Assembly: GCF_023650515.1 (NCBI RefSeq)
Contig: NZ_CP096016.1
Span: 2,132,001-2,196,000 of the forward strand
Reading direction: 5' to 3'
Length of the DNA stretch: 64,000 nt
DNA from: Alkalimarinus coralli
Lineage (GTDB): Bacteria; Pseudomonadota; Gammaproteobacteria; Pseudomonadales; Oleiphilaceae
This document shows, in pieces, positions 1 through 64,000 of this stretch. The notes beneath the pieces were generated by a model. That model was given only the letters and a program-made list of their open reading frames with translations, was not told the DNA's origin and ran no database searches. The translations under genes were made by a program, and so were the position numbers. The first letter of the stretch is position 1, and the number at the start of each line of letters is the position of its first letter.

Positions 1-1
1 T

Positions 2-493
2 TCTATTTATAACTCAGATGAACCTCTTTCGAGCGACGTTAAGCTAGTGTTGGCTGATACGCTTTATTTCGTAGGAAGGTCTGATGATGCAGGCAAGATC
101 CTGGACGCTTTAGCAACAAGCCAAGAAAATGACAGGCAGGTCGCGAGTATCGCGGCAGAACTAAGAAGCACTCATACATCCCAGCAAACACTTATAGAGG
201 CGGCCGCATTAAACAAGGAAGGCATTTCGCACCATGCTCACGGCGAGCTGGACAGTGCAATATCAGCCTTTAAAAAAGCAGCCAAACTGACGCCGCATCA
301 TATATCGCTGAACCTGAATTTAACTCAACTACTGCTCAAGAAACTTAAAAATAGCTCCGAAAATCGCAGCGACATTATCGGTCAGTGCAATAACGCTTTA
401 ATGCAAATCAAGCACATTCAACCAGCCCACAAAGAGTATGAGCGTTACTGCAAGTTAAAGTCGCTGGCATCCAAAGCAGAGAAAACCCAATAA
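2..493 (+). CDS. TPR-like protein, C-terminal part only
   Basis: The reading frame is open to the left edge of the window, so the gene starts outside it; only about the last 163 residues are visible. The visible part is all helical, with a stretch around the AHGELDSAISAFKKAAKL segment that fits a tetratricopeptide repeat, and it ends in a charged Lys/Glu tail. There is no signal peptide or membrane segment in the visible part. It converges on flgL, whose stop lies 23 bp away. TPR domains are protein-interaction scaffolds; a TPR-containing response regulator is one possibility because such proteins are common in related marine bacteria, but the N-terminus needed to decide is not here. Confidence 0.6.
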   Translation, partial: SIYNSDEPLSSDVKLVLADTLYFVGRSDDAGKILDALATSQENDRQVASIAAELRSTHTSQQTLIEAAALNKEGISHHAHGELDSAISAFKKAAKLTPHHISLNLNLTQLLLKKLKNSSENRSDIIGQCNNALMQIKHIQPAHKEYERYCKLKSLASKAEKTQ

Positions 494-516
494 CACCGAC
501 TATATAAACAGCTTCT

Positions 517-1773
517 TTACAGGCGATCAAACAGCGACAAACTGGTAACTTGAGAATATGTCGAGTATGCAGACTCCAGAATAAACTGCTGCATCGTTAG
601 ATTACTAATCGCTTCCGCATAATCTAACTCTTGAAGATCAGCAAGTACTTCTTTGGTCAACAGCTCTACATCCAAGTGCTGCTCTTTTGTTGTTTCAACC
701 GTGTTTAACCGTGCACCAATCTGGCTTCGAGTTTCCAATATCGAAGTTTCTGCATTGTCGAGATTGGTCAGCGTATCTTCCAGTAATGAGTCGAGCACGG
801 CACGACCTTCAGGCGTTGCTTTAAAGTTTTCCAGTCCGTAAACCAGCTTTTCAACCGTTGCCAGAACGCCTTGCTTTTCTGTAGATTGAATCAGAAAGGA
901 GTCGCCTGGCACTGGCGGAACAGCTAGTGGATCACCCGGAAACGGGTCTCCTATCACTTCAAATTGAATTCCTTCTGCGGATATTGCGGCGCCGGAAATA
1001 TAAGGATTGTTACTGGATAGCACCTTACCACTGGATGCCTCAAGAATATCGTACTCTACGCCTGAGACTCCGGTCTTGAACTGAACAACCATATCTTCTG
1101 GATAAAAGGCGTCGTAGACCTCCTGGTCAATCACCTGCCCGGTTGTAATAATCGCCGGCGGGGACGATTGGTTGGTCGGATTTACCTCGGTAAAAAAGGT
1201 ATTTTTGGCTGCGTCCAAATCCATAAACACAGCCTTACCGTTTTCAGTGGCTGCGATATTGACACTGGCCTCGATCTGCACAAAGCGCCGCCCCTCATCC
1301 CCCTGATAGGTGTAAGAGCCGGAAACATTCTTTTGGAAAGGCTCTTCTTTACCCTGAAAGCCCCCAAATACAAATTCGCCACTTGCATCCTGTGAGTTCA
1401 TCATACCGGCGAGTTGCTCAAGCCGCTCTTCGATTTCAGCGGAAATAAACTTCAAGTCATCGCCGTTTAAGGCACCATTACCCGCATTAATCGTTAATTC
1501 ACGAATGCGCTGAACAACATCATTGATACTGCCGAGCAGGTCATCTTCGAGCTTCAGACTGTTTTCAACCAGATCAATGTTGCGCTGATACTGATCATTC
1601 AGTGCCAGCTCCTGGTTAAGCTGTAAAATACGTGTCGAGGCAACCGGATCATCTGCCGGGGTTAGCACTTTTTTACCCGTTGACATCTGCAGCTGGGTTT
1701 TCTGCAACTGAGCATTAACGTCGTTAATCGACTCTATGCCCTTGCCAAATAGCTGCTGTGTAGAAACTCTCAT
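517..1773 (-). CDS. flgL: Flagellar hook-associated protein 3 (hook-filament junction)
   Basis: FlgL forms the second junction ring between hook and filament on the cell exterior. The N-terminus MRVSTQQLFGKG and the heptad-rich N- and C-terminal helices match the flagellin-like fold of the family. At 418 residues it is about 100 longer than the enteric protein (317), the extra length lying in the central, surface-exposed part (roughly residues 170-300), where family members vary most. It is the last gene of the flg operon, 69 bp after flgK. No terminator with a clear T-run is visible before the convergent gene at its end. Confidence 0.95.
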   Translation of the reverse strand: MRVSTQQLFGKGIESINDVNAQLQKTQLQMSTGKKVLTPADDPVASTRILQLNQELALNDQYQRNIDLVENSLKLEDDLLGSINDVVQRIRELTINAGNGALNGDDLKFISAEIEERLEQLAGMMNSQDASGEFVFGGFQGKEEPFQKNVSGSYTYQGDEGRRFVQIEASVNIAATENGKAVFMDLDAAKNTFFTEVNPTNQSSPPAIITTGQVIDQEVYDAFYPEDMVVQFKTGVSGVEYDILEASSGKVLSSNNPYISGAAISAEGIQFEVIGDPFPGDPLAVPPVPGDSFLIQSTEKQGVLATVEKLVYGLENFKATPEGRAVLDSLLEDTLTNLDNAETSILETRSQIGARLNTVETTKEQHLDVELLTKEVLADLQELDYAEAISNLTMQQFILESAYSTYSQVTSLSLFDRL

Positions 1774-1842
1774 GACAGTCTCCTCAACCTATTGTCTGCT
1801 GGCGCGCTATTCGCCAGCCGTCTTGCCAATAACCTAACCACG

Positions 1843-4569
1843 TTAAAATACTCCCAGCAGCGTATCGAATAACTCCCGCGCTACCGATATAACCTGAGCA
1901 GACGCATTGTATGCCGCCTGGTACTGAATCAACTTGCCAGCTTCTTCGTCAAGGTTAACACCAGACACTTCATTCCAGCTATCAACAGATTGCGATAACA
2001 AGGCACGACTTGCCTCAGTATCCAAACGGGTTTTATTGGTAAACGTACCAACCTCTTCAACCAACTGAGAGTATGCCTCGTTGTATGTGCTGACACCTCC
2101 AGACACTGTACCCGATGTTTCCAGGCCGACCATGGCTAGTGCATTACGGTTGTCAGAAAAGCCATCGGTGTTATAACCGATAGAAAACGTATCACCTGCG
2201 CCCGCTTCACCTTTTATATCTATCTGAAACCCTTTATATGAAGATTGAGCAGGCGGAGCCTGTTGAAATATCGTATTCGAGTCCGCAAACAATGTAACAC
2301 CATCAGACATCGTCACATCAACGTAACCGCCTACTGCAACACGACTGTTACCGCTCACGGTTTGGCTGGACAATGACGAACCCGTTGCATCATAAGGGTT
2401 AATTTTATCTACATCGAAGCTATCCCCTGCTGCGCCACCTGCGCCGACCACAATATCCAACCCGTTAGAGTTTGTTAACGTCACTTTGTTGCCATCACTT
2501 ACTGCGCTATAACCAAGCGACTTCAGCGCCAAATTTGTGTTTACTGCGTCAGCAATCAAATCCGGGTTAAGCGCATCAGGGGATGGCACATTCAATACCT
2601 GATTGACGCCCCCTTCGACGTAATAGAGGTTAAACTCCAGCGGAGGGGCTGCCCCATTATCAGTAAAATTGGACACTTCAATTTGCGTGTAAGCATTGGC
2701 TTCAACACCCTGCAACTTACTCAATGTTGCCGCAATATCAGCCGCGCTTTCATTTGAGGCAATGGCGGCGGCTTGAGAGGTAACAACACCGGTGTCCGGG
2801 TCTCGTGAGAATACTGTCAGGCCTTGCCCGACATACCCATTAGCGGGAAGAGGGCCAGCAGGGATCGGAACAGCTGGCAACGGTGACACAGCCGTCCCCT
2901 GCAAGCTAAACGCATTCCCGGTAGCAGACGCCAGGGTTTGCCCCGGGTCATCAGTAAACAAATTATTGCTTAAACCTGGAATGTACTTCTGGTTATTCAG
3001 CGGTGGAACCAAGGGCTTCAGGTTAGAAGGGTCTGACGCATCGAGCACGTCATAAACCGTTTCACTGGTAAATCTGACCACCATTGGCGGTGTTATCTGC
3101 CCAGGCACTGAAAACGTACTCAAAGGCTGGTTAGTCGCTGGATCGGTTACGTCCAGCATCACCCCCTGGCCAATAACCGCATTACCGATATTCCCTAAAC
3201 TGGCCTCGGTTCGAATGGGTGATGCAAAGGCGACCTCTTCAACCCGGTCAACACTCATAGCAAAGTCACGGGCACCAAACCGTGTTGGCTGAATAAGGAA
3301 TTTATCGCCTACCTGGAAAGATCCCGATTCCAGATTTATCGAGATACCTTCAATCTCGATACTTGCAGGTAGAAAACCTGGCAACACACCCTGCGTAACA
3401 ACATCTCCACTCGCACTATTGACCACGCGATAATCCAGTGCAGAAGGCCCGCCAAACTGAAGTTCATATTCGTCAGTAGTTAATTTTGACGAATCAACAA
3501 CCTCTACTCCCACTGCGCGATCCATCGGCGGCAGGTTATCCTGATGCCCAATAACCCTTGAACTCATCAAAGCAGGGTCATTTATATCGACAAAAAAGTT
3601 ACCGCCCAGATTATTCTCAAGATCCATCCCCAGCTGATGCTGTTGATTAACCGTGTCGGCCAACACCGTAGCAATCAACCCCATGCTATTGATTGAGTCT
3701 TTAAGAATTGACTCTCTAAACTGGAGAGTACCGCCTATGGTTCCTCCGGTTATATCGTCCGTTATGACTTGAGTATTACCCGCAGTCACAAATGCGATAT
3801 CACTCTCGGTAGGATTACTTTTACTCTCCACTACCGCTAACTGGTTAGAACTGTTATTGATAACCAGAGGTTGGCCTTTGCCGATAAATACATTTATCTG
3901 ATTATCACCCTGAGGGATAACGCTGACGGTTACTTTCTCTGACAGTTGACGGAGCAGTTCATCCCGCTCATCCAGCAACGTGTTTGGTTCGCTCCCCTGT
4001 CCTGCGCCGGTTGCGATAGTAATCGCCTCATTCAGTTCTGCAATACCACTTGCTAGACTGTTTACCTCGGCAACTGATGCCGAAAGCTGCTGATCGATGG
4101 TTTCTGACTGTTGCTGCAGTCGGGAGTATAGCTGATGAAACCGGCTCACCAGCGATTCCGATTGGCTTAACAGCAGCTGTCGTTCGGGAACCGATGACGG
4201 GTCGCCTGCTCCGCCCTGAAGCGCCTTGAAGAAGTTACTCATCGAGTTGGACAGACCTGTCGTCTCACTCGCGAGCAGATTATCAATTTGACCCGACAGT
4301 TGCAGCAGCGCCTCTTGCTCACTAAATACGGTCGTATCTGACCTGAGCTGGGTATTTAAAAACTCCTCATTAAGCCTTCGAACCGTTGAGATAGAAACAC
4401 CAGAACCGACGTAACCCGCGCCGGTCAGCTGACTTTCTGCAGATTCAAAAACAACCTCCTGGCGACTATAACCCGGCGTATTGGTGTTCGTAACGTTGTT
4501 ACCGGTGGTTGCCAATGCGGTTTGATGCGACTTCAACCCCGAAAGACCGATATTGATTAAGTTAGCCAT
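1843..4569 (-). CDS. flgK: Flagellar hook-associated protein 1
   Basis: FlgK is the first hook-filament junction protein, exported through the flagellar type III apparatus. The N-terminus (MANLINIGLSGLKSHQ, then TTGNNVTNTNTPGYSRQEV) is the conserved rod/hook-family start, and the C-terminus (VSGVNLDEEAGKLIQYQ) is the matching junction helix. With 908 residues it is far longer than the enteric 547, owing to a large central insertion (about residues 330-800) rich in beta-type sequence. The gene lies 24 bp after flgJ and before flgL. The ends are canonical, so function is secure; only the surface domain is unusual. Confidence 0.96.
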   Translation of the reverse strand: MANLINIGLSGLKSHQTALATTGNNVTNTNTPGYSRQEVVFESAESQLTGAGYVGSGVSISTVRRLNEEFLNTQLRSDTTVFSEQEALLQLSGQIDNLLASETTGLSNSMSNFFKALQGGAGDPSSVPERQLLLSQSESLVSRFHQLYSRLQQQSETIDQQLSASVAEVNSLASGIAELNEAITIATGAGQGSEPNTLLDERDELLRQLSEKVTVSVIPQGDNQINVFIGKGQPLVINNSSNQLAVVESKSNPTESDIAFVTAGNTQVITDDITGGTIGGTLQFRESILKDSINSMGLIATVLADTVNQQHQLGMDLENNLGGNFFVDINDPALMSSRVIGHQDNLPPMDRAVGVEVVDSSKLTTDEYELQFGGPSALDYRVVNSASGDVVTQGVLPGFLPASIEIEGISINLESGSFQVGDKFLIQPTRFGARDFAMSVDRVEEVAFASPIRTEASLGNIGNAVIGQGVMLDVTDPATNQPLSTFSVPGQITPPMVVRFTSETVYDVLDASDPSNLKPLVPPLNNQKYIPGLSNNLFTDDPGQTLASATGNAFSLQGTAVSPLPAVPIPAGPLPANGYVGQGLTVFSRDPDTGVVTSQAAAIASNESAADIAATLSKLQGVEANAYTQIEVSNFTDNGAAPPLEFNLYYVEGGVNQVLNVPSPDALNPDLIADAVNTNLALKSLGYSAVSDGNKVTLTNSNGLDIVVGAGGAAGDSFDVDKINPYDATGSSLSSQTVSGNSRVAVGGYVDVTMSDGVTLFADSNTIFQQAPPAQSSYKGFQIDIKGEAGAGDTFSIGYNTDGFSDNRNALAMVGLETSGTVSGGVSTYNEAYSQLVEEVGTFTNKTRLDTEASRALLSQSVDSWNEVSGVNLDEEAGKLIQYQAAYNASAQVISVARELFDTLLGVF

Positions 4570-4593
4570 AAGTTATTTCTCCCCAATACCGCG

Positions 4594-5679
4594 CTACAAT
4601 GCGGCCCTGGTTATAAACGAGTCCGCCGTTCCGGCTAGTGTCTCACTGACCTCTCGATGCTCACCGCTCGAGTTCATTGCGCCCTTAAATACTTCGCCGC
4701 TCAGGATGCGCTGTATCTTTTGACTATATGCCGGGTCCGTTGCATAACCTGCATCTTGCAAACTCTCAGTAAATTTCTGAGGATTGTCCAAATACTGCAT
4801 GGCAGGCTCGTAACGAGGGTTGTCCTGAAGGAATTGCGCGTAATCCCTAAAACTCTCTTCATAACTGTTGTACGAGCGGAATTCGGCTCGTTCTTTCATC
4901 GCGACACCGTCTCTGTACTCAGTCGTCAAAATCTCGGTTTTTTCACCATCCCACCGGCTGTCAGCCTTGATACCAAATAAATTGAAACTGACGGGCTGTT
5001 CGTCATTGCTGATCATATGTTTCCCCCACCCCGTCTCAAGGGCAGATTGGGCCAACATGACCTTGGCGCTAATCCCTGTTTCGTTCTCTACCTTTTGCGC
5101 ATAAGGGTATAAATGAGTAATAAACTGATCAGGCGATTCAAATGTCATTGGCGATACAGGCTGAGCGGCATCTGGCACTTCATTACTCACGCCGCTGTCC
5201 GCGCTAGCCGTGACCTTTTGGCTCAACTTTTCATCAATCTCAACCAGAGCATCAGCTAATTCAACCGCCTTACGGATGACTTGCTGCACAGGAAGCGTTC
5301 GAGGGTAGTCAGCAATGTGTTTATTGAGTGAGGGGTTATTCGTCTCAACTTGCCCCACGCCTTCTATCTGCTTCGACATCTGCCGCATCATCGCTTCCGC
5401 GACCCCCATCCCTCTGCCTTTTGACAGTGTTAAGCTCAACTGGCTATCAAACATCTCCTGATAGAATTCGGTTTGCGAGCTGTTAAGGAAATTGCCCTCA
5501 CTAAATGTTTTATTCGCCTCCCTCATACTCTTCATGACCATGGAGATAAACATGGATTCGAACTGTTTAGACACCGCTTCAAGCGCTGCTTCCTTATCAT
5601 GAAGCGCCTCCGACTTGAGAGCGTTAAGCCCTGAAAAGTCGGTATAAACGTGTGCTTTATCCAGATTCGAATTAATCAT
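4594..5679 (-). CDS. flgJ: Flagellar rod assembly protein / peptidoglycan hydrolase
   Basis: FlgJ caps the growing rod in the periplasm and cuts peptidoglycan to let it through. The N-terminal third (about residues 30-110) is the rod-binding domain; the C-terminal half (about 190-345) is a glucosaminidase-type domain with the motif SALETGWGKH carrying the likely catalytic Glu. The two are joined by a linker rich in polar residues. The ATG at 5679 was chosen because AGGGAG lies 6-7 nt upstream, whereas the upstream in-frame TTG has no such site; this gives 361 residues. It follows flgI by 10 bp. The dual-domain form matches beta/gammaproteobacteria. Confidence 0.95.
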   Translation of the reverse strand: MINSNLDKAHVYTDFSGLNALKSEALHDKEAALEAVSKQFESMFISMVMKSMREANKTFSEGNFLNSSQTEFYQEMFDSQLSLTLSKGRGMGVAEAMMRQMSKQIEGVGQVETNNPSLNKHIADYPRTLPVQQVIRKAVELADALVEIDEKLSQKVTASADSGVSNEVPDAAQPVSPMTFESPDQFITHLYPYAQKVENETGISAKVMLAQSALETGWGKHMISNDEQPVSFNLFGIKADSRWDGEKTEILTTEYRDGVAMKERAEFRSYNSYEESFRDYAQFLQDNPRYEPAMQYLDNPQKFTESLQDAGYATDPAYSQKIQRILSGEVFKGAMNSSGEHREVSETLAGTADSFITRAAL

Positions 5680-5689
5680 TATCAACTCC

Positions 5690-6805
5690 CTAAATCACGA
5701 TCAGTTCGGCCTTAAGCGCGCCGGCTGTTTTAAGCGCTTCCAATATCGCCATAATGTCGCCGGGAGCCGCACCGACCTGATTTACGGCTTGCACTATTTC
5801 GTTTAGCGTAATAGCAGGGCCAAATTTGAACATTCGCGCTGGCTCCTGCTCGATATCAATATCAGTCTGTGGAACAACGACCGTTTCCCCGTCGGAGAAA
5901 GGACCAGGCTGACTTACTTCTGCGCCTTCACTAATGGTTACAGACAGGCTTCCATGGGTCACGGCTGCAGGCAGGACTTTAACGTTTTGCCCCACTACGA
6001 TGGTGCCTGTTCGTGAGTTAATGATCACTTTGGCAGCCCCTTCACCAGGGTCAATCTCGATATTCTCCAGTACGGATAAAAAGCTCACTCGCTGCGATGC
6101 GTCTCTCGGCGCTTTCACAGACACAGAGCCTCCATCCATGGCGTACGCAGTTTGAGGGCCTAACAGATCATTAAGTTTATCGACTACTCGTTTTGCCGTG
6201 GTGAAGTCTGCGTTATGTAAATTGAATGTCAGGGTATCTCCGCGATGAAATGCGGTGGGTACAGCCCTCTCGACTGATGCGCCATTTGGAATTCTGCCTA
6301 CACTGGGTACGTTCACCGTAATGGACGATCCGTCAGCGCCTTCCGCACCGAAGCCACCGACCACTAAACTACCTTGTGCCATGGCATACACCCGTCCATC
6401 AGCCCCTTTAAGCGGTGTCATTAAAAGGCTTCCACCTCTCAAGCTCTTTGCGTTACCAATTGAAGAAACCGTTATGTCTACCTGTTGGCCAGGCTTGGCA
6501 AATGGCGGTAAGTCTGCATGTACGGTTACCGCTGCAACATTTTTAAGCTTCGGGTCTGAACCTTGCGGCAGGGTGATACCAAATTTATTCATCAGATTTC
6601 GAAAAGTCTGGTCAGTAAACGGGGCTTTATCTCCTGTACCATCAAGCCCAACAACTAACCCGTAGCCTACTAACTGGTTGCTTCTCACTCCCTGTACCGA
6701 TGCCAGGTCTTTCAGACGGTCAGCATGCAAAGACGGCGATAGCAACATCAAACCCAGCATGATCGTGCTCAGCCACTTACAGCCGTAATTTCTATTTGTT
6801 TTCAT
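5690..6805 (-). CDS. flgI: Flagellar P-ring protein
   Basis: FlgI builds the periplasmic P ring, a bushing for the rod in the peptidoglycan layer. A typical Sec signal peptide ends at ...SPSLHA before [17 protein letters not shown], which is the conserved mature start. The 371 residues match the usual length (365 in E. coli), and the glycine-rich [13 protein letters not shown] and [16 protein letters not shown] ends are family signatures. GGGGAG precedes the ATG. It sits between flgH and flgJ as in most gammaproteobacteria. Confidence 0.97.
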
Positions 6806-6884
6806 GCGCTCTCCCCAAACTCTGACTGCTTAACAGACCGGATTCCCTTGCTCACCGCGTTCGATAACAGCATAAAATAAGTCA

Positions 6885-7571
6885 TTAAAATGGAAACCAC
6901 TCGCTATTAAAGAACCTGGCCCCCCAGCCCATTCGGTTTGCCTGATCAAAGTCACCGGTTCCTCCGTATGCAATTCGGGCATCGGCAACCTTGGTAGAAG
7001 GTATGGTATTAGCCGTCGAAATGTCTTCAGGTCGTACAAGCCCTGTCAGGCGAATGTACTCATCTCCCTGACTCAACGTTAACCACTTCTCTCCTCTGAT
7101 TCTAAGCACTCCATTGGGCAATACTTCAGATACGGTGACAGAGATACTGCCATCAAGGCTGTTGCTTTGGTCGCTTTCTGCCTCACCATCAAAATCCCGC
7201 TCAAGGTCAAGGTCAGTTAACATGCTTAGATTCTTTGCAGAAATAGCGGTGCCCAATAAGGTGCCTTCATCAATAGATATTTCGCTATCCTTGCCATAAG
7301 TTGTTTCCGCTTTTTTTGACGATGTGGTTTTTTCAGCCAAGGTAACCGTCAAAATATCGCCGACATTCAGTGCAATTTGATCGCCATAGAGACCAAAGTT
7401 GCGGTTTACCTGAAAAATTGAACCATTAACCTCTTCAGGTGATCGCAGAGATTGAGCTGGCATGGGAGCATAGGCCGGATCGCCTGGCTCTGGAATTTCA
7501 CGGTTGATGGTGCTGCAGCCACTTGCGATCACAATCAGCCCAAATGAACAGATTACTTTTACGATGTTCAT
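6885..7571 (-). CDS. flgH: Flagellar L-ring lipoprotein
   Basis: FlgH forms the L ring in the outer membrane. The protein begins [19 protein letters not shown], a lipoprotein signal whose lipobox ends in the Cys to be acylated. The ATG at 7571 was chosen over the longer frame to 7655, because the latter would overlap flgG and lacks a lipoprotein-type start, while a strong AAGGGGGG lies just ahead of the chosen codon. The product is 228 residues against 232 in E. coli. The C-terminus ends in [12 protein letters not shown], close to the family ending. It lies 34 bp after flgG. Confidence 0.96.
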
Positions 7572-7605
7572 TATCATCCCCCCTTGTCTAATCATAAGTG
7601 CGCCA

Positions 7606-8391
7606 TTAAATATTCTGACTGATGTACTGCAACATCTGGTCGGCGGTAGAAACAACCTTTGAGTTCATCTCATAAGCCCGCTGAGTAGTGATCATATTGA
7701 CCAGCTCTTCAACCACTTCTACATTTGATGACTCAACCATCCCCTGCTCAAGCGTGCCCAAACCATCCAGGCCGGGTGTACCCTCCTGCGGATCGCCACT
7801 GGCTCCTGTTTCTCTAAACAGATTATTGCCAATCGCTTCAAGGCCTTGCGGGTTGATAAAATCAACCGTTGTAATGTTGCCAATTACTGTTGGCGCGGTA
7901 TCACCTGTAACCAAGGTAGACACCGTACCATCAGTCCCTATAGTAATGGACGAGGTATTTTCAGGTATCGTAATAGCAGGTTCCAGAGGGTGGCCATTTG
8001 CCGTAACAATATCGCCGTTCGAATTAAGCTGAAATTGACCATCACGGGTATAAGAAATGTTGCCGTCAGGAAGCAAAACCTGAAGAAACCCTCGCCCGTT
8101 TACCGCGATATCTAACGGCTGTTCGGTGACCTGCAAAGACCCTTGGGTAAACTCCTTCGCCGTACCGACAACCCGAACCCCTGTACCCACCTGCAAGCCG
8201 GATGGAAGCTCTGAGTCCTGAGAGGTTAATCCGCCTGGTTGGCGTTTTATCTGATACAACAAGTCTTGAAAAACCGCACGTTCACGCTTAAACCCCGTGG
8301 TATTAACGTTTGCAAGGTTGTTCGACGTTGTTGTTAAGGCTGTATCTTGAGCACTTAGCCCTGTTTTACTGACATATAATGCAGGATGCAT
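7606..8391 (-). CDS. flgG: Flagellar distal rod protein
   Basis: FlgG makes the distal rod that crosses periplasm and outer membrane. The start [16 protein letters not shown] and the N-terminal motif [17 protein letters not shown] are typical, as is the C-terminal [17 protein letters not shown]. The ATG at 8391 has AGGAGG six bases upstream and is preferred to the in-frame GTG two codons earlier. The 261 residues equal the enteric length (260). A 207-bp gap separates it from flgF and contains a hairpin (separate entry). Confidence 0.97.
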
Positions 8392-8527
8392 GAGCACCTC
8401 CTAGTTAGCGTCTACACAGCAAGCGTCTTTCAAAGGAGACCGACTTTTTCCATAGGCAATGTATAAGTCAAATACACCTATAAAAATGATGGTTCTGTAG
8501 AAGTCGAAAGCCCCACGGAAATCGTTA

Positions 8528-8552
8528 GCCGCCTTTAGTTAAATAAGGCGGC
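8528..8552. other. Hairpin between flgF and flgG
   Basis: An 8-bp inverted repeat, GCCGCCTT / AAGGCGGC, with a 9-nt loop lies in the 207-bp flgF-flgG gap, the longest gap inside the flg operon. On the coding strand it is not followed by a T-run, so it is more likely an mRNA-processing or stability element than a terminator. No sigma-54 or sigma-28 promoter was recognised in the rest of the gap. Confidence 0.45.
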
Positions 8553-8598
8553 GAGCAATTTCCTAAATTGACGGTTTTATGCCGTTAATGTTGCTCTA

Positions 8599-9342
8599 CT
8601 AAGAGATCTGCAATAAGCGTGCCGCTGCCTCAGAATTCTGATCCGCAGTGCTCATTACTTTAACGTGAAGCTCGTACTGGCGAGCAAGTGAAAGGATTTC
8701 AGTCAACGACTCTACAGCATTGACGTTGCTTTCTTCCAGAAAGCCGGGCTCTAAACGAACATTACCATCAATAACAGCAGGCGGATTACCCTCCTTTACT
8801 CTTATCAGGCCATCTGCTCCTTTTTCAATCTGGTCGTTTGGAGGGTTTACCAATTTAATTCTGTCAATTTCCGCTAGCGCATCAGCAGGCTGGCCAAGAG
8901 GGATAACGGAAATGGTTCCGTCTGCACCAATCTCCATCTTCGCAGACGGAGGAATAGCGACCGGCCCACCATTACCCAATACCGGCAACCCGGATCCGGT
9001 GCGGAGAATGCCGTTACTATCTGTTTGCAAATCTCCCGCCCGAGTATAGGCTTCTGAACCGTCTGGCGCCTGAACAGCAATCCACCCCTCTCCTTTTATG
9101 GCCACATCCAGCTCGCGGCCAGTTTCATTTAACGGGCCTTGCTGAAAATTTGTACCTGGCCTTTCAGTCATTGCATATGCTCGAGTCGGATGGTGCTCAC
9201 CATAAACCGGCATGCTTCGGGCTTGCGCAAAGTCGTTCTTAAAGCCTGTGGTATTTACGTTAGCCAAGTTGTTTGAGTGCGCTCTCTGCGCCAACATCGA
9301 CTGCTTTGCGCCACTCATGGATATATAGAGTGCTTTATCCAT
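8599..9342 (-). CDS. flgF: Flagellar proximal rod protein
   Basis: FlgF is one of the proximal rod proteins assembled on the MS ring. The start MDKALYISMSGAKQSM, the motif [15 protein letters not shown] and the C-terminal ESLTEILSLARQYELHVK are the family's conserved ends. Length is 247 residues (251 in E. coli). It lies between flgE and flgG, 62 bp after flgE. Nothing unusual is seen. Confidence 0.96.
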   Translation of the reverse strand: MDKALYISMSGAKQSMLAQRAHSNNLANVNTTGFKNDFAQARSMPVYGEHHPTRAYAMTERPGTNFQQGPLNETGRELDVAIKGEGWIAVQAPDGSEAYTRAGDLQTDSNGILRTGSGLPVLGNGGPVAIPPSAKMEIGADGTISVIPLGQPADALAEIDRIKLVNPPNDQIEKGADGLIRVKEGNPPAVIDGNVRLEPGFLEESNVNAVESLTEILSLARQYELHVKVMSTADQNSEAAARLLQIS

Positions 9343-9404
9343 CCTGTTTTCCTCATCTGATCTATCGATATAAAGCGGGGCAAGATTACGCCCTCACCCT
9401 ATTT

Positions 9405-11345
9405 TTAGATATTCAGGATTGTTTGCGTAACCTGGTCTGCCGTTTCTATCGTCTTGGCGTTTGCCTGATAATTTCTTTGAGCAACGATTAGATTAACCAG
9501 CTCATCAGACAAATCAACATTCGACTCCTCTACCGAACTTGAAGTCAATGACCCCAATGTTCCAGTACCTGGCGCCCCGACTACCGGATCACCTGAGGCG
9601 AACGTCTGAACCCAAGCTGTTTCACCAGCAGGCGACAAGCCTTCTTCATTATTGAAATTTGCCAGTGCCACCTGAGACAGAACTCTTGACTCCCCATTGG
9701 TATATCTAGCAAACAGTATGCCAGACTCATCCACATCTAGCCCAACCAGCCGTCCCGTTGTAAAGCCATTTTGCTGCATATCACTCACAGAGAACGAACT
9801 ACCAAATTGCGTAGTGTCTGAAAGGTCTATCTCGAAGTTTGAACTGGTAGGCGGGTTGGGGATCGGCAACGCCCCGCCATTGGCGACATTAATCGGCCCG
9901 CTTGCGCCGTTAGGGTTGCCACTCGGATCCAATGGCGTCCAGTTCGAAACCAACACCTGATCCGACAAATTCTGGTTCATGGTGCCATCTTCATTAAAAA
10001 TTAATGTATAAGATGCGCGTGTTGGCGTTGTCCCTACAACCGGGTCACCTACGTCCTGACCGTCAATAAGCATGTGCATCTGCCAAGTATTTGGCTGTAC
10101 GGTTGAGCCAGCCCCCTGTTTAACAAAATACATTGTGGCCACATGTGCATTACCCAAGCTATCGTAGATGGTCGTTGACGTCGCATGGTTATAGGTGCCA
10201 GCGTCAGTTGGATCGAACTGATTATTTCTGAAAGATGAACTTGAGAATGATGCAACAAGCGTGTTTGTTGCAGGCGTCAACGTAGCGCCTTCCTCAACGA
10301 TTATATCTAAAATACCGCCGACAGTGGCACTGGGAACGGGTGCGGCATTGGCAGGGTCTAACAGCACGTTAGTCGTTACACCATCAACATTGATCGTTCC
10401 TGTACCTTGCAATGTAAAGGAAAGGTCTCCCCCTTGATTATGCACCAGCTCAAGACGCTCTGTCGCCAAACCAGCATCTTGCAGTACAGCCGTTACACCA
10501 CCGAGGGCTGACCCATTAACCGCGATAGCCAAGCTACTGAGCGACGTTAAGTCAGTGCCAGAGAAGGTAACACCGTTAATCAGCAGAGAATCCCCTGCCG
10601 CCGGATTATAGGTTCCAACATCCAGCGTTGCCAATGTACTCGCTGAAGCATCAACCCCCGGAAGAGTTGATAGAGAGGCGGCGATAGCTCCCGCTGACGT
10701 ATTTGCAGCCGTTGTAATTGAGTTAGTGGTGCCATCTGGTAAGTTGATCGTCCAGGTTTCAGAAGGAAAGCCGTTCGAGATGCCCGCTGTAATTTCACCC
10801 GACAACCCACCCTGAGCCAATAACCGGGTTCCCCGCTCTTCAAGTACACTTTGAGAAGAGTCCAGATTCAGATCCGGGTCAATCAATGTGGTACGAACAG
10901 GTGCCAGATTGGAGTTATCAACTTCAATATCGGTTAACACCCCACCCACATTACCATCGTCATCAGCATCAAAGCCTTGCAACCGCATTCCGGTGTTATT
11001 GACCACAAAACCGTCTTTATCAACACCAAACTGTCCAGCCCTTGAATACTTGGTCTCGCCGCCATCACTTAACACATAAAAGCCACTCCCGCTAATGGCT
11101 AAATCGAGGCCTCTATCGGTGAAACTAATATTCCCCTGGTTGTAGACCTGGCGTACATTTTGAACCTGTACACCATCACCAACCGAATTGGATCCGCCCC
11201 CTAGAAACGCGTTTGAATATAGATCACCAAACTCAGCTCTTGATTTTTTAAAACCAACCGTACTGGTATTGGCAATATTATTACCAGTGACTTCCAAATC
11301 CAGGGAAGATGCTTTTAATCCACTCAGTGCAACGTTAAACGGCAT
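9405..11345 (-). CDS. flgE: Flagellar hook protein
   Basis: FlgE polymerises into the external hook. The N-terminus MPFNVALSGLKASSLDLEVTGNN and C-terminal ELVNLIVAQRNYQANAKT are diagnostic of the rod/hook family. The protein has 646 residues, much longer than the enteric 402; the extra sequence lies in the middle (about residues 150-400), is Thr/Ala/Gly-rich and would form extra outer-surface domains of the hook. The gene follows flgD after a 112-bp gap that contains a 7-bp inverted repeat (CTAAAGC/GCTTTAG). Confidence 0.95.
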   Translation of the reverse strand: MPFNVALSGLKASSLDLEVTGNNIANTSTVGFKKSRAEFGDLYSNAFLGGGSNSVGDGVQVQNVRQVYNQGNISFTDRGLDLAISGSGFYVLSDGGETKYSRAGQFGVDKDGFVVNNTGMRLQGFDADDDGNVGGVLTDIEVDNSNLAPVRTTLIDPDLNLDSSQSVLEERGTRLLAQGGLSGEITAGISNGFPSETWTINLPDGTTNSITTAANTSAGAIAASLSTLPGVDASASTLATLDVGTYNPAAGDSLLINGVTFSGTDLTSLSSLAIAVNGSALGGVTAVLQDAGLATERLELVHNQGGDLSFTLQGTGTINVDGVTTNVLLDPANAAPVPSATVGGILDIIVEEGATLTPATNTLVASFSSSSFRNNQFDPTDAGTYNHATSTTIYDSLGNAHVATMYFVKQGAGSTVQPNTWQMHMLIDGQDVGDPVVGTTPTRASYTLIFNEDGTMNQNLSDQVLVSNWTPLDPSGNPNGASGPINVANGGALPIPNPPTSSNFEIDLSDTTQFGSSFSVSDMQQNGFTTGRLVGLDVDESGILFARYTNGESRVLSQVALANFNNEEGLSPAGETAWVQTFASGDPVVGAPGTGTLGSLTSSSVEESNVDLSDELVNLIVAQRNYQANAKTIETADQVTQTILNI

Positions 11346-11457
11346 GGAACACCTCGTACTCTGTTGTAGTTAGACCCGCTTTTAAGCAAGGCAACGTTAT
11401 GGGTTACCACTAAAGCAATTTGGCTTATGCCGGCTTTAGCGGCCTTAATGATCACAA

Positions 11458-12135
11458 TTAGTTAATCTGACGAATCTCGTTTAGCGGCACACCACCCATT
11501 CCGGCTAAATTCAGAGTGATTGCACTATTGCTTCCAATGGATACGCTATCCACATTCGCACTCAGCATTGTAGCAACCTGTTCCGTTTTTCCGCTGTAAC
11601 TGGCTTCAGCTTTTATGGTGTATCTACCGGCAGGCATTTGATCACCTGTGTTATTTTTACCATCCCATAAAAACGAAACCTGACCGGCAAGTTGTTGCCC
11701 CATGTCGTATTGATTCACTAGTTCGCCCGACTCGTTCAAGACCGATATTCGTAAGTCAGATGTACTGGCAGGCAGATCAACAACACCGCTAATAGTGCCT
11801 GCAACAGAGGTTGGCCCCGTAGAAGCATTAACCAGTACTGATCGGCCAACCATCGCAGAAGCCTGAAGCGCTTGTGTGGACTGATAACTGGACGTAAATC
11901 CTTCCACCGTAGCGGTCAGCGACTGCATCTCTTCCAGCGAGCTGAATTGGGCCAACTCGGCAATAAACTCACCATTTTCCTGGGGTTCCAGCGGATTCTG
12001 ATTATTAAGCTGGGCAACCATCAGTTCCATAAATTCATTTTTGCCAAGATCACCAGTCCCTTTATTTTCTGGCGTTTTAAAAGAGTACTGACTCAACACA
12101 TCGTTGGTTGGCGAAACAGTGTTAAAATCGCTCAT
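11458..12135 (-). CDS. flgD: Hook assembly cap protein
   Basis: FlgD is the scaffold that caps the growing hook and is discarded afterwards. The segment GKNEFMELMVAQLNNQNPLEP is the conserved N-terminal FlgD signature, followed by a Gln/Ser-rich helix and a C-terminal beta domain with the FLWDGKNNTGDQMPAGRYT motif of the FLG_FnIII/TUDOR region. Length is 225 residues (231 in E. coli). It follows flgC by 37 bp. Confidence 0.96.
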   Translation of the reverse strand: MSDFNTVSPTNDVLSQYSFKTPENKGTGDLGKNEFMELMVAQLNNQNPLEPQENGEFIAELAQFSSLEEMQSLTATVEGFTSSYQSTQALQASAMVGRSVLVNASTGPTSVAGTISGVVDLPASTSDLRISVLNESGELVNQYDMGQQLAGQVSFLWDGKNNTGDQMPAGRYTIKAEASYSGKTEQVATMLSANVDSVSIGSNSAITLNLAGMGGVPLNEIRQIN

Positions 12136-12172
12136 AACTGACTCCTGCTATTTCTAGTTCGAACATGCTGAG

Positions 12173-12613
12173 TTATTGGCCTAGCGTTAGAATTCGTTGC
12201 ATCATGGTTTTAGCGGCATCCATGACATCGACATTTGTTTGAAAGCTACGTGACGCGGAAAGCATATCCGTCATCTCTTCTACAACATTCACGTTTGGGT
12301 ACATGACATACCCATCATCATTTGCCATAGGATGATCTGGCTGATAGCGCATATCCAAAGGGGCATCACTTTCAACAATTCCCTTTACTTCAACCCCTTG
12401 CGATTCTGGCATATCGGTAAATGCCGTATTAAACCCTGTTTTCATCACTGATTGCTGAATCGATGCAAATACAGGTTTTCTCGCACGATACACTTCATCG
12501 GTGCTACTACTGGCAGTATCCGCGTTTGCAATGTTACTGGCCGTGGTATTCAAACGCATGGATTGAGCCGACATAGCCGAACCGGCAATATCAAATATTC
12601 TGTTAAGAGACAT
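12173..12613 (-). CDS. flgC: Flagellar proximal rod protein
   Basis: FlgC is a proximal rod subunit. The motif TTASNIANADTASSSTDEVYRARKPVF and the C-terminal MTDMLSASRSFQTNVDVMDAAK region match the family, with 146 residues against 134 in E. coli. It starts 2 bp after flgB stops, so the two are probably translationally coupled. Confidence 0.96.
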   Translation of the reverse strand: MSLNRIFDIAGSAMSAQSMRLNTTASNIANADTASSSTDEVYRARKPVFASIQQSVMKTGFNTAFTDMPESQGVEVKGIVESDAPLDMRYQPDHPMANDDGYVMYPNVNVVEEMTDMLSASRSFQTNVDVMDAAKTMMQRILTLGQ

Positions 12614-12615
12614 CG

Positions 12616-13020
12616 TTACTCACCCCTTATTGCATTTGTAATTGATTTAAACTTGCCATTTAAGAACTGGAAACTGGCTTGATAATCCATCGCGTTCTTC
12701 ATATAGGCCGCCATCTCCTGCTGAGTATCGACCGTATTGCCATCTATCGAAGGCTGCGTGGGGTTTCGGTACAAAAGTGATTCTGAGGATGCACTCGCCG
12801 TTGATAAATGCTTTGAGTTTGTTTTTGCAACAGACATCGGAGCGGCTTCACCAGGCTGATTAAGTTTGCTATTCAGCACGGCTTTAAAATCCAGATCCCG
12901 TGCTTTAAACCCTGGCGTATCTGCGTTAGCCAAGTTGTTAGCTAACACCTCAGCACGTTTTACCCGAACGTTCAGTGCCTGTTCGTGTATGCCTAATGCG
13001 TTGTCAAATGAAATGCTCAT
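12616..13020 (-). CDS. flgB: Flagellar proximal rod protein, first gene of the operon
   Basis: FlgB is the first rod protein assembled on the export gate/MS ring. The NNLANADTPGFKARDLDF motif is the family signature; length is 134 residues (138 in E. coli). It heads the flgBCDEFGHIJKL operon, with a sigma-54-type promoter about 120 bp upstream (separate entry). The flgA, flgM, flgN and cheVR genes that often sit next to flgB are not here; an unrelated ATPase gene lies upstream instead. Confidence 0.96.
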   Translation of the reverse strand: MSISFDNALGIHEQALNVRVKRAEVLANNLANADTPGFKARDLDFKAVLNSKLNQPGEAAPMSVAKTNSKHLSTASASSESLLYRNPTQPSIDGNTVDTQQEMAAYMKNAMDYQASFQFLNGKFKSITNAIRGE

Positions 13021-13047
13021 AGCTACTCCACAAATTAAATGCGGTTC

Positions 13048-13077
13048 TGCATATAAAAATGCAGTGCTGCATATAAT
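13048..13077. repeat. Direct repeat in flgB leader
   Basis: The 10-mer CTGCATATAA (the first copy reads CTGCATATAAAAATGC) occurs twice about 19-20 bp apart, within the leader between the flgB start and the sigma-54 promoter. The spacing of roughly two helical turns would suit a DNA-binding protein, but AT-richness makes chance possible. Confidence 0.3.
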
Positions 13078-13140
13078 CGAATAGTGTTTTAATCAATTAC
13101 GGTTAATAGTGTCCGCAAAATTCTAATTACCAGTAACAAA

Positions 13141-13155
13141 GCAATAGCAATGCCA
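13141..13155 (-). promoter_or_regulatory. Sigma-54 (-24/-12) promoter of flgB operon
   Basis: On the minus strand the sequence reads TGGCAT-TGCTA-TTGC, with the invariant GG and GC separated by exactly 10 bp, as required for an RpoN promoter (consensus TGGCAC-N5-TTGC). It lies 120 bp ahead of flgB, giving a leader of about 110 nt. RpoN control together with an FleQ-type activator is the known scheme for class II flagellar genes in polarly flagellated gammaproteobacteria; no activator gene is in this window. Confidence 0.75.
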
Positions 13156-13339
13156 AAAACACCTAACCCATTGATTTAAGATATTTAAATAAAATATTGG
13201 ACAGAAATAATATGATTTACGGCAAACGGTTACCGCAGAGGGGCAACCACGTCACCCGTGCAGATAAAGCAAGTGGTATTGAAGGGCTGAAACCAAAACT
13301 TAAAGACCTACATTTTTGGGTGCAATGAATGCTCGAAGT

Positions 13340-14521
13340 TTAATCTTGCCAATGCCAAGCTGGAGCATCCAATAACCCCTGATCCAGAATAAATGTTTCG
13401 CCTAGCTCTTTGTTTAAAGCAATGGAGTTGCATTCGTTGTTAGCTTCCAAGCTTGCAATTAAACGCGAAGCGTGGGAGACCACCCAAACTTGTGTTTGCT
13501 CCGCCGCACGAATAATTAAGCGCCCTAATGCTGGAAGCAGATCTGGATGCAGGCTGGTTTCCGGCTCATTTAGCACCAGTAGTGAAGGTGGTCGAGGTGT
13601 AAGCAATGCCGCCACTAACAGTAAATAACGTAACGTACCATCAGATAATTCTGCCTGGTTTAACGGCCGCAACAGTCCGTTTTGAATAAACTTAAGCGAA
13701 AACCGATTACCCGCATCAGCCTCAAACCCAATCGTGGCACCAGGGAACGCATCTTCTATAGATTCATATAAGGCGTCTCGATCTCCAATTTCGTAGATTG
13801 TTCTTAGCGCGGCGACCAAACTATGGCCATCATGATCGAGAACAGTTGTTCGCGTGCCAATTTGCGGCGTTCTAATAATCGAATCAGCATCAGTTCTGAA
13901 CAAATCGTAGAAACGCCAATTCCGGATAGATTGCCTCACTTCATAAACCTCGGGTACTGACACAGGATCACTTATCTCACTCAAAATACTTTCATAAGTG
14001 TTGAGACGCGTGTCATAAACCTCCCACTTTCGACCGGAACGAACTTTGACAATAGGCCCATTTCTGTCAATCAAGCAAGAACTTGGACGATAGGTGTTTC
14101 CAGCCCAAATGCACTCACGCTTGATCTCAGGGTCAAACTGAAACATCGACGGTTCTTGATATCCAGCATAACCCTGAGGAGGAGGCATACCCAACGAAAT
14201 AGAATAACCGAAATTTTCTCCGACAAACCCCAACCTTAGCCGTGAGTTTTTCTTTTTTGCATTTCCTTGAATAGGCGCCGAACCATCTTTCATTGATTTG
14301 CTGAACTCGTCTGGCCCAGCCCAAAAGGTATAATCGAGACCTCCTTCCTGTGCAATAGAAGAAATTAAATTACCTCTAGCTGTATCTGACAATAAGCGTA
14401 GCGCTTTGTATAGGTTGGACTTACCACAACCATTTGGACCTGTAACGACATTCAACCGTGACAACGGCGATACGATGTCTTTTAAGGAGCGGTAGTTAGA
14501 TACTGAGAAGGCTTTGATCAT
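13340..14521 (-). CDS. AAA-type ATPase of the SMC/OLD-like (AAA_21) group
   Basis: A stand-alone ATPase of 393 residues. Walker A is GPNGCGKS (residues 28-35), an ABC-type signature-like LSDGTLRYLLL occurs near residue 295, Walker B is LLVLNEPETSLHPDLL, and a switch-like VSHASRLI follows. The R-S-L-K after the first strand (NYRSLKDI) is typical of this family. There is no TOPRIM nuclease domain as in OLD proteins. The ATG at 14521 is preferred to a GTG five codons earlier, though neither has a good ribosome site. It is not flanked by a nuclease or other defence gene. Function is unknown; relatives act in DNA repair, phage defence or toxin-antitoxin-like pairs. Confidence 0.75.
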   Translation of the reverse strand: MIKAFSVSNYRSLKDIVSPLSRLNVVTGPNGCGKSNLYKALRLLSDTARGNLISSIAQEGGLDYTFWAGPDEFSKSMKDGSAPIQGNAKKKNSRLRLGFVGENFGYSISLGMPPPQGYAGYQEPSMFQFDPEIKRECIWAGNTYRPSSCLIDRNGPIVKVRSGRKWEVYDTRLNTYESILSEISDPVSVPEVYEVRQSIRNWRFYDLFRTDADSIIRTPQIGTRTTVLDHDGHSLVAALRTIYEIGDRDALYESIEDAFPGATIGFEADAGNRFSLKFIQNGLLRPLNQAELSDGTLRYLLLVAALLTPRPPSLLVLNEPETSLHPDLLPALGRLIIRAAEQTQVWVVSHASRLIASLEANNECNSIALNKELGETFILDQGLLDAPAWHWQD

Positions 14522-14556
14522 ATAAGGAAGAACCACTCAAACCCAGAGGCTGCTTT

Positions 14557-15120
14557 TTAGTTCCATTTTTTAACATATGTATTTACATCATGAGTTGGCA
14601 CCGCTTTCGGCTTACCTTCGGGTGTTCCCACATAAAGAAAGCCCGCTATATGCTCTTCAGCCGTTAACCCCAACCCTTTTTTCACTTCTGGGTTATAAGC
14701 AAGAGGGCCAGTTCTCCACATGCCGCCAAAGCCTTCTGCCTGTAGCGCAACGAGCAAATAACCGACCCCGACGCCCACTGAAACAATTTGCTCAATTTCG
14801 GGTACTTTAGGGTTTTCTTGCGTCGATGCAATCGCCACAATAATCATCGGGGCTCGAGTCGGCATTTTACGACACTTTTCTTGCTGAGCGGGCGATAGAT
14901 CAGGGTCGGCGTTGAGCGCACTGGACGCAAAAAGGTCACCCAGTCGTTTCAAGGCATCCCCTTCAATCACCAGATATCGCCAAGGCCTGAGCATAGCATG
15001 GTCAGGCGCTCGCAGAGCTGTCTGAAAAAGAGTATCAAGAAGTTCGCCTTCTGGGGCAGGAGATGTCAATCGAGCAAATGAATTACGTTGTAACAAAAAT
15101 TCTGTGACGGGATGCGACAT
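14557..15120 (-). CDS. ydjA: Nitroreductase family protein, YdjA type
   Basis: A 187-residue FMN-dependent oxidoreductase of the small nitroreductase subgroup (E. coli YdjA, 183 residues). The N-terminal NSFARLTSPAPEGELLDTLF, the RAPDHAMLRPWRYLV segment with FMN-binding Arg residues, and the GFGGMWRTGPLAYNPEVK motif are characteristic. ATG 15120 is preceded by AAGG at suitable spacing and is preferred to the longer frame. It is separated from the AAA ATPase by 35 bp on the same strand. The natural substrate of the group is not known. Confidence 0.88.
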   Translation of the reverse strand: MSHPVTEFLLQRNSFARLTSPAPEGELLDTLFQTALRAPDHAMLRPWRYLVIEGDALKRLGDLFASSALNADPDLSPAQQEKCRKMPTRAPMIIVAIASTQENPKVPEIEQIVSVGVGVGYLLVALQAEGFGGMWRTGPLAYNPEVKKGLGLTAEEHIAGFLYVGTPEGKPKAVPTHDVNTYVKKWN

Positions 15121-15151
15121 TGGCGACCTTTCTATAAAGTGAGCGGAGTAC

Positions 15152-15200
15152 AATCATTACACGCGATCATTACAAGCGATCGCTGCACAACGACTGTGCA
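15152..15200. repeat. 13-bp tandem repeat and hairpin upstream of ydjA
   Basis: Two adjacent 13-bp units, ATCATTACACGCG and ATCATTACAAGCG, run into a third partial unit, followed by the inverted repeat TGCACA-ACGAC-TGTGCA. The cluster is 30-80 bp upstream of the ydjA start and could hold its promoter or operator; no clear -35/-10 pair was identified. Confidence 0.4.
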
Positions 15201-15313
15201 AGAGTATTTTTATAATAACTCTAGCGAAGTGTAGCAAATATCAATAAGATACCGCTATCAATGTTAGTCGCATGGCAAATCCGGTAAAGTAGTTGTTCCG
15301 ACAGATTTACTGT

Positions 15314-15381
15314 CTCGACAATCAATGCGTCTCGACAGACAATGCCTCTCGACAGACAATGCCTCTCGACAGACAATGATT
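15314..15381. repeat. Four 17-bp tandem repeats
   Basis: Four head-to-tail copies of a 17-bp unit, consensus CTCGACAGACAATGCCT, occupy this stretch. Copies 2 and 3 are identical; copies 1 and 4 carry a few changes. They lie between the divergent ydjA and cyaB genes. Such arrays vary by slipped-strand mispairing and can tune promoter spacing. Confidence 0.9.
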
Positions 15382-15434
15382 CCGCGACTAGAACGCGTTA
15401 TTATAGGACGCATCAACAGCGTTCAGCTGTAACA

Positions 15435-15484
15435 GAGATCTTTGCACGACTACTGCTCTTACAAATACAGCGTTAAAAGGTCTC
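15435..15484 (-). mobile_element. MITE copy E, 50-bp internally deleted derivative
   Basis: This 50-bp segment has the left 44 bp of the 140-bp element described at 61645-61784 (one end GAGATCTTTGCACGA) joined straight to its far terminal GGTCTC, as if about 90 bp were deleted between short AAA microhomologies. It is flanked by a perfect direct repeat GTAACA (15429-15434 and 15485-15490), which looks like the target duplication. It ends only 18 bp before the cyaB start codon. Confidence 0.75.
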
Positions 15485-15502
15485 GTAACAATATTAAAAA
15501 TA

Positions 15503-16918
15503 ATGAATTCAATGACGATTACAAACAAAGCTAACCGGCAAGTCACACCTAGAAAACAGGTGGCAATTCCTCCCATGCCGGACTACAACGCGCGTGTTCT
15601 TGCTTATCTTGCTGGCGCAGCAATCATTGTTTCAGGAATTCTAACAGGGCATTTTGACGCAGAGTTAATCTGGCTAATTCCCGGCGCCATGCTTTGGCCC
15701 CATCTACTGTATTTCACGGTTCGCTACTTTAATAAACAACGCAATCCGGTTATTCGTCACCGCCTTCTTCTCATTGACGCTATATTAGCCGGGCCTATTA
15801 TCGTACTGCTCGATTTTAGCCTGGTTCCTACGCTCCTCTTTATTTTAATGATGAATTTCAGCTTCATTATTGTGGGTGGAATGAAAAGCTGGCTGTATGG
15901 GAATCTGGCCTGGTTTACCAGTATCTGCATCTCGTCACTTTACTTCGGGCTACAACTTGCCCCTCCGACTCCCATTATTGTCAGTATAGTTTCCGGTATC
16001 AGTACCGGTATCTATATCTGTGTGACAGCCTACTATACGCATCAGCAGGCCAGAGCATTGGTGCACGCTAAATCACTCATCCAGCATCAGAGAGAGCAAT
16101 CAATCACGCTTTCTCATAAGTTGGCTAAATACCTATCGCCCCAGGTCTGGCAGTCTATTTTCACCGGTGAACGTGATGTAAGGCTTGAAACCCAGCGGAA
16201 AAAGCTTGCAGTCTTTTTCTCTGATATCAAAGGGTTTACCGAGCTTTCTGAAGAGATGGAGCCTGAGAGTCTAACCGAACTTCTCAACACCTATTTCAAT
16301 GCCATGTCTCAAATCGCGCTCAAGTACGGCGGCACTATCGATAAGTTTGTGGGTGACAGCATCATGATATTCTTTGGTGACCCAACCAGTCGAGGCGCTA
16401 AAGAAGACACCCTTGCCTGTGTTGCCATGGGAATAGACATGCGTAAACGCATGAAAGTGCTAAGGCAGAAGTGGCAGAGCCAGGGGATTAGAACGCCACT
16501 GGAAATTAGAATGGGGATAAGCACGGGCTATTGCACTGTGGGGAATTTCGGTGCAGAAAACCGAATGGACTACACCATTATAGGGAAAGAAGTAAACCTC
16601 GCCAGCCGACTGGAAACGCTCGCAGAGCCGGGCGAGATACTGGTCTCGTACGAAACATTCTCGCTGGTTAAAGATATGGTTATGTGCAGAGACAAGGGCG
16701 AAATCACAGTAAAAGGGTTCTCACGCTCGGTCCCAATCTATGAGGTCGTTGATTTCAGGCGTGAAATTGGCGCTAACCAAAGCTTTATGGAGCACGAAAC
16801 AGCCGGCTTTGCGATGTATCTCGATACCGGAAAAATAGGTACAGGCGAAAAAGACCAAATTGTCCGGGCACTGGAATCTGCGGCGCAAAAACTCAAAGAC
16901 TCGGAAGATATTGATTGA
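15503..16918 (+). CDS. cyaB: Membrane-bound class III adenylate cyclase, CyaB type
   Basis: Makes cAMP from ATP at the inner membrane. Residues about 30-185 form a MASE2-type sensor with five or six hydrophobic helices; residues about 230-425 are the class III cyclase domain. Metal-binding Asp241 (FSDIKGF) and Asp285 (KFVGDSIM), adenine-selecting Lys281 and Thr358 (DYTIIG), and transition-state Asn365 and Arg369 (VNLASR) are all present, so it should be active and ATP-specific. Architecture and length (471) match Pseudomonas aeruginosa CyaB (463), which controls virulence through Vfr. ATG 15503 or 15512 is possible; neither has a strong ribosome site. The 5' region is formed by a MITE remnant and tandem repeats. 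Confidence 0.92.
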   Translation: MNSMTITNKANRQVTPRKQVAIPPMPDYNARVLAYLAGAAIIVSGILTGHFDAELIWLIPGAMLWPHLLYFTVRYFNKQRNPVIRHRLLLIDAILAGPIIVLLDFSLVPTLLFILMMNFSFIIVGGMKSWLYGNLAWFTSICISSLYFGLQLAPPTPIIVSIVSGISTGIYICVTAYYTHQQARALVHAKSLIQHQREQSITLSHKLAKYLSPQVWQSIFTGERDVRLETQRKKLAVFFSDIKGFTELSEEMEPESLTELLNTYFNAMSQIALKYGGTIDKFVGDSIMIFFGDPTSRGAKEDTLACVAMGIDMRKRMKVLRQKWQSQGIRTPLEIRMGISTGYCTVGNFGAENRMDYTIIGKEVNLASRLETLAEPGEILVSYETFSLVKDMVMCRDKGEITVKGFSRSVPIYEVVDFRREIGANQSFMEHETAGFAMYLDTGKIGTGEKDQIVRALESAAQKLKDSEDID

Positions 16919-17010
16919 GCAAACACTGTTTAAAGTGTGTTAGCTTAGACTAATTCTGGCACCAGCGCTCAATCAATATCAACAACAATGACCAACATAG
17001 GCCTCCCTTG

Positions 17011-17835
17011 CTATTGGCGGCTCAGTCGTAAATTACCTGAATAGCTCGGCTCTGTTGTTCTCAACGGGTTGATATCCAAGCCTCCCCTACGCGTATAACG
17101 GGCATAAACTGTAAGTTTCTCTGGCGCGCACTTTTCCATAATATCGATAAAGATACGCTCTACGCATTGCTCGTGAAAATCCTGATGGTTTCTATACGAG
17201 ATGATGTACCTAAGTAACCCTTCATGGTCAATTTCATCACCAGCGTAATCGATTAATACCGAGGCCCAGTCTGGCTGACCTGTAACCGGGCAATTAGTTT
17301 TTAACAGATGGGAAACCAGCTTTTGTTCAACTCGGCGCCCTTTGGTTGAAGAAAGTAACGCTGAATCCACCTCATAGCTAACATCATTGATGTCTATCAG
17401 GTCAATTAAGGTTCTCCCCTCATTACCGGCGCTAATCCCAACAGACTGCTCCAAAGGTATGATCCTGACATCAACCTTACTCTCAACAACCTTGCTTAAG
17501 TCTTTTGCCAGTACCTTTTCCAGCTGGTCAGCTGAGTCAAAAGCGGTTTGATTGAGCGAGTTTAAATAGAGTTTGAAGGATTTGGACTCAACAATATTGG
17601 CCGAACCACAGGGGATAGCAAACTCAACAATGGCAACTTGAGGTTTCCCGGAAGGGGACAGCCATGAAAGCTCGTAGCTCGTCCAGATATCAACACCGCT
17701 AAAGGGAAGCAGCGACGAGTCAATACCCAGCTCATCTCGCTTGGCCTTACGCGGAAGTGGGTGCAATAGCGCTGGCGAGTATTGATCAATATACTCAGTG
17801 CTTTGGCCCAACAGTGTTTTACTTAAATCAACCAT
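17011..17835 (-). CDS. queF: NADPH-dependent preQ0 (7-cyano-7-deazaguanine) reductase
   Basis: QueF reduces preQ0 to preQ1, the last free-base step before insertion of queuosine precursor into tRNA. This is the long, E. coli-type two-lobed form (274 residues; E. coli 282). The substrate-site motif ESKSFKLYLNS lies near residue 90, and the catalytic Cys is in KTNCPVTGQPDW near residue 190. It is convergent with cyaB and last in a same-strand group after yadG/yadH. A predicted queuosine glycosylase lies elsewhere in the window (40655-41770). Confidence 0.96.
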   Translation of the reverse strand: MVDLSKTLLGQSTEYIDQYSPALLHPLPRKAKRDELGIDSSLLPFSGVDIWTSYELSWLSPSGKPQVAIVEFAIPCGSANIVESKSFKLYLNSLNQTAFDSADQLEKVLAKDLSKVVESKVDVRIIPLEQSVGISAGNEGRTLIDLIDINDVSYEVDSALLSSTKGRRVEQKLVSHLLKTNCPVTGQPDWASVLIDYAGDEIDHEGLLRYIISYRNHQDFHEQCVERIFIDIMEKCAPEKLTVYARYTRRGGLDINPLRTTEPSYSGNLRLSRQ

Positions 17836-17919
17836 ATTATTAACCCGAAAAATACGTGGTTTCTGATCTTAACGGCATCAGCACAACCTACAAGCCGACG
17901 GCCTATTATCTGCTCTCAT

Positions 17920-18693
17920 TTAACTGCGTATCCCCTTACCTTTGTTCAGCAAGTGGAGAGAGTACACGAAGAGCACAATGGTAAATCCGATAATCATTGT
18001 AAACGCATAACCGACATCAATATCGGTTACCCCTAAAATTCCATACCGGAAGGTATTGACCATATATAAGATAGGGTTCGCCTTAGAAACCGTTTGCCAG
18101 AACTCTGGTAGTAGAGAGATAGAATAAAACACCCCTCCTAAATAGGTGAGCGGCGTCAGAATAAACGTCGGAACAATTGAAATATCATCAAACTTTGTTG
18201 CATACATCGCATTAATAAAGCCGCCCAGAGAGAACAGAATTGCGGTCAATACAACAACCGATATCATAACCAAAGAGTCATGAATCTTAAGCTCTGTAAA
18301 CCCCAATGACAGTGCTGTGACTATTGCCCCAACGGCCAAACCTCTCGCCACGCCCCCAGCAACATACCCTGTTAACACTACCCAATTTGGTACAGGCGAA
18401 ACAACCAGCTCCTCAATGCTCTTTTGAAATTTCATGCCAAAAAACGACGAAACAACGTTGGAATAGGAATTGGTAATTACCGACATCATAATCAAACCAG
18501 GAACGATAAAGTCCATGTAATGGTGGCCTTCCATTTCTCCGATTCTTGGGCCAATCAAGTTTCCGAACACGACAAAGTACAACGCCATCGTTATCGCAGG
18601 TGGCAGCAAGGTTTGCACCCATATGCGGGTGAATCGACGTATTTCTTTCACTACGATCGTTTGAAAAGCGATAAATATTCGGTATGCGCCCAT
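17920..18693 (-). CDS. yadH: ABC-2 type transporter permease, YadH family
   Basis: Inner-membrane subunit of an ABC exporter, 257 residues with six predicted membrane helices and the ABC-2 family segment SFFGMKFQKSIEELVVSPVPNW between helices. Length matches E. coli YadH (256). It begins on the base following the yadG stop codon, so the pair is translationally coupled. The substrate of YadGH is not established. Confidence 0.93.
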   Translation of the reverse strand: MGAYRIFIAFQTIVVKEIRRFTRIWVQTLLPPAITMALYFVVFGNLIGPRIGEMEGHHYMDFIVPGLIMMSVITNSYSNVVSSFFGMKFQKSIEELVVSPVPNWVVLTGYVAGGVARGLAVGAIVTALSLGFTELKIHDSLVMISVVVLTAILFSLGGFINAMYATKFDDISIVPTFILTPLTYLGGVFYSISLLPEFWQTVSKANPILYMVNTFRYGILGVTDIDVGYAFTMIIGFTIVLFVYSLHLLNKGKGIRS

Positions 18694-19614
18694 CTACCTA
18701 CCCTCCTCAACCATGCGCACAAACAACTCTTCAAGCCTGTTAGACCTCGCCCGAATGCTCGCCACTTCAACAGAGGCACGATTCAGCTCGGAAAAGAGCG
18801 TATTAATTGTTTGCCCTTGGGCAATATCTACCTCTAGCTCCCCTTCACTATTGAGCCTGGCGTTAAATCCGACCAAGTTGGGGGCTTGTTCAAGGGGCTG
18901 AGCAAGATCAAGCACAAACGTTTCAGAGTGGAGACGGCTTAATAGCTCTCTTTTGCTGGTATTCGCCAAAATATCGCCCTGATCAATAATAGCTATATTG
19001 CGACAAAGCGACTCTGCTTCTTCAAGGTAGTGTGTGGTCAGAATAATAGTGGTGCCTTGCTGCTCATTCAGCTCTTTCATGAACTCCCACATTGAACGAC
19101 GAAGCTCAATATCGACACCTGCGGTAGGTTCGTCAAGTATGAGCAACCGTGGCTCGTGCACGAGGGCTCTCGCAATCATCAGTCTGCGCTTCATGCCCCC
19201 CGAAAGCAGCCTTGAAGGTATATCCCGCTTATCCCACAAGCCCAACTTTTTTAGGTACTTTTCTGCACTCTGCTTTGCTTTAGCGGCCGGTATCCCGTAA
19301 TAACCCGCCTGGGTGACTACGATATCAAAGACTTTCTCAAACTGATTAAAGTTAAATTCCTGTGGAACAACACCTAATTGCATCTTTGCCTTAACAAGAT
19401 CGACATCAATATCATAATCGAATATCTTAACCTGGCCTGATGTTTTTCCAACCAGCGACGAAACAATCCCAAGTGTTGTCGATTTTCCAGCACCATTTGG
19501 GCCTAACAATGCGAAAAAGTCGCCTTGCTTCACCTCAAGCGAAATACCTTTTAAAGCTTCATGTCCGTTGCTATAGACTTTACGTAACCCTTGGATACTC
19601 AGTGCGTTATACAT
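18694..19614 (-). CDS. yadG: ABC transporter ATP-binding protein, YadG family
   Basis: ATPase partner of YadH, 306 residues. Walker A is GPNGAGKST, the signature is LLSGGMKRRLMIARAL, Walker B is LLILDEPTAGVD, and the H-loop is ILTTHYLEEAE. ATG 19614 was chosen because the frame's first codon is a TTG two codons upstream. The adjacent permease completes a typical two-gene exporter. It lies 77 bp after tapT on the same strand. Confidence 0.94.
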   Translation of the reverse strand: MYNALSIQGLRKVYSNGHEALKGISLEVKQGDFFALLGPNGAGKSTTLGIVSSLVGKTSGQVKIFDYDIDVDLVKAKMQLGVVPQEFNFNQFEKVFDIVVTQAGYYGIPAAKAKQSAEKYLKKLGLWDKRDIPSRLLSGGMKRRLMIARALVHEPRLLILDEPTAGVDIELRRSMWEFMKELNEQQGTTIILTTHYLEEAESLCRNIAIIDQGDILANTSKRELLSRLHSETFVLDLAQPLEQAPNLVGFNARLNSEGELEVDIAQGQTINTLFSELNRASVEVASIRARSNRLEELFVRMVEEGR

Positions 19615-19691
19615 AGTCAACTTTCAGTAGTGGCATAAGGGGGTTAATGTTGGGCCGAAAACAGAAAATTCAACTACTGCGGACAAACTGC

Positions 19692-20360
19692 TTACTCGCA
19701 ATCGCCCTGCGTATAATTTTTTCGGTATAACTCCTCTCCCATTCGGCTGATCTGGTAATCAATCATATTGGTAAAGCATTCAAGCATCACATCAACATTA
19801 GTTAGCGGTTCTACTGTTTGAAGTGCTTGAGAGACCGCTTCGACTGTAGAAAGATAGTCAGAAAAAGGGGCTTTTCGAATTCGATAGTTTGATTTTTCGG
19901 CTGGATCCAGACAGACAAAGGGAATGTCGTGCAACAGCTTATTAACACTCATGATTTCACGGGTATTGCGCCACGTACCATCCAAGACGATAAGCGTTTT
20001 CTTGCTGTTGATACCCTCTGCAGTTTCCCCACGAAGAGGCCCTGCAGCATTGAGCTCTTCGAGGTTGTTGTACCAGTCCCCCAAACGTGTCGACGACTTT
20101 GAAGGGTACAGCAGTGCCAAATTTCCACTGCCACTATACAAGAGGCGGCTCAACTCTTCATCGCAAGAGAAGTCAACTCCCACCTTGATAGCCACATTTT
20201 GAAGGCAAAGAGAGACAATTTTTGCCGTTCCTAACGGCTTTTTTACTTCGTCGGGATGCTGAAGAATTAAGATCGATGTTTTATTGAATACAGGCGCTAT
20301 CCACTTGCAGATACAAGCAACACGTGCGTTTCCGCAAACCTTGCAACGCTCTCTTGCCAT
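19692..20360 (-). CDS. tapT: tRNA-uridine aminocarboxypropyltransferase (DTW domain)
   Basis: TapT (YfiP in E. coli) transfers an aminocarboxypropyl group from S-adenosylmethionine to uridine-47 of tRNA. The family's D-x-T-W motif is present as VLDGTWRNTREI near residue 125, and an N-terminal Cys cluster (RCKVCGNARVACICKW) is typical. Length is 222 (E. coli 232). Its ribosome site GAGGAG, 8 nt before the ATG, lies inside an 8-bp hairpin (separate entry). Confidence 0.9.
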   Translation of the reverse strand: MARERCKVCGNARVACICKWIAPVFNKTSILILQHPDEVKKPLGTAKIVSLCLQNVAIKVGVDFSCDEELSRLLYSGSGNLALLYPSKSSTRLGDWYNNLEELNAAGPLRGETAEGINSKKTLIVLDGTWRNTREIMSVNKLLHDIPFVCLDPAEKSNYRIRKAPFSDYLSTVEAVSQALQTVEPLTNVDVMLECFTNMIDYQISRMGEELYRKNYTQGDCE

Positions 20361-20368
20361 TGAAATTG

Positions 20369-20405
20369 CTCCTCATACCAAAGGCGCGTAGCTTAGCATG
20401 AGGAG
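20369..20405 (-). promoter_or_regulatory. Hairpin enclosing the tapT ribosome-binding site
   Basis: On the minus strand CTCCTCAT pairs with ATGAGGAG across a 21-nt loop; the second arm contains the Shine-Dalgarno GAGGAG of tapT. In mRNA read through from the HD-GYP-like gene upstream this structure would hide the ribosome site. There is no T-run after it, which argues against a plain terminator. Confidence 0.5.
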
Positions 20406-20421
20406 GTCTGAGGAAAAACGA

Positions 20422-21750
20422 TTAACTCGAAAAGTGGCGCCAGCTCCAACGGCTAGTCGCACCGGTAATAAGATAGTTTGACGGGTCAATATCATAGGCT
20501 CCCGCCGGTAAACTGCCCGATATGTTGAGCGCTTCTTTCTGTCCCTTACCCTCGTTATAGGCCAATAAATCAATGATCTTGGCCTGCTTCAAAGGTTTCT
20601 TATCGCCATTGAGTACTACTGCAACCTTTGGCCACAATCTTCTTTTCGGGTTATGGTTTAAAACAATACCCACCTCCTGGCTGTTTAACTCAACAAGTGT
20701 TCCTGTTGGGTAAACCCCTATCGCCTTTATGAAGCTCTCAACCAGTTCTTCCTGAAACTCTATATTACGGCTTTCATAAAGCTTTGATACTGCTACTGCG
20801 GCAGGTGCTGGCTGAACGCCTGGCCGCGGCTCAATCATTTCCTGATACGCATCCACCAACCCCGCGATTTTAGCCAGCAGTGGAATTCGATCTCCTGTTA
20901 TACCGTTCGGAAACCCTGTACCGTTGTGCCGCTCTCGATGACACCTAACAACATCAATAACAGCATTGGCGACATTACCCGATGATTCTAAAATCTCAAC
21001 GCTATATTCTACATACTTTTTATAGTGCTCAAAGGCTTCAGCATTTAATGTATGCTGGTGCTCCAGAACCTCCTTCGGTAACTTAGCCTTGCCAACTTGC
21101 GACAACAGCACTGCGGTCGAAAGCTGCTTGAGAACCTCTTTCTCCAACCCCAGGTAGCGTCCCAATACTAGCGCCCAAATAGACGCACTAATTGCATGCT
21201 GGTAACTAAACTGATCATGAGTATTAACACGCGTCAGCCAAACCAGCGCATCAGGGTTGCGAATGACACTTTCAACCATGCCATCAACCGCTTTACTAAC
21301 ATCCTTATAAACCGGAGTACCGCCAGAGTGAATGGTTTCAAATATATTGGTTAACGCAACACTGACATTGCGCTGCAACTTGCCCACCTTAGAAACCTCT
21401 TTCTTCAAAGAAGAAACTGTTTTTCCGGAAGCTATGTCAGGATATTTAACCCTGTTCCGTATTTTCAGTGGTGGGAGCTTTAAAACAGATGCACCTGTTT
21501 CTCGGGAACTAGCCCCACTATAGCCTGAGCCCCCCATGACTGCGTGTTTTTCATATGCCTGCTTTTTGGCAGATACGACATCGACATAAACGTGTTTGCA
21601 GTATGATTCCAGAGATTTAACTTCATCAGCACTTCTAATATAGAAACCCTGTATAGGAAAAGGCGTTTCACACCACGGCCTATCAAGGTTGGATACATAC
21701 ATTCCAATCTGTAACTCGTGTACGGGTATTTTTTGTTGATTACCCTGCAT
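20422..21750 (-). CDS. HD-GYP-related protein with degenerate active site (DUF3391 N-terminus)
   Basis: A 442-residue cytoplasmic protein with an N-terminal DUF3391-like region (IPVHELQIGMYVSNLDRPW) and a C-terminal HD-GYP-type domain. The first His (YQHAISASIWAL, residue 185) and the H-N-G-T-G-F-P segment near 275-281 are recognisable, but the metal-binding HD dyad, normally in LLHDIGK, reads LLSQVGK (Ser217-Gln218), and GYP is GFP. HD-GYP enzymes hydrolyse cyclic-di-GMP; with the dyad lost this copy is probably a non-catalytic sensor or adaptor, like P. aeruginosa PA2572 (YN-GYP). ATG 21750 has AAGGGTG upstream and is preferred to the TTG six codons earlier. Confidence 0.85.
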   Translation of the reverse strand: MQGNQQKIPVHELQIGMYVSNLDRPWCETPFPIQGFYIRSADEVKSLESYCKHVYVDVVSAKKQAYEKHAVMGGSGYSGASSRETGASVLKLPPLKIRNRVKYPDIASGKTVSSLKKEVSKVGKLQRNVSVALTNIFETIHSGGTPVYKDVSKAVDGMVESVIRNPDALVWLTRVNTHDQFSYQHAISASIWALVLGRYLGLEKEVLKQLSTAVLLSQVGKAKLPKEVLEHQHTLNAEAFEHYKKYVEYSVEILESSGNVANAVIDVVRCHRERHNGTGFPNGITGDRIPLLAKIAGLVDAYQEMIEPRPGVQPAPAAVAVSKLYESRNIEFQEELVESFIKAIGVYPTGTLVELNSQEVGIVLNHNPKRRLWPKVAVVLNGDKKPLKQAKIIDLLAYNEGKGQKEALNISGSLPAGAYDIDPSNYLITGATSRWSWRHFSS

Positions 21751-21971
21751 GACATTCACCCTTAACAATCAACTATCGTAATATGCAAAAAAGACTTTCG
21801 GTTAGTGTTCATTTTGCAGAACCACCCCACAAGGTGCAATTACACTTCTGTTGTTAAATGTATCCTGTTGTTTCAGATGTATTACATATCGTACGTTTGC
21901 CACACACATCACATTAATAACGCGTAACGGCCCACACTATCATTTGAAAGAGCCGAAATGATAATCGAACC

Positions 21972-22111
21972 GAGAGCTTTGCACGATGTTATGAGCGAAG
22001 CAAAGACAAGGCAAAAAATGACGAAAAAGCGCAGTTTATGTGTAATAAATGAGCATTTTGAGTCATTTTTTAACGATGAATTTGTAAGCGCAGTAGTCGT
22101 GCAAAGCTCTC
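21972..22111 (+). mobile_element. MITE copy A, 140 bp, perfect terminal repeats and 5-bp duplication
   Basis: A 140-bp element bounded by perfect 15-bp inverted repeats GAGAGCTTTGCACGA / TCGTGCAAAGCTCTC, flanked by GAACC on both sides (21967-21971, 22112-22116). A second, inner inverted repeat (AAAAAATGAC / GTCATTTTTT) lies about 40 bp from each end, so the whole element is an imperfect palindrome. It differs from copy B by only two bases, hence recent movement. It encodes no transposase. Confidence 0.9.
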
Positions 22112-22167
22112 GAACCTATACTCTATTTTAGCCAATGAATTAAGCATCAGCCTAAATCCAGCCAAAA

Positions 22168-22761
22168 CTATTTATCACCCTCACAAATTTTGCTCGACAT
22201 AAGGGGGGCTTTATCGGCAAAGCTATACCGCTCAACTTTACGGGTAGCGACACTATAAGGAACAACTGACGCCTTTAAGTAGTCCATATTGACGCTCTCC
22301 CCTTCTTCTTTACGAGTTGTCGCTACAGGCAAACAACTGACCGATATGAGCACCCGACTTTCCAGATCAACTATCTTTGTTGCCTGCTGATTGTCAGTCA
22401 CCGATACACACACATTTTTGTCATCCGGGAGGGGCCGCCCTGAAAGCGATAAATCCATTGTTTTATTGCCGCACGCAACGATACCTTCATGCGCTTCTGT
22501 GCATTCATTTTGATCCGTCGACAAATCGGCTAGCGCCCACTTGCGTTCGCTGCACTGAGTTTCCAGAACAAACTCTGTTGCCTGGTTGTCCTGAATTGCC
22601 CAGGAAGGGTATTCAGCTGTCTTCCAGGAAACCACAAACTTCCGCTCTTCTCCTTTGGAGTTCTGAGCAGAGAAACTCCCGTAATGCGAATAGTATGAAG
22701 CACAACCAACGATATTAACTATCAGCGTTACAAATATTATTCCCTTAACTATTTTTATCAT
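22168..22761 (-). CDS. Hypothetical lipoprotein
   Basis: A 197-residue protein of unrecognised family. The N-terminus MIKIVKGIIFVTLIVNIVGC is a lipoprotein signal with the acylated Cys20, so it should be anchored in the inner or outer membrane. The mature part has six further Cys residues, suggesting disulfides in the periplasm, and a high content of polar residues. It stands alone between the MITE and a PilZ gene on the same strand. No function can be given. Confidence 0.75.
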   Translation of the reverse strand: MIKIVKGIIFVTLIVNIVGCASYYSHYGSFSAQNSKGEERKFVVSWKTAEYPSWAIQDNQATEFVLETQCSERKWALADLSTDQNECTEAHEGIVACGNKTMDLSLSGRPLPDDKNVCVSVTDNQQATKIVDLESRVLISVSCLPVATTRKEEGESVNMDYLKASVVPYSVATRKVERYSFADKAPLMSSKICEGDK

Positions 22762-22995
22762 TTACCTGACTGCCTGTTATTTTATATTTCAAGTTACGCG
22801 ATTTACCCCAAATAAATCCATTAAAGTCAATGGATGCAACCCCAGGAAAGGTATCAATCATAGTGGAGTTTTTTATATTAGGGCGTGTTGAGTCTAGTTT
22901 CGAGGATGCAGATTATACGCTCAAATTGGGAAAGCGTGCTGCGTTTTCATAAGATTGAGATAGGGTTCAAGAAATAGGCTAGCTCCGCCACGAGA

Positions 22996-23262
22996 CTAAT
23001 CGTTAGGCACAAATTTTAATCCAAATCCGTCTTCTCCTTTCCTGACCACAACCATATCCAAAATGGGGGCTTCGAACGGCAAATCTTGCATTTGCACCTT
23101 AACGACACTACCCATCGGTGGAAAAGCAGAGTCACCCACAATGACATAGACGCCACCATCGGAAATATCCCTCACATAAAATATGCCATCACCTACCACT
23201 TCATGAGTCACTTTTACTTTTGCATTTAGAAGCGTCCTAACATGAACTCTCTTATCAACCAT
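22996..23262 (-). CDS. PilZ domain protein, putative cyclic-di-GMP receptor
   Basis: An 88-residue single PilZ domain. Both cyclic-di-GMP contact motifs are present: RxxxR as RVHVR (residues 5-9) and a D/NxSxxG-like RDISDGG near residue 36. These residues predict ligand binding. It is a monocistronic gene upstream of the divergent iron transporter; no output partner is adjacent, although the same region holds a degenerate HD-GYP protein. Confidence 0.88.
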   Translation of the reverse strand: MVDKRVHVRTLLNAKVKVTHEVVGDGIFYVRDISDGGVYVIVGDSAFPPMGSVVKVQMQDLPFEAPILDMVVVRKGEDGFGLKFVPND

Positions 23263-23416
23263 ACGTTTCTATATCGCCCTAACAACTTAACAACATTAAA
23301 GGTTCACGCCCTAATTATGATCTTAGTCATATCTAGATGATAGCATCACACCTAGAATGAGCGAATTAAAAACAGGATATTTATAATTAATTGTTGACAA
23401 CCGCTCGCAATATAAT

Positions 23417-23435
23417 GAGAATTATTATCATTATT
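23417..23435 (+). promoter_or_regulatory. Fur box ahead of fbpA
   Basis: The 19-mer GAGAATTATTATCATTATT matches the classic Fur consensus GATAATGATAATCATTATC at 15 of 19 positions. It overlaps a TATAAT hexamer (23411-23416) and lies 26 bp before the fbpA start, the right place to repress the iron transporter when iron is plentiful. Confidence 0.8.
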
Positions 23436-23460
23436 ACTTCCATTACGAGAGTTTTATTCG

Positions 23461-24480
23461 ATGCTTAACCTGAAACGTCTTATTCCTACCTCACTTGTCA
23501 TTGCTGCTACAGCGGCTACATCCGTTCAAGCAAACGAAGAAGTAAATGTCTACTCATATCGTCAACCGTTCCTGATGCAGCCTATCTTTGATGCATTTAC
23601 AAAAGATACCGGTATTGATGTAAATGTCGTCTTCGCCAAAAAAGGATTAACAGAACGTCTTAAGCGAGAAGGTAAAAACAGCCCGGCGGACTTAGTGTTC
23701 ACGGTAGATATCGGGCGATTAAGTGAAGTGGTCGAGGCTGGCGTTGTACAAGGTGTAACAACACCTGAACTGGAAAATAATATTCCAGCACAATACCACG
23801 GCCCAGATGGACAATGGTACGGTTTAACCACACGTGCCCGCGTAATCTACGCGTCAAAAGAGCGGGTTGCCAAGGATGCGATAAAAACCTACGAAGACTT
23901 AGCAAAGCCTGAATGGAAAGGCAAGATTTGTACTCGCAGTGGCAAGCACCCATACAACGTAGCGTTGATTGCATCAATGATCGCGAATAATGGTGAAGCT
24001 GAAACAGAGAAGTGGTTAAAAGCCGTTAAAGATAACCTGGCTCAAAAACCACAAGGAAACGACCGCGCACAAGTAAAAGCGATTAAGGAAGGGGTTTGCG
24101 ATCTGGCTATCGGCAATAACTACTACTATGGAAAAATGCTGATGGACGAAGAGCAGTCAGCTTGGGCGAGATCCGTCAATATCGTATTCCCTAACCAGGG
24201 TGACCGAGGAACACACGTTAACATCAGCGGTGTATCTCTTACCAAAAGCGCACCAAACAAAGACAATGCAATCAAGCTCATGAACTTTTTGTCAGAAGCA
24301 ACCGCTCAACAAATATATGCTGAGCAGAACTTTGAATACCCTGTTAAGCCAGGTGTTGGACCTTCAGCACTTGTAGCTTCATGGGGAGAGTTCAAGGCTG
24401 ACAAGCTCCCTCTCAACGAGATTGCAAAATATCGCAACCAGGCGGTTAAATTAGTTGATCGAACAGGGTTTGATAACTAA
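23461..24480 (+). CDS. fbpA: Ferric iron ABC transporter, periplasmic binding protein
   Basis: Periplasmic Fe(III)-binding protein of 339 residues. A Sec signal peptide ends near ATSVQA before NEEVNVYSYR; the consecutive tyrosines in AIGNNYYYGKM near residue 220 correspond to the iron-binding di-tyrosine of the FbpA/HitA/FutA family. The Fur box just upstream supports iron control. fbpB follows after 67 bp containing an 8-bp hairpin. The name follows the Neisseria/Haemophilus nomenclature. Confidence 0.92.
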   Translation: MLNLKRLIPTSLVIAATAATSVQANEEVNVYSYRQPFLMQPIFDAFTKDTGIDVNVVFAKKGLTERLKREGKNSPADLVFTVDIGRLSEVVEAGVVQGVTTPELENNIPAQYHGPDGQWYGLTTRARVIYASKERVAKDAIKTYEDLAKPEWKGKICTRSGKHPYNVALIASMIANNGEAETEKWLKAVKDNLAQKPQGNDRAQVKAIKEGVCDLAIGNNYYYGKMLMDEEQSAWARSVNIVFPNQGDRGTHVNISGVSLTKSAPNKDNAIKLMNFLSEATAQQIYAEQNFEYPVKPGVGPSALVASWGEFKADKLPLNEIAKYRNQAVKLVDRTGFDN

Positions 24481-24487
24481 AGTAGCA

Positions 24488-24519
24488 GCCCAGACGAAGT
24501 TTTATTACTGAGTCTGGGC
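24488..24519 (+). other. Intercistronic hairpin fbpA-fbpB
   Basis: Perfect 8-bp inverted repeat GCCCAGAC / GTCTGGGC with a 16-nt loop, starting 8 bp after the fbpA stop. It has no T-run. Such hairpins between binding-protein and permease genes commonly protect the upstream mRNA and lower expression of the permease. Confidence 0.55.
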
Positions 24520-24547
24520 AACTTACTCGCTATCTTCGGTCTAATTG

Positions 24548-26215
24548 ATGCAAACACAGGCTACTACACCCCCCCTCCATCGAGTCTTCCGTAACCCTTG
24601 GTTTCTCTCCTCTGCGTTTATCGCATTTATGGTTGGCTTGCCTATCATTGCGGTCTTTTACCTCGCGTTTTACCCCGAAGAAAATATCTGGCCCCATCTA
24701 CTCGATACAGTACTGTCCGGTTACGTTTCCAGCACCCTTATTTTAATGACAGGTGTCGGTTCGCTAAGCCTTTTTATGGGGGTCGGCTCTGCGTGGCTGG
24801 TTACCATGTGCAAGTTTCCTGGCCGAAAAATGCTTGAGTGGGCTTTGCTGCTGCCATTTGCAGTGCCGGCCTATGTTATCGCCTACGTTTATACCGACCT
24901 GCTGGAGTACGCAGGTATTGTGCAGGGAACCCTCCGCGAGCTGTTTGGTTGGTCTTCTTATAAAGAGTACTGGTTCCCCGAAATAAGAAGCATGGGCGGC
25001 GCTATAACAATGATGGCACTGGTACTCTACCCCTATGTATACCTAATGAGCAGAGCGGCTTTTCTAGAACAGTCAATGTCACTGTTCTCTGTTAGTCGAA
25101 ACCTCGGACACACACCACTCCAAAGCTTTTTTAGGGTGTCTTTACCTGTGGCACGCCCTGCCATTGCCGTTGGCTTATCTCTGGTCTTAATGGAAACACT
25201 TAATGATTTCGGCACCGTTGATTTTTTTGCGGTTAAAACCCTGACCGCTGGTCTTTACGACACCTGGCTTAACATGGGGAACCTTGGTGGCGCCGCGCAA
25301 ATAGCCAGTTTAATGCTCATTTTTGTCGTCACACTGATATATATGGAGCGCTTTTCAAGGCGGAAACAAAAACAGTTTGAGTCTAAGAATCAGGGGCAAT
25401 CACTCGAGCAATTTCAACTAAGCGGTGTTAAAGCGGCCGCTGCAACATTTTTCTGTTTGCTGCCTGTGGTTACGGGCTTCCTAATCCCAATCTCTGTACT
25501 TGGCTATTACGCCTACCATTACTTTGAAGTGAGTTGGACTAGCAAGTTCGTCAGCCATGCAATGAATAGTTTTACACTTTCAATCATTGCAGCCACGACC
25601 ACTATCGTCATCGGTGTAACACTGGCTTATAGTAAGCGACTAAACTCCAGTGGGATAACCAGTTTATTAGTTCGCTTCTCAGGGCTCGGCTATGCGATGC
25701 CTGGCGCAGTACTCGCTGTCGGAATTATTGTCCCCTTCGCGGCCTTCGATAATGCGTTAGATGATTTTCTGCGAGTGAACTTCGGGGTGTCGACCGGCCT
25801 TCTGCTTAGCGGCACAACATTCGCAATAATTTTTGCCTATACAGTGCGATTTTTGGCGGTATCAGCAGGCTCTGTTGAGTCGAGTCTGGCAAAAGTCACA
25901 CCGAGCATGGATATGGCGTCCCGCTCGCTGGGCCGAAACAACCTGAGCACGCTATTAAGGGTTCACCTGCCAATTATCCGGGGGGGAATTCTTACGGCTG
26001 CGTTGGTGGTATTCGTTGACTGTATGAAAGAGCTACCGGCTACATTGATTTTAAGGCCTTTTAACTTTGAAACACTCGCCACCCATGTATATCAGTTCGC
26101 ATCAGATGAACTTTTGGAGCAAAGCGCTCTTGCTGCACTGATTATTGTTTTAGTGGGCATTCTGCCGGTTATATTCCTCAGCAAATCGATTTCTTCCACA
26201 CGCACAAAGAAATAA
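24548..26215 (+). CDS. fbpB: Ferric iron ABC transporter, fused permease
   Basis: Inner-membrane permease of 555 residues with two homologous halves of about six helices, as in FbpB/HitB/ThiP. Each half has an EAA-type loop (ASRSLGRNNLSTLLRVHLP in the second, with SVSRNLGHTPLQSFFRVSLP in the first). ATG 24548 is preceded by an in-frame TTG. The stop codon is part of the 5-bp target duplication of MITE B. No ATP-binding gene follows, so the ATPase must be encoded elsewhere, as reported for the hitAB arrangement in Pseudomonas. Confidence 0.92.
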   Translation: MQTQATTPPLHRVFRNPWFLSSAFIAFMVGLPIIAVFYLAFYPEENIWPHLLDTVLSGYVSSTLILMTGVGSLSLFMGVGSAWLVTMCKFPGRKMLEWALLLPFAVPAYVIAYVYTDLLEYAGIVQGTLRELFGWSSYKEYWFPEIRSMGGAITMMALVLYPYVYLMSRAAFLEQSMSLFSVSRNLGHTPLQSFFRVSLPVARPAIAVGLSLVLMETLNDFGTVDFFAVKTLTAGLYDTWLNMGNLGGAAQIASLMLIFVVTLIYMERFSRRKQKQFESKNQGQSLEQFQLSGVKAAAATFFCLLPVVTGFLIPISVLGYYAYHYFEVSWTSKFVSHAMNSFTLSIIAATTTIVIGVTLAYSKRLNSSGITSLLVRFSGLGYAMPGAVLAVGIIVPFAAFDNALDDFLRVNFGVSTGLLLSGTTFAIIFAYTVRFLAVSAGSVESSLAKVTPSMDMASRSLGRNNLSTLLRVHLPIIRGGILTAALVVFVDCMKELPATLILRPFNFETLATHVYQFASDELLEQSALAALIIVLVGILPVIFLSKSISSTRTKK

Positions 26216-26217
26216 AA

Positions 26218-26357
26218 GAGAGTTTTGCACGACTACTGCGCTTACAAATTCATCGTTAAAAAATGGCTCAAAATGCTCATTTATTACACATAAACTGCGC
26301 TTTTTCGTCATTTTTTGCCTTGTCTTTGCTTCGCTCATAACATCGTGCAAAGCTCTC
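26218..26357 (-). mobile_element. MITE copy B, 140 bp, inserted at the fbpB stop
   Basis: A 140-bp element in the opposite orientation to copy A, with ends GAGAGTTTTGCACGA / TCGTGCAAAGCTCTC and the same inner inverted repeat. The flanking duplication TAAAA occupies 26213-26217 and 26358-26362; its first copy includes the TAA stop of fbpB. It differs from copy A at two positions. Confidence 0.9.
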
Positions 26358-26373
26358 TAAAACTATATCGCTA

Positions 26374-26820
26374 CTACTCCTTTTGCACGACAAACTCCCC
26401 ATTAAAACTGGCACAAAGCCCCCCTTCACAGAAGACATCAGAGTTAATTTTTAACCGCGCCTTTCCCATTCGGCGATATATTTTTACAAACTTGTCCCAA
26501 GCCAGTTGATCTGATATTTCACATACCGACACAAACTCACGTGTTACCGGCTTGTGGTAGTGGATTTGCCCATCAAAAATAACGATAACCCCATCTTCAC
26601 ACACCTCTAAAAGCTTTATGTACAGCAACCCCCATGCGGACAGCACGGCGGCACAATATAAACTGCCTCCAAATGCGGTATTTTTATGGTTCACATTGGG
26701 AGGCAACGGTAAATCTATCGTCAATAATTGGCCGTCATAGGACGCCACTCTTGCCCCCAAAGCGCCGCTCAGAGGAATATTCTCATCAATCGTTTTCTGA
26801 AGTGCTTGAACTAAATCCAT
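26374..26820 (-). CDS. Putative thioesterase, YiiD C-terminal (hotdog) family
   Basis: A 148-residue hotdog-fold protein like the C-terminal domain of YiiD. The signature NHKNTAFGGSLYCAAVLSAWGLLY, with the conserved TAFGGS turn and central helix, is clear, as is the GQIHYHKPVTREF strand. Such proteins are predicted acyl-thioesterases, but no substrate is known. It is convergent with fbpB and separated from it by MITE B. Confidence 0.82.
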   Translation of the reverse strand: MDLVQALQKTIDENIPLSGALGARVASYDGQLLTIDLPLPPNVNHKNTAFGGSLYCAAVLSAWGLLYIKLLEVCEDGVIVIFDGQIHYHKPVTREFVSVCEISDQLAWDKFVKIYRRMGKARLKINSDVFCEGGLCASFNGEFVVQKE

Positions 26821-27143
26821 CTGAACACCTTACTACCTATGCACGCTAAATTATTCAGTCACATGCTAAAAGACATATCCACCAGAGTACACTAGACTTT
26901 GGCCTATAAAGTTTCACTCATCAAGTAGTCGCATGGGGGAAATTAAAATAGTCTCACCCTCACACCCTAATCCACCACTTTAACAATTTTCAACGTATTA
27001 TAACCCCCTTTCGCTTGACACTATTTAGCTGAACAAGGAAGATTCCCTCCTTTGCAATAAAGTAGTGTTAAACTTCGTTGAGCAGTCACTTAATCTTCAT
27101 TTAACAATAATAATTAGCACCGAACTAACAGCGGAATTTGTGG
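26821..27143. other. Intergenic region without recognised features
   Basis: About 320 bp between divergent genes. A TTGACA hexamer at 27015-27020 points rightwards but has no convincing -10 at normal spacing. No repeats, RNA gene or ORF are recognised. Confidence 0.4.
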
Positions 27144-27557
27144 ATGGAACACGGCGAACCCCAGTTGATCCGAAAAAGTAACAGAAAACATGACTCAGGC
27201 TTCACCTGCACTAAATGTAAACAGGGCATCATGGAGCCTTTGCATCATGAAGGTGAGCCAGAATATACCGACATTTTTGCCTGTAATCAGTGCAATCACC
27301 AGGCAACAATCCCCTCTCTGGTTATCATTTCAAGCCAACTTGTTTCGGCAATTATGGGCGGCCTGCTCTCGGTATATCTGTTTATTCAGCACCTATCTAA
27401 AGTGCTCACTTCATTTCAGTTTAATACCAGCGACAAACTCACGCTTAACGTAACCTTTAGCGTAATCGCAGCGCTCTTTATTGTTGGGTTTATCTATACC
27501 TTATACAGGGCTTTCGTTGGCATTAGCCGACGGAAGAAATACAAACGAAGCTATTAG
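27144..27557 (+). CDS. Zinc-ribbon membrane protein, unknown function
   Basis: A 137-residue protein with an N-terminal C-x2-C...C-x2-C zinc ribbon (FTCTKCKQG and FACNQCNHQ, residues about 17-50), then two hydrophobic helices (about 55-80 and 103-125) and a basic tail RRKKYKRSY. The ATG at 27144 is chosen; the frame extends two codons to a TTG. It lies 56 bp before the ABC importer operon on the same strand, but no functional link is evident. Confidence 0.6.
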   Translation: MEHGEPQLIRKSNRKHDSGFTCTKCKQGIMEPLHHEGEPEYTDIFACNQCNHQATIPSLVIISSQLVSAIMGGLLSVYLFIQHLSKVLTSFQFNTSDKLTLNVTFSVIAALFIVGFIYTLYRAFVGISRRKKYKRSY

Positions 27558-27613
27558 GCATTCGTACACCATAATTAACCTATTTAACAACATTGCTGTC
27601 AAAAGGGGCTGTC

Positions 27614-28576
27614 ATGTTCAATTCACTAAAAACCGTCGCACTTGCGCTCGCATGTTCTGTTTCATTGTCTGCAATAGCCGAGCAAAAATCGGTCGCGATT
27701 ACACAGATTGTTGAGCACCCAGCTCTGGACTCTGTACGTCTGGGGGTTAAAGAAGAACTGGCAGAACAAGGCTATGTTATTGGAGAAAAACTAAAGTGGC
27801 AGTATGAAAGCGCGCAGGGCAATCCAACGACTGCGGCGCAAATCGCGCGGAAATTTGCTGGTGAAAGTCCTGATGTCATTGTTGCCATCGCCACGCCCTC
27901 TGCACAAACAGCGGCCGCCGCTGCTCGCAATACAGCCATTGTATTTTCAGCCGTCACTGACCCCATCGGTGCAAAACTAGTCAAAAACCTCGATAGGCCT
28001 GGCCGAAACATCACTGGCACAACCGACATGCTACCTGTAAAAAAACATCTGGGGCTGGTCAAACGTTTAGTACCTAACGCCAAAACCATTGGAACCCTAT
28101 ACAATCCGGGTGAAGCCAACTCCGTCACTATTGTTGAGCTAGTTGAAAAAACAGCCCCTGAACTTGGGATGAAGGTTATCAAGTCTGCAGCAACAAAGTC
28201 ATCTGATGTACTTACAGCGGCAAGATCACTGGTTGGCAAAGTGGACGCAATCTATTTGCCTACTGACAACACTGTCATATCAGCGGCAGAAGCCGTTATA
28301 AAAGTAGGTGAACAAAACAAACTGCCAATTATCGCGGCAGACACAGATACCGTCAGCCGGGGCGCGATTGCCGCACTGGGTTTTAATTACTATGACGTTG
28401 GTCGCCAAACCGGTGCCATTGTTGCACAAATACTCAATGGCCAAAAACCTGGGGATATTGCTGTTCAAGGTGTTGAAAAAATGGAACTGCATATCAACCC
28501 TGGGGCTGCACAACGCATGGGCTTAACGCTACCAGAAGGCATTCTGGAAGAAGCTAAGAACGTTATTGAGAAATGA
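27614..28576 (+). CDS. ABC importer substrate-binding protein, TrpX-like family
   Basis: Periplasmic binding protein of 320 residues of the ABC_sub_bind (PF04392) family. The signal peptide runs to about SLSAIA before EQKSVAITQIVEHPALD, which is the conserved start of the mature family. ATG 27614 has AAGGGG 7-8 nt upstream and is preferred to the longer frame. Relatives in Gram-positive bacteria (TrpX) are linked to aromatic amino acids by regulation; the substrate here is not known. Confidence 0.85.
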   Translation: MFNSLKTVALALACSVSLSAIAEQKSVAITQIVEHPALDSVRLGVKEELAEQGYVIGEKLKWQYESAQGNPTTAAQIARKFAGESPDVIVAIATPSAQTAAAAARNTAIVFSAVTDPIGAKLVKNLDRPGRNITGTTDMLPVKKHLGLVKRLVPNAKTIGTLYNPGEANSVTIVELVEKTAPELGMKVIKSAATKSSDVLTAARSLVGKVDAIYLPTDNTVISAAEAVIKVGEQNKLPIIAADTDTVSRGAIAALGFNYYDVGRQTGAIVAQILNGQKPGDIAVQGVEKMELHINPGAAQRMGLTLPEGILEEAKNVIEK

Positions 28577-28587
28577 TATTTATCAAA

Positions 28588-28621
28588 CCAGGCCACGGTG
28601 AAAAACGATACCATGGCCTGG
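28588..28621 (+). other. Intercistronic hairpin in the TrpXYZ-like operon
   Basis: CCAGGCCA pairs with TGGCCTGG; with one mismatch the stem extends by three more pairs (GGT/ACC), loop about 10 nt. It lies 11 bp after the binding-protein gene and 115 bp before the permease gene, with no T-run, like the hairpin between fbpA and fbpB. Confidence 0.55.
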
Positions 28622-28736
28622 AAAATATAAGCCGCATTTAACCTAGGCCTACGGCCTCAACATCCTGAACCACGTCTGTTTTTATTAATCCAGTTGCTCG
28701 GTTATTTATAATTTTTTCTACATTAAGAGGTAATCT

Positions 28737-29633
28737 GTGAGTCAAATTGCATTCCTGGGTGCTATAGAAACGGGGCTAATTTTTGCGCTGGTCGCATTTG
28801 GCGTATTCCTCTCATTCCGAATTCTCGACTTTCCCGACCTGACGGTTGATGGCAGCTTTCCACTGGGCGCTGCGGTATCTGCAACCATGATTGTGAGCGG
28901 CGTGAACCCCTGGCTGGCAACGGCCGCGGCTGTTTTTGCTGGCGGCATTGCGGGTGTTATTACGGCATGGATGAACGTTCGCCTACAAATTCTAAACTTG
29001 CTGGCATCTATCCTCACCATGATTGCCCTTTATTCAATCAATCTGCGCATCATGGGAAAGCCCAATATCGCACTACTTGGTGAGAATACAATACTTACAC
29101 CGCTTGAAAGCATTGACCTCCCTTATTACGTAACGACCCCTTTAGCGTTCTTCGTTATTGCTATTATTGTGCTGGTTGCACTGGTTTATTTTCTGAAATC
29201 TGAAACCGGCTTAGCGATGCGGGCAACGGGCGCCAATGGGCGTATGGCCCGAGCTCAAGGCATTTCAACATCATCGATGATTATTTTAGGCATGGCGTTA
29301 TCAAATGGCCTTGTTGCACTGGCGGGCTCTCTGTTTGCGCAGAGTCAAGGTGCGGCAGATGTAACCATGGGTGTCGGGGTCATTGTAGTCGGGCTCGCTT
29401 CTGTTATTGGTGGAGAGGCACTGGTATCGACAAGAACACTATTGCTTGCCATCATCGCATGTTTAGTCGGCGCAGTGCTCTACAGACTGGCAATAGCGCT
29501 GGCACTCAATGCTGACTTTATTGGACTGCAGGCTCAAGACCTTAATTTGGTAACCGCGGCACTTGTCGCCATGGCGATTGTTCTACCCCGGTTTAAAACC
29601 ACGGTAAAGTCCTCAAGCAGAGGTGTATCATGA
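28737..29633 (+). CDS. ABC importer permease, TrpY-like
   Basis: Inner-membrane permease of 298 residues with about eight to nine hydrophobic helices and the family motif FRILDFPDLTVDGSFPLGAA near residue 27. It starts with GTG, preceded by AAGAGGTAA at good spacing. It overlaps the downstream ATPase gene by four bases (ATGA), indicating translational coupling. Related to the branched-chain-type (LivH) permease fold. Confidence 0.87.
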   Translation: MSQIAFLGAIETGLIFALVAFGVFLSFRILDFPDLTVDGSFPLGAAVSATMIVSGVNPWLATAAAVFAGGIAGVITAWMNVRLQILNLLASILTMIALYSINLRIMGKPNIALLGENTILTPLESIDLPYYVTTPLAFFVIAIIVLVALVYFLKSETGLAMRATGANGRMARAQGISTSSMIILGMALSNGLVALAGSLFAQSQGAADVTMGVGVIVVGLASVIGGEALVSTRTLLLAIIACLVGAVLYRLAIALALNADFIGLQAQDLNLVTAALVAMAIVLPRFKTTVKSSSRGVS

Positions 29634-30424
29634 TAAGCATTGAAAACCTCCGCGTCACCTTCGGAAAAGGCACCCCACTCGAAAACAAAGCCCTGAGAGG
29701 GCTTTCTTTACAGGTACCCAAAGGGCAGTTTGTAACCGTCATTGGAAGTAACGGTGCTGGCAAGTCAACATTCCTCAATGCTCTGAGCGGAGAAACTCAA
29801 GTCGACAGCGGTCGCATTACTATTGCTGACCAGACAGTTACTCATCTGCCAACACACAAAAGAGCACATTTGGTATCAAGAGTCTTTCAAGACCCACTGG
29901 CTGGTACTTGCGAAAACTTAACCATCGAAGAAAACCTGGCTCTGGCCATCAAACGCGGGAAAAAACGAGGCTTAGGCAGGGCTAACAAAAAACAATATAT
30001 TGATTTTTTTAAAGACCAGCTACGCTACCTGAATCTTGGCTTGGAGAAGCGCTTACAGGATAAGATGGGCCTGCTCTCAGGGGGCCAAAGGCAAGCCATT
30101 AGCTTATTGATGGCGACACTTGAACCATCAGAGATATTACTTCTGGACGAGCATACTGCAGCACTCGATCCAAAAACAGCAAAGTTCGTATTGGATCTTA
30201 CTGAAGCCATCATCGAGCAACACCAGTTAACGGCCATCATGGTCACCCACAGCATGAGGCAAGCTCTGGACGTGGGTGATAGAACCGTTATGCTGCACGA
30301 AGGAAAGGTGGCTTTCGATATATCCAACCCACAAAGAGAGGGGCTTGATGTACCCGACCTATTGAACCTATTTGAAGCGAAGCGCGGTGAAGCACTTTCA
30401 GATGACGGGTTGCTGTTAGGTTAA
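29630..30424 (+). CDS. ABC importer ATP-binding protein, TrpZ-like
   Basis: ATPase of 264 residues. Walker A GSNGAGKST (near 41), signature LLSGGQRQAISLLM (near 150), Walker B ILLLDEHTAALDP and H-loop MVTHSMRQALD are all present; the usual Pro after the Walker B Glu is His (DEHTAALD), common in this subfamily. It overlaps the permease start-stop and closes the importer operon. The neighbouring kinase gene is convergent. Confidence 0.88.
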   Translation: MISIENLRVTFGKGTPLENKALRGLSLQVPKGQFVTVIGSNGAGKSTFLNALSGETQVDSGRITIADQTVTHLPTHKRAHLVSRVFQDPLAGTCENLTIEENLALAIKRGKKRGLGRANKKQYIDFFKDQLRYLNLGLEKRLQDKMGLLSGGQRQAISLLMATLEPSEILLLDEHTAALDPKTAKFVLDLTEAIIEQHQLTAIMVTHSMRQALDVGDRTVMLHEGKVAFDISNPQREGLDVPDLLNLFEAKRGEALSDDGLLLG

Positions 30425-30515
30425 GCGGTGCGGCCCCGCTGACCAGCCTATCGGGCCTTAAAAGAGCCAGGTCAACGAGTGAAATACGAGGCGTTCTGTT
30501 CCAAAGAGGTTGATA

Positions 30516-32234
30516 CTAAAGCGCGTTTAGCATTGCCATAATGGCTTCATCAGCGCCTGTTAGCAATATAATATTGAGCACGATTGAAATGACAGCTATC
30601 GTTGAAACTATTTTTAGCATCAGAGGCGTTGAGTCTGCGTTAGCGCCTTCGATATACCTTTTTTTACCCACACCTCCTTCCAGATTAGGTTTAACAACCG
30701 TCTTCTGTTCTTTGATAAGCAGATATAGTTCAGACTGAACCGCTTCTACGCTCTGTGGCCGTTGCATCGGGTCTATATCAAGCATTCTTTGCAATAAAGC
30801 CTGTAGATCAGCCTCCAGTGCATCAAATACCTTTGTGTGAACCAACTGGTTAGACTTAAATTCGGGTGGAGCCCCGGTCAAGGTATGGAAAAAGATAGCG
30901 CCTAAGGAGTATATATCTGCCAGTTCACTATTCTCCTCCGATGCAGGTTGGTACCAGTTCTTTTTTTCAGGGTCAATTCGGTAATGCTCATCCAACCCAA
31001 AATCGGAAATCCTGGGCTGAAGGTTTGAGGTAAGCAGTATATTGCTAGGCCTTAGGTTGCCATGAATAACTCGATTACGGTGAGCAAATGCAAGCCCGTC
31101 ACAAACCTGGTTCGCCAAAGGTAAAAATGACGCAAGAGGCATGGGTTCAATAAGCCGGTCTTGCAAGGTTCCGCCTGATATGTACTCCATTACGATAATA
31201 AACACATGCTGTTTATTAGAGGTTCCGTGAATATTCGCAATATTCGGATGCTTTAGCTGGCTGAGTATTTTGGCTTCTTTTAAACCTGACGACTGCCCTA
31301 CTTTTTTCTTGATGACGAGCAGGTTATTAGATGATTTTTCTTCATACAGATATACTGCCCCGTAGCGGTCATCGCGAATCACATCAAGAAGGCCAAAGCG
31401 TTTTTGAATAGCCGCTAACCCCTCACTGGCCCTGTCTTGCTGAGCCTGACCCAGATGCTGCCCCTGCATCACCCTGAGTATAATATTCTTCACTTTCTCA
31501 ACTGAACTCGGCCTGTCCTGCTTGTGCCTGGATAAACACTGCATAACCAATGCATTTAACTCTTCCGTGACCTCAGGCACCCGAGCTGTAAGTGGCTGGA
31601 CAGGGTTCGAGGGGGGCTGTCCGCTAAGGAGTTCATAAATAACGACACCTAAAGAGTAGATATCACTTAATTCCGAGGTTTCAGAGATGCCTAGTTGCTG
31701 CTCTGGGGCCATATAGGCTTCTGTCCCCATCACCAGCTTGGTTTCATTTTCATCGCCCGATTGTTTATCTTTAAAGAATGACGCAATACCAAAATCAAGC
31801 AGCCGCGCATTCCCTTCATCGTCTATTAGTATATTGGCAGGCTTAATATCTCGGTGAATAACGCCCAACTTATGCGCATAAGCCAAGCCTTTACAAACCT
31901 GAATAAGAAGATCCATTTTACGATTAAAGGTCAGTGAATCCTGATATATCACTTCACTTAGGGTTTGCCCTTCCACATACTCCATAACAAACACAGGTCG
32001 GCCAGAGCTAGTGGTTCCTTTATCAATCACATGAATGATATTAGGATGGTTAAGCCCGGCGATAATCAGCGACTCTCGTTTAAAGCGTTTTATAATTGAA
32101 GGATTATCAGAGAGGTCTGCCGAGAGTACTTTTATTGCCACTGGGCGATTCAGCGATTTTTGCACACCACGATATACCGTTGCCATGCCTCCTTCGCCGA
32201 TGACTTCTAAATATTGGTAACGTCCATCTGCCAT
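30516..32234 (-). CDS. Membrane Ser/Thr protein kinase fused to a pseudokinase domain
   Basis: A 572-residue PknB-like protein. Domain 1 (about residues 7-255) has every catalytic element: GEGGMATV loop, Lys35, Glu54, HRD 127-129, DFG 147-149, APE. Domain 2 (about 280-505) is a second kinase fold with a poor glycine loop and HGN (391-393) where HRD is expected, so the catalytic Asp is Asn; DFG 411-413 is kept. It is likely a pseudokinase. One transmembrane helix (about 537-560) sits near the C-terminus with a short tail. It begins three bases after the PP2C gene ends, so phosphatase and kinase are coupled. It is probably a regulator of envelope or secretion processes. Confidence 0.9.
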   Translation of the reverse strand: MADGRYQYLEVIGEGGMATVYRGVQKSLNRPVAIKVLSADLSDNPSIIKRFKRESLIIAGLNHPNIIHVIDKGTTSSGRPVFVMEYVEGQTLSEVIYQDSLTFNRKMDLLIQVCKGLAYAHKLGVIHRDIKPANILIDDEGNARLLDFGIASFFKDKQSGDENETKLVMGTEAYMAPEQQLGISETSELSDIYSLGVVIYELLSGQPPSNPVQPLTARVPEVTEELNALVMQCLSRHKQDRPSSVEKVKNIILRVMQGQHLGQAQQDRASEGLAAIQKRFGLLDVIRDDRYGAVYLYEEKSSNNLLVIKKKVGQSSGLKEAKILSQLKHPNIANIHGTSNKQHVFIIVMEYISGGTLQDRLIEPMPLASFLPLANQVCDGLAFAHRNRVIHGNLRPSNILLTSNLQPRISDFGLDEHYRIDPEKKNWYQPASEENSELADIYSLGAIFFHTLTGAPPEFKSNQLVHTKVFDALEADLQALLQRMLDIDPMQRPQSVEAVQSELYLLIKEQKTVVKPNLEGGVGKKRYIEGANADSTPLMLKIVSTIAVISIVLNIILLTGADEAIMAMLNAL

Positions 32235-32237
32235 TTT

Positions 32238-33092
32238 TTAGACCACCCACACTGCAATGGATGCGACAACAAGTGCCGCGACTATTCCCAGTACCAAGTA
32301 CTTGATTGCTAAATGAGCAGCATCCTGAGGGATAGCTTCTGCACGGTTAGTGGCATCAGAGTCAACGGAATTACTAGCGCGAACGCCATGCCTGTCAAGA
32401 GCGATCAACGCCAAGGTAATATTGTCAGTCCCCCCCTTTTCAAGGGCCTTACCAACAAGCTCATCAGCAACGGCTGCCAAAGGGTTGCCTTGTTCGAATG
32501 ACTTTTTAATATTTGCATCATCAAGCTCACCTGATAGGCCATCACTGCACAATAGTATCTTTTCATTCACCCCCAGATCACCTTCGATCTGGTCAACTTT
32601 CCACTGCTCGTCATTGATACCGACTGCGTGCATTAACACTCGCTGAGTGGGGTGCAATCTAGCCTCTTCTTGAGTAATTTCTCCGGTATCCACCAGGAAT
32701 TGCGCCTGATTATGGTCTGTGGTCAGCTGCTGAATGCCGCCGTGCTCGCTAATAAGATAAGCCCGGCTATCTCCCACCCAACAAATCTGATACCGAGAGC
32801 CTTTAAAGTGTATTGCCACAACGGTAGATGCCATACCGTTAATATCAGGTTTGTCTTTGCCAAGCTTGATAACGGTTCTGTGGGCATCCTCTATGGCCTC
32901 CTTCAACGGGCTACCCTGCCTGATTCTTCTCTCAACCGTTTGTGATACCACCTGGCTTGCAAAATCACCATGCGCATTGCCGCCTACGCCATCTGCAACC
33001 AGCCACAACCCAAGCTCCGGGTTTTCAATATAGCTATCTTCATTGCAGGACCTGACATGGCCAATATGCGTTTTTGCAGCAGATTTAAACAT
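32238..33092 (-). CDS. PP2C-family protein phosphatase with C-terminal membrane anchor
   Basis: A 284-residue Mn/Mg-dependent Ser/Thr phosphatase of the Stp1/PrpC group. Metal-binding motifs are complete: EDSY near 18, VADGVGGNAHGD near 33-44, WVGDSRAYL, CSDGLSGELDD and GGTDNITL. A C-terminal hydrophobic helix (about 263-284) is unusual compared with soluble Stp and would tether it to the membrane, beside the kinase. It is the first gene of the phosphatase-kinase pair. Confidence 0.92.
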   Translation of the reverse strand: MFKSAAKTHIGHVRSCNEDSYIENPELGLWLVADGVGGNAHGDFASQVVSQTVERRIRQGSPLKEAIEDAHRTVIKLGKDKPDINGMASTVVAIHFKGSRYQICWVGDSRAYLISEHGGIQQLTTDHNQAQFLVDTGEITQEEARLHPTQRVLMHAVGINDEQWKVDQIEGDLGVNEKILLCSDGLSGELDDANIKKSFEQGNPLAAVADELVGKALEKGGTDNITLALIALDRHGVRASNSVDSDATNRAEAIPQDAAHLAIKYLVLGIVAALVVASIAVWVV

Positions 33093-33320
33093 AGTGCTCC
33101 TTTAATGAACTATTCAACTTGCACAGGCGATTAAGCGCGTAATCAGCTATGGCGACGTGCCTTCTCTTCAGTATAGGTTAAAAAAACAGATCTAAATAAA
33201 ATATCGTTTGGTTTCATTTATTTACAAATGAATGCTAATAAAAGTCCGCAAATGAATGTTTGAGGCTATACTCTTTAGCAGTACTCACCAATTACAGCTT
33301 GGAAGATCAAGGTCTAAGGC

Positions 33321-34217
33321 ATGCTAAAGCTACAGTTTAAGGATCGACGGCAAGAGGCAATATGGCTGGTGGATCCGTTATTCACCGTTGGAAGTTCTCC
33401 GCAAAACAGCCTGGTCATCAATGGCTCAGGTGTTGCCAGCATCCATGCCGAAATACGAAGCATTGACAACAAAACCACTATTTCATGCCGTGACCCTCAT
33501 TCAGCACTCTACCTTAACAATGAAAGAGTTATAAACGAGAAAACACTCAGTGCGGGGGATGTTATTAAGTTGGGTGATGTTGAACTCGATGTGATTGACC
33601 CCCACTCTACCCAGTACCAGTCAGCAATAGGCATGAAGCCTGGCAAGGCACCCGAGTGGCAACTAAAATCAACCGCGAGCTGGATGGAGAATCAAGTCTT
33701 TCCCATCAACCAAAAAGCCTCAATCGGCCGCGATGCCAGCTGTGATATCAGCATTCCTGTCGAGCATTTGTCCAGGCACCACGTAGAAGTTGAAGTAAAA
33801 GGCGGCAAGCTGTTAGTCAAAGACCTGGATTCAGCAAACGGAACCTTTCTCAACGGCAAGCAAATAACCGAATGTTATGCCAAGTCGGGCGATAAGATAA
33901 AGCTGGATGTCATCACATTTGAAGTCATCGGCCCTGCTCAAGACCCGAATAAAACGATCATCCGCTCTGCGCCATCAGACAAGCCTGCTAGAGCCTCCAA
34001 ACCGACAAACAAAGCAAACCCGAAGAGTGCACCAGTAAAGAGATCGGCAAAACGCAAACCGGCAATCCCCGTTAAGCAACGACCGCTGGCTTCCGGCGGA
34101 AAGCAGGACTGGATAGAAGAACCTGTCGCCGTTGAGAAAAAAAGTCACTACTGGTGGTTCGCCATTGCAGGTTTCGTACTTACACTGCTGGCAGTCATTT
34201 TATTCATTAGCAGGTAA
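33321..34217 (+). CDS. Membrane protein with two FHA domains
   Basis: A 298-residue protein with FHA domains at about 15-95 and 120-200, a basic proline-rich linker (about 215-265) and one C-terminal helix (275-296). The second FHA has the canonical phosphothreonine-binding set (GRD, SRHH, NGT). In the first the expected GR reads GS, so it may not bind phosphopeptide. The gene is divergent from the PP2C-kinase pair across 228 bp and is its likely phospho-dependent partner. FHA/kinase/phosphatase sets occur in type VI secretion clusters, but none of those structural genes are here. Confidence 0.88.
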   Translation: MLKLQFKDRRQEAIWLVDPLFTVGSSPQNSLVINGSGVASIHAEIRSIDNKTTISCRDPHSALYLNNERVINEKTLSAGDVIKLGDVELDVIDPHSTQYQSAIGMKPGKAPEWQLKSTASWMENQVFPINQKASIGRDASCDISIPVEHLSRHHVEVEVKGGKLLVKDLDSANGTFLNGKQITECYAKSGDKIKLDVITFEVIGPAQDPNKTIIRSAPSDKPARASKPTNKANPKSAPVKRSAKRKPAIPVKQRPLASGGKQDWIEEPVAVEKKSHYWWFAIAGFVLTLLAVILFISR

Positions 34218-34313
34218 TGCGCGACAGAACTAGGCAATAACGGTGGTACTCAGAAACAATGCTTCCTGTTGATGGACAAGAAAAAACACTCGTTTAAGCC
34301 ATGATAACCGTCG

Positions 34314-34784
34314 CTATATCCAGCCGTGACTCCCGGCAACGGCGCCTGCAACCGTAACAAGACTGATAGACAGCAGTAGCCAATGCATATTCTGGATTAT
34401 TGAGAATGTCTTTTCGGGATTAGATTGCGCCTTGCGGATAAACAGTTTGTGAAGAAACAGTGGTTCCAGTACAAACAGCATTAAGGTGAATATTAACCAA
34501 ACGATAACCATCATCGTCATCCACCAATACTCAATCTGGCCAAACCGGCTCCATGCATCAAGAATATGCACAAGATAAAACCCAGAGAGGCCAGCAAAGA
34601 GCGTTGTAATACGAGACTGCAGCGCGAATCGCCCTTCAACTTTTTCAAAAAACACCACTCGCTCTTCGGCCGATTTGAATTGGCGAACAGCCGGTAACAA
34701 AACAGTGGTGACCATTGCCACACCACCAATCCAAAAGACAATGCTCAGCACATGGATAACACGTGCCGCAATGAACCCTTCCAT
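34314..34784 (-). CDS. Four-helix membrane protein, CopD-like
   Basis: A 156-residue membrane protein with four hydrophobic helices and conserved-looking His and Trp residues (ARVIHVLSIVFWIGG; MHWLLLSISLV). The pattern resembles small CopD/DUF2269-like membrane proteins, but no specific function can be given. It is convergent with the FHA gene and stands alone on the minus strand before a small hypothetical gene. Confidence 0.6.
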   Translation of the reverse strand: MEGFIAARVIHVLSIVFWIGGVAMVTTVLLPAVRQFKSAEERVVFFEKVEGRFALQSRITTLFAGLSGFYLVHILDAWSRFGQIEYWWMTMMVIVWLIFTLMLFVLEPLFLHKLFIRKAQSNPEKTFSIIQNMHWLLLSISLVTVAGAVAGSHGWI

Positions 34785-34849
34785 ATCTATATATTCCCGA
34801 GATAAACAACAGTAGACAACAACTTCATCACCGGGAATGCATCAGTATA

Positions 34850-35122
34850 TTACAAGCTACCTAATGACTGATAAGGTTCCATCGGCGAGTGAATATTATA
34901 ATTATTCTCAAGATAATCTTTTATGTTCTCGGGGCAATTGATATAGAACAACATAAAGTTACGTCTTAAATCGATATCTTTCGAGCTATCTGCGAAGAGT
35001 ATAAGTTCGACAAGGTCATCATCATTGGTCAGGCGATAACGCTTCTTGTACTTGCTTTGCGCTCGAAATGCCATTCGTTTTAAATGAAACACGCAGGTTT
35101 GGTTAAGCAATAACTGTCTCAT
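34850..35122 (-). CDS. Small hypothetical protein
   Basis: A 90-residue soluble, charged protein of unrecognised family. ATG 35122 is chosen over the GTG six codons upstream because GGGGAG lies 6-7 nt before it. No signal peptide or membrane helix. The sequence carries a basic N-terminal half (FRAQSKYKKRYRL) and an acidic middle (NDDDLVEL). It is on the same strand as the preceding membrane protein gene. Confidence 0.55.
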   Translation of the reverse strand: MRQLLLNQTCVFHLKRMAFRAQSKYKKRYRLTNDDDLVELILFADSSKDIDLRRNFMLFYINCPENIKDYLENNYNIHSPMEPYQSLGSL

Positions 35123-35375
35123 AGGTTTCTCCCCATCCACCTACTCTAATAATTAGGTTATATTTTCAAAACCCGCCAGCAAAACTGGATAAATAGCGCT
35201 AAGTTTTAGAGATTATTTACATTTTGATTCTGGATACTCGGTAAATAAGTTTTCTCCAGCAGAGGTTTTTATGCAAACGAAAATATTCTAAGCTAATAGC
35301 ACACTCAGCCGCTGTCCCTTGCAGAATCAGGGCTATTCAAGCCAATAGAGAGCAATTCAAGCAATAAAGAATTAT

Positions 35376-36101
35376 ATGAAACTACCTCAAGTTCCCAAGC
35401 ACAGTTTTTTGTTACTGATTATCAGCCTGGTTATTATGCTGATCGTTCCCCCTTATCTAAGAGAATACTCGCCCTTTGCATTTGAGGGCTTACTTTTGAA
35501 CCCGTTTATTACTGCCATCTTCTTAACATCCCTTTATCTTGTAACCGATAACCGGCGCTTCTTTTTTATTGGGCTACTTATTCTCTTCCCTGTGCTGATT
35601 GTTAATGCGCTTTACTATTTTGACCGACAGCATTTTCACTCGATGATCAGCATCCTCGCTTACATCGCATTTTTTTCCTATATCTGTATATTTCTAGGCC
35701 GGTTTCTAGCGCGGAGTAAAACCGTTTCAATCAACGTAATATATGCTGCGGTGTGTTTGTACTTTTTCATTGCGATCATCTGGTCGTTCATTTATATAGC
35801 GACATACCATACGATAGAAAATGCTTTTTCCTTCTCGCCAAACTTGGCCAATAATCTTGACCCCGATAAGGATATCGTTGCGATATTTAGCTACTTCAGT
35901 TTTGTAACCATGACGACTTTAGGTTATGGCGACATCACGCCGGTTCATGAGATATCAAGAGCATGGGTATCGGCACAATCGGTACTCGGGCAGCTTTACC
36001 TGGCGATTGTGATGGCAAGATTTGTAGGGCTTTATATTTCGGATAGTAGAATGGAAGGAAAGGAAGAAGAACTTCAAAAGCAGAACCAATCAAAAATTTA
36101 G
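35376..36101 (+). CDS. Potassium-channel-like membrane protein
   Basis: A 241-residue inner-membrane protein with about six hydrophobic helices. Near residue 187 it has the pore loop TMTTLGYGDITP, containing the K+-selectivity sequence GYGD, followed by a last helix (about 200-220) and a short charged tail. Family is Ion_trans_2 (two-helix pore), here preceded by four additional helices without the voltage-sensing Arg repeat that I can recognise. No regulatory RCK domain is present. Confidence 0.82.
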   Translation: MKLPQVPKHSFLLLIISLVIMLIVPPYLREYSPFAFEGLLLNPFITAIFLTSLYLVTDNRRFFFIGLLILFPVLIVNALYYFDRQHFHSMISILAYIAFFSYICIFLGRFLARSKTVSINVIYAAVCLYFFIAIIWSFIYIATYHTIENAFSFSPNLANNLDPDKDIVAIFSYFSFVTMTTLGYGDITPVHEISRAWVSAQSVLGQLYLAIVMARFVGLYISDSRMEGKEEELQKQNQSKI

Positions 36102-36149
36102 GCCGCTAAACCTGCCAAAACAGCAGTGTCTAACGGCCTAATTCAATGG

Positions 36150-39100
36150 CTATTCCGACTTTATGCGGAATATAGTCGCATAGAAAACCGGGACAATAAC
36201 CAGCGTTAATACTGAAGCGAACAGCAGGCCGAACATAATGGTAACAGCCATCGCAATGAAGAACGCATCGCCTAGCAGCGGAACCATCCCTAATATGGTC
36301 GTCAGGGCAGCCATGGCCACCGGAATCAAACGGCTCACACCCGAATCGAGAATAGCCTGATAGGGGGCTTTTCCTTCATCTAACTCCACGTCGATCTGAT
36401 CCACTAATACAATCGCATTCTTAATCAGCATCCCCGCCAGACTCATAAACCCTAAAAGAGACATGAAGCCAAACGGTTGATCAAATATCAATAACCCAAC
36501 CGTAACCCCGATCACCGCCAATGGAACCGTTAGCCAAATAACAAGGGTTTTCTTGACCGAGTTAAACAAACATACAACGATAAAAATCATTAGACCAAAA
36601 AAGATTGGTAATGCCGCAGCGATTTGGCCCGAGGCCTTTACCGAGGACTCTCCCTCACCTCCCCAGGCCATATAGTACCCAGGCATATCTTTTATAGGTA
36701 TCTGGTCATTCCAGCGAACGGGTATCGTATTTGCGTCATACTTCTGCCCTTCTTTCAGCGGGCTAGCGCCTGAATATTGCTCCAGATCAACACCAATTGC
36801 CTGCTCTACCTTAGGTTTAATGCGAGCAAACAATTCACTAGGTAAGCCCCTTCGCTGATCAACATGAATTCGGATCATAGAAACCCGATTCCAACGCCAG
36901 ATGTGGGGGTTTTCAAAATCAGTTTCAAAGCGGGACATAACCTGCCCAATAGGAATCATTTGCTGTGCCGCAGGGCTCCAGATTCTCACTTGGTCAAGGC
37001 TTTCCAGATCTACGCGCTCTTCTTCAGGAGCACGGGCAATAATAGGTAGAAGTTCGTCACCCTCACGATATACACCCGCATTAACACCTTCTACAGAATA
37101 TTTAAATGCAGTCGCAACATCTGGTCGCTCAACCCCTGCAATAGATGCGGGTGATTCTGAAAACTGGGGCCGCAACACTTTTACTTTGCTACGCCATTCA
37201 TTTCTCACCGCTTTCGAATCAGGGTCAGCTTCTATTTCTACTAACGCTTTATTTGCCAAGCGACGTAACTCACTTGCATCCGGCCCAAGTATCCTTAGCT
37301 GAATTTTTCCGCCAGTCGCTGGCCCATTCACAAATAAGCGTACATTTACATTAGCCTCAGGAACAAACTCTTCGAGATCATCCTGAAGTTGGTCGGTCAA
37401 CTCTGATATTTTGCTAAAGTCATCAACATCAACAATAATCCGCGCAAAGCTCGGGTAATTATATTCAGGCGTATAAGTCAACAAAAATCGAATTTCGCCA
37501 CCGCCTATCTGGGAGGTTAAATGCGTAACCGGGGCGTACTCTTTCAGCTTTTCTTCAACTCGCGCCACGCGTGTAACGGTTTCATCAATATCTGTTCCTT
37601 CAGGGAACCAAAGATCAACATAAAATTGCGGCCGTGTAGAGTCAGGGAAAAAGCTATTCTTAAGAAAGCCAAACCCATATAGCGAAGCGCCAAAAATGAC
37701 TAAAATAACGCCAATCGTCACCCATCTAAACTGTATACATCTAGCCAAAAAGGTTCGATACCCTTCATAAAAAGCACTATCATAAGGGTCTTTCTCTTCA
37801 CCCGGCTTCTGCTTAACTGGCTTCAGAAATTGCTCGCACAACAGCGGCGTAATCGTCACAGCTGTTATCCAGCTCATGGAAAGAGAAATAAGTATGACGG
37901 TAAACAATGATCGAGTGTATTCTCCCGTGCTGTCTTCATTCGTACCAATAGCAGCAAACGCAGTAATCGCAATAGCGGTCGCACCTAACAACGGCACGGA
38001 CGTCTGGCCCACAACAGCAGAGGCCGCTTTAAGCGCATTTTCGCCTTTGTTTATTCGAATACGCATACCATCAGTCACTACAATGGCGTTATCCACTAAC
38101 ATCCCTAATGCGATAATTAACGCCCCAAGCGAAATACGCTCTAACGTAATATTAAGCATGCTCATAAAGATAAACGTCCCCATGATCGTAACCACAAGCA
38201 CGGCGCCAATCACAAGTCCACTTCTCAACCCCATAAAAAGCAGTAAAATAACTATGACAATGACCACCGCCTCAACGAGATTGATCAAAAAACCATTAAC
38301 CGCTTCTGTCACCGTATCAAATTGAATAGAGATCGGATTTACATCAATACCTAACGGTATGTTAGGCATAATTAAATCAATTTTTTCCTTAAGGCCTTTC
38401 CCCATTTCTACCACATTACCACCCAGCGCAGTAGAAATAGCCAACCCTACTGCTGGCTTGCCGTCATAACGCAAGAAACTATCCGAAGGGTCTTTGAAGC
38501 CTCTTATTATTTTGGCCACATCACGCAGAAATACCTGGCTATTGTTGTCACTGTCGCGAGAACGAATAAGAAGGTCACCAAACTCTTGTTCAGATTCAAA
38601 CTCGCCCGTTGGGTTTAGAGCGATGCGATCAGCCCCTACCTTTATATAACCGGAACTTACGGCAGTATTTTTTGAACCTAGCGCATGATATATGTCATCA
38701 GGTGAAACACCTAAGTCTGACATTTTCTCACGCAACATCTCTATATAAATAACTTCTTGCTGCACTCCATAAAATGCAATTTTTTTAACATCCTGAACCG
38801 TTAATAACTCACGGCGTAGATATTTCGCTAACTCATATAGCTCAGGGCTGGTATATCCGTCTCCAGTTAAAGCGACAAAAACACCATAAACATCACCAAA
38901 GTCATCGTTAACAACAGAAGGCCCCGCTCCCGGCGGCAAATTTTTCTGATTGTCGTTAATCTTTCTGCGCAACTCATCCCAAACTTGAGGCAGCCCCTTA
39001 GCATCATACTTATCTTTCATTGTCACTTTTACGATCGAAAGCCCTCGTGATGATTTTGATTCGACGCGGTCTAACTGCCCCAATTCTTGAGCTGCTCGCT

Positions 39101-39302
39101 CAATCAAATCTGTGACCTCTTCTTCAACTTCAGCCGCAGAGGCACCAGGGTAAGGCGTAATCACTACCCCTTCTTTAATCGTAAATTCCGGATCTTCAAG
39201 CCGGCTCAAATTTTCAAATGCAATCGCCCCGACCACAGCAAGAATAATGGTAATGGTCCAGGTAATGACTCTATTACGAATACTCCATTCAGCAAGGTTC
39301 AT
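36150..39302 (-). CDS. RND efflux transporter, inner-membrane pump
   Basis: A 1050-residue RND pump with the usual two halves of six helices each and two large periplasmic loops. The helix-4 motif GMLVDNAIVVTDGM carries the proton-relay Asp, and the matching helix-10 motif GMLIKNAIVLVDQID has the relay Lys, so the pump should be proton-driven. It starts within the stop codon of the adaptor gene (TAATG overlap). No outer-membrane channel gene is adjacent, so a TolC-like protein from elsewhere is probably used. Substrate is unknown. Confidence 0.93.
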   Translation of the reverse strand: MNLAEWSIRNRVITWTITIILAVVGAIAFENLSRLEDPEFTIKEGVVITPYPGASAAEVEEEVTDLIERAAQELGQLDRVESKSSRGLSIVKVTMKDKYDAKGLPQVWDELRRKINDNQKNLPPGAGPSVVNDDFGDVYGVFVALTGDGYTSPELYELAKYLRRELLTVQDVKKIAFYGVQQEVIYIEMLREKMSDLGVSPDDIYHALGSKNTAVSSGYIKVGADRIALNPTGEFESEQEFGDLLIRSRDSDNNSQVFLRDVAKIIRGFKDPSDSFLRYDGKPAVGLAISTALGGNVVEMGKGLKEKIDLIMPNIPLGIDVNPISIQFDTVTEAVNGFLINLVEAVVIVIVILLLFMGLRSGLVIGAVLVVTIMGTFIFMSMLNITLERISLGALIIALGMLVDNAIVVTDGMRIRINKGENALKAASAVVGQTSVPLLGATAIAITAFAAIGTNEDSTGEYTRSLFTVILISLSMSWITAVTITPLLCEQFLKPVKQKPGEEKDPYDSAFYEGYRTFLARCIQFRWVTIGVILVIFGASLYGFGFLKNSFFPDSTRPQFYVDLWFPEGTDIDETVTRVARVEEKLKEYAPVTHLTSQIGGGEIRFLLTYTPEYNYPSFARIIVDVDDFSKISELTDQLQDDLEEFVPEANVNVRLFVNGPATGGKIQLRILGPDASELRRLANKALVEIEADPDSKAVRNEWRSKVKVLRPQFSESPASIAGVERPDVATAFKYSVEGVNAGVYREGDELLPIIARAPEEERVDLESLDQVRIWSPAAQQMIPIGQVMSRFETDFENPHIWRWNRVSMIRIHVDQRRGLPSELFARIKPKVEQAIGVDLEQYSGASPLKEGQKYDANTIPVRWNDQIPIKDMPGYYMAWGGEGESSVKASGQIAAALPIFFGLMIFIVVCLFNSVKKTLVIWLTVPLAVIGVTVGLLIFDQPFGFMSLLGFMSLAGMLIKNAIVLVDQIDVELDEGKAPYQAILDSGVSRLIPVAMAALTTILGMVPLLGDAFFIAMAVTIMFGLLFASVLTLVIVPVFYATIFRIKSE

Positions 39303-40366
39303 TAGTAAGTTACCTTCTCAATAGGCCGAATGATCTTACCTTCCCGCATTTTAGTCACTCCACCAATAACGACCATATCATTCAACTCAACGCCTATCAC
39401 TTCAATCTCGCTTTTACCTTTTAGCGCTCCCATTGCTATTGGCTTTTTCTTAACACTATTGTTGGTTGTATCTACCACCCAAACAAACGCATTATTGTCT
39501 TCATCCGCGACTACCGCATGCACTGGCAACAGATAGGTGTCATTGACTTCGTTTGTATTGACTCTTGTCGCAAACACTTTTGCGGTCATTCCAGGTAAAA
39601 GTGAAATTCCTTTGGTATCATTCATACCTAATACAATTTCAAACGTTTGAGTTTTTGAATCGGCCTCCGTCGAAAACTCTTTTACATACAAGTCAAACTG
39701 TTCATCAGGAAACGCTTCAAATTTGGCACTGACCTTTAAAGCCCCTTCATCTTCAGTTCTTCTAGACACGAGTGACTCAGAAACATTAACAACCACTTCC
39801 AGCTGGCTGTTATCTTGCAAACTGATGACCGCTTGCTTAGCTTGAATATCCTGAAAGTTATCAACGTAACGCTTTGCAACAGTACCACTAAAAGGAGCTT
39901 TAAGCTCTGCATCATCTAATGCCTTTCGTGCCTTTTCTTCATTGGATTTCGCTACATCCAGGGCGGCCTTTAATTTGTCATACTCGGCCTGTGAAATGAA
40001 TTTTTTGACCAGTAACTCTTCTGCCCTGTTGAAGTTTGCCTGAGTCTTAGTCAGCTCAGCACGAGCGGCACTCAAGTTACTTCTGTAATCCCGGTCATCC
40101 AACCTTCCCAACACCTCCCCTTTCAAAACCTCCTGGCCTTCTTTCATCGGGAAGAATTTGAGCTGACCTGGCACCTGAAAGGATAAGTTAACCCGTTGCG
40201 ATGCCCTTACGGTGCCTGGCAACTGTCGATTAATTTCGTTACTCGCGCCTTTAACGACCATTACTTTTGCGGGCTGTATCACCTCTCTTTCAGGCTCGGC
40301 ATCCTCTTTTCCGCAGCCTATTAAGACCAAGCTAATAGCAATAGGTATAAAACGTTTAATATTCAT
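39302..40366 (-). CDS. RND efflux periplasmic adaptor (membrane fusion) lipoprotein
   Basis: A 354-residue membrane-fusion protein. The N-terminus is a lipoprotein signal (IAISLVLIGCGKED, acylated Cys18). Then follow a barrel-sandwich (lipoyl-like) domain split by a coiled coil of about 70 residues (about 90-160), a beta-barrel, and a membrane-proximal domain, the standard order for AcrA-type adaptors. It is the first gene of the adaptor-pump operon and overlaps the pump start by one base. Confidence 0.9.
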   Translation of the reverse strand: MNIKRFIPIAISLVLIGCGKEDAEPEREVIQPAKVMVVKGASNEINRQLPGTVRASQRVNLSFQVPGQLKFFPMKEGQEVLKGEVLGRLDDRDYRSNLSAARAELTKTQANFNRAEELLVKKFISQAEYDKLKAALDVAKSNEEKARKALDDAELKAPFSGTVAKRYVDNFQDIQAKQAVISLQDNSQLEVVVNVSESLVSRRTEDEGALKVSAKFEAFPDEQFDLYVKEFSTEADSKTQTFEIVLGMNDTKGISLLPGMTAKVFATRVNTNEVNDTYLLPVHAVVADEDNNAFVWVVDTTNNSVKKKPIAMGALKGKSEIEVIGVELNDMVVIGGVTKMREGKIIRPIEKVTY

Positions 40367-40580
40367 ATAATTAATCCATCCACCCTGATAAAAATTATTG
40401 AAGAAGCAATTCGGTTATCGATACGTTCCGAGTTAGCTAAAAAGCCGTTGATATAACTATTTTCAGACAAGCATAGACAAATAACTTCATGTTTTCACCC
40501 ACTTTTTTAGTAAGCTAAACAAACCGCTTTGCCAATATGTGGCATATTAGGTAAGGACGGGCTCATCAAGAACCGATAAT

Positions 40581-40606
40581 GGAGTTTGAGCAAATCGCCA
40601 AACTCC
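40581..40606 (-). terminator. Weak terminator-like hairpin after the queuosine glycosyltransferase
   Basis: GGAGTTTG pairs with CAAACTCC over a 10-nt loop, 50 bp beyond the stop of the glycosyltransferase gene. On the minus strand it is followed only by ATTATC, so if it terminates transcription it does so weakly. Confidence 0.4.
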
Positions 40607-40654
40607 CCTAAAAGGTTATACCAGGCCGCACTTAAGTCGGGTAATGACAGTGGG

Positions 40655-41770
40655 TTATTTCAGCAGAAGAGAGGTAATAGCATTACGGTAGGATGGAATT
40701 AACGAGGACCAGCTATATTGCCTATAGCCCTCTCTAAAGTTTACGTTTGGGCTCGGCGTTAGCTGAAGGAGTTTGTCTACCGCTTCACTGGCCTCTAACT
40801 CGGGGGTGTCAAGGTGTGAACTGTAACGGTATTCGCCCGGTATTAAAGCTTGATATGACAGCCTGTCTGGAACTAACGGCAAACATCCGGCAGACACAGC
40901 CTCCAGAACTGCGATACCCTGAAACTCATGTATCGCTGTTGAAATCACAACGTCACACGCGGCCAACAGGGTTCTGTACTCTTCAACATTATCGACATAC
41001 CCAAAGGTGTTTATACAGCCAGAAAAGAGATGCTCTATTTGCTTGAATTCATCCGGTATATTTCTAAATGCCTCTCCTACAACGTTGAGTTCAAACGTCA
41101 CGTTTCGCCGCTGTAATTCTAGTAGCAGAAGTAACAGCCGGTCAGGCCCTTTATCGTATTCCCAGCGATGATTCCATAACAGCTTTACAGGCTCAGTCGC
41201 GTTGTAATCTCGACGGTCAGGTAAGTTAAACAACCCCTCATCTACCGGAACGGGAATAACTAATGACTTATTTGATAGTTGCTCAGACAAGTTAGTAATC
41301 ACATGGTCAGGAAGCTTTGCCATAAGCCGGTCGCAACCATCAAAAAATGAACGACGATTAAACTCCGAGTTGAACACAATGGCATCAGCAGCCATAGCAG
41401 AATATAAATTCACCATTTGAGGCTCGATGCTAGCCTGCTGATTTATAGTTTTCGGATACTCAAACTGATTCTCATGAAAGTAAACCAGCGAAGGGGTGCG
41501 CGATAGTGAAGGGATAATGCCTTTCAGGGTTGCCAGATCAACCATCGATGTCGCAATCACGAAGTCATACTCTACCGAGAGCTCAGCACTATACCGCTCA
41601 AGAAAACTAATGGGGTTTCCTCGAATGCGCCAACTGAAAAACCGTGCAGGTAGTGTTAGAACCGTCCACTCATATTCATTCAGATAATGTTCCAGACCTT
41701 TTCGCCAATAGCGATGACTGCCTGCATCATACCCTGATAACAGCAAGCCTTTGGCTACCTTGGTAGACAT
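40655..41770 (-). CDS. DUF3524 glycosyltransferase, tRNA-queuosine mannosyltransferase-like
   Basis: A 371-residue GT-B glycosyltransferase. The N-terminal DUF3524 block is clear: LLLSGYDAGSHRYWRKGL, then TVLTLPARFFSWRIRGNP, matching the animal GTDC1/QTMAN family that adds mannose to queuosine in tRNA-Asp. A C-terminal Rossmann domain has VISTAIHEFQGIAVLEA, a typical nucleotide-sugar binding motif. Bacterial members are annotated by homology only. The gene is adjacent (no gap) to a small zinc-ribbon protein gene upstream, which suggests one transcript. queF in the same window shows the cell makes queuosine precursor. Confidence 0.82.
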   Translation of the reverse strand: MSTKVAKGLLLSGYDAGSHRYWRKGLEHYLNEYEWTVLTLPARFFSWRIRGNPISFLERYSAELSVEYDFVIATSMVDLATLKGIIPSLSRTPSLVYFHENQFEYPKTINQQASIEPQMVNLYSAMAADAIVFNSEFNRRSFFDGCDRLMAKLPDHVITNLSEQLSNKSLVIPVPVDEGLFNLPDRRDYNATEPVKLLWNHRWEYDKGPDRLLLLLLELQRRNVTFELNVVGEAFRNIPDEFKQIEHLFSGCINTFGYVDNVEEYRTLLAACDVVISTAIHEFQGIAVLEAVSAGCLPLVPDRLSYQALIPGEYRYSSHLDTPELEASEAVDKLLQLTPSPNVNFREGYRQYSWSSLIPSYRNAITSLLLK

Positions 41771-41974
41771 TTAGCGTGGAAGCCAAAACATCATGACAAC
41801 ACAGAAAATCGAAACCAATATTACAGCCGTACTAAAGTGCATACGAAGGCCGGGGATATAGCCATTTCTAGCGGGGGGAATTGCCATACCACATCGTTGG
41901 CAGATTGGCGCAGCGCCTTTTTCGATAGGTTGTTCTATCGGAGCATGGCAATTTGGGCAACATCGTTCACTCAT
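41771..41974 (-). CDS. Small zinc-ribbon membrane protein
   Basis: A 67-residue protein: an N-terminal zinc ribbon with C-x2-C pairs (CCPNCHAP and CQRCGMA) followed by one hydrophobic helix (about 46-64). No family name is recognised. Its stop codon is immediately followed by the ATG of the glycosyltransferase, so the two are almost certainly co-transcribed and translationally coupled. Confidence 0.7.
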   Translation of the reverse strand: MSERCCPNCHAPIEQPIEKGAAPICQRCGMAIPPARNGYIPGLRMHFSTAVILVSIFCVVMMFWLPR

Positions 41975-42047
41975 TAAACCGTCTCAATTATTGTGAAAAG
42001 GATCAAGTGAAGTATATCGAATTTTTACCCGTATTGTTTGATCAGTG

Positions 42048-43196
42048 TCAGGCTCTTTGGCCGGTTCCTTTCAGTACTTCTTCAATATACTGTTCCGCAT
42101 GAACCAACGGCCCGATATGGTTACCAGGCAAAACCTTAAAAGAGCAGTTTGAGCCATTTTTAACCGCCGAAGGGTAGAACTTCTCAAATAGCCTGTTTGA
42201 AAACTCCTGGCCTGATTTTAGATCAACACCCGACAGCGCGTTTCGCGCCTCAAATACACTGTCGTTCTGGCCAAACAAAACAACAATATTGTCTAGCCCA
42301 CTCACAGGAACATTCACATCCGTTGCGACGTGGCTGCACTGCTCAATATCTATATAGGCACGCGCCAATTTCAAAGGTAAGTTTGATTTTGATTTAACAT
42401 ATGAAACAAACGCATATAGAGAGTCTGACAACGTTCCTCTAACAATGGCAACCCCTGCGATCAGGGGATATTTAAACTGCCCCTTAAATACCATAAGGCT
42501 TATCAGCCCAACTTCAATCATAAAATTGGTAAACAGGTTGACGCCTGCCCAAGGGCGTCTACCCCAGGACTCATAACCCGCTGGCGTCATCTGCGCTAAG
42601 TTGTTAACACATGATGGATTTGCATTGGCAAACCTTCTCGCTAATAACCCCCCATGTGACCAACCCACAACTGTGAGTTTACAGTCGATTTTCTGTGCGG
42701 GCGTTGCTTCATTTGATCCTGTCCCTCTCTCGTTAATTGAAATAGGGAGTTCACATGGGTTGTCACTTTCCGGTATCTGCAAACCTTTTTTGGCCAGGCA
42801 GTAACGGCATAACGCCATAAGCAAAACTAACTTACCTTTATCCCCCCGCCATTTCCTAACGCAGCCATAAGGAGTATAAACATGAGGAATAAACACAATA
42901 CCGGAACGACTTTTTTCGGCTAACTGCGTTGTCATCTCAATACCGTATTTAGGCTGCTGGCCGTGGCCATGAAGGAATATGATCACATCACCATCAAGGC
43001 GACCGTTACGTCTGTTCCTAGCTTTCTGCTCATCTGACCGAGTATCAATAAACAGTCCCAAGCCTTGTATATTCTCGCCATTAAAGGAGATATCAAATTT
43101 AGAAAACTCCCCCAAACTGCGCTTGCTACCATTCAGATATTCAACCAGAAAGAAAAGCAACGCTGCAACGACCACCAAAACAGCAACTGTTAACAC
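42048..43196 (-). CDS. Membrane-anchored alpha/beta hydrolase
   Basis: A 382-residue protein with one N-terminal helix (residues 2-20) and an alpha/beta-hydrolase domain. The oxyanion HGHG strand (VIIFLHGHGQQPK) and the nucleophile elbow GWSHGG (GxSxG) are present, and a late His (LPGNHIGPLVH) could complete the triad. The start is GTG, with AGGGTG upstream and an in-frame stop just before. It is separated from the zinc-ribbon gene by 73 bp on the same strand. Substrate is unknown; esterase or lipase activity is the general expectation. Confidence 0.75.
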   Translation of the reverse strand: MLTVAVLVVVAALLFFLVEYLNGSKRSLGEFSKFDISFNGENIQGLGLFIDTRSDEQKARNRRNGRLDGDVIIFLHGHGQQPKYGIEMTTQLAEKSRSGIVFIPHVYTPYGCVRKWRGDKGKLVLLMALCRYCLAKKGLQIPESDNPCELPISINERGTGSNEATPAQKIDCKLTVVGWSHGGLLARRFANANPSCVNNLAQMTPAGYESWGRRPWAGVNLFTNFMIEVGLISLMVFKGQFKYPLIAGVAIVRGTLSDSLYAFVSYVKSKSNLPLKLARAYIDIEQCSHVATDVNVPVSGLDNIVVLFGQNDSVFEARNALSGVDLKSGQEFSNRLFEKFYPSAVKNGSNCSFKVLPGNHIGPLVHAEQYIEEVLKGTGQRA

Positions 43197-43275
43197 AATA
43201 GCACCCTATAAAATGATTAAAGCCATCTATTTAAATACACGCCATCGATTTAACTTCTAGCTATCTATTTAAATA

Positions 43276-43530
43276 GTGTTAAAAACTGACTATCGATTCA
43301 TTATAGTAATTTTGTACTATTTTAACTTGATTAAGTGCACATCCGTACATATTTTTATCGCTAACCGTAATAAAAATAACCTTTTAGAGTATGAATTTAA
43401 CTGGGGGACTTATAAGAAAGGAGTAACCCAATATAAAAAAAGAGAAACTCCTGATGGGGTTGTAAAACTGAAAAAGCTAAGCGTCAAAAAATATAATGGA
43501 ACTGCGCCTGCGCCCTATAATAAAATATGA
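43276..43530 (+). pseudogene. Possible DUF4124-like remnant
   Basis: An 84-codon frame. Its second half (YEFNWGTYKKGVTQYKKRETPDGVVKLKKL) has the W-x-KGVTQY and Pro-rich pattern of small periplasmic DUF4124 proteins, but the first half shows no signal peptide and starts with a GTG without ribosome site. A good rightward terminator follows 55 bp later (43586-43611), and no other rightward gene exists to use it. It may be a decayed gene or chance. Confidence 0.3.
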
Positions 43531-43585
43531 AGCAATTAATCAGGCTTTTCATTTTATTCTCCGAGCTGAGAAGTAAGCTACTTAG

Positions 43586-43611
43586 AGTGCTGAGGGATTA
43601 GCACTTTTTTT
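43586..43611 (+). terminator. Rho-independent terminator, rightward
   Basis: Stem AGTGCT / AGCACT with an 8-nt loop followed by TTTTTTT on the plus strand only. The neighbouring minus-strand gene ends at 43633, so this terminator must serve transcription from the left, where only the questionable frame at 43276-43530 lies. Confidence 0.75.
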
Positions 43612-43632
43612 ATGGCTGTTTGGCGCAGCAGA

Positions 43633-44229
43633 TCATTGCAAGCCTGGGTTCTCCGATAGTAGCTGAGCTTTCATCTCTTTAATACGTCTAACTTTTTCTA
43701 TACCGACCGCGAGTTCTTCTTCCGGCAGGCCTTGTGCTTTGGCTTTGGCAATTTGTTCTTCCAGCATATCGATCTTGATATCTGCCGCTTCAACATAGGC
43801 CTTGAATATCTTTTGTTCCTGCCTGGACTCATACTCGAGATAAAGCTCCGGGCTTTCAAGTTCTTCGGCGGTTGGCGCTTCTGTTTCAGCGCTTTTACCG
43901 ATAGGGGGGGCACGATCATCACCATTCAGCCGAGCCTCAGCCATCGATTCAATGGCATATTGGTCTAATTCATACTCATATTCTGGCCGGCTGACATCCT
44001 CGTCCTCTTCTTTATTGTCATTGTTCTCCACTGTTTTTTTTGCGATCACTGCAGCTGGTTTAGGCGCTTGAAGTGGTTTAGTGGGATTTGGCTTAACAGG
44101 CTGTTCCGAATTAGCAGAGGGAGGCTCTACTACATCAGCCTGCTGGGCATTGTTATACCCCAGCACCAAGCCCAAAATAATTGAACATGACGCCAAGAAG
44201 ATTACCAGAAACCACATTGATCTATTCAT
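43633..44229 (-). CDS. Hypothetical membrane-anchored coiled-coil protein
   Basis: A 198-residue protein. One N-terminal hydrophobic helix (about 5-25), an extended Pro/Lys/Glu-rich linker (about 30-110), and a C-terminal helical, coiled-coil-like segment (about 130-195) rich in Glu, Lys and Ala. No family is recognised. It would sit in the periplasm anchored in the inner membrane. It lies 88 bp downstream of a phospholipase-like gene, separated by an 18-bp perfect hairpin. Confidence 0.6.
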   Translation of the reverse strand: MNRSMWFLVIFLASCSIILGLVLGYNNAQQADVVEPPSANSEQPVKPNPTKPLQAPKPAAVIAKKTVENNDNKEEDEDVSRPEYEYELDQYAIESMAEARLNGDDRAPPIGKSAETEAPTAEELESPELYLEYESRQEQKIFKAYVEAADIKIDMLEEQIAKAKAQGLPEEELAVGIEKVRRIKEMKAQLLSENPGLQ

Positions 44230-44264
44230 TAAGCTAGATACATCACATTAGGCCAAATAACACA

Positions 44265-44306
44265 TTGAATAGATGGGCTCTTAAATCCAAGAGCCCATCT
44301 ATTCAA
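44265..44306. terminator. Perfect 18-bp hairpin between two minus-strand genes
   Basis: A perfect 18-bp inverted repeat, starting TTGAATAGATGGGC, with a 6-nt loop AAATCC. It lies just after the phospholipase-like gene and 36 bp before the next start on the same strand. No strong T-run follows on the minus strand (TGTGTTATTT), so it may be a bidirectional terminator or an mRNA-stabilising hairpin. Confidence 0.6.
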
Positions 44307-44316
44307 CAAGGAAGTA

Positions 44317-45339
44317 TTAGAAACGCTTTGCCGCATGGTTAAGGATATGCACAACCATTGCAATAGCGTGAGGGATAGTCTGCTCTGCAACTTGAACACG
44401 ATCACTGTGGTTTTCGCTACTCAATACAATGCCACCGTTTGAATAAGAAAACGCCCCGCCCTCTGTTAATAGTGGGCGAATATCTGTTGCGCTGTCGGCT
44501 AACGCAGTGAAGCTGTTTAATGCTGTCGCCACTTTCGCTGAGTCGTTCAAGTTTTCACTATAGTAGTTGTCGTTAACCCAGCCTTCCCAACCAGAGTGGT
44601 TTAAGTCTGACGTCGTCCATGTATGGTGAGGCTGCAACAAGTCCGTAGTATGAAGAACGAAACCTAACGTTTGAGCAGTAGGCTGCGCTAAAAATTGCTG
44701 ATACCAATAGTGACCAAGGTTGTCGATTGGCTGAAATGGCGCATCTTCAAAATCTGCATACATTGAGCGGCTTGAAGAGCCTTCATGGCGGTAGTTTTTC
44801 TCAGTAATATCGTAAGAGTTGTACTTGCTGCTATCACGCCCCCACCAGCCAGTAAGCCCGCGATTACCATCGTCAAGGTAATCACCGTATAACCATGATG
44901 CCGCCATGTTGTCTATAGCGCCCCATACCGTCAACTTATCGTAGTTATAACCACCCAGGTCATTTCCGTGAGCATCACCACCTTGAGTATGGTTCTGAAA
45001 GTGCCAGTAAGAGGTATATTTTACAATGGAGCTACCCGCCCCCCACACAGGAGCGACCTGGCAGTTTCCGGTTGTTGCTCCACACAGGTACGTATCTTCA
45101 AAATCATCAACGTCATAAGCGCCCTGGCCCAGTACGTTTGCAAATTGATCCACCGTATAACCTGCTGCCGTCGCGGCGGCGGCCAAACGTGTGTATTCAG
45201 TGGTTGATGGGTTTTGTTGCATATAATTTACTGCATCGATAACGATTCGGCGGTGAGTTTCTTGCGTCCACGCTGATGCATCAGCTGCGATTAAGATAGC
45301 ACTTGCAGCACTCAGTGCTATGACTGATTTTTTTATCAT
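44317..45339 (-). CDS. Secreted zinc phospholipase C / P1 nuclease-like protein, copy 1
   Basis: A 340-residue secreted protein. A signal peptide ends at ...DASA, giving a mature N-terminal Trp followed by His at position 6 (WTQETH), the zinc-ligand arrangement of P1 nuclease and Bacillus phospholipase C, where Trp1 and His6/His14 bind zinc. Further ligand candidates are GAYDVDDFED, YWHFQNH and HTTDLLQPHH. Substrate (phospholipid or nucleic acid) cannot be told. ATG 45339 is used because AAGGG lies upstream and the signal peptide fits; the longer frame adds 17 residues. About four-fifths identical to the gene at 47045-48067. Confidence 0.8.
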   Translation of the reverse strand: MIKKSVIALSAASAILIAADASAWTQETHRRIVIDAVNYMQQNPSTTEYTRLAAAATAAGYTVDQFANVLGQGAYDVDDFEDTYLCGATTGNCQVAPVWGAGSSIVKYTSYWHFQNHTQGGDAHGNDLGGYNYDKLTVWGAIDNMAASWLYGDYLDDGNRGLTGWWGRDSSKYNSYDITEKNYRHEGSSSRSMYADFEDAPFQPIDNLGHYWYQQFLAQPTAQTLGFVLHTTDLLQPHHTWTTSDLNHSGWEGWVNDNYYSENLNDSAKVATALNSFTALADSATDIRPLLTEGGAFSYSNGGIVLSSENHSDRVQVAEQTIPHAIAMVVHILNHAAKRF

Positions 45340-45531
45340 TGGAATATTGCCCTTAAGATATTGATATGCGCGTTTTTTATTTTTATGCAAAACGTCGCTC
45401 TACTGTTTATAGGTTTAGAATATCCGTTTCAGGACTCAGGTGTTGAGCTCCATTTATCATGCAAACGGTCTTTAACAACCTTTTACAATCAAATTCGTTA
45501 TTGGGAATAATTTCCCGGCTAAGCACTCATG

Positions 45532-46890
45532 TCACCGACGTATTAGTGAAGGGTTAATCTTTATTTCTGCTGTTTTAAACAAATTTTTCCGAACCGCTAA
45601 GAACTCATTTTCGAGGTTTTTGCGAGCAATTTCTTTGCCTGCCAGGTAGCGAACGGTTTCGCTGTCAACGTCAAAATAGTTCTCTTCACGCTTATCAACC
45701 AGGAAGATCTCCCAATAAACGGTTTTTCCATCAGCCTGGGGCGACCTGATCGGCCTGGAGACAACGCCTTCTTTTAATGCAAACACCGCGCTTTTTGCCC
45801 ACTGACTACCTCCGTCCTCAGCGCGCACCTTACCCAGGCTTCCTGCCGGAGACGCATTCCTGGTTTTGGCAATTGAGAACTTTTTAGCCGCTTCTGAAAA
45901 TTCCATCCCCTCTTCGAGCGCTGCCTTAGCTTTCCCTGCGGCATCAAAATCGGCTAACCGAATATGCCTCGCCTCTACATATTCAATTCGCTTAAATTTT
46001 TCCTTATTTGCATTAAAGTACTGTTTAATTTCAGCTGGTGTTACTTTTTTGAATGCTTCATCCAACGGGGGATTGTCGTCATGTATATCAGCACTGACGC
46101 CATGATGGGCTATCACTCTCGACTTATAATGACGATCCTTTATAAACCGTTTAAGCGCTTCAATTTCGAATGATTTGAGACCAGAGTGATGAGCAGCCCA
46201 CCAGCTCACAGTATTTGAAGAAACAAATTGATTAATCTGCGCCTTAATAAATTCAAGATTCATTTGATGAATTTTGATTCGGCCTTGAATATTCTGACGC
46301 CTGTATATATCAAATAGCGTTACCGATTCGCTCGACTCACCAGGTAGTTTATATTCAGCAATAACCAACCCTTGTGCCGCTTGTTGTTGCTCAGGGGTGA
46401 GCAGATATTCCATACGCTTACTCATATCTAACAACTGTGAAAGCTGTTGATGTTTATCGTCTAAATAGAAAGATGTGATGGCCTCAGGTGATGCGCCTAT
46501 GTTCTCCTTAATATAGGAAGACAGCTGTTGATGATATGACGCTTGAATAAACCCGGTGTATTGATCATCCAAGTAGGTTTCGACAGAAAACCCCACTGGA
46601 TTATTGCTCATTAATGACTCTTCTTTTATTTCCTGCTCTGCATACTCAGCCAACAACCGATTTTCAATAAGACCATTGACCAGATCACCATAGCGCATTG
46701 GGCGTTTACCCTGGGAAACACTTTTATAGAGTAAGTCAACGCTGACCAACGGAAACTTATACCCGTTAACAACAGCGACAGTCTTTGGGTCATCAATAGT
46801 GGCAAAGCCAGTGGGTGCCCCAAAGGCTAACAATGAATAGAAGCAGGTGAAAATAAATAAGAGACTTTTTATAACAGGCGATAGGTTCAT
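45532..46890 (-). CDS. Periplasmic parvulin-type peptidyl-prolyl isomerase
   Basis: A 452-residue exported protein: signal peptide to about SLLAFGA, a long helical N-terminal region (about 40-300), and one parvulin domain (about 305-405: YVEARHIRLADFDAAGKAK then SPAGSLGKVRAEDGGSQWAKSAVFAL). The order resembles SurA/PrsA/PpiD-type foldases, but with a single isomerase domain and an extra long helical part. It sits between two near-identical secreted zinc hydrolase genes on the same strand, which suggests it helps fold them in the periplasm; that is inference from position. Confidence 0.82.
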   Translation of the reverse strand: MNLSPVIKSLLFIFTCFYSLLAFGAPTGFATIDDPKTVAVVNGYKFPLVSVDLLYKSVSQGKRPMRYGDLVNGLIENRLLAEYAEQEIKEESLMSNNPVGFSVETYLDDQYTGFIQASYHQQLSSYIKENIGASPEAITSFYLDDKHQQLSQLLDMSKRMEYLLTPEQQQAAQGLVIAEYKLPGESSESVTLFDIYRRQNIQGRIKIHQMNLEFIKAQINQFVSSNTVSWWAAHHSGLKSFEIEALKRFIKDRHYKSRVIAHHGVSADIHDDNPPLDEAFKKVTPAEIKQYFNANKEKFKRIEYVEARHIRLADFDAAGKAKAALEEGMEFSEAAKKFSIAKTRNASPAGSLGKVRAEDGGSQWAKSAVFALKEGVVSRPIRSPQADGKTVYWEIFLVDKREENYFDVDSETVRYLAGKEIARKNLENEFLAVRKNLFKTAEIKINPSLIRR

Positions 46891-46974
46891 TACAACTCAC
46901 TACTTAGTTCGTACCAGTAACCTATATCGAACATCTACCATTCAATAACAACGGGTTACATGGCCCCAGATAAC

Positions 46975-47002
46975 TAAAACCCGACACCTTCCTGGTGTCG
47001 GG
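46975..47002 (-). terminator. Rho-independent terminator after zinc hydrolase copy 2
   Basis: A perfect 9-bp stem CCCGACACC / GGTGTCGGG with a 5-nt loop, followed on the minus strand by TTTTAG. It is 40 bp after the stop of the phospholipase-like gene. A second, smaller hairpin (AAGAACG/CGTTCTT) lies between them at 47012-47030. Confidence 0.8.
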
Positions 47003-47044
47003 ATATCACAAGAACGATGCCGTTCTTTTATGCAGGTTTACTAA

Positions 47045-48067
47045 TTAAAAGCGCTTAGCTGCGTGGTTCAGAATATGAACAACCATAGCAATGGCATGAG
47101 GAACTGTCTGCTCTGCAACTTGAACACGATCACTGTGGTTTTGGCTGCTTAACACAATACCGCCGTTCGAGTATGAAAACGCGCCACCTTCTGTAAGCAA
47201 TGGACGAATATCATTAGATCCATCAGCAATAGGCGTGAAATCATTTAAAGCGGCCTTTACTTTGTTAAAGTCGTTAAGATTCTCACTAAAGTAGTAATCA
47301 GCAACCCATGACTCCCACCCTGAGTGATTTAGGTCAGATGTTGTCCAGGTGTGATGCGGCTGAAGCAAGTCAGTCGTGTGCAGAACAAAGCCCAGTGTTT
47401 GCGCTGTTGGGCGAGCACTGAACTGCTCGTACCAATACTGACCCAGGTTATCAATCGGCTGAAAGGGAATTTTCTCGAAATCAGCATACATTGATTTTGA
47501 AGAAGATCCTTCATGTCGGTAGTTGCGCTCAGTAACCCCATAGCTATTGTACTTGCTGTTTTCGCTCCAGAACCAACCTCGCATTCCTCCCCAGCCATCA
47601 TCTAAGTGATCGCCATAAAGCCATGTAGCAGCGAGGTTATCAATCGTTCCCCAAACAGTTAACTTGTCGTAATTGTACCCGCCTAAATCATTCCCGTGAG
47701 CATCCCCTCCTTGTGTATGATTCTGGAAGTGCCAATAAGACGTATACTTAACAATTGATGCGCCCGCACCCCAAACAGGCGCTTGCTGACAATCCCCCGT
47801 TACAGCACCACAAATAAAGGTATCCTCAAAGTCATCAACATCATAAGCGCCCTGCCCTAGCACCAATGCAAACTGGTCAATCGTGTACCCTGAAGCTGCT
47901 GCTACTGCGGCAAGACGGTTATACTCAGTTGTGTCTGGGTTAGCCTGCATATAGTTGACCGCGTCAACTACTATTTGCCGGTGAGTGTCCTGCTTCCATG
48001 CATAAGCATCCAGTGAAGGTAGCATCAGAGCTGATACTGTTAACGCCGCTATCGTATTTTTAATCAT
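47045..48067 (-). CDS. Secreted zinc phospholipase C / P1 nuclease-like protein, copy 2
   Basis: A 340-residue paralogue of the protein encoded at 44317-45339, same length and near-collinear. The signal peptide ends ...LDAYA, again leaving a mature Trp1 with His6 (WKQDTH). The catalytic region, including YWHFQNHTQGGDAHGND and HTTDLLQPHHTW, is identical; differences cluster in the signal peptide and in a loop near residues 160-180 (DDGWGGMRGWFWSEN). It has its own terminator, unlike copy 1. It is the first of the three same-strand genes in the locus. Confidence 0.8.
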   Translation of the reverse strand: MIKNTIAALTVSALMLPSLDAYAWKQDTHRQIVVDAVNYMQANPDTTEYNRLAAVAAASGYTIDQFALVLGQGAYDVDDFEDTFICGAVTGDCQQAPVWGAGASIVKYTSYWHFQNHTQGGDAHGNDLGGYNYDKLTVWGTIDNLAATWLYGDHLDDGWGGMRGWFWSENSKYNSYGVTERNYRHEGSSSKSMYADFEKIPFQPIDNLGQYWYEQFSARPTAQTLGFVLHTTDLLQPHHTWTTSDLNHSGWESWVADYYFSENLNDFNKVKAALNDFTPIADGSNDIRPLLTEGGAFSYSNGGIVLSSQNHSDRVQVAEQTVPHAIAMVVHILNHAAKRF

Positions 48068-48498
48068 GGTATAAACCCTTTAATCTATTATTTTTGTTGT
48101 TGATTACTCTCAGCCAGTTTGTGACATTGTTATTCTTCAGCCATTTTAAGAATGTTACGAACCTACTTGTTCACATCCGAAAATGAAATCAAAGAATACC
48201 TTATTTATATGAATAATATATGACCAAAAATAAGTATTTTTGTGCATCCGTACACATTTAATAGAAAAATATGACGTATACGCCAACTTTAACCATTTAT
48301 ATTTCAGGGGATTTGCTAGCACAACCCAAAACACAATATATAGTAGCATTTGAAAAATATAGCCTTGGTCTTTTTTTGTTTATCAGCTTTATTGGCAAGC
48401 TATACAACTCTAGGCCTCTCGCAACATTCAAGCCAAACAGCACCTGTATAAAACCCTTAAAGAGGTACAGTTTTACTATTAAATTTATAAATTCAACC
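48068..48498. other. AT-rich intergenic region upstream of nrdJa
   Basis: About 430 bp of very AT-rich sequence between the divergent zinc hydrolase gene and the nrdJa promoter. The frames present have no coding character. The near-palindrome TGTGCATCCGTACACA at 48242-48257 is the only motif noted; it lies about 175 bp upstream of the hydrolase start. Confidence 0.4.
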
Positions 48499-48526
48499 TT
48501 CACATAACACCATATAGTGTTATACT
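48499..48526 (+). promoter_or_regulatory. nrdJa promoter with palindromic operator in the spacer
   Basis: A -35-like TTCACA (48499-48504) and -10-like TATACT (48521-48526) are 16 bp apart. The spacer contains the near-palindrome AACACCATATAGTGTT (48506-48521). It recalls the NrdR box (ACAC-N8-GTGT) but has only 6 bp between the arms. A weaker similar sequence AGCGGATATATTGGGT lies 33 bp downstream (48539-48554), the spacing of paired NrdR boxes. Confidence 0.45.
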
Positions 48527-48661
48527 GAGCCACATCAAAGCGGATATATTGGGTTCCATCCAATTCTTAACCACTAATAAGAACAAACGCCTAATTCGCT
48601 TTAAAATACAACCATTTTTTTATTTTTATATCGTTTGATCTTAAAAGAACGAATAAATATG

Positions 48662-48706
48662 GGGGTTCGCTGTTAGTAACAACTAACACAACATGTAGCC
48701 CCCAAC
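48662..48706 (+). promoter_or_regulatory. Structured leader hairpin ahead of nrdJa
   Basis: Within the 5' leader, TGTTAGT pairs with ACTAACA around a 4-nt loop, enclosed by an outer TGGGGG / CCCCCA stem with an asymmetric internal loop. It lies 32-75 bp before the nrdJa start. It does not show the B12-box of a cobalamin riboswitch. A regulatory RNA structure is possible. Confidence 0.4.
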
Positions 48707-48737
48707 CATTTGACATATTTGTCGCTAGAGGGCTGAA

Positions 48738-50876
48738 ATGAACGCGAAAGTTGAACCAATCACTACACCAATCCCGATGCAAGACGCTTCACTGGATATC
48801 TGGAGCACAAAATACCAGCTTAAAACCAAGAATGGTGACCCGGTTGACAACAACATTAATGAAACCTATTCGCGTGTAGCAAAAGCTCTGGCAGAAGTTG
48901 AAAACAAAAAGAACAGGGATAAAGTTCACAAAGAGTTTGTTTGGGCACTGGAACACGGTGCAATTCCTGCTGGGCGAATCATGTCTAATGCAGGTGCAGG
49001 CGAGCACAAGCCCGCCACATCAACAATCAACTGCACCGTATCAGGCATCGTTAATGATTCTATGGATGACATCCTTTTCAAGAATCATGAAGCAGGGCTT
49101 ACCCTTAAAGCGGGTTGCGGCATTGGTTATGAGTTCTCTACATTACGTCCAAAAGGTGCCTACGTAGCCGGCGCTGGTGCAACAACGTCTGGCCCTCTCT
49201 CGTTCATGGATATTTTTGACAAGATGTGTTTCACCGTATCCTCTGCCGGCGGACGACGTGGCGCTCAGATGGCCACTTTCGATGTGCACCACCCTGACGT
49301 GCTCGATTTTATTAGAGCAAAGCGAGAAGATGGCCGACTGCGCCAATTTAATCTGTCGCTTCTTATCACAGAAGACTTTATTAAAGCCGTCAAAGAAGAT
49401 GCAGACTGGAAGCTATCATTCCCTGTTACTCAAGAAGAGGTGGATGAAGATGGCCTTGATGTAAAGGATGAAAGCAAATTTACATACCGGGAGTTTCCGG
49501 TAAAAGACCAATATGTAACCAATAAAGAAGGGCTGGTCGCTTGCCGCGTTTATAGCACCGTAAAAGCTCGCTTTATCTGGGACAGCATCATGACATCAAC
49601 CTATGACTTCGCTGAACCTGGCTTTATCCTGATTGATAAAGTAAACGAAATGAATAACAACTGGTTTTGTGAAAATATCCGTGCAACAAACCCATGCGGC
49701 GAACAGCCACTTCCCCCTTATGGTAGCTGTCTGTTAGGTTCAGTAAACCTGACCAAGTTTGTCGAGAAGCCATTCACTGATCAAGCGACTTTCAACTTTG
49801 AAAAATACCGTAAAGTGGTCGCCATTTTCACCCGCATGCTAGACAACGTTGTTGAAATCAATGGCCTTCCACTTGAAGGTCAGCGTAACGAAATACTGAA
49901 TAAGCGACGTCACGGCATGGGCATTCTTGGCTTAGGCTCAGCTCTAACCATGTTAAAGCTACCTTACGGCGGCGAAGAATCAGTTAAATTTACTGAAGAA
50001 GTAAACCGTGAGATGGCACTCGAAGGCTGGAGGCAAGCATTAGCACTTTCAGAAGAGAAAGGCGCAGCACCAGTCATGGAAGAAGAGTTCACTGTAACGG
50101 AAGAAATGCTCCGCAAGCGCCCTGAAATGAAAGAAGACGGCTTTAAAGCGGGTGACCGTGTTAAAGGCAAGGTATTGCACGCAAAATACAGCCGATACAT
50201 GCAGCGCATTGCTCAGTATGAACCAGAGCTGGTGGAAAAAATTTGTGAAAAAGGCGCCCGCTTTACACACCATACGTCCATTGCACCCACGGGCACTATC
50301 TCCCTGTCTCTTGCGAATAATGTAAGTAACGGTGTAGAACCTAGTTTCGCACACCACTACTCAAGAAATATTATTCGCGAAGGTAAAAAGACAAAAGAGA
50401 AAGTCGATGTTTTCTCATATGAGTTGCTGGCATACCGCCACCTCGTCAACCAAAATGCAATGCCTTATGCCGAGAGCGAAGATGCAAAACTGCCTGATTA
50501 CTTTATCTCAGCTGATGAGGTAACGCCAACTCAGCATGTTGACATCCAGGCTGCTGCTCAGCTTTGGGTTGACTCTTCCATATCAAAAACGGCCAATGTT
50601 CCAACGGAGTTCCCATACCAGGACTTCAAAGACATCTACATGTATGCTTATGAAAAGGGATTAAAAGGATGCACAACATTCCGCTTTAACCCCGAAGCAT
50701 TCCAGGGTGTATTGGTTAAAGAGCAGGACTTGGAAAACACAACTTACGAATTTACACTAGACGACGGCAGTAAAGTAAGTGTAAAAGGAAATGAAGAGAT
50801 CGAATACGATGGTGAAGTTCATTCAGCCGCCAACTTATTTGATGCCTTAAAAGAAGGCACATACGGCAAGTATTGA
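48738..50876 (+). CDS. nrdJa: Class II (adenosylcobalamin) ribonucleotide reductase, large subunit
   Basis: The catalytic subunit of the B12-dependent ribonucleotide reductase, reducing ribonucleotides to deoxyribonucleotides without oxygen. The 712 residues contain the catalytic-Cys region STINCTVSGIVNDSMDD, the glycine-rich loops SSAGGRRGAQMATFDVHHPD and ATNPCGEQPLPPYGSC, and HTSIAPTGTISLSLANNVS. The C-terminal domain of single-chain NrdJ is missing and encoded by the next gene, the split arrangement known from Pseudomonas. The ATG at 48738 is not preceded by a strong ribosome site (GAGGGCTGAAATG has GAGGG at 7 nt). Confidence 0.94.
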   Translation: MNAKVEPITTPIPMQDASLDIWSTKYQLKTKNGDPVDNNINETYSRVAKALAEVENKKNRDKVHKEFVWALEHGAIPAGRIMSNAGAGEHKPATSTINCTVSGIVNDSMDDILFKNHEAGLTLKAGCGIGYEFSTLRPKGAYVAGAGATTSGPLSFMDIFDKMCFTVSSAGGRRGAQMATFDVHHPDVLDFIRAKREDGRLRQFNLSLLITEDFIKAVKEDADWKLSFPVTQEEVDEDGLDVKDESKFTYREFPVKDQYVTNKEGLVACRVYSTVKARFIWDSIMTSTYDFAEPGFILIDKVNEMNNNWFCENIRATNPCGEQPLPPYGSCLLGSVNLTKFVEKPFTDQATFNFEKYRKVVAIFTRMLDNVVEINGLPLEGQRNEILNKRRHGMGILGLGSALTMLKLPYGGEESVKFTEEVNREMALEGWRQALALSEEKGAAPVMEEEFTVTEEMLRKRPEMKEDGFKAGDRVKGKVLHAKYSRYMQRIAQYEPELVEKICEKGARFTHHTSIAPTGTISLSLANNVSNGVEPSFAHHYSRNIIREGKKTKEKVDVFSYELLAYRHLVNQNAMPYAESEDAKLPDYFISADEVTPTQHVDIQAAAQLWVDSSISKTANVPTEFPYQDFKDIYMYAYEKGLKGCTTFRFNPEAFQGVLVKEQDLENTTYEFTLDDGSKVSVKGNEEIEYDGEVHSAANLFDALKEGTYGKY

Positions 50877-50967
50877 TTCACACCTAAATACGTAATACTG
50901 CCTTTATAAAAAGCAACGAAGGCAGTTAGTTTGATCTCAGTAAAATACAGACAATAGGCATTTGATC

Positions 50968-51660
50968 ATGACCGTCAAAATTGAAAAGAAAATTGTCGGC
51001 TACCAAGTTAAAAAAGCTGAAAGCAACGCACAAGATGTTAAAACCGAGAGCGCTGATACATTCGCTCCCGTTGAAATGAATGAGAACATCGCTCGTCCAG
51101 AGTTTTTGCTTGGTTCTACCTATAAAATTAAGCCCCCGGTTTCTGAACACGCACTATATATCACGATAAATGATATCTTGCTGAATGAAGATACTGACCA
51201 TGAAGTTCGACGCCCTTATGAGGTATTTATCAACTCCAAATCAATGGAGCATTACCAGTGGGTCATAGGCTTAACACGCGTTATATCTGCTGTATTCCGA
51301 AAGGGCGGAGATATTACATTCTTGGTCGAAGAGCTTTCTTCTGTTTATGATCCAAACGGCGGTTACTATAAAAAAGGCGGCGTATTCATGCCATCCCTGG
51401 TTGCTGAAATCGGTGCGGTTATTGAAAAGCACATGAAGGCGATTGGCCTTATCCAAACTGAGGAGCTAAGTGACCACGCCAAAAAGATATTGGCTGAAAA
51501 GCGAGCTGAATTTGAAGCCAAGCAATCAAATAGTGCCAATGACTCCGACACTGCATTCCCTGCAAACGCGACCGTATGCAAGAAATGCTCTACTAAAGCA
51601 GTCATTGTAATGGATGGTTGCAAGACCTGCTTAAACTGCGGTGATAGCAAGTGCGGCTAA
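50968..51660 (+). CDS. nrdJb: Class II ribonucleotide reductase, small C-terminal subunit
   Basis: A 230-residue protein corresponding to the C-terminal part of unsplit NrdJ. It contains the TSCPD-like region (YEVFINSKSMEHYQWVIGLTRVISAVFRKG) and a C-terminal zinc ribbon with C-x2-C pairs (CKKCSTKA, CLNCGDSKCG), the part that carries redox-active Cys for re-reduction of the active site. ATG 50968 is used; the frame opens two codons earlier at a TTG. It follows nrdJa by 91 bp and is followed by a terminator. Confidence 0.93.
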   Translation: MTVKIEKKIVGYQVKKAESNAQDVKTESADTFAPVEMNENIARPEFLLGSTYKIKPPVSEHALYITINDILLNEDTDHEVRRPYEVFINSKSMEHYQWVIGLTRVISAVFRKGGDITFLVEELSSVYDPNGGYYKKGGVFMPSLVAEIGAVIEKHMKAIGLIQTEELSDHAKKILAEKRAEFEAKQSNSANDSDTAFPANATVCKKCSTKAVIVMDGCKTCLNCGDSKCG

Positions 51661-51740
51661 ATATTTAAGTTAGCCGAGCATTGCTAAGTTCAGAGTCAAA
51701 CGTTCAGAGTAAGGTATCTCACAAGCACCTTACTCTGGCC

Positions 51741-51767
51741 AAGGAGGCAGTTGCCTCCTTTTTTATT
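51741..51767 (+). terminator. Rho-independent terminator of nrdJab
   Basis: AAGGAGGC / GCCTCCTT around a 4-nt loop, then TTTTATT. It is 81 bp after the nrdJb stop on the coding strand. Confidence 0.88.
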
Positions 51768-51937
51768 ACCAAGACTCACTAATACAACCCACATGAACCG
51801 ATCCCCTCTTTTCCTGTCAACGATAGGAAATACTCAATTAAATCATCTCCAACCTAAACATTAATCGACGACTCAATTACAATAGTCATAAAAGCGATAT
51901 AAGCTTAACCTGCCATTTGATATTGGCAGTTTTTTTG
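51768..51937 (+). ncRNA. Candidate small RNA ahead of galU
   Basis: Between the nrdJab terminator and the terminator at 51910-51937 (CTGCCA / TGGCAG, 8-nt loop, then eight T) there is no protein-coding frame. A second terminator in the same direction needs its own transcript, which suggests a short RNA of up to about 150 nt or an attenuated leader of galU, whose start is 52 bp later. No promoter is certain; support is only the terminator. Confidence 0.35.
51910..51937 (+). terminator. Rho-independent terminator upstream of galU
   Basis: Stem CTGCCA / TGGCAG with an 8-nt loop, followed by an eight-base T-run. It lies 52 bp before the galU start and after the nrdJab terminator. Confidence 0.82.
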
Positions 51938-51989
51938 TGCATAAATTCATTTGCTGTATTTAGACTAACGCACCAACAGGATGTTAAGA

Positions 51990-52823
51990 ATGATTAAGAA
52001 TTGCCTATTCCCCGTTGCGGGTTATGGAACCCGTTTTTTACCTGCAACCAAAGCGATGCCTAAAGAAATTCTGCCGGTGGTAAACAAGCCACTCGTTCAG
52101 TACGGCGTCGAAGAAGCCGTTGCTGCAGGTATGAATAACATTGGCTTTGTAACTGGCCGAGGCAAAAGAGCGATAGAAGACCACTTTGATATCAGCTACG
52201 AACTTGAGCACCAGATTCAGGGCAGCGGGAAGGAAGGGCTACTGGCATCTATTCGTCACCTTATTGAAAATAACCAGTTTTCATTTACTCGCCAACGTGA
52301 AATGAAAGGGCTTGGCCATGCAATCCTAACTGGGCGGAACCTCGTTGGAGAAAACCCATTTGGTGTCGTATTGGCTGATGACCTCTGCGTTGTTGAACCA
52401 GGCGAAGATGAAGTAATGGCTCAAATGGCGAAACTCTACAATCAATTTCGATGCAGTATCGTTGCGATTCAGGAAGTGCCACCAGAAGAAACCAATAAGT
52501 ATGGCGTCATCGCAGGTGAGTGCATGAAAGAAGGGCTCTACCGGATTACAGATATGGTTGAAAAACCAGACCCTAAGGATGCGCCTTCTAACCTGGCGAT
52601 TATCGGGAGATATATACTCACTCCTGACATTTTCGAAATTATCGAAAACACCCCAGCCGGAAAAAATGGCGAAGTACAAATCACTGACGCATTGATGACT
52701 CAAGCCAAAAATGGTTGCGTACTGGCGTATAAGTTTAAAGGCAAACGGTTCGATTGCGGCAGTATTGACGGGTTTGTTGAGGCAACAAACTACGTCTACG
52801 AAAACATTTACAAGAAAAGCTAA
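51990..52823 (+). CDS. galU: UTP-glucose-1-phosphate uridylyltransferase
   Basis: GalU makes UDP-glucose from UTP and glucose-1-phosphate, feeding surface polysaccharides and UDP-glucuronate for the epimerase encoded at 55358-56365. The start MIKNCLFPVAGYGTRFLPATKA holds the nucleotide-binding signature, and MPKEILPVVNKPLVQYG follows. Length 277. ATG 51990 is preferred to the in-frame ATG nine bases earlier because AGGA lies about eight bases before it. A terminator follows. Confidence 0.95.
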   Translation: MIKNCLFPVAGYGTRFLPATKAMPKEILPVVNKPLVQYGVEEAVAAGMNNIGFVTGRGKRAIEDHFDISYELEHQIQGSGKEGLLASIRHLIENNQFSFTRQREMKGLGHAILTGRNLVGENPFGVVLADDLCVVEPGEDEVMAQMAKLYNQFRCSIVAIQEVPPEETNKYGVIAGECMKEGLYRITDMVEKPDPKDAPSNLAIIGRYILTPDIFEIIENTPAGKNGEVQITDALMTQAKNGCVLAYKFKGKRFDCGSIDGFVEATNYVYENIYKKS

Positions 52824-52841
52824 CCTGTAAGGTGAAGTTAA

Positions 52842-52874
52842 GGGGTGGGCCTTCGTCCACCCTTATTCTCTTTT
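52842..52874 (+). terminator. Terminator of galU
   Basis: GGGTGGGC pairs with GTCCACCC (one G-T pair) around CTTC, followed by TTATTCTCTTTT, 19 bp after the galU stop. Confidence 0.75.
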
Positions 52875-53019
52875 CCTGCCAATGCTTGCTCCCTTAATAT
52901 AAAAACCTTCACTTAAAACCCGTTTATAGATTTTTTTGTTCCTTAGTACACAATAGATGCGCCCTATTTTCCTCCATCAACTATGATTACAGTAAAGTAG
53001 TTAAGGGGGAGTGTCATCA

Positions 53020-53541
53020 ATGTGGTATTCGCTCGTAGGTCTAGTATCTTCATTTATGTTTTCGCCTGTTACACCTAGCGAAGCTTCATTTTACACCAAC
53101 GGGTTCCTATTCAGCCCACCGGCATGTGAGCATAAAGTCGTATTCCCCCGCTTTCCTCAGAGCATTGGCGTTCTCGCAAAAGATGAATCCACCTACTCTG
53201 CTCAACTCTATCTGCCCAATACATTTATGAGAGCTGATTGCAAAAATGATCGTCCTGAACGCAATGCGAAAAAGGCAGAGTGGCTAGAGATGAGGATGAC
53301 AGAGCACATCGAAAGCCTGGGCGGGAATACATTAATAATTCTGAATTATTCAGTAACAGACAACATCGCGAAGTTTGCAGCACAGCTGTTTATGGAGAAT
53401 GAAAGCATATTACTAAACGGTGCGCTTTACTTGGGAGAAGACACACTGCTCACCCTTACCACAATAGAACGAAACCGCGTTCGCCCGCATACTGATGCCA
53501 ACCGTTTTATGTCATCGGCGTTGATTTTAAAAAATATGTAA
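53020..53541 (+). CDS. Hypothetical exported protein
   Basis: A 173-residue protein without recognised family. The N-terminus MWYSLVGLVSSFMFSPVTPSEA looks like a signal peptide or anchor, so the protein is probably periplasmic. The rest is mixed alpha/beta with two Cys residues (PPACEHK, RADCKND) that could form a disulfide. ATG 53020 is used: AGGGGGAG lies about ten bases before it but only one base before the upstream GTG. It stands alone. Confidence 0.6.
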   Translation: MWYSLVGLVSSFMFSPVTPSEASFYTNGFLFSPPACEHKVVFPRFPQSIGVLAKDESTYSAQLYLPNTFMRADCKNDRPERNAKKAEWLEMRMTEHIESLGGNTLIILNYSVTDNIAKFAAQLFMENESILLNGALYLGEDTLLTLTTIERNRVRPHTDANRFMSSALILKNM

Positions 53542-53612
53542 TGGCGAAAAGCCGCCTAAATATAAGGCACAAAAATTAAAGTAAGCACATGCCGCATAAA
53601 AGCAATTTAGAG

Positions 53613-54029
53613 CTAATTCATCAGTTGAAGAATGAGCTTTTTATTTTCATCATCACTTCGCCTAAAACGCTTCAACAGCTCTAATTCATCATCTGTAGGG
53701 AGTAGCTTTTCAATCTCTTTTTGAAGATGGTCAAGCGACAGATTTACGTCGTTTTCATCAATAAACGCCAAGCCAGGTAACTCTAACTGCTCTTCATCTT
53801 CATGGTCATAATTCAGCTCTAACAAAGCATCTAGCTGAGTACCTGTTTTCAAGCAAAGATCAATCAGATTATCGATACTAGGGAAGCACCTTTTATCCTC
53901 CTGAGTAGACTCCCAAGCATTCACTACCGTCACATCGACCTGACAGATAACGCTAATATCATCTATTGTAAGGTGCTTTTCTTCTCTTAACTGCTTTAAA
54001 TGCTTGTGGAATTTACTGAGGTACTTCAT
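53613..54029 (-). CDS. XRE-family transcriptional regulator
   Basis: A 138-residue DNA-binding protein. The N-terminal helix-turn-helix (about residues 8-62: LKQLREEKHLTIDDISVICQVDVTVVNAWE) belongs to the Cro/C1 type. The C-terminal half is acidic and helical (DHEDEEQLEL; LPTDDELELLKRFRR), perhaps for dimerisation. Targets are unknown; no toxin or phage partner is adjacent. Confidence 0.8.
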   Translation of the reverse strand: MKYLSKFHKHLKQLREEKHLTIDDISVICQVDVTVVNAWESTQEDKRCFPSIDNLIDLCLKTGTQLDALLELNYDHEDEEQLELPGLAFIDENDVNLSLDHLQKEIEKLLPTDDELELLKRFRRSDDENKKLILQLMN

Positions 54030-54278
54030 AAGTCAACTTCCAGATGGATCAGCGGTAATCATATCAAACAACAATGGATTATGAATAGCTCTAAAGAATC
54101 ATTCGATCATTTACGCAAAATGGCAATTTAAGCTTAGCCTGAATGACTCGGAAATTAATATTATAGGAAAGGCTAGCTCTTATACTGAGAAAAATGAGGA
54201 TTTATTGGGCACTTAAATTAAGAGAAATAACGAGGGTGTTTTAAGGAGTACAATTTCAATACTTTTTACAGCGAATTG

Positions 54279-54296
54279 AAATTGGTAGGACTAGGC
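54279..54296 (-). repeat. Duplicate of the tRNA-Val 3' end
   Basis: The 18-mer AAATTGGTAGGACTAGGC occurs here and again at 54445-54462, where it covers the CCA end, acceptor strand and first bases of the T-arm of tRNA-Val. The two copies bracket 166 bp containing the tRNA's terminator and a G+C-rich segment with three small hairpins. Confidence 0.85.
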
Positions 54297-54413
54297 GATT
54301 ATTCGCTTCTCTCACCCTACGGGCCATCGCATTCGCGATGTTGTCTCACGGCTGCGCCGCTCGGCTCGAACATGCCTTCGGCAGTTCTCATCTGCACTCA
54401 GTTTATTTCAGGC
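54297..54413 (-). ncRNA. Structured segment downstream of tRNA-Val
   Basis: On the tRNA strand this segment can form AACTGCCGAAGGCATGTT, CGGCGCAGCCG and CATCGCGAATGCGATG hairpins and is distinctly more G+C-rich than its surroundings. It lies between the tRNA-Val terminator and the duplicated tRNA 3' end. It resembles in layout the rtT repeat downstream of E. coli tyrT. No protein frame is supported. Confidence 0.4.
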
Positions 54414-54440
54414 AATAAAAAAGCCCGCAAATTACGAGCT
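54414..54440 (-). terminator. Terminator of tRNA-Val
   Basis: On the minus strand AGCTCG pairs with CGGGCT (one G-T pair) around a 7-nt loop, followed by TTTTTATT. It begins 9 bases after the tRNA CCA end. Confidence 0.75.
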
Positions 54441-54448
54441 TTTAAAAT

Positions 54449-54525
<77 letters not shown>

Positions 54526-54709
54526 ACTGTGCAGCGGGTGCGTAATGTAACAAAGATATTTTCCCTGATCAAGAGAAATATACGTTCTATTCACACTATC
54601 TCTGCTCAACGAGAGATTCGCGTATCATACCTATTGATAGTGATCAAAGTACAATCAGTTCATACTCGTTAAAATGGCTTAACTAGCGTCCTTATTAAGT
54701 GCTTTTATT

Positions 54710-55318
54710 ATGAACAACGAACACTCAACTATCGTATACACAATTCGGGATTCGCTGTATATCAACTTAAACAATCGCTGTACGCTTAAGTGCTCATTTT
54801 GTCCTAAGTTTAATGGCAGCTGGCAGGTTCATGATTATGATTTGGCACTGGATCATAAGCCATCGGCAGAAGAAGTTATTGACGAAATCGGAGACCCTAC
54901 ACAGTACGACGAAGTAGTATTTTGCGGTTTTGGCGAGCCCACATTAAGACTGCAAGAGCTAATTAGTGTCGCCAGATGGGTTAAGCAGAAAGGCGGTAAC
55001 GTTCGCGTTAACACAGACGGCCTGGCAAACCTAGCCCACAAGAGAAATGTCCTTCCTGAGCTTGCAGACTGTGTGGATAGCCTTTCTATTTCAATGAATG
55101 GGCAAAATGAAGAAGTATATAACCAACACTGTAAGCCTGGTCTAAATAAATCATGGCACAATATGATGGGGTTTCTTGCAGCGGCGCCTAGCTACATTGA
55201 GGATGTAACCGCAACGGCGATAGAGGGTTTGGAAGGGGTTGATATTGATGCCTGCGAGAAGCTCGCAAAGAGCCTGGGAGTTAAGTTTAGAAAACGGGTA
55301 TTAGATATAGTTGGTTAG
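54710..55318 (+). CDS. TatD family-associated radical SAM protein
   Basis: A 202-residue small radical SAM protein with the iron-sulfur motif C-x3-C-x2-C as RCTLKCSFCPK (residues about 23-33), a GFGEPTLR segment binding S-adenosylmethionine, and RVNTDG. The sequence matches the family usually found near TatD nucleases, whose function is unknown. No tatD gene is adjacent here. Start ATG at 54710 has no strong ribosome site. Confidence 0.85.
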   Translation: MNNEHSTIVYTIRDSLYINLNNRCTLKCSFCPKFNGSWQVHDYDLALDHKPSAEEVIDEIGDPTQYDEVVFCGFGEPTLRLQELISVARWVKQKGGNVRVNTDGLANLAHKRNVLPELADCVDSLSISMNGQNEEVYNQHCKPGLNKSWHNMMGFLAAAPSYIEDVTATAIEGLEGVDIDACEKLAKSLGVKFRKRVLDIVG

Positions 55319-55357
55319 CCCAGGCACCAAAGCCAACTACCTTGTGAATCGCTAATT

Positions 55358-56365
55358 TTATACTTTGTAGTAATCTCGATACCATTCAACAAACTTCGCA
55401 ATACCTTCTTCTAGCGGTGTTGAAGGCTTGTAATCGACATCTTCGATCAATGCATCTACGTTTGCATAGGTATCTGGCACGTCACCCGGCTGTAGTGGAA
55501 GTAAGTTCTTTTCAGCTTTTTTACCTAAACAGTCTTCGATAACTTCAATATAACGTAGAAGTTCACAAGGATTGTTACTACCAATGTTATAAATTCGGTA
55601 AGGCGCTTTACTCGTTCCAGGGTCAGGCTTTTGCCCGTCCCATTCGATATTCGGTTGGGCAACCTGGTCAAGAGTACGAATTACCCCCTCTACAATATCA
55701 TCTATGTAGGTGAAATCCCGCCTGTGATTACCGTAGTTAAAAACATCGATAGGTTTGCCATCCAGAATACTTTTCGTAAACAGGAAGAGCGCCATATCTG
55801 GCCGCCCCCAGGGCCCATAAACGGTAAAGAAACGAAGCCCTGTAGTAGGTATTCCGTAGAGATGACTGTATGTATGGGCCATCAACTCGTTTGTCTTTTT
55901 GGTTGCTGCGTAAAGGCTTACCGGGTGATCTACATTATCGTGCACAGAAAACGGCATCGATTCGTTTGCCCCATAAACTGAACTACTTGATGCATATACC
56001 AGGTTCTCGACCTTATGATGCCTACATCCTTCAAGTATATTCATAAAGCCAACAACGTTCGCGTCGATGTAAGCGTGAGGATTTTCAAGTGAGTATCTGA
56101 CACCCGCTTGCGCTGCCAAATGGACAACTCGCTGAGGTTTATACTTTTCAAAGAGTTTTTCCATGCCGTCTCTATCTTCAACAGAAAGCCGTACGTCTGT
56201 AAAGTTAGGATGGCCTGTTAGCCTTGCGAGCCGAGCTTCCTTGAGACTAACTTCATAGTAGTCATTGAGATTATCTACACCGATAACCTCATCACCACGC
56301 TCCAGTAGCTGAATAGCCAAAGTGGAACCAATAAAGCCCGCAGTCCCTGTGACAAGAATTCTCAC
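55358..56365 (-). CDS. UDP-glucuronate 4-epimerase-like NAD-dependent epimerase
   Basis: A 335-residue short-chain dehydrogenase/reductase. The NAD-binding [12 protein letters not shown] is at the start, with catalytic Ser cluster [11 protein letters not shown] and Y-x3-K in [14 protein letters not shown]. The overall pattern ([34 protein letters not shown]) matches bacterial enzymes that convert UDP-glucuronate to UDP-galacturonate for capsule or LPS. MITE C lies 44 bp upstream of its start codon. Confidence 0.88.
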
Positions 56366-56409
56366 TTCATACTCCTTACACCTTAATTAATTTATTCTGC
56401 ACAATAGTA

Positions 56410-56547
56410 GAGGCCTTTGTACGACCTTATAAGCGAATCAAAGACAAGGAAAAAATGACGAAAAAACGCAGTAGATATTTAATACATGAGCATTTTGAGT
56501 CATTTTTTAACGCTATATTGTAAGCACAGTACTTGTGCAAAGGTCTC
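56410..56547 (+). mobile_element. MITE copy C, 138 bp, most diverged
   Basis: Same orientation as copy A, with ends GAGGCCTTTGTACGA and CTTGTGCAAAGGTCTC, carrying several changes in both repeats and in the interior. Flanks are TAGTA (56405-56409) and TAGCA (56548-56552), an imperfect 5-bp duplication, so this looks like the oldest of the full-length copies. Confidence 0.8.
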
Positions 56548-56557
56548 TAGCAAGCGA

Positions 56558-57304
56558 TTAAAAAGCCAACATTACGCTAAGATAAGGGCCGTCAGTTCTA
56601 GCATCAACATTGATACCATCTACCTTACCGTCTAACCCCATCGCTCTGTAGCCCGCTTCAAGACCAAAAAAGCTGGCCCTGTATCTCATCATAGCAACGA
56701 GGTCATATGCGGAGTCGCTTCCTACGGTAACGGCGCTACCCTCTGCCCCAACAGACAATGATGTGATAGGTAACTCAAATATTGCGCTTCCGTATAGCAT
56801 CGGGATTACGGAATCAATATCGGTCTTACTATAAGCCGCCACAGGATTTGCGTTTTGCTCTCTTAGCAACAATACGCCGTCGAATACTTTTGCCGTTAGC
56901 CCTAAATCAAGATTGACCCAGTTATCCAGAATTTCATAATAAAGCGTAAAATCATAGTTCGTTAGATCCAGGCTTGTCTGAACTGCACCATCGAAGTTTT
57001 GGCCATTGAAATCAACATTGTTAACGGAGCCGTATGTGACTTGATCCATATCTGAATACTGAAAGCGGAAATTAGGAATCAGCGGCACAAAGTGTTCAAT
57101 GGATGCTGTAAAAATAGCTGAATCATTACGACTCAATCCCAGGTCTTTATCAACATCAATTTTTCCTCCGCCAGACTGTATAGTTCCAGATATGTCTGGC
57201 GACCAATAAGTCAGCGATGCTGAAGCTCCCAATACATCTGCATTCGAAGACACAGATATCAATGAGGCTGCTAATACTGAGATTCCTGCTTTTATATATT
57301 TCAT
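56558..57304 (-). CDS. Outer-membrane beta-barrel protein, TIGR04219-like
   Basis: A 248-residue exported protein: signal peptide MKYIKAGISVLAASLISVSSNA, then alternating beta strands (SASLTYWSPDISGTI, NFRFQYSDMDQVTYG, YDFTLYYEILDNWVNLDLGL) ending in Phe (PYLSVMLAF), as outer-membrane barrels do. The pattern matches the TIGR04219 family of small barrels with no known ligand. ATG 57304 has GGAG upstream, and the longer frame would overlap purC. Confidence 0.82.
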   Translation of the reverse strand: MKYIKAGISVLAASLISVSSNADVLGASASLTYWSPDISGTIQSGGGKIDVDKDLGLSRNDSAIFTASIEHFVPLIPNFRFQYSDMDQVTYGSVNNVDFNGQNFDGAVQTSLDLTNYDFTLYYEILDNWVNLDLGLTAKVFDGVLLLREQNANPVAAYSKTDIDSVIPMLYGSAIFELPITSLSVGAEGSAVTVGSDSAYDLVAMMRYRASFFGLEAGYRAMGLDGKVDGINVDARTDGPYLSVMLAF

Positions 57305-57335
57305 TCCATTCTCCGCAATTATTGTTATTCGATTC

Positions 57336-58046
57336 TTAAAACTCCACACCTAAGCGTCGCCCAACTTCTTCATAGGTTTCAATTACATTACCCAGGCCTT
57401 GGCGAAAACGATCTTTATCCATTTTTTTACGCGTTTCTTTGTCCCAGATGCGGCAACCGTCAGGGCTAAATTCGTCACCTAAGACAATCTTATCTTCACA
57501 AATACCAAACTCTAACTTGTAATCTATCAACAGCATGCCTGCATCTTCAAATAAGGCCTTGAGTACTTTGTTAACCTCAAAGGTAAGGCGCTTCATTTCT
57601 TGTAGCTGCTCTTCTGTCGCCCAACCAAACGACTGACAGTGATATTCGTTGATCATTGGATCATGAAGCTCATCATTTTTTAAGAACAGTTCAAATGTTG
57701 GAGGAGTCAGGTCTATTCCCTCCTCTACACCTAAGCGGCGACACAAGCTGCCAGCTGCGATATTTCTTACAACACATTCAACCGGAATCATTTCAAGCTT
57801 TTTAACCAAGCACTCTTGATCCGACAACAAGCGATCAAAGTGGGTAGGGATGCCTGCCTCTTCGAGTTTGGTCATAATAAACGCATTAAATTTATTATTA
57901 ACCATACCTTTGCGATTTAGCTGATCGATTTTTTGGCCGTCAAAGGCCGAAGTGTCATCCCTGAATAGCAATACAAAGCGGTCTGGGTTATCAGTTTTGT
58001 ATACAGACTTAGCTTTGCCGGCAAAGAGTTCTTCACGTTTTTCCAT
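57336..58046 (-). CDS. purC: SAICAR synthase
   Basis: PurC (phosphoribosylaminoimidazole-succinocarboxamide synthase) catalyses step seven of de novo purine synthesis. The 236 residues match the family (237 in E. coli). [28 protein letters not shown] is the conserved start and [20 protein letters not shown] the middle signature. It follows bamC on the same strand; dapA-bamC-purC order is frequent in gammaproteobacteria. Confidence 0.96.
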
Positions 58047-58158
58047 CAGGGTTATGCCTCAAAAATATTTAATTTCAACGTTCTCACAAGGCAGAGAATG
58101 CTCATGCCCCATTATCTTACTAACAAAATATGCGTTAACCTTAGGTCGCGCATGTGCC

Positions 58159-59217
58159 TTAAGATATATTATCCAGCAGCAAGTTAAGAATCTCCATCTC
58201 TTCAAGACGGGTAATCGGCTCACCCTCAGTCTTGTTTACAATCAAACGATAACCATCCTCAATCTTCTCAAGATCAAGCGTATAGTTATACTCTGGCCGC
58301 TGCTCATCTCCAGAAGAGAACAGCGATGAGAACCACCCCTCCTCTTCCTCTCGCCCGTAATCAAGATAGAAAATACCTTTACTTCTGTCACGGTCAGCAA
58401 CTTTTATTTTAGCACCACGTAACCCTTTTGTAGCTGCTCCCCAAGCACGCTCAAATGATAGGTCAAGCTTTAAATAGGGGCGCTCATTGTTGCCTGAAAC
58501 AAGCGCTACTTTTGAAGCCCCGCCAATATCAGTCGCCAACAGTGAGTAGCTGCGGTAAGACTGGTTATTTTCAAGATACGAGCTAATAATCTGAAGTAGC
58601 TTTTCTTCAGCCAGTCTACGCCCGGGCAGCCCAGACCATGTTTTGAACTCTTGAGGCCCTTTTTTCTTTGTATCCAACACCCTAACTTGCAGCTCAGTGG
58701 TGTTTCTCTTTACACCCTGCCCCAATTTAGCTTGCAACAGCAAAGGGCGGTCAACTGTAGAGCCCCCCAGACCTATTCTGGAAAGAAGCTGCTTTGACAA
58801 TAGACTAGAACCCAGCACTTCGGTCTGCATTAAGCCCAGTCTAGGATTTTCAAACTCAACTCGTACGCCGTTCTCTTCCCAAAACTGATCAAGTGATGGC
58901 CAAATGCGCCCTGGCGTTTCATTGACTAAAAGCCAGGACTGCTCATCCAACGTTTCAATGACATAATTTTCAGTTAAGATAGTTATTGTGGCGTCCGGCG
59001 GGGACGGCAACACGTACTCTTCGGGAAGGCTATCCCTGTTTTCAATGGGAGGAATGGGATATCTGGGCCTTATATCATCACTCCGATACCAGTCAGGCAC
59101 CACGATTGCCTGGCCACGCTCTGCGTCAACATAGTCATTTGATCTATCGCGTACAACACCACAAGCAGCTATCGATAATACTAATATCGTAACGACTAAA
59201 AATCTGATTAGGCTCAT
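58159..59217 (-). CDS. bamC: Outer-membrane protein assembly factor BamC
   Basis: BamC is a lipoprotein of the BAM complex that folds outer-membrane proteins. The N-terminus is a lipoprotein signal (VLSIAACGVVRDRSNDY, acylated Cys), followed by the disordered BamD-binding segment (VVPDWYRSDDIRPRYPIPP) typical of BamC. Length 352 (E. coli 344). ATG 59217 is preferred to a GTG three codons earlier. It lies 62 bp after dapA in the usual gene order. Confidence 0.92.
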   Translation of the reverse strand: MSLIRFLVVTILVLSIAACGVVRDRSNDYVDAERGQAIVVPDWYRSDDIRPRYPIPPIENRDSLPEEYVLPSPPDATITILTENYVIETLDEQSWLLVNETPGRIWPSLDQFWEENGVRVEFENPRLGLMQTEVLGSSLLSKQLLSRIGLGGSTVDRPLLLQAKLGQGVKRNTTELQVRVLDTKKKGPQEFKTWSGLPGRRLAEEKLLQIISSYLENNQSYRSYSLLATDIGGASKVALVSGNNERPYLKLDLSFERAWGAATKGLRGAKIKVADRDRSKGIFYLDYGREEEEGWFSSLFSSGDEQRPEYNYTLDLEKIEDGYRLIVNKTEGEPITRLEEMEILNLLLDNIS

Positions 59218-59279
59218 TAAATACACTGTTTTTTACGGGCTAATGAATCGACTTTGCAAATATGGGAGTTACTGCAAAA

Positions 59280-60155
59280 TCACAAAGCACCAGCACTTTT
59301 TAAGGCCGCTAGCACATCCTGATGATAAGCATCACTCAGAGGGGTCAAAGGAAGTCTTATGCCTGGTTGAATCAATTCAAGTTGCTGCAATGCCCACTTA
59401 ACAGGTATGGGGTTAGCTTCAACAAAAAGCTTACTGTTAAGGTCAGCTAATCGCTTATCTATTGCGCGCGCCTCTTCAGCCTGACCCGAAAGCGCCAGTC
59501 GGCACATCTCTGCCATATCCTTTGGTACAACATTCGCTGTGACAGAGATATTACCCTTGGCACCCAGCAAAATTAACTCAACTGCGGTCGCATCGTCACC
59601 AGAGTATACAGCCAGGCGATCACCCACCATTTCGATAAGCTCTTTGCCTCGAACCAAATCCCCGGTTGCATCTTTTACACCTGTGATATTAGGAATATCA
59701 GCCAAGCGCAACACCGTCGAATTCAACATATCAACGGCAGTTCTGCCGGGGACATTATATAGAATCTGGTCAACATCAACCGATTCAGCAATTTTTTTAT
59801 AATGTAAGTACAGCCCTTCCTGAGTTGGCTTATTGTAATAAGGCGTCACCAAAAGGCATGCATCGACACCAATATTTTTGGCCTCTTTGGTAAGGTCAAT
59901 GGCTTCAGTTGTGGAGTTTGCCCCTGTTCCTGCAATAACAGAAATACGACCTTGAACACGCTCAACCACACGTCTGATTACTTCACAGTGCTCATCAGGG
60001 TTTAGCGTTGCTGACTCCCCTGTTGTCCCCACTGCGACAATTGCATCAGTACCATTTTTTACGTGAAAATCTACAAGCCCATCTAATCGTTCCCAATCAA
60101 GTGTTCCATTAGGGTTCATTGGGGTAGCTAGCGCGACAAGGCTGCCAGAAATCAT
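59280..60155 (-). CDS. dapA: 4-hydroxy-tetrahydrodipicolinate synthase
   Basis: DapA condenses pyruvate with aspartate-semialdehyde in lysine and peptidoglycan-precursor synthesis. Tyr in ILYNVPGRTAVDM and the Schiff-base Lys in NITGVKDATGDL are the active-site residues. Length 291 (E. coli 292). It is the first gene of dapA-bamC-purC on the minus strand. Confidence 0.97.
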   Translation of the reverse strand: MISGSLVALATPMNPNGTLDWERLDGLVDFHVKNGTDAIVAVGTTGESATLNPDEHCEVIRRVVERVQGRISVIAGTGANSTTEAIDLTKEAKNIGVDACLLVTPYYNKPTQEGLYLHYKKIAESVDVDQILYNVPGRTAVDMLNSTVLRLADIPNITGVKDATGDLVRGKELIEMVGDRLAVYSGDDATAVELILLGAKGNISVTANVVPKDMAEMCRLALSGQAEEARAIDKRLADLNSKLFVEANPIPVKWALQQLELIQPGIRLPLTPLSDAYHQDVLAALKSAGAL

Positions 60156-60535
60156 ACATCACTCCATGCAGGGGGTTTGTGCAAAGTAAAAAAGGATATG
60201 TTAATCGCGAGCCCCCAGTTAAACAAGAGTTGAAGTCAGATTTAGCACCAGTTAGATATATAATTGCCAAATTAAATATCGTGCACGACGCCACTCATGA
60301 ATGGTGGCGAGCAACACAGGTCAAAAAGTAGCCAACCATAAATGACGAACAGCTTCACTCTCAGCATAATTCTTTACTAGGGTTGACAGCTAACTATACT
60401 TAAGCAGAACATATAAATTTTACTAACACCCCAATTTAATTAATAAAACACTCTAGGGTTTGAGAACCAACATGGCACTAAATAAGTGCTCTACCCTCGC
60501 TATCTAATTTAACTCTTAAGAATTGGACCGTTTAA
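60156..60535. other. Divergent intergenic region dapA/gcvR
   Basis: About 380 bp that must hold promoters for both genes. A TTGACA at 60383-60388 points towards gcvR without a -10 at normal spacing. No hairpin with a T-run, repeat or RNA gene was recognised. Confidence 0.4.
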
Positions 60536-61084
60536 ATGAGCACAACATCCACCAAAGAAAACCATCTAGTCATTTCTGCAATCGGCGGAGACCGACCAGG
60601 CATTGTAAATGAGCTTGCTAAAGCCAGCGCTGAAAATAACTGTAATATCATCGATAGCCGAATGACGGTGCTCGGGGGTGAATTTGCCGTTATCATGATG
60701 GTATCCGGCTCTTGGAACGATATTGCAAAACTTGAGAATACAATCCCTGCACTCGCTAAAAAGTTAGAGCTAACAACAATTATTAAGCATACCCAGCCGC
60801 GTGAACCCAAAGCGGCTATTTGCTATACCGCCAATGTCGTTGCGCTAGACAACCCAGGCATAGTTCATGAAATCGCAAACTTCTTTTCAAAGCAGAACAT
60901 CAATATCGACGATCTGCAGACTGGTACATATAGCGCCCCTCACACAGGCACACAGATGTTTAACCTGAATATGTCGATTACAGTGCCATCCGACACACAC
61001 CTTGCAACACTAAGAGAAGAGTTTATGGTGTTTTGTGATGACCTGAACCTTGATGCTGCGATTGAACCAGCAAGAAATAGTTAA
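60536..61084 (+). CDS. gcvR: Glycine cleavage system regulator, two ACT domains
   Basis: A 182-residue protein made of two ACT domains (about 8-80 and 92-175), the first starting HLVISAIGGDRPGIVNELAKA. GcvR in E. coli binds GcvA and represses the glycine cleavage operon when glycine is absent. Placement next to dapA on one side and a bcp-type gene on the other is the common gammaproteobacterial arrangement. Confidence 0.92.
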   Translation: MSTTSTKENHLVISAIGGDRPGIVNELAKASAENNCNIIDSRMTVLGGEFAVIMMVSGSWNDIAKLENTIPALAKKLELTTIIKHTQPREPKAAICYTANVVALDNPGIVHEIANFFSKQNINIDDLQTGTYSAPHTGTQMFNLNMSITVPSDTHLATLREEFMVFCDDLNLDAAIEPARNS

Positions 61085-61142
61085 GTATTGGCTCTGCTAT
61101 TTCAGCAATAACTCACAACCCGAATAAACTACGGTACCATCC

Positions 61143-61610
61143 ATGTCGAAAATAGAAATAGGTGCAACGATTCCCCAATTTGAGTCGACTGCCACCAACA
61201 ACACTACAGTGACCCCAGAAAACCTTAAAGGGAAGAACGTTGTCATTTATTTTTACCCAAAAGACAACACTCCAGGTTGCACTACGGAAGGGCAGGACTT
61301 TAGAGACCACTCAAAGGCGTTTGCTGATGCCAATACCGTTATTTTTGGTGTATCCAGAGATAGCCTGCGCGTGCATGAGAACTTCAAGAACAAACACGAG
61401 TTCACGTTTGAGCTTATTTCAGACCCCGACGAATCGCTGTGTAAGCTATTTGACGTAATAAAGCTTAAAAAGCTGTATGGAAAAGAATATATGGGGATTG
61501 AAAGGAGCACATTTTTAATCGATAGTAAGGGAGTTCTTCGAAACGAATGGCGCAAAGTGAAAGTTAAAGGCCACGTAGCCGAAGTGCTAGATGCAGTACA
61601 GAACCTATAA
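61143..61610 (+). CDS. bcp: Peroxiredoxin, Bcp/PrxQ type
   Basis: A 155-residue thiol peroxidase. The peroxidatic Cys46 is in NTPGCTTEGQDFRD, with the supporting Arg in VSRDSLRVHENF. The second Cys five residues on, which resolves the sulfenic acid in E. coli Bcp (TKEAC), is Gln51 here; Cys100 (ESLCKLF) is the only other Cys. It follows gcvR by 58 bp. MITE D lies 34 bp after the stop. Confidence 0.94.
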   Translation: MSKIEIGATIPQFESTATNNTTVTPENLKGKNVVIYFYPKDNTPGCTTEGQDFRDHSKAFADANTVIFGVSRDSLRVHENFKNKHEFTFELISDPDESLCKLFDVIKLKKLYGKEYMGIERSTFLIDSKGVLRNEWRKVKVKGHVAEVLDAVQNL

Positions 61611-61644
61611 AATAAGCCATAGTTTTCAACAGATATTTTTATAT

Positions 61645-61784
61645 GAGATCTTTGCACGACTACTGCGCTTACAAATACAGCGTTAAAAAATGACTCAAAA
61701 TGCTCATTTATTACTCATAAACTGCGCTTTTTCTTCATTTTTTGCCTTGTCTTTACTTCGCTCATAACGTCGTGCAAAGGTCTC
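61645..61784 (-). mobile_element. MITE copy D, 140 bp, with TATAT duplication
   Basis: A 140-bp element in the same orientation as copy B, ends GAGATCTTTGCACGA / CGTGCAAAGGTCTC, flanked on both sides by TATAT (61640-61644, 61785-61789). The inner inverted repeat AAAAAATGAC / TCATTTTTT is present. It is about 90% identical to copies A and B and closest to the partial copy E at its left end. Confidence 0.9.
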
Positions 61785-61790
61785 TATATG

Positions 61791-61831
61791 TGCGAGGAAA
61801 GCCCGAAGGAAGCGTATGGGCTTTCCTCGCA
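61791..61831. terminator. Perfect 14-bp hairpin downstream of bcp
   Basis: TGCGAGGAAAGCCC and GGGCTTTCCTCGCA form a perfect 14-bp stem around a 13-nt loop, without a T-run. If MITE D is removed, the hairpin lies about 40 bp from the bcp stop, so it was probably the original transcript end of gcvR-bcp. Confidence 0.6.
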
Positions 61832-62093
61832 ACAAAAGTCACTCATCTACACTCCCCCGCTCAATATTACTCACTCTTCGAACTGTTAATCTTTGTCAAT
61901 ATTTCAGCAAGCCTCGAACAAGTCACTTCCTGTTGTTGAAAGTGCTCACAATTCAGCCAATCACATCCCAAAAAAAACGTTATCCGCGTACTTAGAGCAT
62001 AAAATCAAATAAAATAATATTTAGACACACGAATATACAAATATTTACCCGCCCAAAACAGCGCAAACAACAAAAACAAAAGGAAGCTAATAA

Positions 62094-62666
62094 ATGAGAA
62101 CATTAAGCACTTTTTTGTTTATTCTCGCTCTTTTTCCTTTAACATCACAAGCAAGAAGTATCAGCGATGTTAAATTGGAAGAGATTATTAAAGTCGATAA
62201 CTCAGGGGCAGAGCTAACTCTTAACGGCGCGTCGCTAAGAAAGACCTATATGGTAATCAGCACTTATGTAGGTGGTCTTTACCTGGAGACCCCGTCACAC
62301 GATGAAAACAAAATTCTCGAAAGTGACGAACACCGGCGAATGCTTTTTCATGTACTCCTGCGCAAAGTAACTGCACGAAAAATTGCTCAAGCATTAAAAG
62401 ATGCCTTAGTGCTTAACATCAGCGTGGAAGAACAAAAGATCCTTGAACCGAATATCAATCAGTTTTTAGCCATGTTTGACGGCAAGTTAAAACGCGGGGA
62501 TGAGGTAAATCTTGATTATATTCCTGGAGAGGGAACCAGAGTTATAATCGGTGGTGATAATAAAGGGACAGTACCAGGAAAACAGTTTGCAGATGCTCTC
62601 CTTTCGGTATGGATAGGAGAAAACCCAGCAGGCAGCGGCTTTAAGCAAGACATACTGGGTTATTAA
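62094..62666 (+). CDS. Periplasmic chalcone-isomerase-like protein
   Basis: A 190-residue exported protein of the chalcone isomerase-like family found in many proteobacteria. Signal peptide MRTLSTFLFILALFPLTSQA, then the fold-defining strands VDNSGAELTLNGASLRKTY and the ALLSVWIGENPAGSGFKQDILGY ending. Bacterial members are not known to make flavonoids; fatty-acid binding is one proposal from fold relatives. It has AAAGGAAG 8 bases before the start. Confidence 0.8.
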   Translation: MRTLSTFLFILALFPLTSQARSISDVKLEEIIKVDNSGAELTLNGASLRKTYMVISTYVGGLYLETPSHDENKILESDEHRRMLFHVLLRKVTARKIAQALKDALVLNISVEEQKILEPNINQFLAMFDGKLKRGDEVNLDYIPGEGTRVIIGGDNKGTVPGKQFADALLSVWIGENPAGSGFKQDILGY

Positions 62667-62727
62667 CGTTCTTAGCCAACTTTCCCGCTCTACTTCTCCA
62701 CGCCAGGGATGGCAATATTTCCTCCAT

Positions 62728-63777
62728 TCACTTGGAAACAGGCCAAGCAGTAAAGACTGCCTTCAACAGCGTTGCCAACGGTATCGCAAAGAATACTCCC
62801 CACAACCCCCAAATTCCGCCAAAGAACAAAACAGCAATAATAATGACAACAGGGTGTAAATTTACAACCTCAGAAAAAAGAAGCGGTACCAGAACATTAC
62901 CATCAAGGGCCTGAATAATACCGTAAACAACAATTAGATAGAGAAAATCAGACCCCCACCCCCATTGAAAAAACGCAATCATCGCAACAGGTATGGTAAC
63001 GATTGTAGCGCCGATATAGGGCACCAATACTGACAACCCTACCAAAATACCAAGCAAAGCAGCGTAGTTGAGCCCCATAACAACAAATGCTACATAAGTT
63101 ACAACACCTACAATTAGAATTTCTACAACCTTTCCACGGATATAGTTAGCAAACTGCATGTTCATCTCTTGCCAAACACGCGTCATTACGTCTTTATCTC
63201 TTGGAAGAAGGGCTGCCAATGAGTTTAGAATCAACGTCCGATCTTTTAAAAAGAAAAATACCAGTATAGGAACCAAAACAATGTAAATCAGAATCATGAC
63301 AAACACTGGAAAGCTTTCAAGTGATAGCGACACAACCCACTGGCCAAACTTTGCTGCTTCTGATGTCGCTTGATTAAACAGGTTATTCACCGAAGCCTCA
63401 CTCAATAGTGACGGATACTCCTGTGGCAGTAATTTAATATAACTCTGAAGCTCAGAGAACATCCTCGGGAACTCTTTCACCAAAGATGTGACCTGGCCTA
63501 AAACAAGAGGCAACAGGAAAAACAAAAAGGTAAAAAACAAACCTATAAAAAGAATAAAGACAGCCAGTATTGATACTTTTTCATTGAGCCCTCTTGCTAC
63601 CAGCTTACTCACCAACCCTTGAAGAATAAAAGCCAACACAACACTCGCAATAACAGGTGCAAGCAGATCTCCAATCAAGACAACTACGGCCAGCCCGGCA
63701 ATTAACAAAATAAAAAGAACAACAGCCTCTTCATCTGAAAAGTACTTCTCAACCCACGAACGGACAATATTTAACAT
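62728..63777 (-). CDS. AI-2E/PerM-family membrane transporter
   Basis: A 349-residue membrane protein with about seven to eight hydrophobic helices and the family pattern near the middle (VKEFPRMFSELQSYIKLLPQEYP; IRGKVVEILIVGVVTYVAFVVMGLNYAALLGILVG). The family includes autoinducer-2 exporters and ion-coupled transporters; the substrate is not predictable here. ATG 63777 has AGGAG upstream and is preferred to a 20-residue longer frame. Confidence 0.88.
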   Translation of the reverse strand: MLNIVRSWVEKYFSDEEAVVLFILLIAGLAVVVLIGDLLAPVIASVVLAFILQGLVSKLVARGLNEKVSILAVFILFIGLFFTFLFFLLPLVLGQVTSLVKEFPRMFSELQSYIKLLPQEYPSLLSEASVNNLFNQATSEAAKFGQWVVSLSLESFPVFVMILIYIVLVPILVFFFLKDRTLILNSLAALLPRDKDVMTRVWQEMNMQFANYIRGKVVEILIVGVVTYVAFVVMGLNYAALLGILVGLSVLVPYIGATIVTIPVAMIAFFQWGWGSDFLYLIVVYGIIQALDGNVLVPLLFSEVVNLHPVVIIIAVLFFGGIWGLWGVFFAIPLATLLKAVFTAWPVSK

Positions 63778-64000
63778 CCAGGCTCCTTTAGCTCGCCTTA
63801 AATACTTTAGGTAAAATGCATCGCATGAAAAATGCACTAAACAAACTTCATCGTTACCAATCGCCTCTCAGTAAGTCATCGCTAACTGAGTTGATTAGTT
63901 AACAACATTCAAGCGGTATCAGTCGCCTTTTAATATTAAATAGCAGTAGCAACCGTCTTCTTCAAAATTTTCCAATAACTGATTTGAACTTAAATCAGTA

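What the first reader, a model, noticed from the sequence alone, without database searches (positions are those of the whole stretch)
15435..61784. A family of about 140-bp miniature transposable elements, five copies in 64 kb
Copies at 21972-22111, 26218-26357, 56410-56547 and 61645-61784, plus a 50-bp derivative at 15435-15484, share 15-bp terminal repeats (consensus GAGACCTTTGCACGA), an inner inverted repeat AAAAAATGAC / GTCATTTTTT, and flanking 5-bp direct repeats (GAACC, TAAAA, TATAT; imperfect TAGTA/TAGCA). Copies A and B differ by two bases. These are hallmarks of MITEs mobilised by a transposase from elsewhere. All five are intergenic, and the near-identical copies imply recent activity. 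No transposase is in the window.
Basis: seen in the sequence. Interest (0 to 1): 0.7.

Follow-up and report, generated by a model that had tools for sequence, protein, structure and literature searches.

The report
Orphan MITE family with swappable centre
About ninety copies of a tiny, gene-less jumping element are scattered between the genes of this bacterium, the enzyme that moves such elements was found only in other bacteria, and the middle of the element appears to have been swapped between copies again and again.

Summary
All five copies are at the stated coordinates and belong to a genome-wide family: 88 full-length copies (56 fit a 140-bp model best, 32 a 161-bp model) plus fragments. 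Of these, 57 of 88 carry a perfect 5-bp target duplication (1.7 expected), and none interrupts a called ORF in its middle. They are MITEs.

I found the likely parent: an IS5-family insertion sequence of about 1,203 bp (NCBIfam transpos_IS5_4, 327-aa transposase) with the same 15-bp ends and 5-bp duplication, in other bacteria, mainly Gammaproteobacteria. A same-genus draft genome has ends of such an element, cut off at contig ends. The transposase was not detected in this complete genome, so the family looks orphaned, although some copies are still identical.

Unexpected result: the two length forms differ consistently only in a central cassette at the hairpin tip, and this cassette is uncoupled from the arms. 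The left arm predicts 9 of 9 right-arm sites tested and the right arm 4 of 4 left-arm sites, yet neither predicts the centre. Copies with identical arms carry different centres, window copies A and B included. A repeat-assembly artefact is the main rival; 10 of 30 cassettes with a sequence of their own argue against it.

The parts
15435..15484 (+). 50-bp internal-deletion derivative: left arm (44 nt) plus a short right end
   Evidence: nhmmer 37.7 bits
15429..15490 (.). 6-bp direct repeat GTAACA on either side of the 50-bp copy (15429-15434 and 15485-15490)
21972..22111 (-). MITE copy A, 140-bp form, TSD GAACC (21967-21971 / 22112-22116); arms identical to the 161-bp copy at genome 4736834
26218..26357 (+). 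MITE copy B, 140-bp form, TSD TAAAA (26213-26217 / 26358-26362); arms identical to the 161-bp copy at genome 4670350
26275..26284 (+). short centre of copy B (GCTCATTTAT), the stretch that the long cassette replaces in 161-bp copies; copies A and D carry the same ten bases
   Evidence: position counted by hand
56410..56547 (-). MITE copy C, 138 bp, older and diverged, imperfect TSD TAGTA/TAGCA
61645..61784 (+). MITE copy D, 140-bp form, TSD TATAT (61640-61644 / 61785-61789)

Best explanation
This is a MITE family: a non-autonomous DNA transposon with 15-bp inverted ends (GAGASYTTTGCACGA-like), moved in trans by an IS5-family DDE transposase that recognises those ends and makes a 5-bp staggered cut at AT-rich intergenic sites. 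Shown: ends, 5-bp duplications, copy number, absence at syntenic sites in congeners, and insertion sequences elsewhere with the same ends and duplication length. Inferred: that a transposase of that group did the moving, and that it was lost from this lineage or came from outside. In addition, the centre of the element, near the tip of its hairpin, exists in two alternative forms (10 nt, or about 31 nt) that have been swapped between copies many times while the arms stayed together. Shown: the statistical uncoupling and arm-identical pairs with different centres. Inferred: that this is real ectopic exchange (short-tract gene conversion or template switching at the hairpin tip) and not an assembly error.
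For: 88 full-length copies, 57 with a perfect 5-bp TSD against 1.74 expected, none at exactly 4 bp, one at 6. End pattern with up to 1 mismatch: 179 hits, 7 for the reversed control. No copy in the middle of a called ORF: 5 of 88 overlap one by more than 20 nt, each at the ORF's 5' end. Four congeners have at most one weak match each and lack the element at three syntenic window sites. IS5-family elements: of 81 pattern matches, 51 have a frame that starts M[AV]WK[NQ], and in 49 of these 51 the five bases left free in the pattern complete GAGAC (37), GAAAC (6), GAGAG (5) or GAGTC (1) ends. Copies of 1,203-1,204 bp with 327-aa transposases have 5-bp TSDs AGCTT (L195) and AATGG (L209); NCBIfam NF033581 at 267.6 and 281.8 bits, cut-off 140. 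Transposase undetected in G000 at E<=10, while the three genomes known to hold it ring at 2.4e-173 or better. Centre uncoupled: NN concordance 0.497, permutations 0.546; 24 changes on the arm tree, shuffled labels 22.4 +- 1.8, while 15 of 15 arm sites need fewer than their shuffled mean and 14 of 15 fewer than every one of 100 shuffles; left arm predicts 9 of 9 right-arm sites and right arm 4 of 4 left-arm sites, neither predicts the centre (P 0.55, 0.47); arm-identical pairs with different centres. Of 22 copies with an arm partner at 0 or 1 difference, 6 have an imperfect TSD, more than I would expect for such young copies, which also points to exchange between copies.
Against: Inner MITE sequence shows no similarity to the four IS copies tested, so descent by internal deletion from that IS is not shown; only ends and TSD length are shared. 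IS copy L247 has no matching flanks. 18 of the 179 end matches with up to one mismatch lie outside the stretches I fetched (about 7 in all expected by chance); all 117 perfect ones lie inside. G004, which has the IS-like ends, gave no transposase match either, which fits a collapsed repeat but is not proof of it. Only DDE_Tnp_1 and this IS5 group were sought in the genome. The swap result rests on one assembly of unknown method; a short-read gap-filling error could mimic it. A G/T site at the cassette edge keeps a little linkage to the arms within the long form (6 changes, shuffled 8.8, P 0.03).
Confidence: 0.77

Rival explanations
1. The MITE family is real, but the apparent centre exchange is an assembly or gap-filling artefact: arms are anchored by unique flanks, while the middle was filled with the centre of a random copy.
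For: The pattern (arms linked across a centre that is random) is what such an error would give; the data come from one genome assembly of unknown method.
Against: 10 of the 30 long cassettes read differ from the consensus, each in its own way, one of them (genome 4736834) in a copy whose arms equal window copy A; its single change recurs, with another, in one other copy (4141441). Sites close to the cassette keep their linkage to the far arm (114, 116 and 69). Some 140-bp centres carry rare variants too.
Confidence: 0.2
2. A domesticated structural or regulatory repeat (REP- or ERIC-like RNA hairpin near gene starts) kept by selection, with mobility only in the past.
For: Intergenic placement, median distance about 100 nt from called gene starts (my simple caller misses some genes); strong hairpin in copies B and D (z -5.1 to -7.1), weaker in copy C (z -2.2).
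Against: Intact 5-bp duplications and identical copies; near absence from four congeners; no promoter-like or terminator-like site in copy D, the only copy scanned; no Rfam match at the five window copies. A hairpin is expected from inverted ends alone.
Confidence: 0.1
3. Mobilised by the resident 1,707-bp insertion sequence (546-aa DDE_Tnp_1 transposase, 12 copies) whose ends also begin with GAG.
For: It is the only intact DDE_Tnp_1 element found in the genome.
Against: Its ends are GAGGCTGTGAAAGTATC, its duplication reads as 3 bp, and it lies in one kind of REP-like site, unlike the 5-bp AT-rich targets here.
Confidence: 0.03
4. The two centres mark two old lineages, and the arms came to look alike by independent parallel mutation.
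For: Arms are short, so some homoplasy is certain.
Against: Copies with different centres are identical over 132 arm columns in three groups; among pairs with at most 3 arm differences, 60 of 134 differ in centre, 61.1 expected at random.
Confidence: 0.02

Closest known systems
IS5-family insertion sequences of the NCBIfam transpos_IS5_4 group (loci L195, L209, L247 here)
   Same: 15-bp ends GAGACCTTTGCACGA or GAGAGCTTTGCACGA; 5-bp target duplication in intact copies L195 and L209
   Different: Code for a 327-aa transposase; no detectable similarity inside the ends; transposase undetected in this genome
ATR MITE of Neisseria meningitidis with proposed parent ISNme1 (as described in PMC4596501, passages read)
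   Same: Type II MITE with an IS5-family proposed parent; ISNme1 ends GAGACCTTTGCAAAA share the first 12 bases
   Different: 19 copies per genome reported, 88 full-length here; proposed parent known from the same species; I did not compare the interiors
BrickBuilt of Porphyromonas gingivalis (PMC4596501, passages read)
   Same: IS5-type ends GAGACCTTTGCA, intergenic; contains a 23-nt tandem repeat, as does one relative here (genome 1286139-1286265, 23-nt spacing)
   Different: 19 copies, much longer (991 nt in one copy), inconsistent target duplications; matching ISPg elements in the same species
BOX elements of Streptococcus pneumoniae (PMC3049150, passages read)
   Same: Small interspersed hairpin repeats whose middle module varies while the ends stay
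   Different: BOX varies by copy number of tandem boxB modules; here two different centres replace each other at one place
REP, 'evolution by gene conversion?' (Higgins et al. 1988; seen only as a title in the reference list of PMC2267715)
   Same: Idea that bacterial palindromic repeats spread or homogenise by gene conversion
   Different: Here the exchange concerns the centre, with the arms left alone

Membership tests
MITE | Short, no coding capacity, terminal inverted repeats | tested here: met
   136-162 bp in the 88 full-length copies, 15-bp ends; too short for a transposase
MITE | Target site duplication of fixed length | tested here: met
   57 of 88 perfect 5 bp, 20 more with one mismatch, 11 with more
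MITE | Many dispersed near-identical copies | tested here: met
   88 full-length copies, no departure from uniform placement (KS P 0.60); some identical
MITE | Precise empty sites in relatives | tested here: inconclusive
   Absent at three syntenic sites in four congeners, but intergenic DNA too diverged for base precision
MITE | Mobilised in trans by a cognate transposase | not testable with these tools
   Needs a transposition assay
IS5-family-derived MITE (transpos_IS5_4 group) | Ends equal to those of an IS of the group | tested here: met
   37 of 51 IS-like starts have exactly GAGACCTTTGCACGA and 5 GAGAGC, both also MITE end types
IS5-family-derived MITE (transpos_IS5_4 group) | Same target duplication length as the IS | tested here: met
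   5 bp in intact L195 and L209 and in interrupted L253; intact L247 has no matching flanks
IS5-family-derived MITE (transpos_IS5_4 group) | Interior derived from the IS by deletion | tested here: not met
   Local scores 21-23, shuffled mean about 20, in 4 of 4 IS copies compared; a closer IS may exist
REP/ERIC-type or Rfam repeat | Match to a described family | tested here: not met
   Rfam at gathering threshold: only one tRNA in the window; ERIC and REP were not compared directly

The most novel reading that the evidence does not exclude
The hairpin tip of a bacterial MITE is an exchange hot spot: a small centre (10 or about 31 nt) is passed between dispersed copies, by short-tract ectopic conversion or template switching begun at the tip, faster than the arms collect point mutations and with tracts too short to carry along markers about ten bases away.
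Probability: 0.5. Interest if true: 0.62.

Novelty: new variant of a known kind. Interest (0 to 1): 0.45.

Why it matters
As a MITE family it is ordinary in kind, but large, with many intact target duplications and without a detected transposase, so it is a clean case of a non-autonomous element that spread where its enzyme can no longer be found. If the centre exchange is real, about ninety natural copies with known chromosomal addresses form a ready test system for how palindromes in bacterial genomes are broken and repaired from distant copies, and they would show that exchange tracts of a few tens of bases can act on elements far shorter than usual recombination substrates.

Tried and rejected
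Autonomous copy in the host: not found as far as tested. Resident 1,707-bp IS as mover: rejected on ends and duplication length. MITE interior as an internal deletion of the IS: no similarity. Carriage on viral contigs: exact arm pattern and IS-start pattern, 0 hits each. IS end in plasmids: no match. Copies clustering along the chromosome by centre type: not significant (P 0.115). Independent origin of like arms: rejected by arm-identical pairs. Cassette as a free-standing repeat: none outside elements in the 8.6% of the genome held; the rest was not searched for it. In one search the borders of the centre were set wrongly (columns 29-189), so its figures are void; replace them. Nine of 88 copies (arm divergence of 12% or more) were dropped; the test with all 88 gives the same result. 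One of the 32 copies assigned to the 161-bp model (2786767) has a short centre; it is among the nine dropped, but is counted as long in the all-88 test and.
Full report
OBSERVATION. The end pattern occurs 9 times in the window with up to two mismatches, 1.83 expected, 0 of 100 shuffles as high. The 50-bp copy has a complete left end, a remnant of the right end and a 6-bp flanking repeat.

GENOME-WIDE INVENTORY. The window lies in a single-contig genome of 4,826,299 bases. The end pattern with up to one mismatch gives 92 + 87 hits, 4 + 3 for the reversed pattern. Arm patterns give 95 right-arm and 86 left-arm places; with the 100 end matches that were listed they group into 103 clusters. I fetched DNA around the clusters (415,486 bases held). 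All 117 perfect end matches of the genome lie in what I hold (60 of 60 and 57 of 57); of those with up to one mismatch, 80 of 92 and 81 of 87 do. nhmmer with models of the two length forms gave 102 clusters, some of them fragments of one copy and one doubtful; 88 are full length, 56 best fitted by the 140-bp and 32 by the 161-bp model. One of the 32 (2786767) has a short centre. Besides these there are relatives of 39 to 81 bp with both ends.

TARGET DUPLICATION. With the length scanned from 2 to 11 bp, an exact flanking match of 5 bp is found in 57 of 88 copies (expected 1.74), of 4 bp in none and of 6 bp in one; 20 more copies have one mismatch in 5, and 11 have more. Targets are AT-rich; the base before the duplication is T or C in 50 of 57 and the base after it A or G in 48 of 57. 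No copy interrupts a called ORF in its middle; 5 of 88 overlap an ORF by more than 20 nt, each at the 5' end, where my caller takes the furthest start. The caller is simple and missed some window genes, for example 26374-26820, which has a Pfam domain.

AGE. Median divergence from the form's consensus is 5.0% (140) and 5.6% (161); the most diverged are 19.9% and, leaving out 2786767, 18.1%. Copies at 1985116, 2697256 and 3113419 are identical, as are 1000907 and 2912007. The target duplications of the three identical copies have 0, 1 and 2 mismatches; of 22 copies with an arm partner at 0 or 1 difference 16 have a perfect duplication and 6 do not; of 12 with no partner closer than 13 differences 2 have. 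So duplications decay with age, but some old insertions seem to carry young sequence, which fits conversion between copies as well as movement.

RELATIVES. Of five genomes of the genus searched (this one included), this one has the family, two have one weak match each and two none. One match is a 39-bp element with the same ends in G001; the other is a related element in G004. Exact end matches were found in 13 of 151 genomes of the family, at most 3 in any genome but this one. A 155-bp element with these ends and part of the inner sequence, but without matching flanks, exists in another genus (L167). The region 13000-29700 is syntenic in all four congeners, most long matches at 70-78% identity, and none has an element at the three window sites there; intergenic DNA is too diverged to show the join base by base, and in G003 and G004 the gene to the right of site 26218 has no match. 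The other two window sites were not compared.

PARENT. Three end matches in draft genome G004 lie within 53 bases of contig ends, as a collapsed multi-copy repeat would. The sequence beyond the end in G004, G006 and G199 is alike, and in G006 and G199 a frame follows that I read by eye as MAWKNLK. Of 81 matches in them, 51 have a frame that starts M[AV]WK[NQ]; in 49 of these the five free bases complete an end of the type, 37 exactly GAGACCTTTGCACGA, 6 GAAACC, 5 GAGAGC and 1 GAGTCC; two (L238, L252) do not. Whole copies: L195 (1,203 bp, TSD AGCTT) and L209 (1,204 bp, TSD AATGG), each with a 327-aa transposase; L247 (1,203 bp, 327 aa, no matching flanks); L253 (1,331 bp, interrupted frame, TSD TCATT). 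Pfam: DUF772 plus DDE_Tnp_1; NCBIfam: NF033581, IS5 family, over its cut-off. The two main MITE end types (GAGACC, and GAGAGC or GAGAGT) resemble the two IS end types, which would fit two waves of mobilisation; this is inference.

NO TRANSPOSASE HERE. With the L195 protein, G000 gave nothing at E<=10; in the same search of 10 genomes 6 rang: the three that hold L195, L209 and L247 (2.4e-173 or better), G199 (4.5e-35), and G006 and G044 only marginally (0.022, 1.3); G004, G017 and G036 did not. DDE_Tnp_1 finds 14 places in G000: 12 copies of a 546-aa transposase, one truncated relative and one remnant. That element has other ends and, as I read the junctions, a 3-bp duplication. Other transposase families were not sought.

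THE CENTRE. The two forms share both arms and differ in the middle: AAAATGCTCATTTAT, or AAAAT(G/T)GTGCGCTCTCCTGGGTCGACCGGGACTTAT, just left of the hairpin loop. Linkage among the 88 copies: the centre has r2 of at most 0.04 with each of the 16 arm sites in the table (the cassette-edge column 78 has 0.30), while arm sites keep r2 up to 0.67 with each other and the fifth bases of the two ends have 0.78 across the whole element. In the 79 copies with arms under 12% diverged (52 and 27; 9 dropped), nearest neighbours by arms share the centre in 0.497, expected 0.546 (P 0.82); each of 14 arm sites tested, predicted from columns more than 15 away, beats its permutations (P 0.0044 or less). On the arm tree the centre needs 24 changes, shuffled labels 22.4 +- 1.8; 15 of 15 arm sites need fewer than their shuffled mean, and all but site 122 fewer than every shuffle. 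The tree is poorly resolved, so 24 is not a count of events; three arm-identical groups with both centres are the firm minimum. The left arm alone predicts 9 of 9 right-arm sites (P 0.046 or less) and the right arm 4 of 4 left-arm sites (P 0.001 or less), and neither predicts the centre (P 0.55 and 0.47). Among 134 pairs with at most 3 arm differences, 60 differ in centre, 61.1 expected at random. Within the long form, a G/T site at the cassette edge keeps a little linkage to the arms (6 changes, shuffled 8.8, P 0.03).

READING OF THE CENTRE. Either the centre is exchanged between copies in tracts too short to carry neighbouring markers, or the assembly filled centres at random. Ten of the 30 long cassettes that matched differ from the consensus, each with its own set of changes, though three single changes are shared by two copies each; one lies in a copy whose arms equal window copy A. 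So these centres were probably read at their own locus. Of the ten, the nearest arm neighbour has the short centre in 3, the long centre in 2, and both tie in 5. The element folds into one long hairpin with the centre near its tip. Cleavage of hairpin tips by SbcCD followed by repair from another copy is known in principle (general knowledge, no call) and is my preferred mechanism; whether this host has SbcCD was not tested.

LITERATURE. BrickBuilt and the Neisseria ATR element are MITEs with ends of the same GAGACCTTTGCA type or a proposed parent that has them (PMC4596501, passages read). Prokaryotic MITE copy numbers reach 150 for ERIC in Salmonella and 711 in Photorhabdus (PMC10969869, passages read), so 88 is high but not a record. 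The exact 15-bp end was in no paper held; its first 12 bases were in two. Searches for gene conversion or variable centres in bacterial MITEs listed nothing that by title or start of abstract reports a centre exchanged independently of its arms; of those papers I saw passages of two and the rest only as listings.

VERDICT. The finding is a real, apparently orphan IS5-type MITE family that moved not long ago, a new member of a known kind, with an unexpected exchangeable centre that makes it a new variant if confirmed by long reads.

Noticed in passing
L145-L156 (genome, outside the window): Twelve copies of a 1,707-bp insertion sequence with a 546-aa transposase; the junctions compared (11 copies against L145) lie within one kind of REP-like sequence (TGATTCCGCTTC / TTCGCTGCATCA) with what reads as a 3-bp duplication (TTC, TAC or TGC), as if site-specific for that palindrome.
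   Followed up: partly
genome 1286139-1286265 (L095): A short relative of the MITE holds three 23-nt tandem units of right-arm sequence, recalling the 23-nt tandem repeat in BrickBuilt of Porphyromonas.
   Followed up: partly
window 42136-42170: A 35-nt stretch inside ORF 42048-43196 resembles the MITE left arm (nhmmer E 0.004; also found by the repeat finder); may be chance or an old fragment.
   Followed up: no
window 15313-15378: 17-bp tandem repeat (TCTCGACAGACAATGCC) just upstream of the 50-bp element; the corresponding interval is much shorter in the four congeners.
   Followed up: no
window 44316-45166 and 47044-47894: Two neighbouring ORFs, 73% identical DNA in long blocks, 2,728 bp apart, without a Pfam hit at E<=1e-8: a diverged gene pair of unknown function.
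   Followed up: no
L172:2533-2650 and L165:778-872: Other small elements with the same type of ends but different interiors in other genomes of the family, without matching 5-bp flanks: possibly further MITE families that the same IS group may drive.
   Followed up: no
centre of the 140-bp and 161-bp copies, loop between TTTAT and ATAAA: The hairpin loop of about 5 nt is very variable (TACTC, AGACC, TACAT, TACAC, TCCA, GAATA and others) while its stem partly changes on both sides together (TTTAT/ATAAA, ATATAT/ATATAT).
   Followed up: partly
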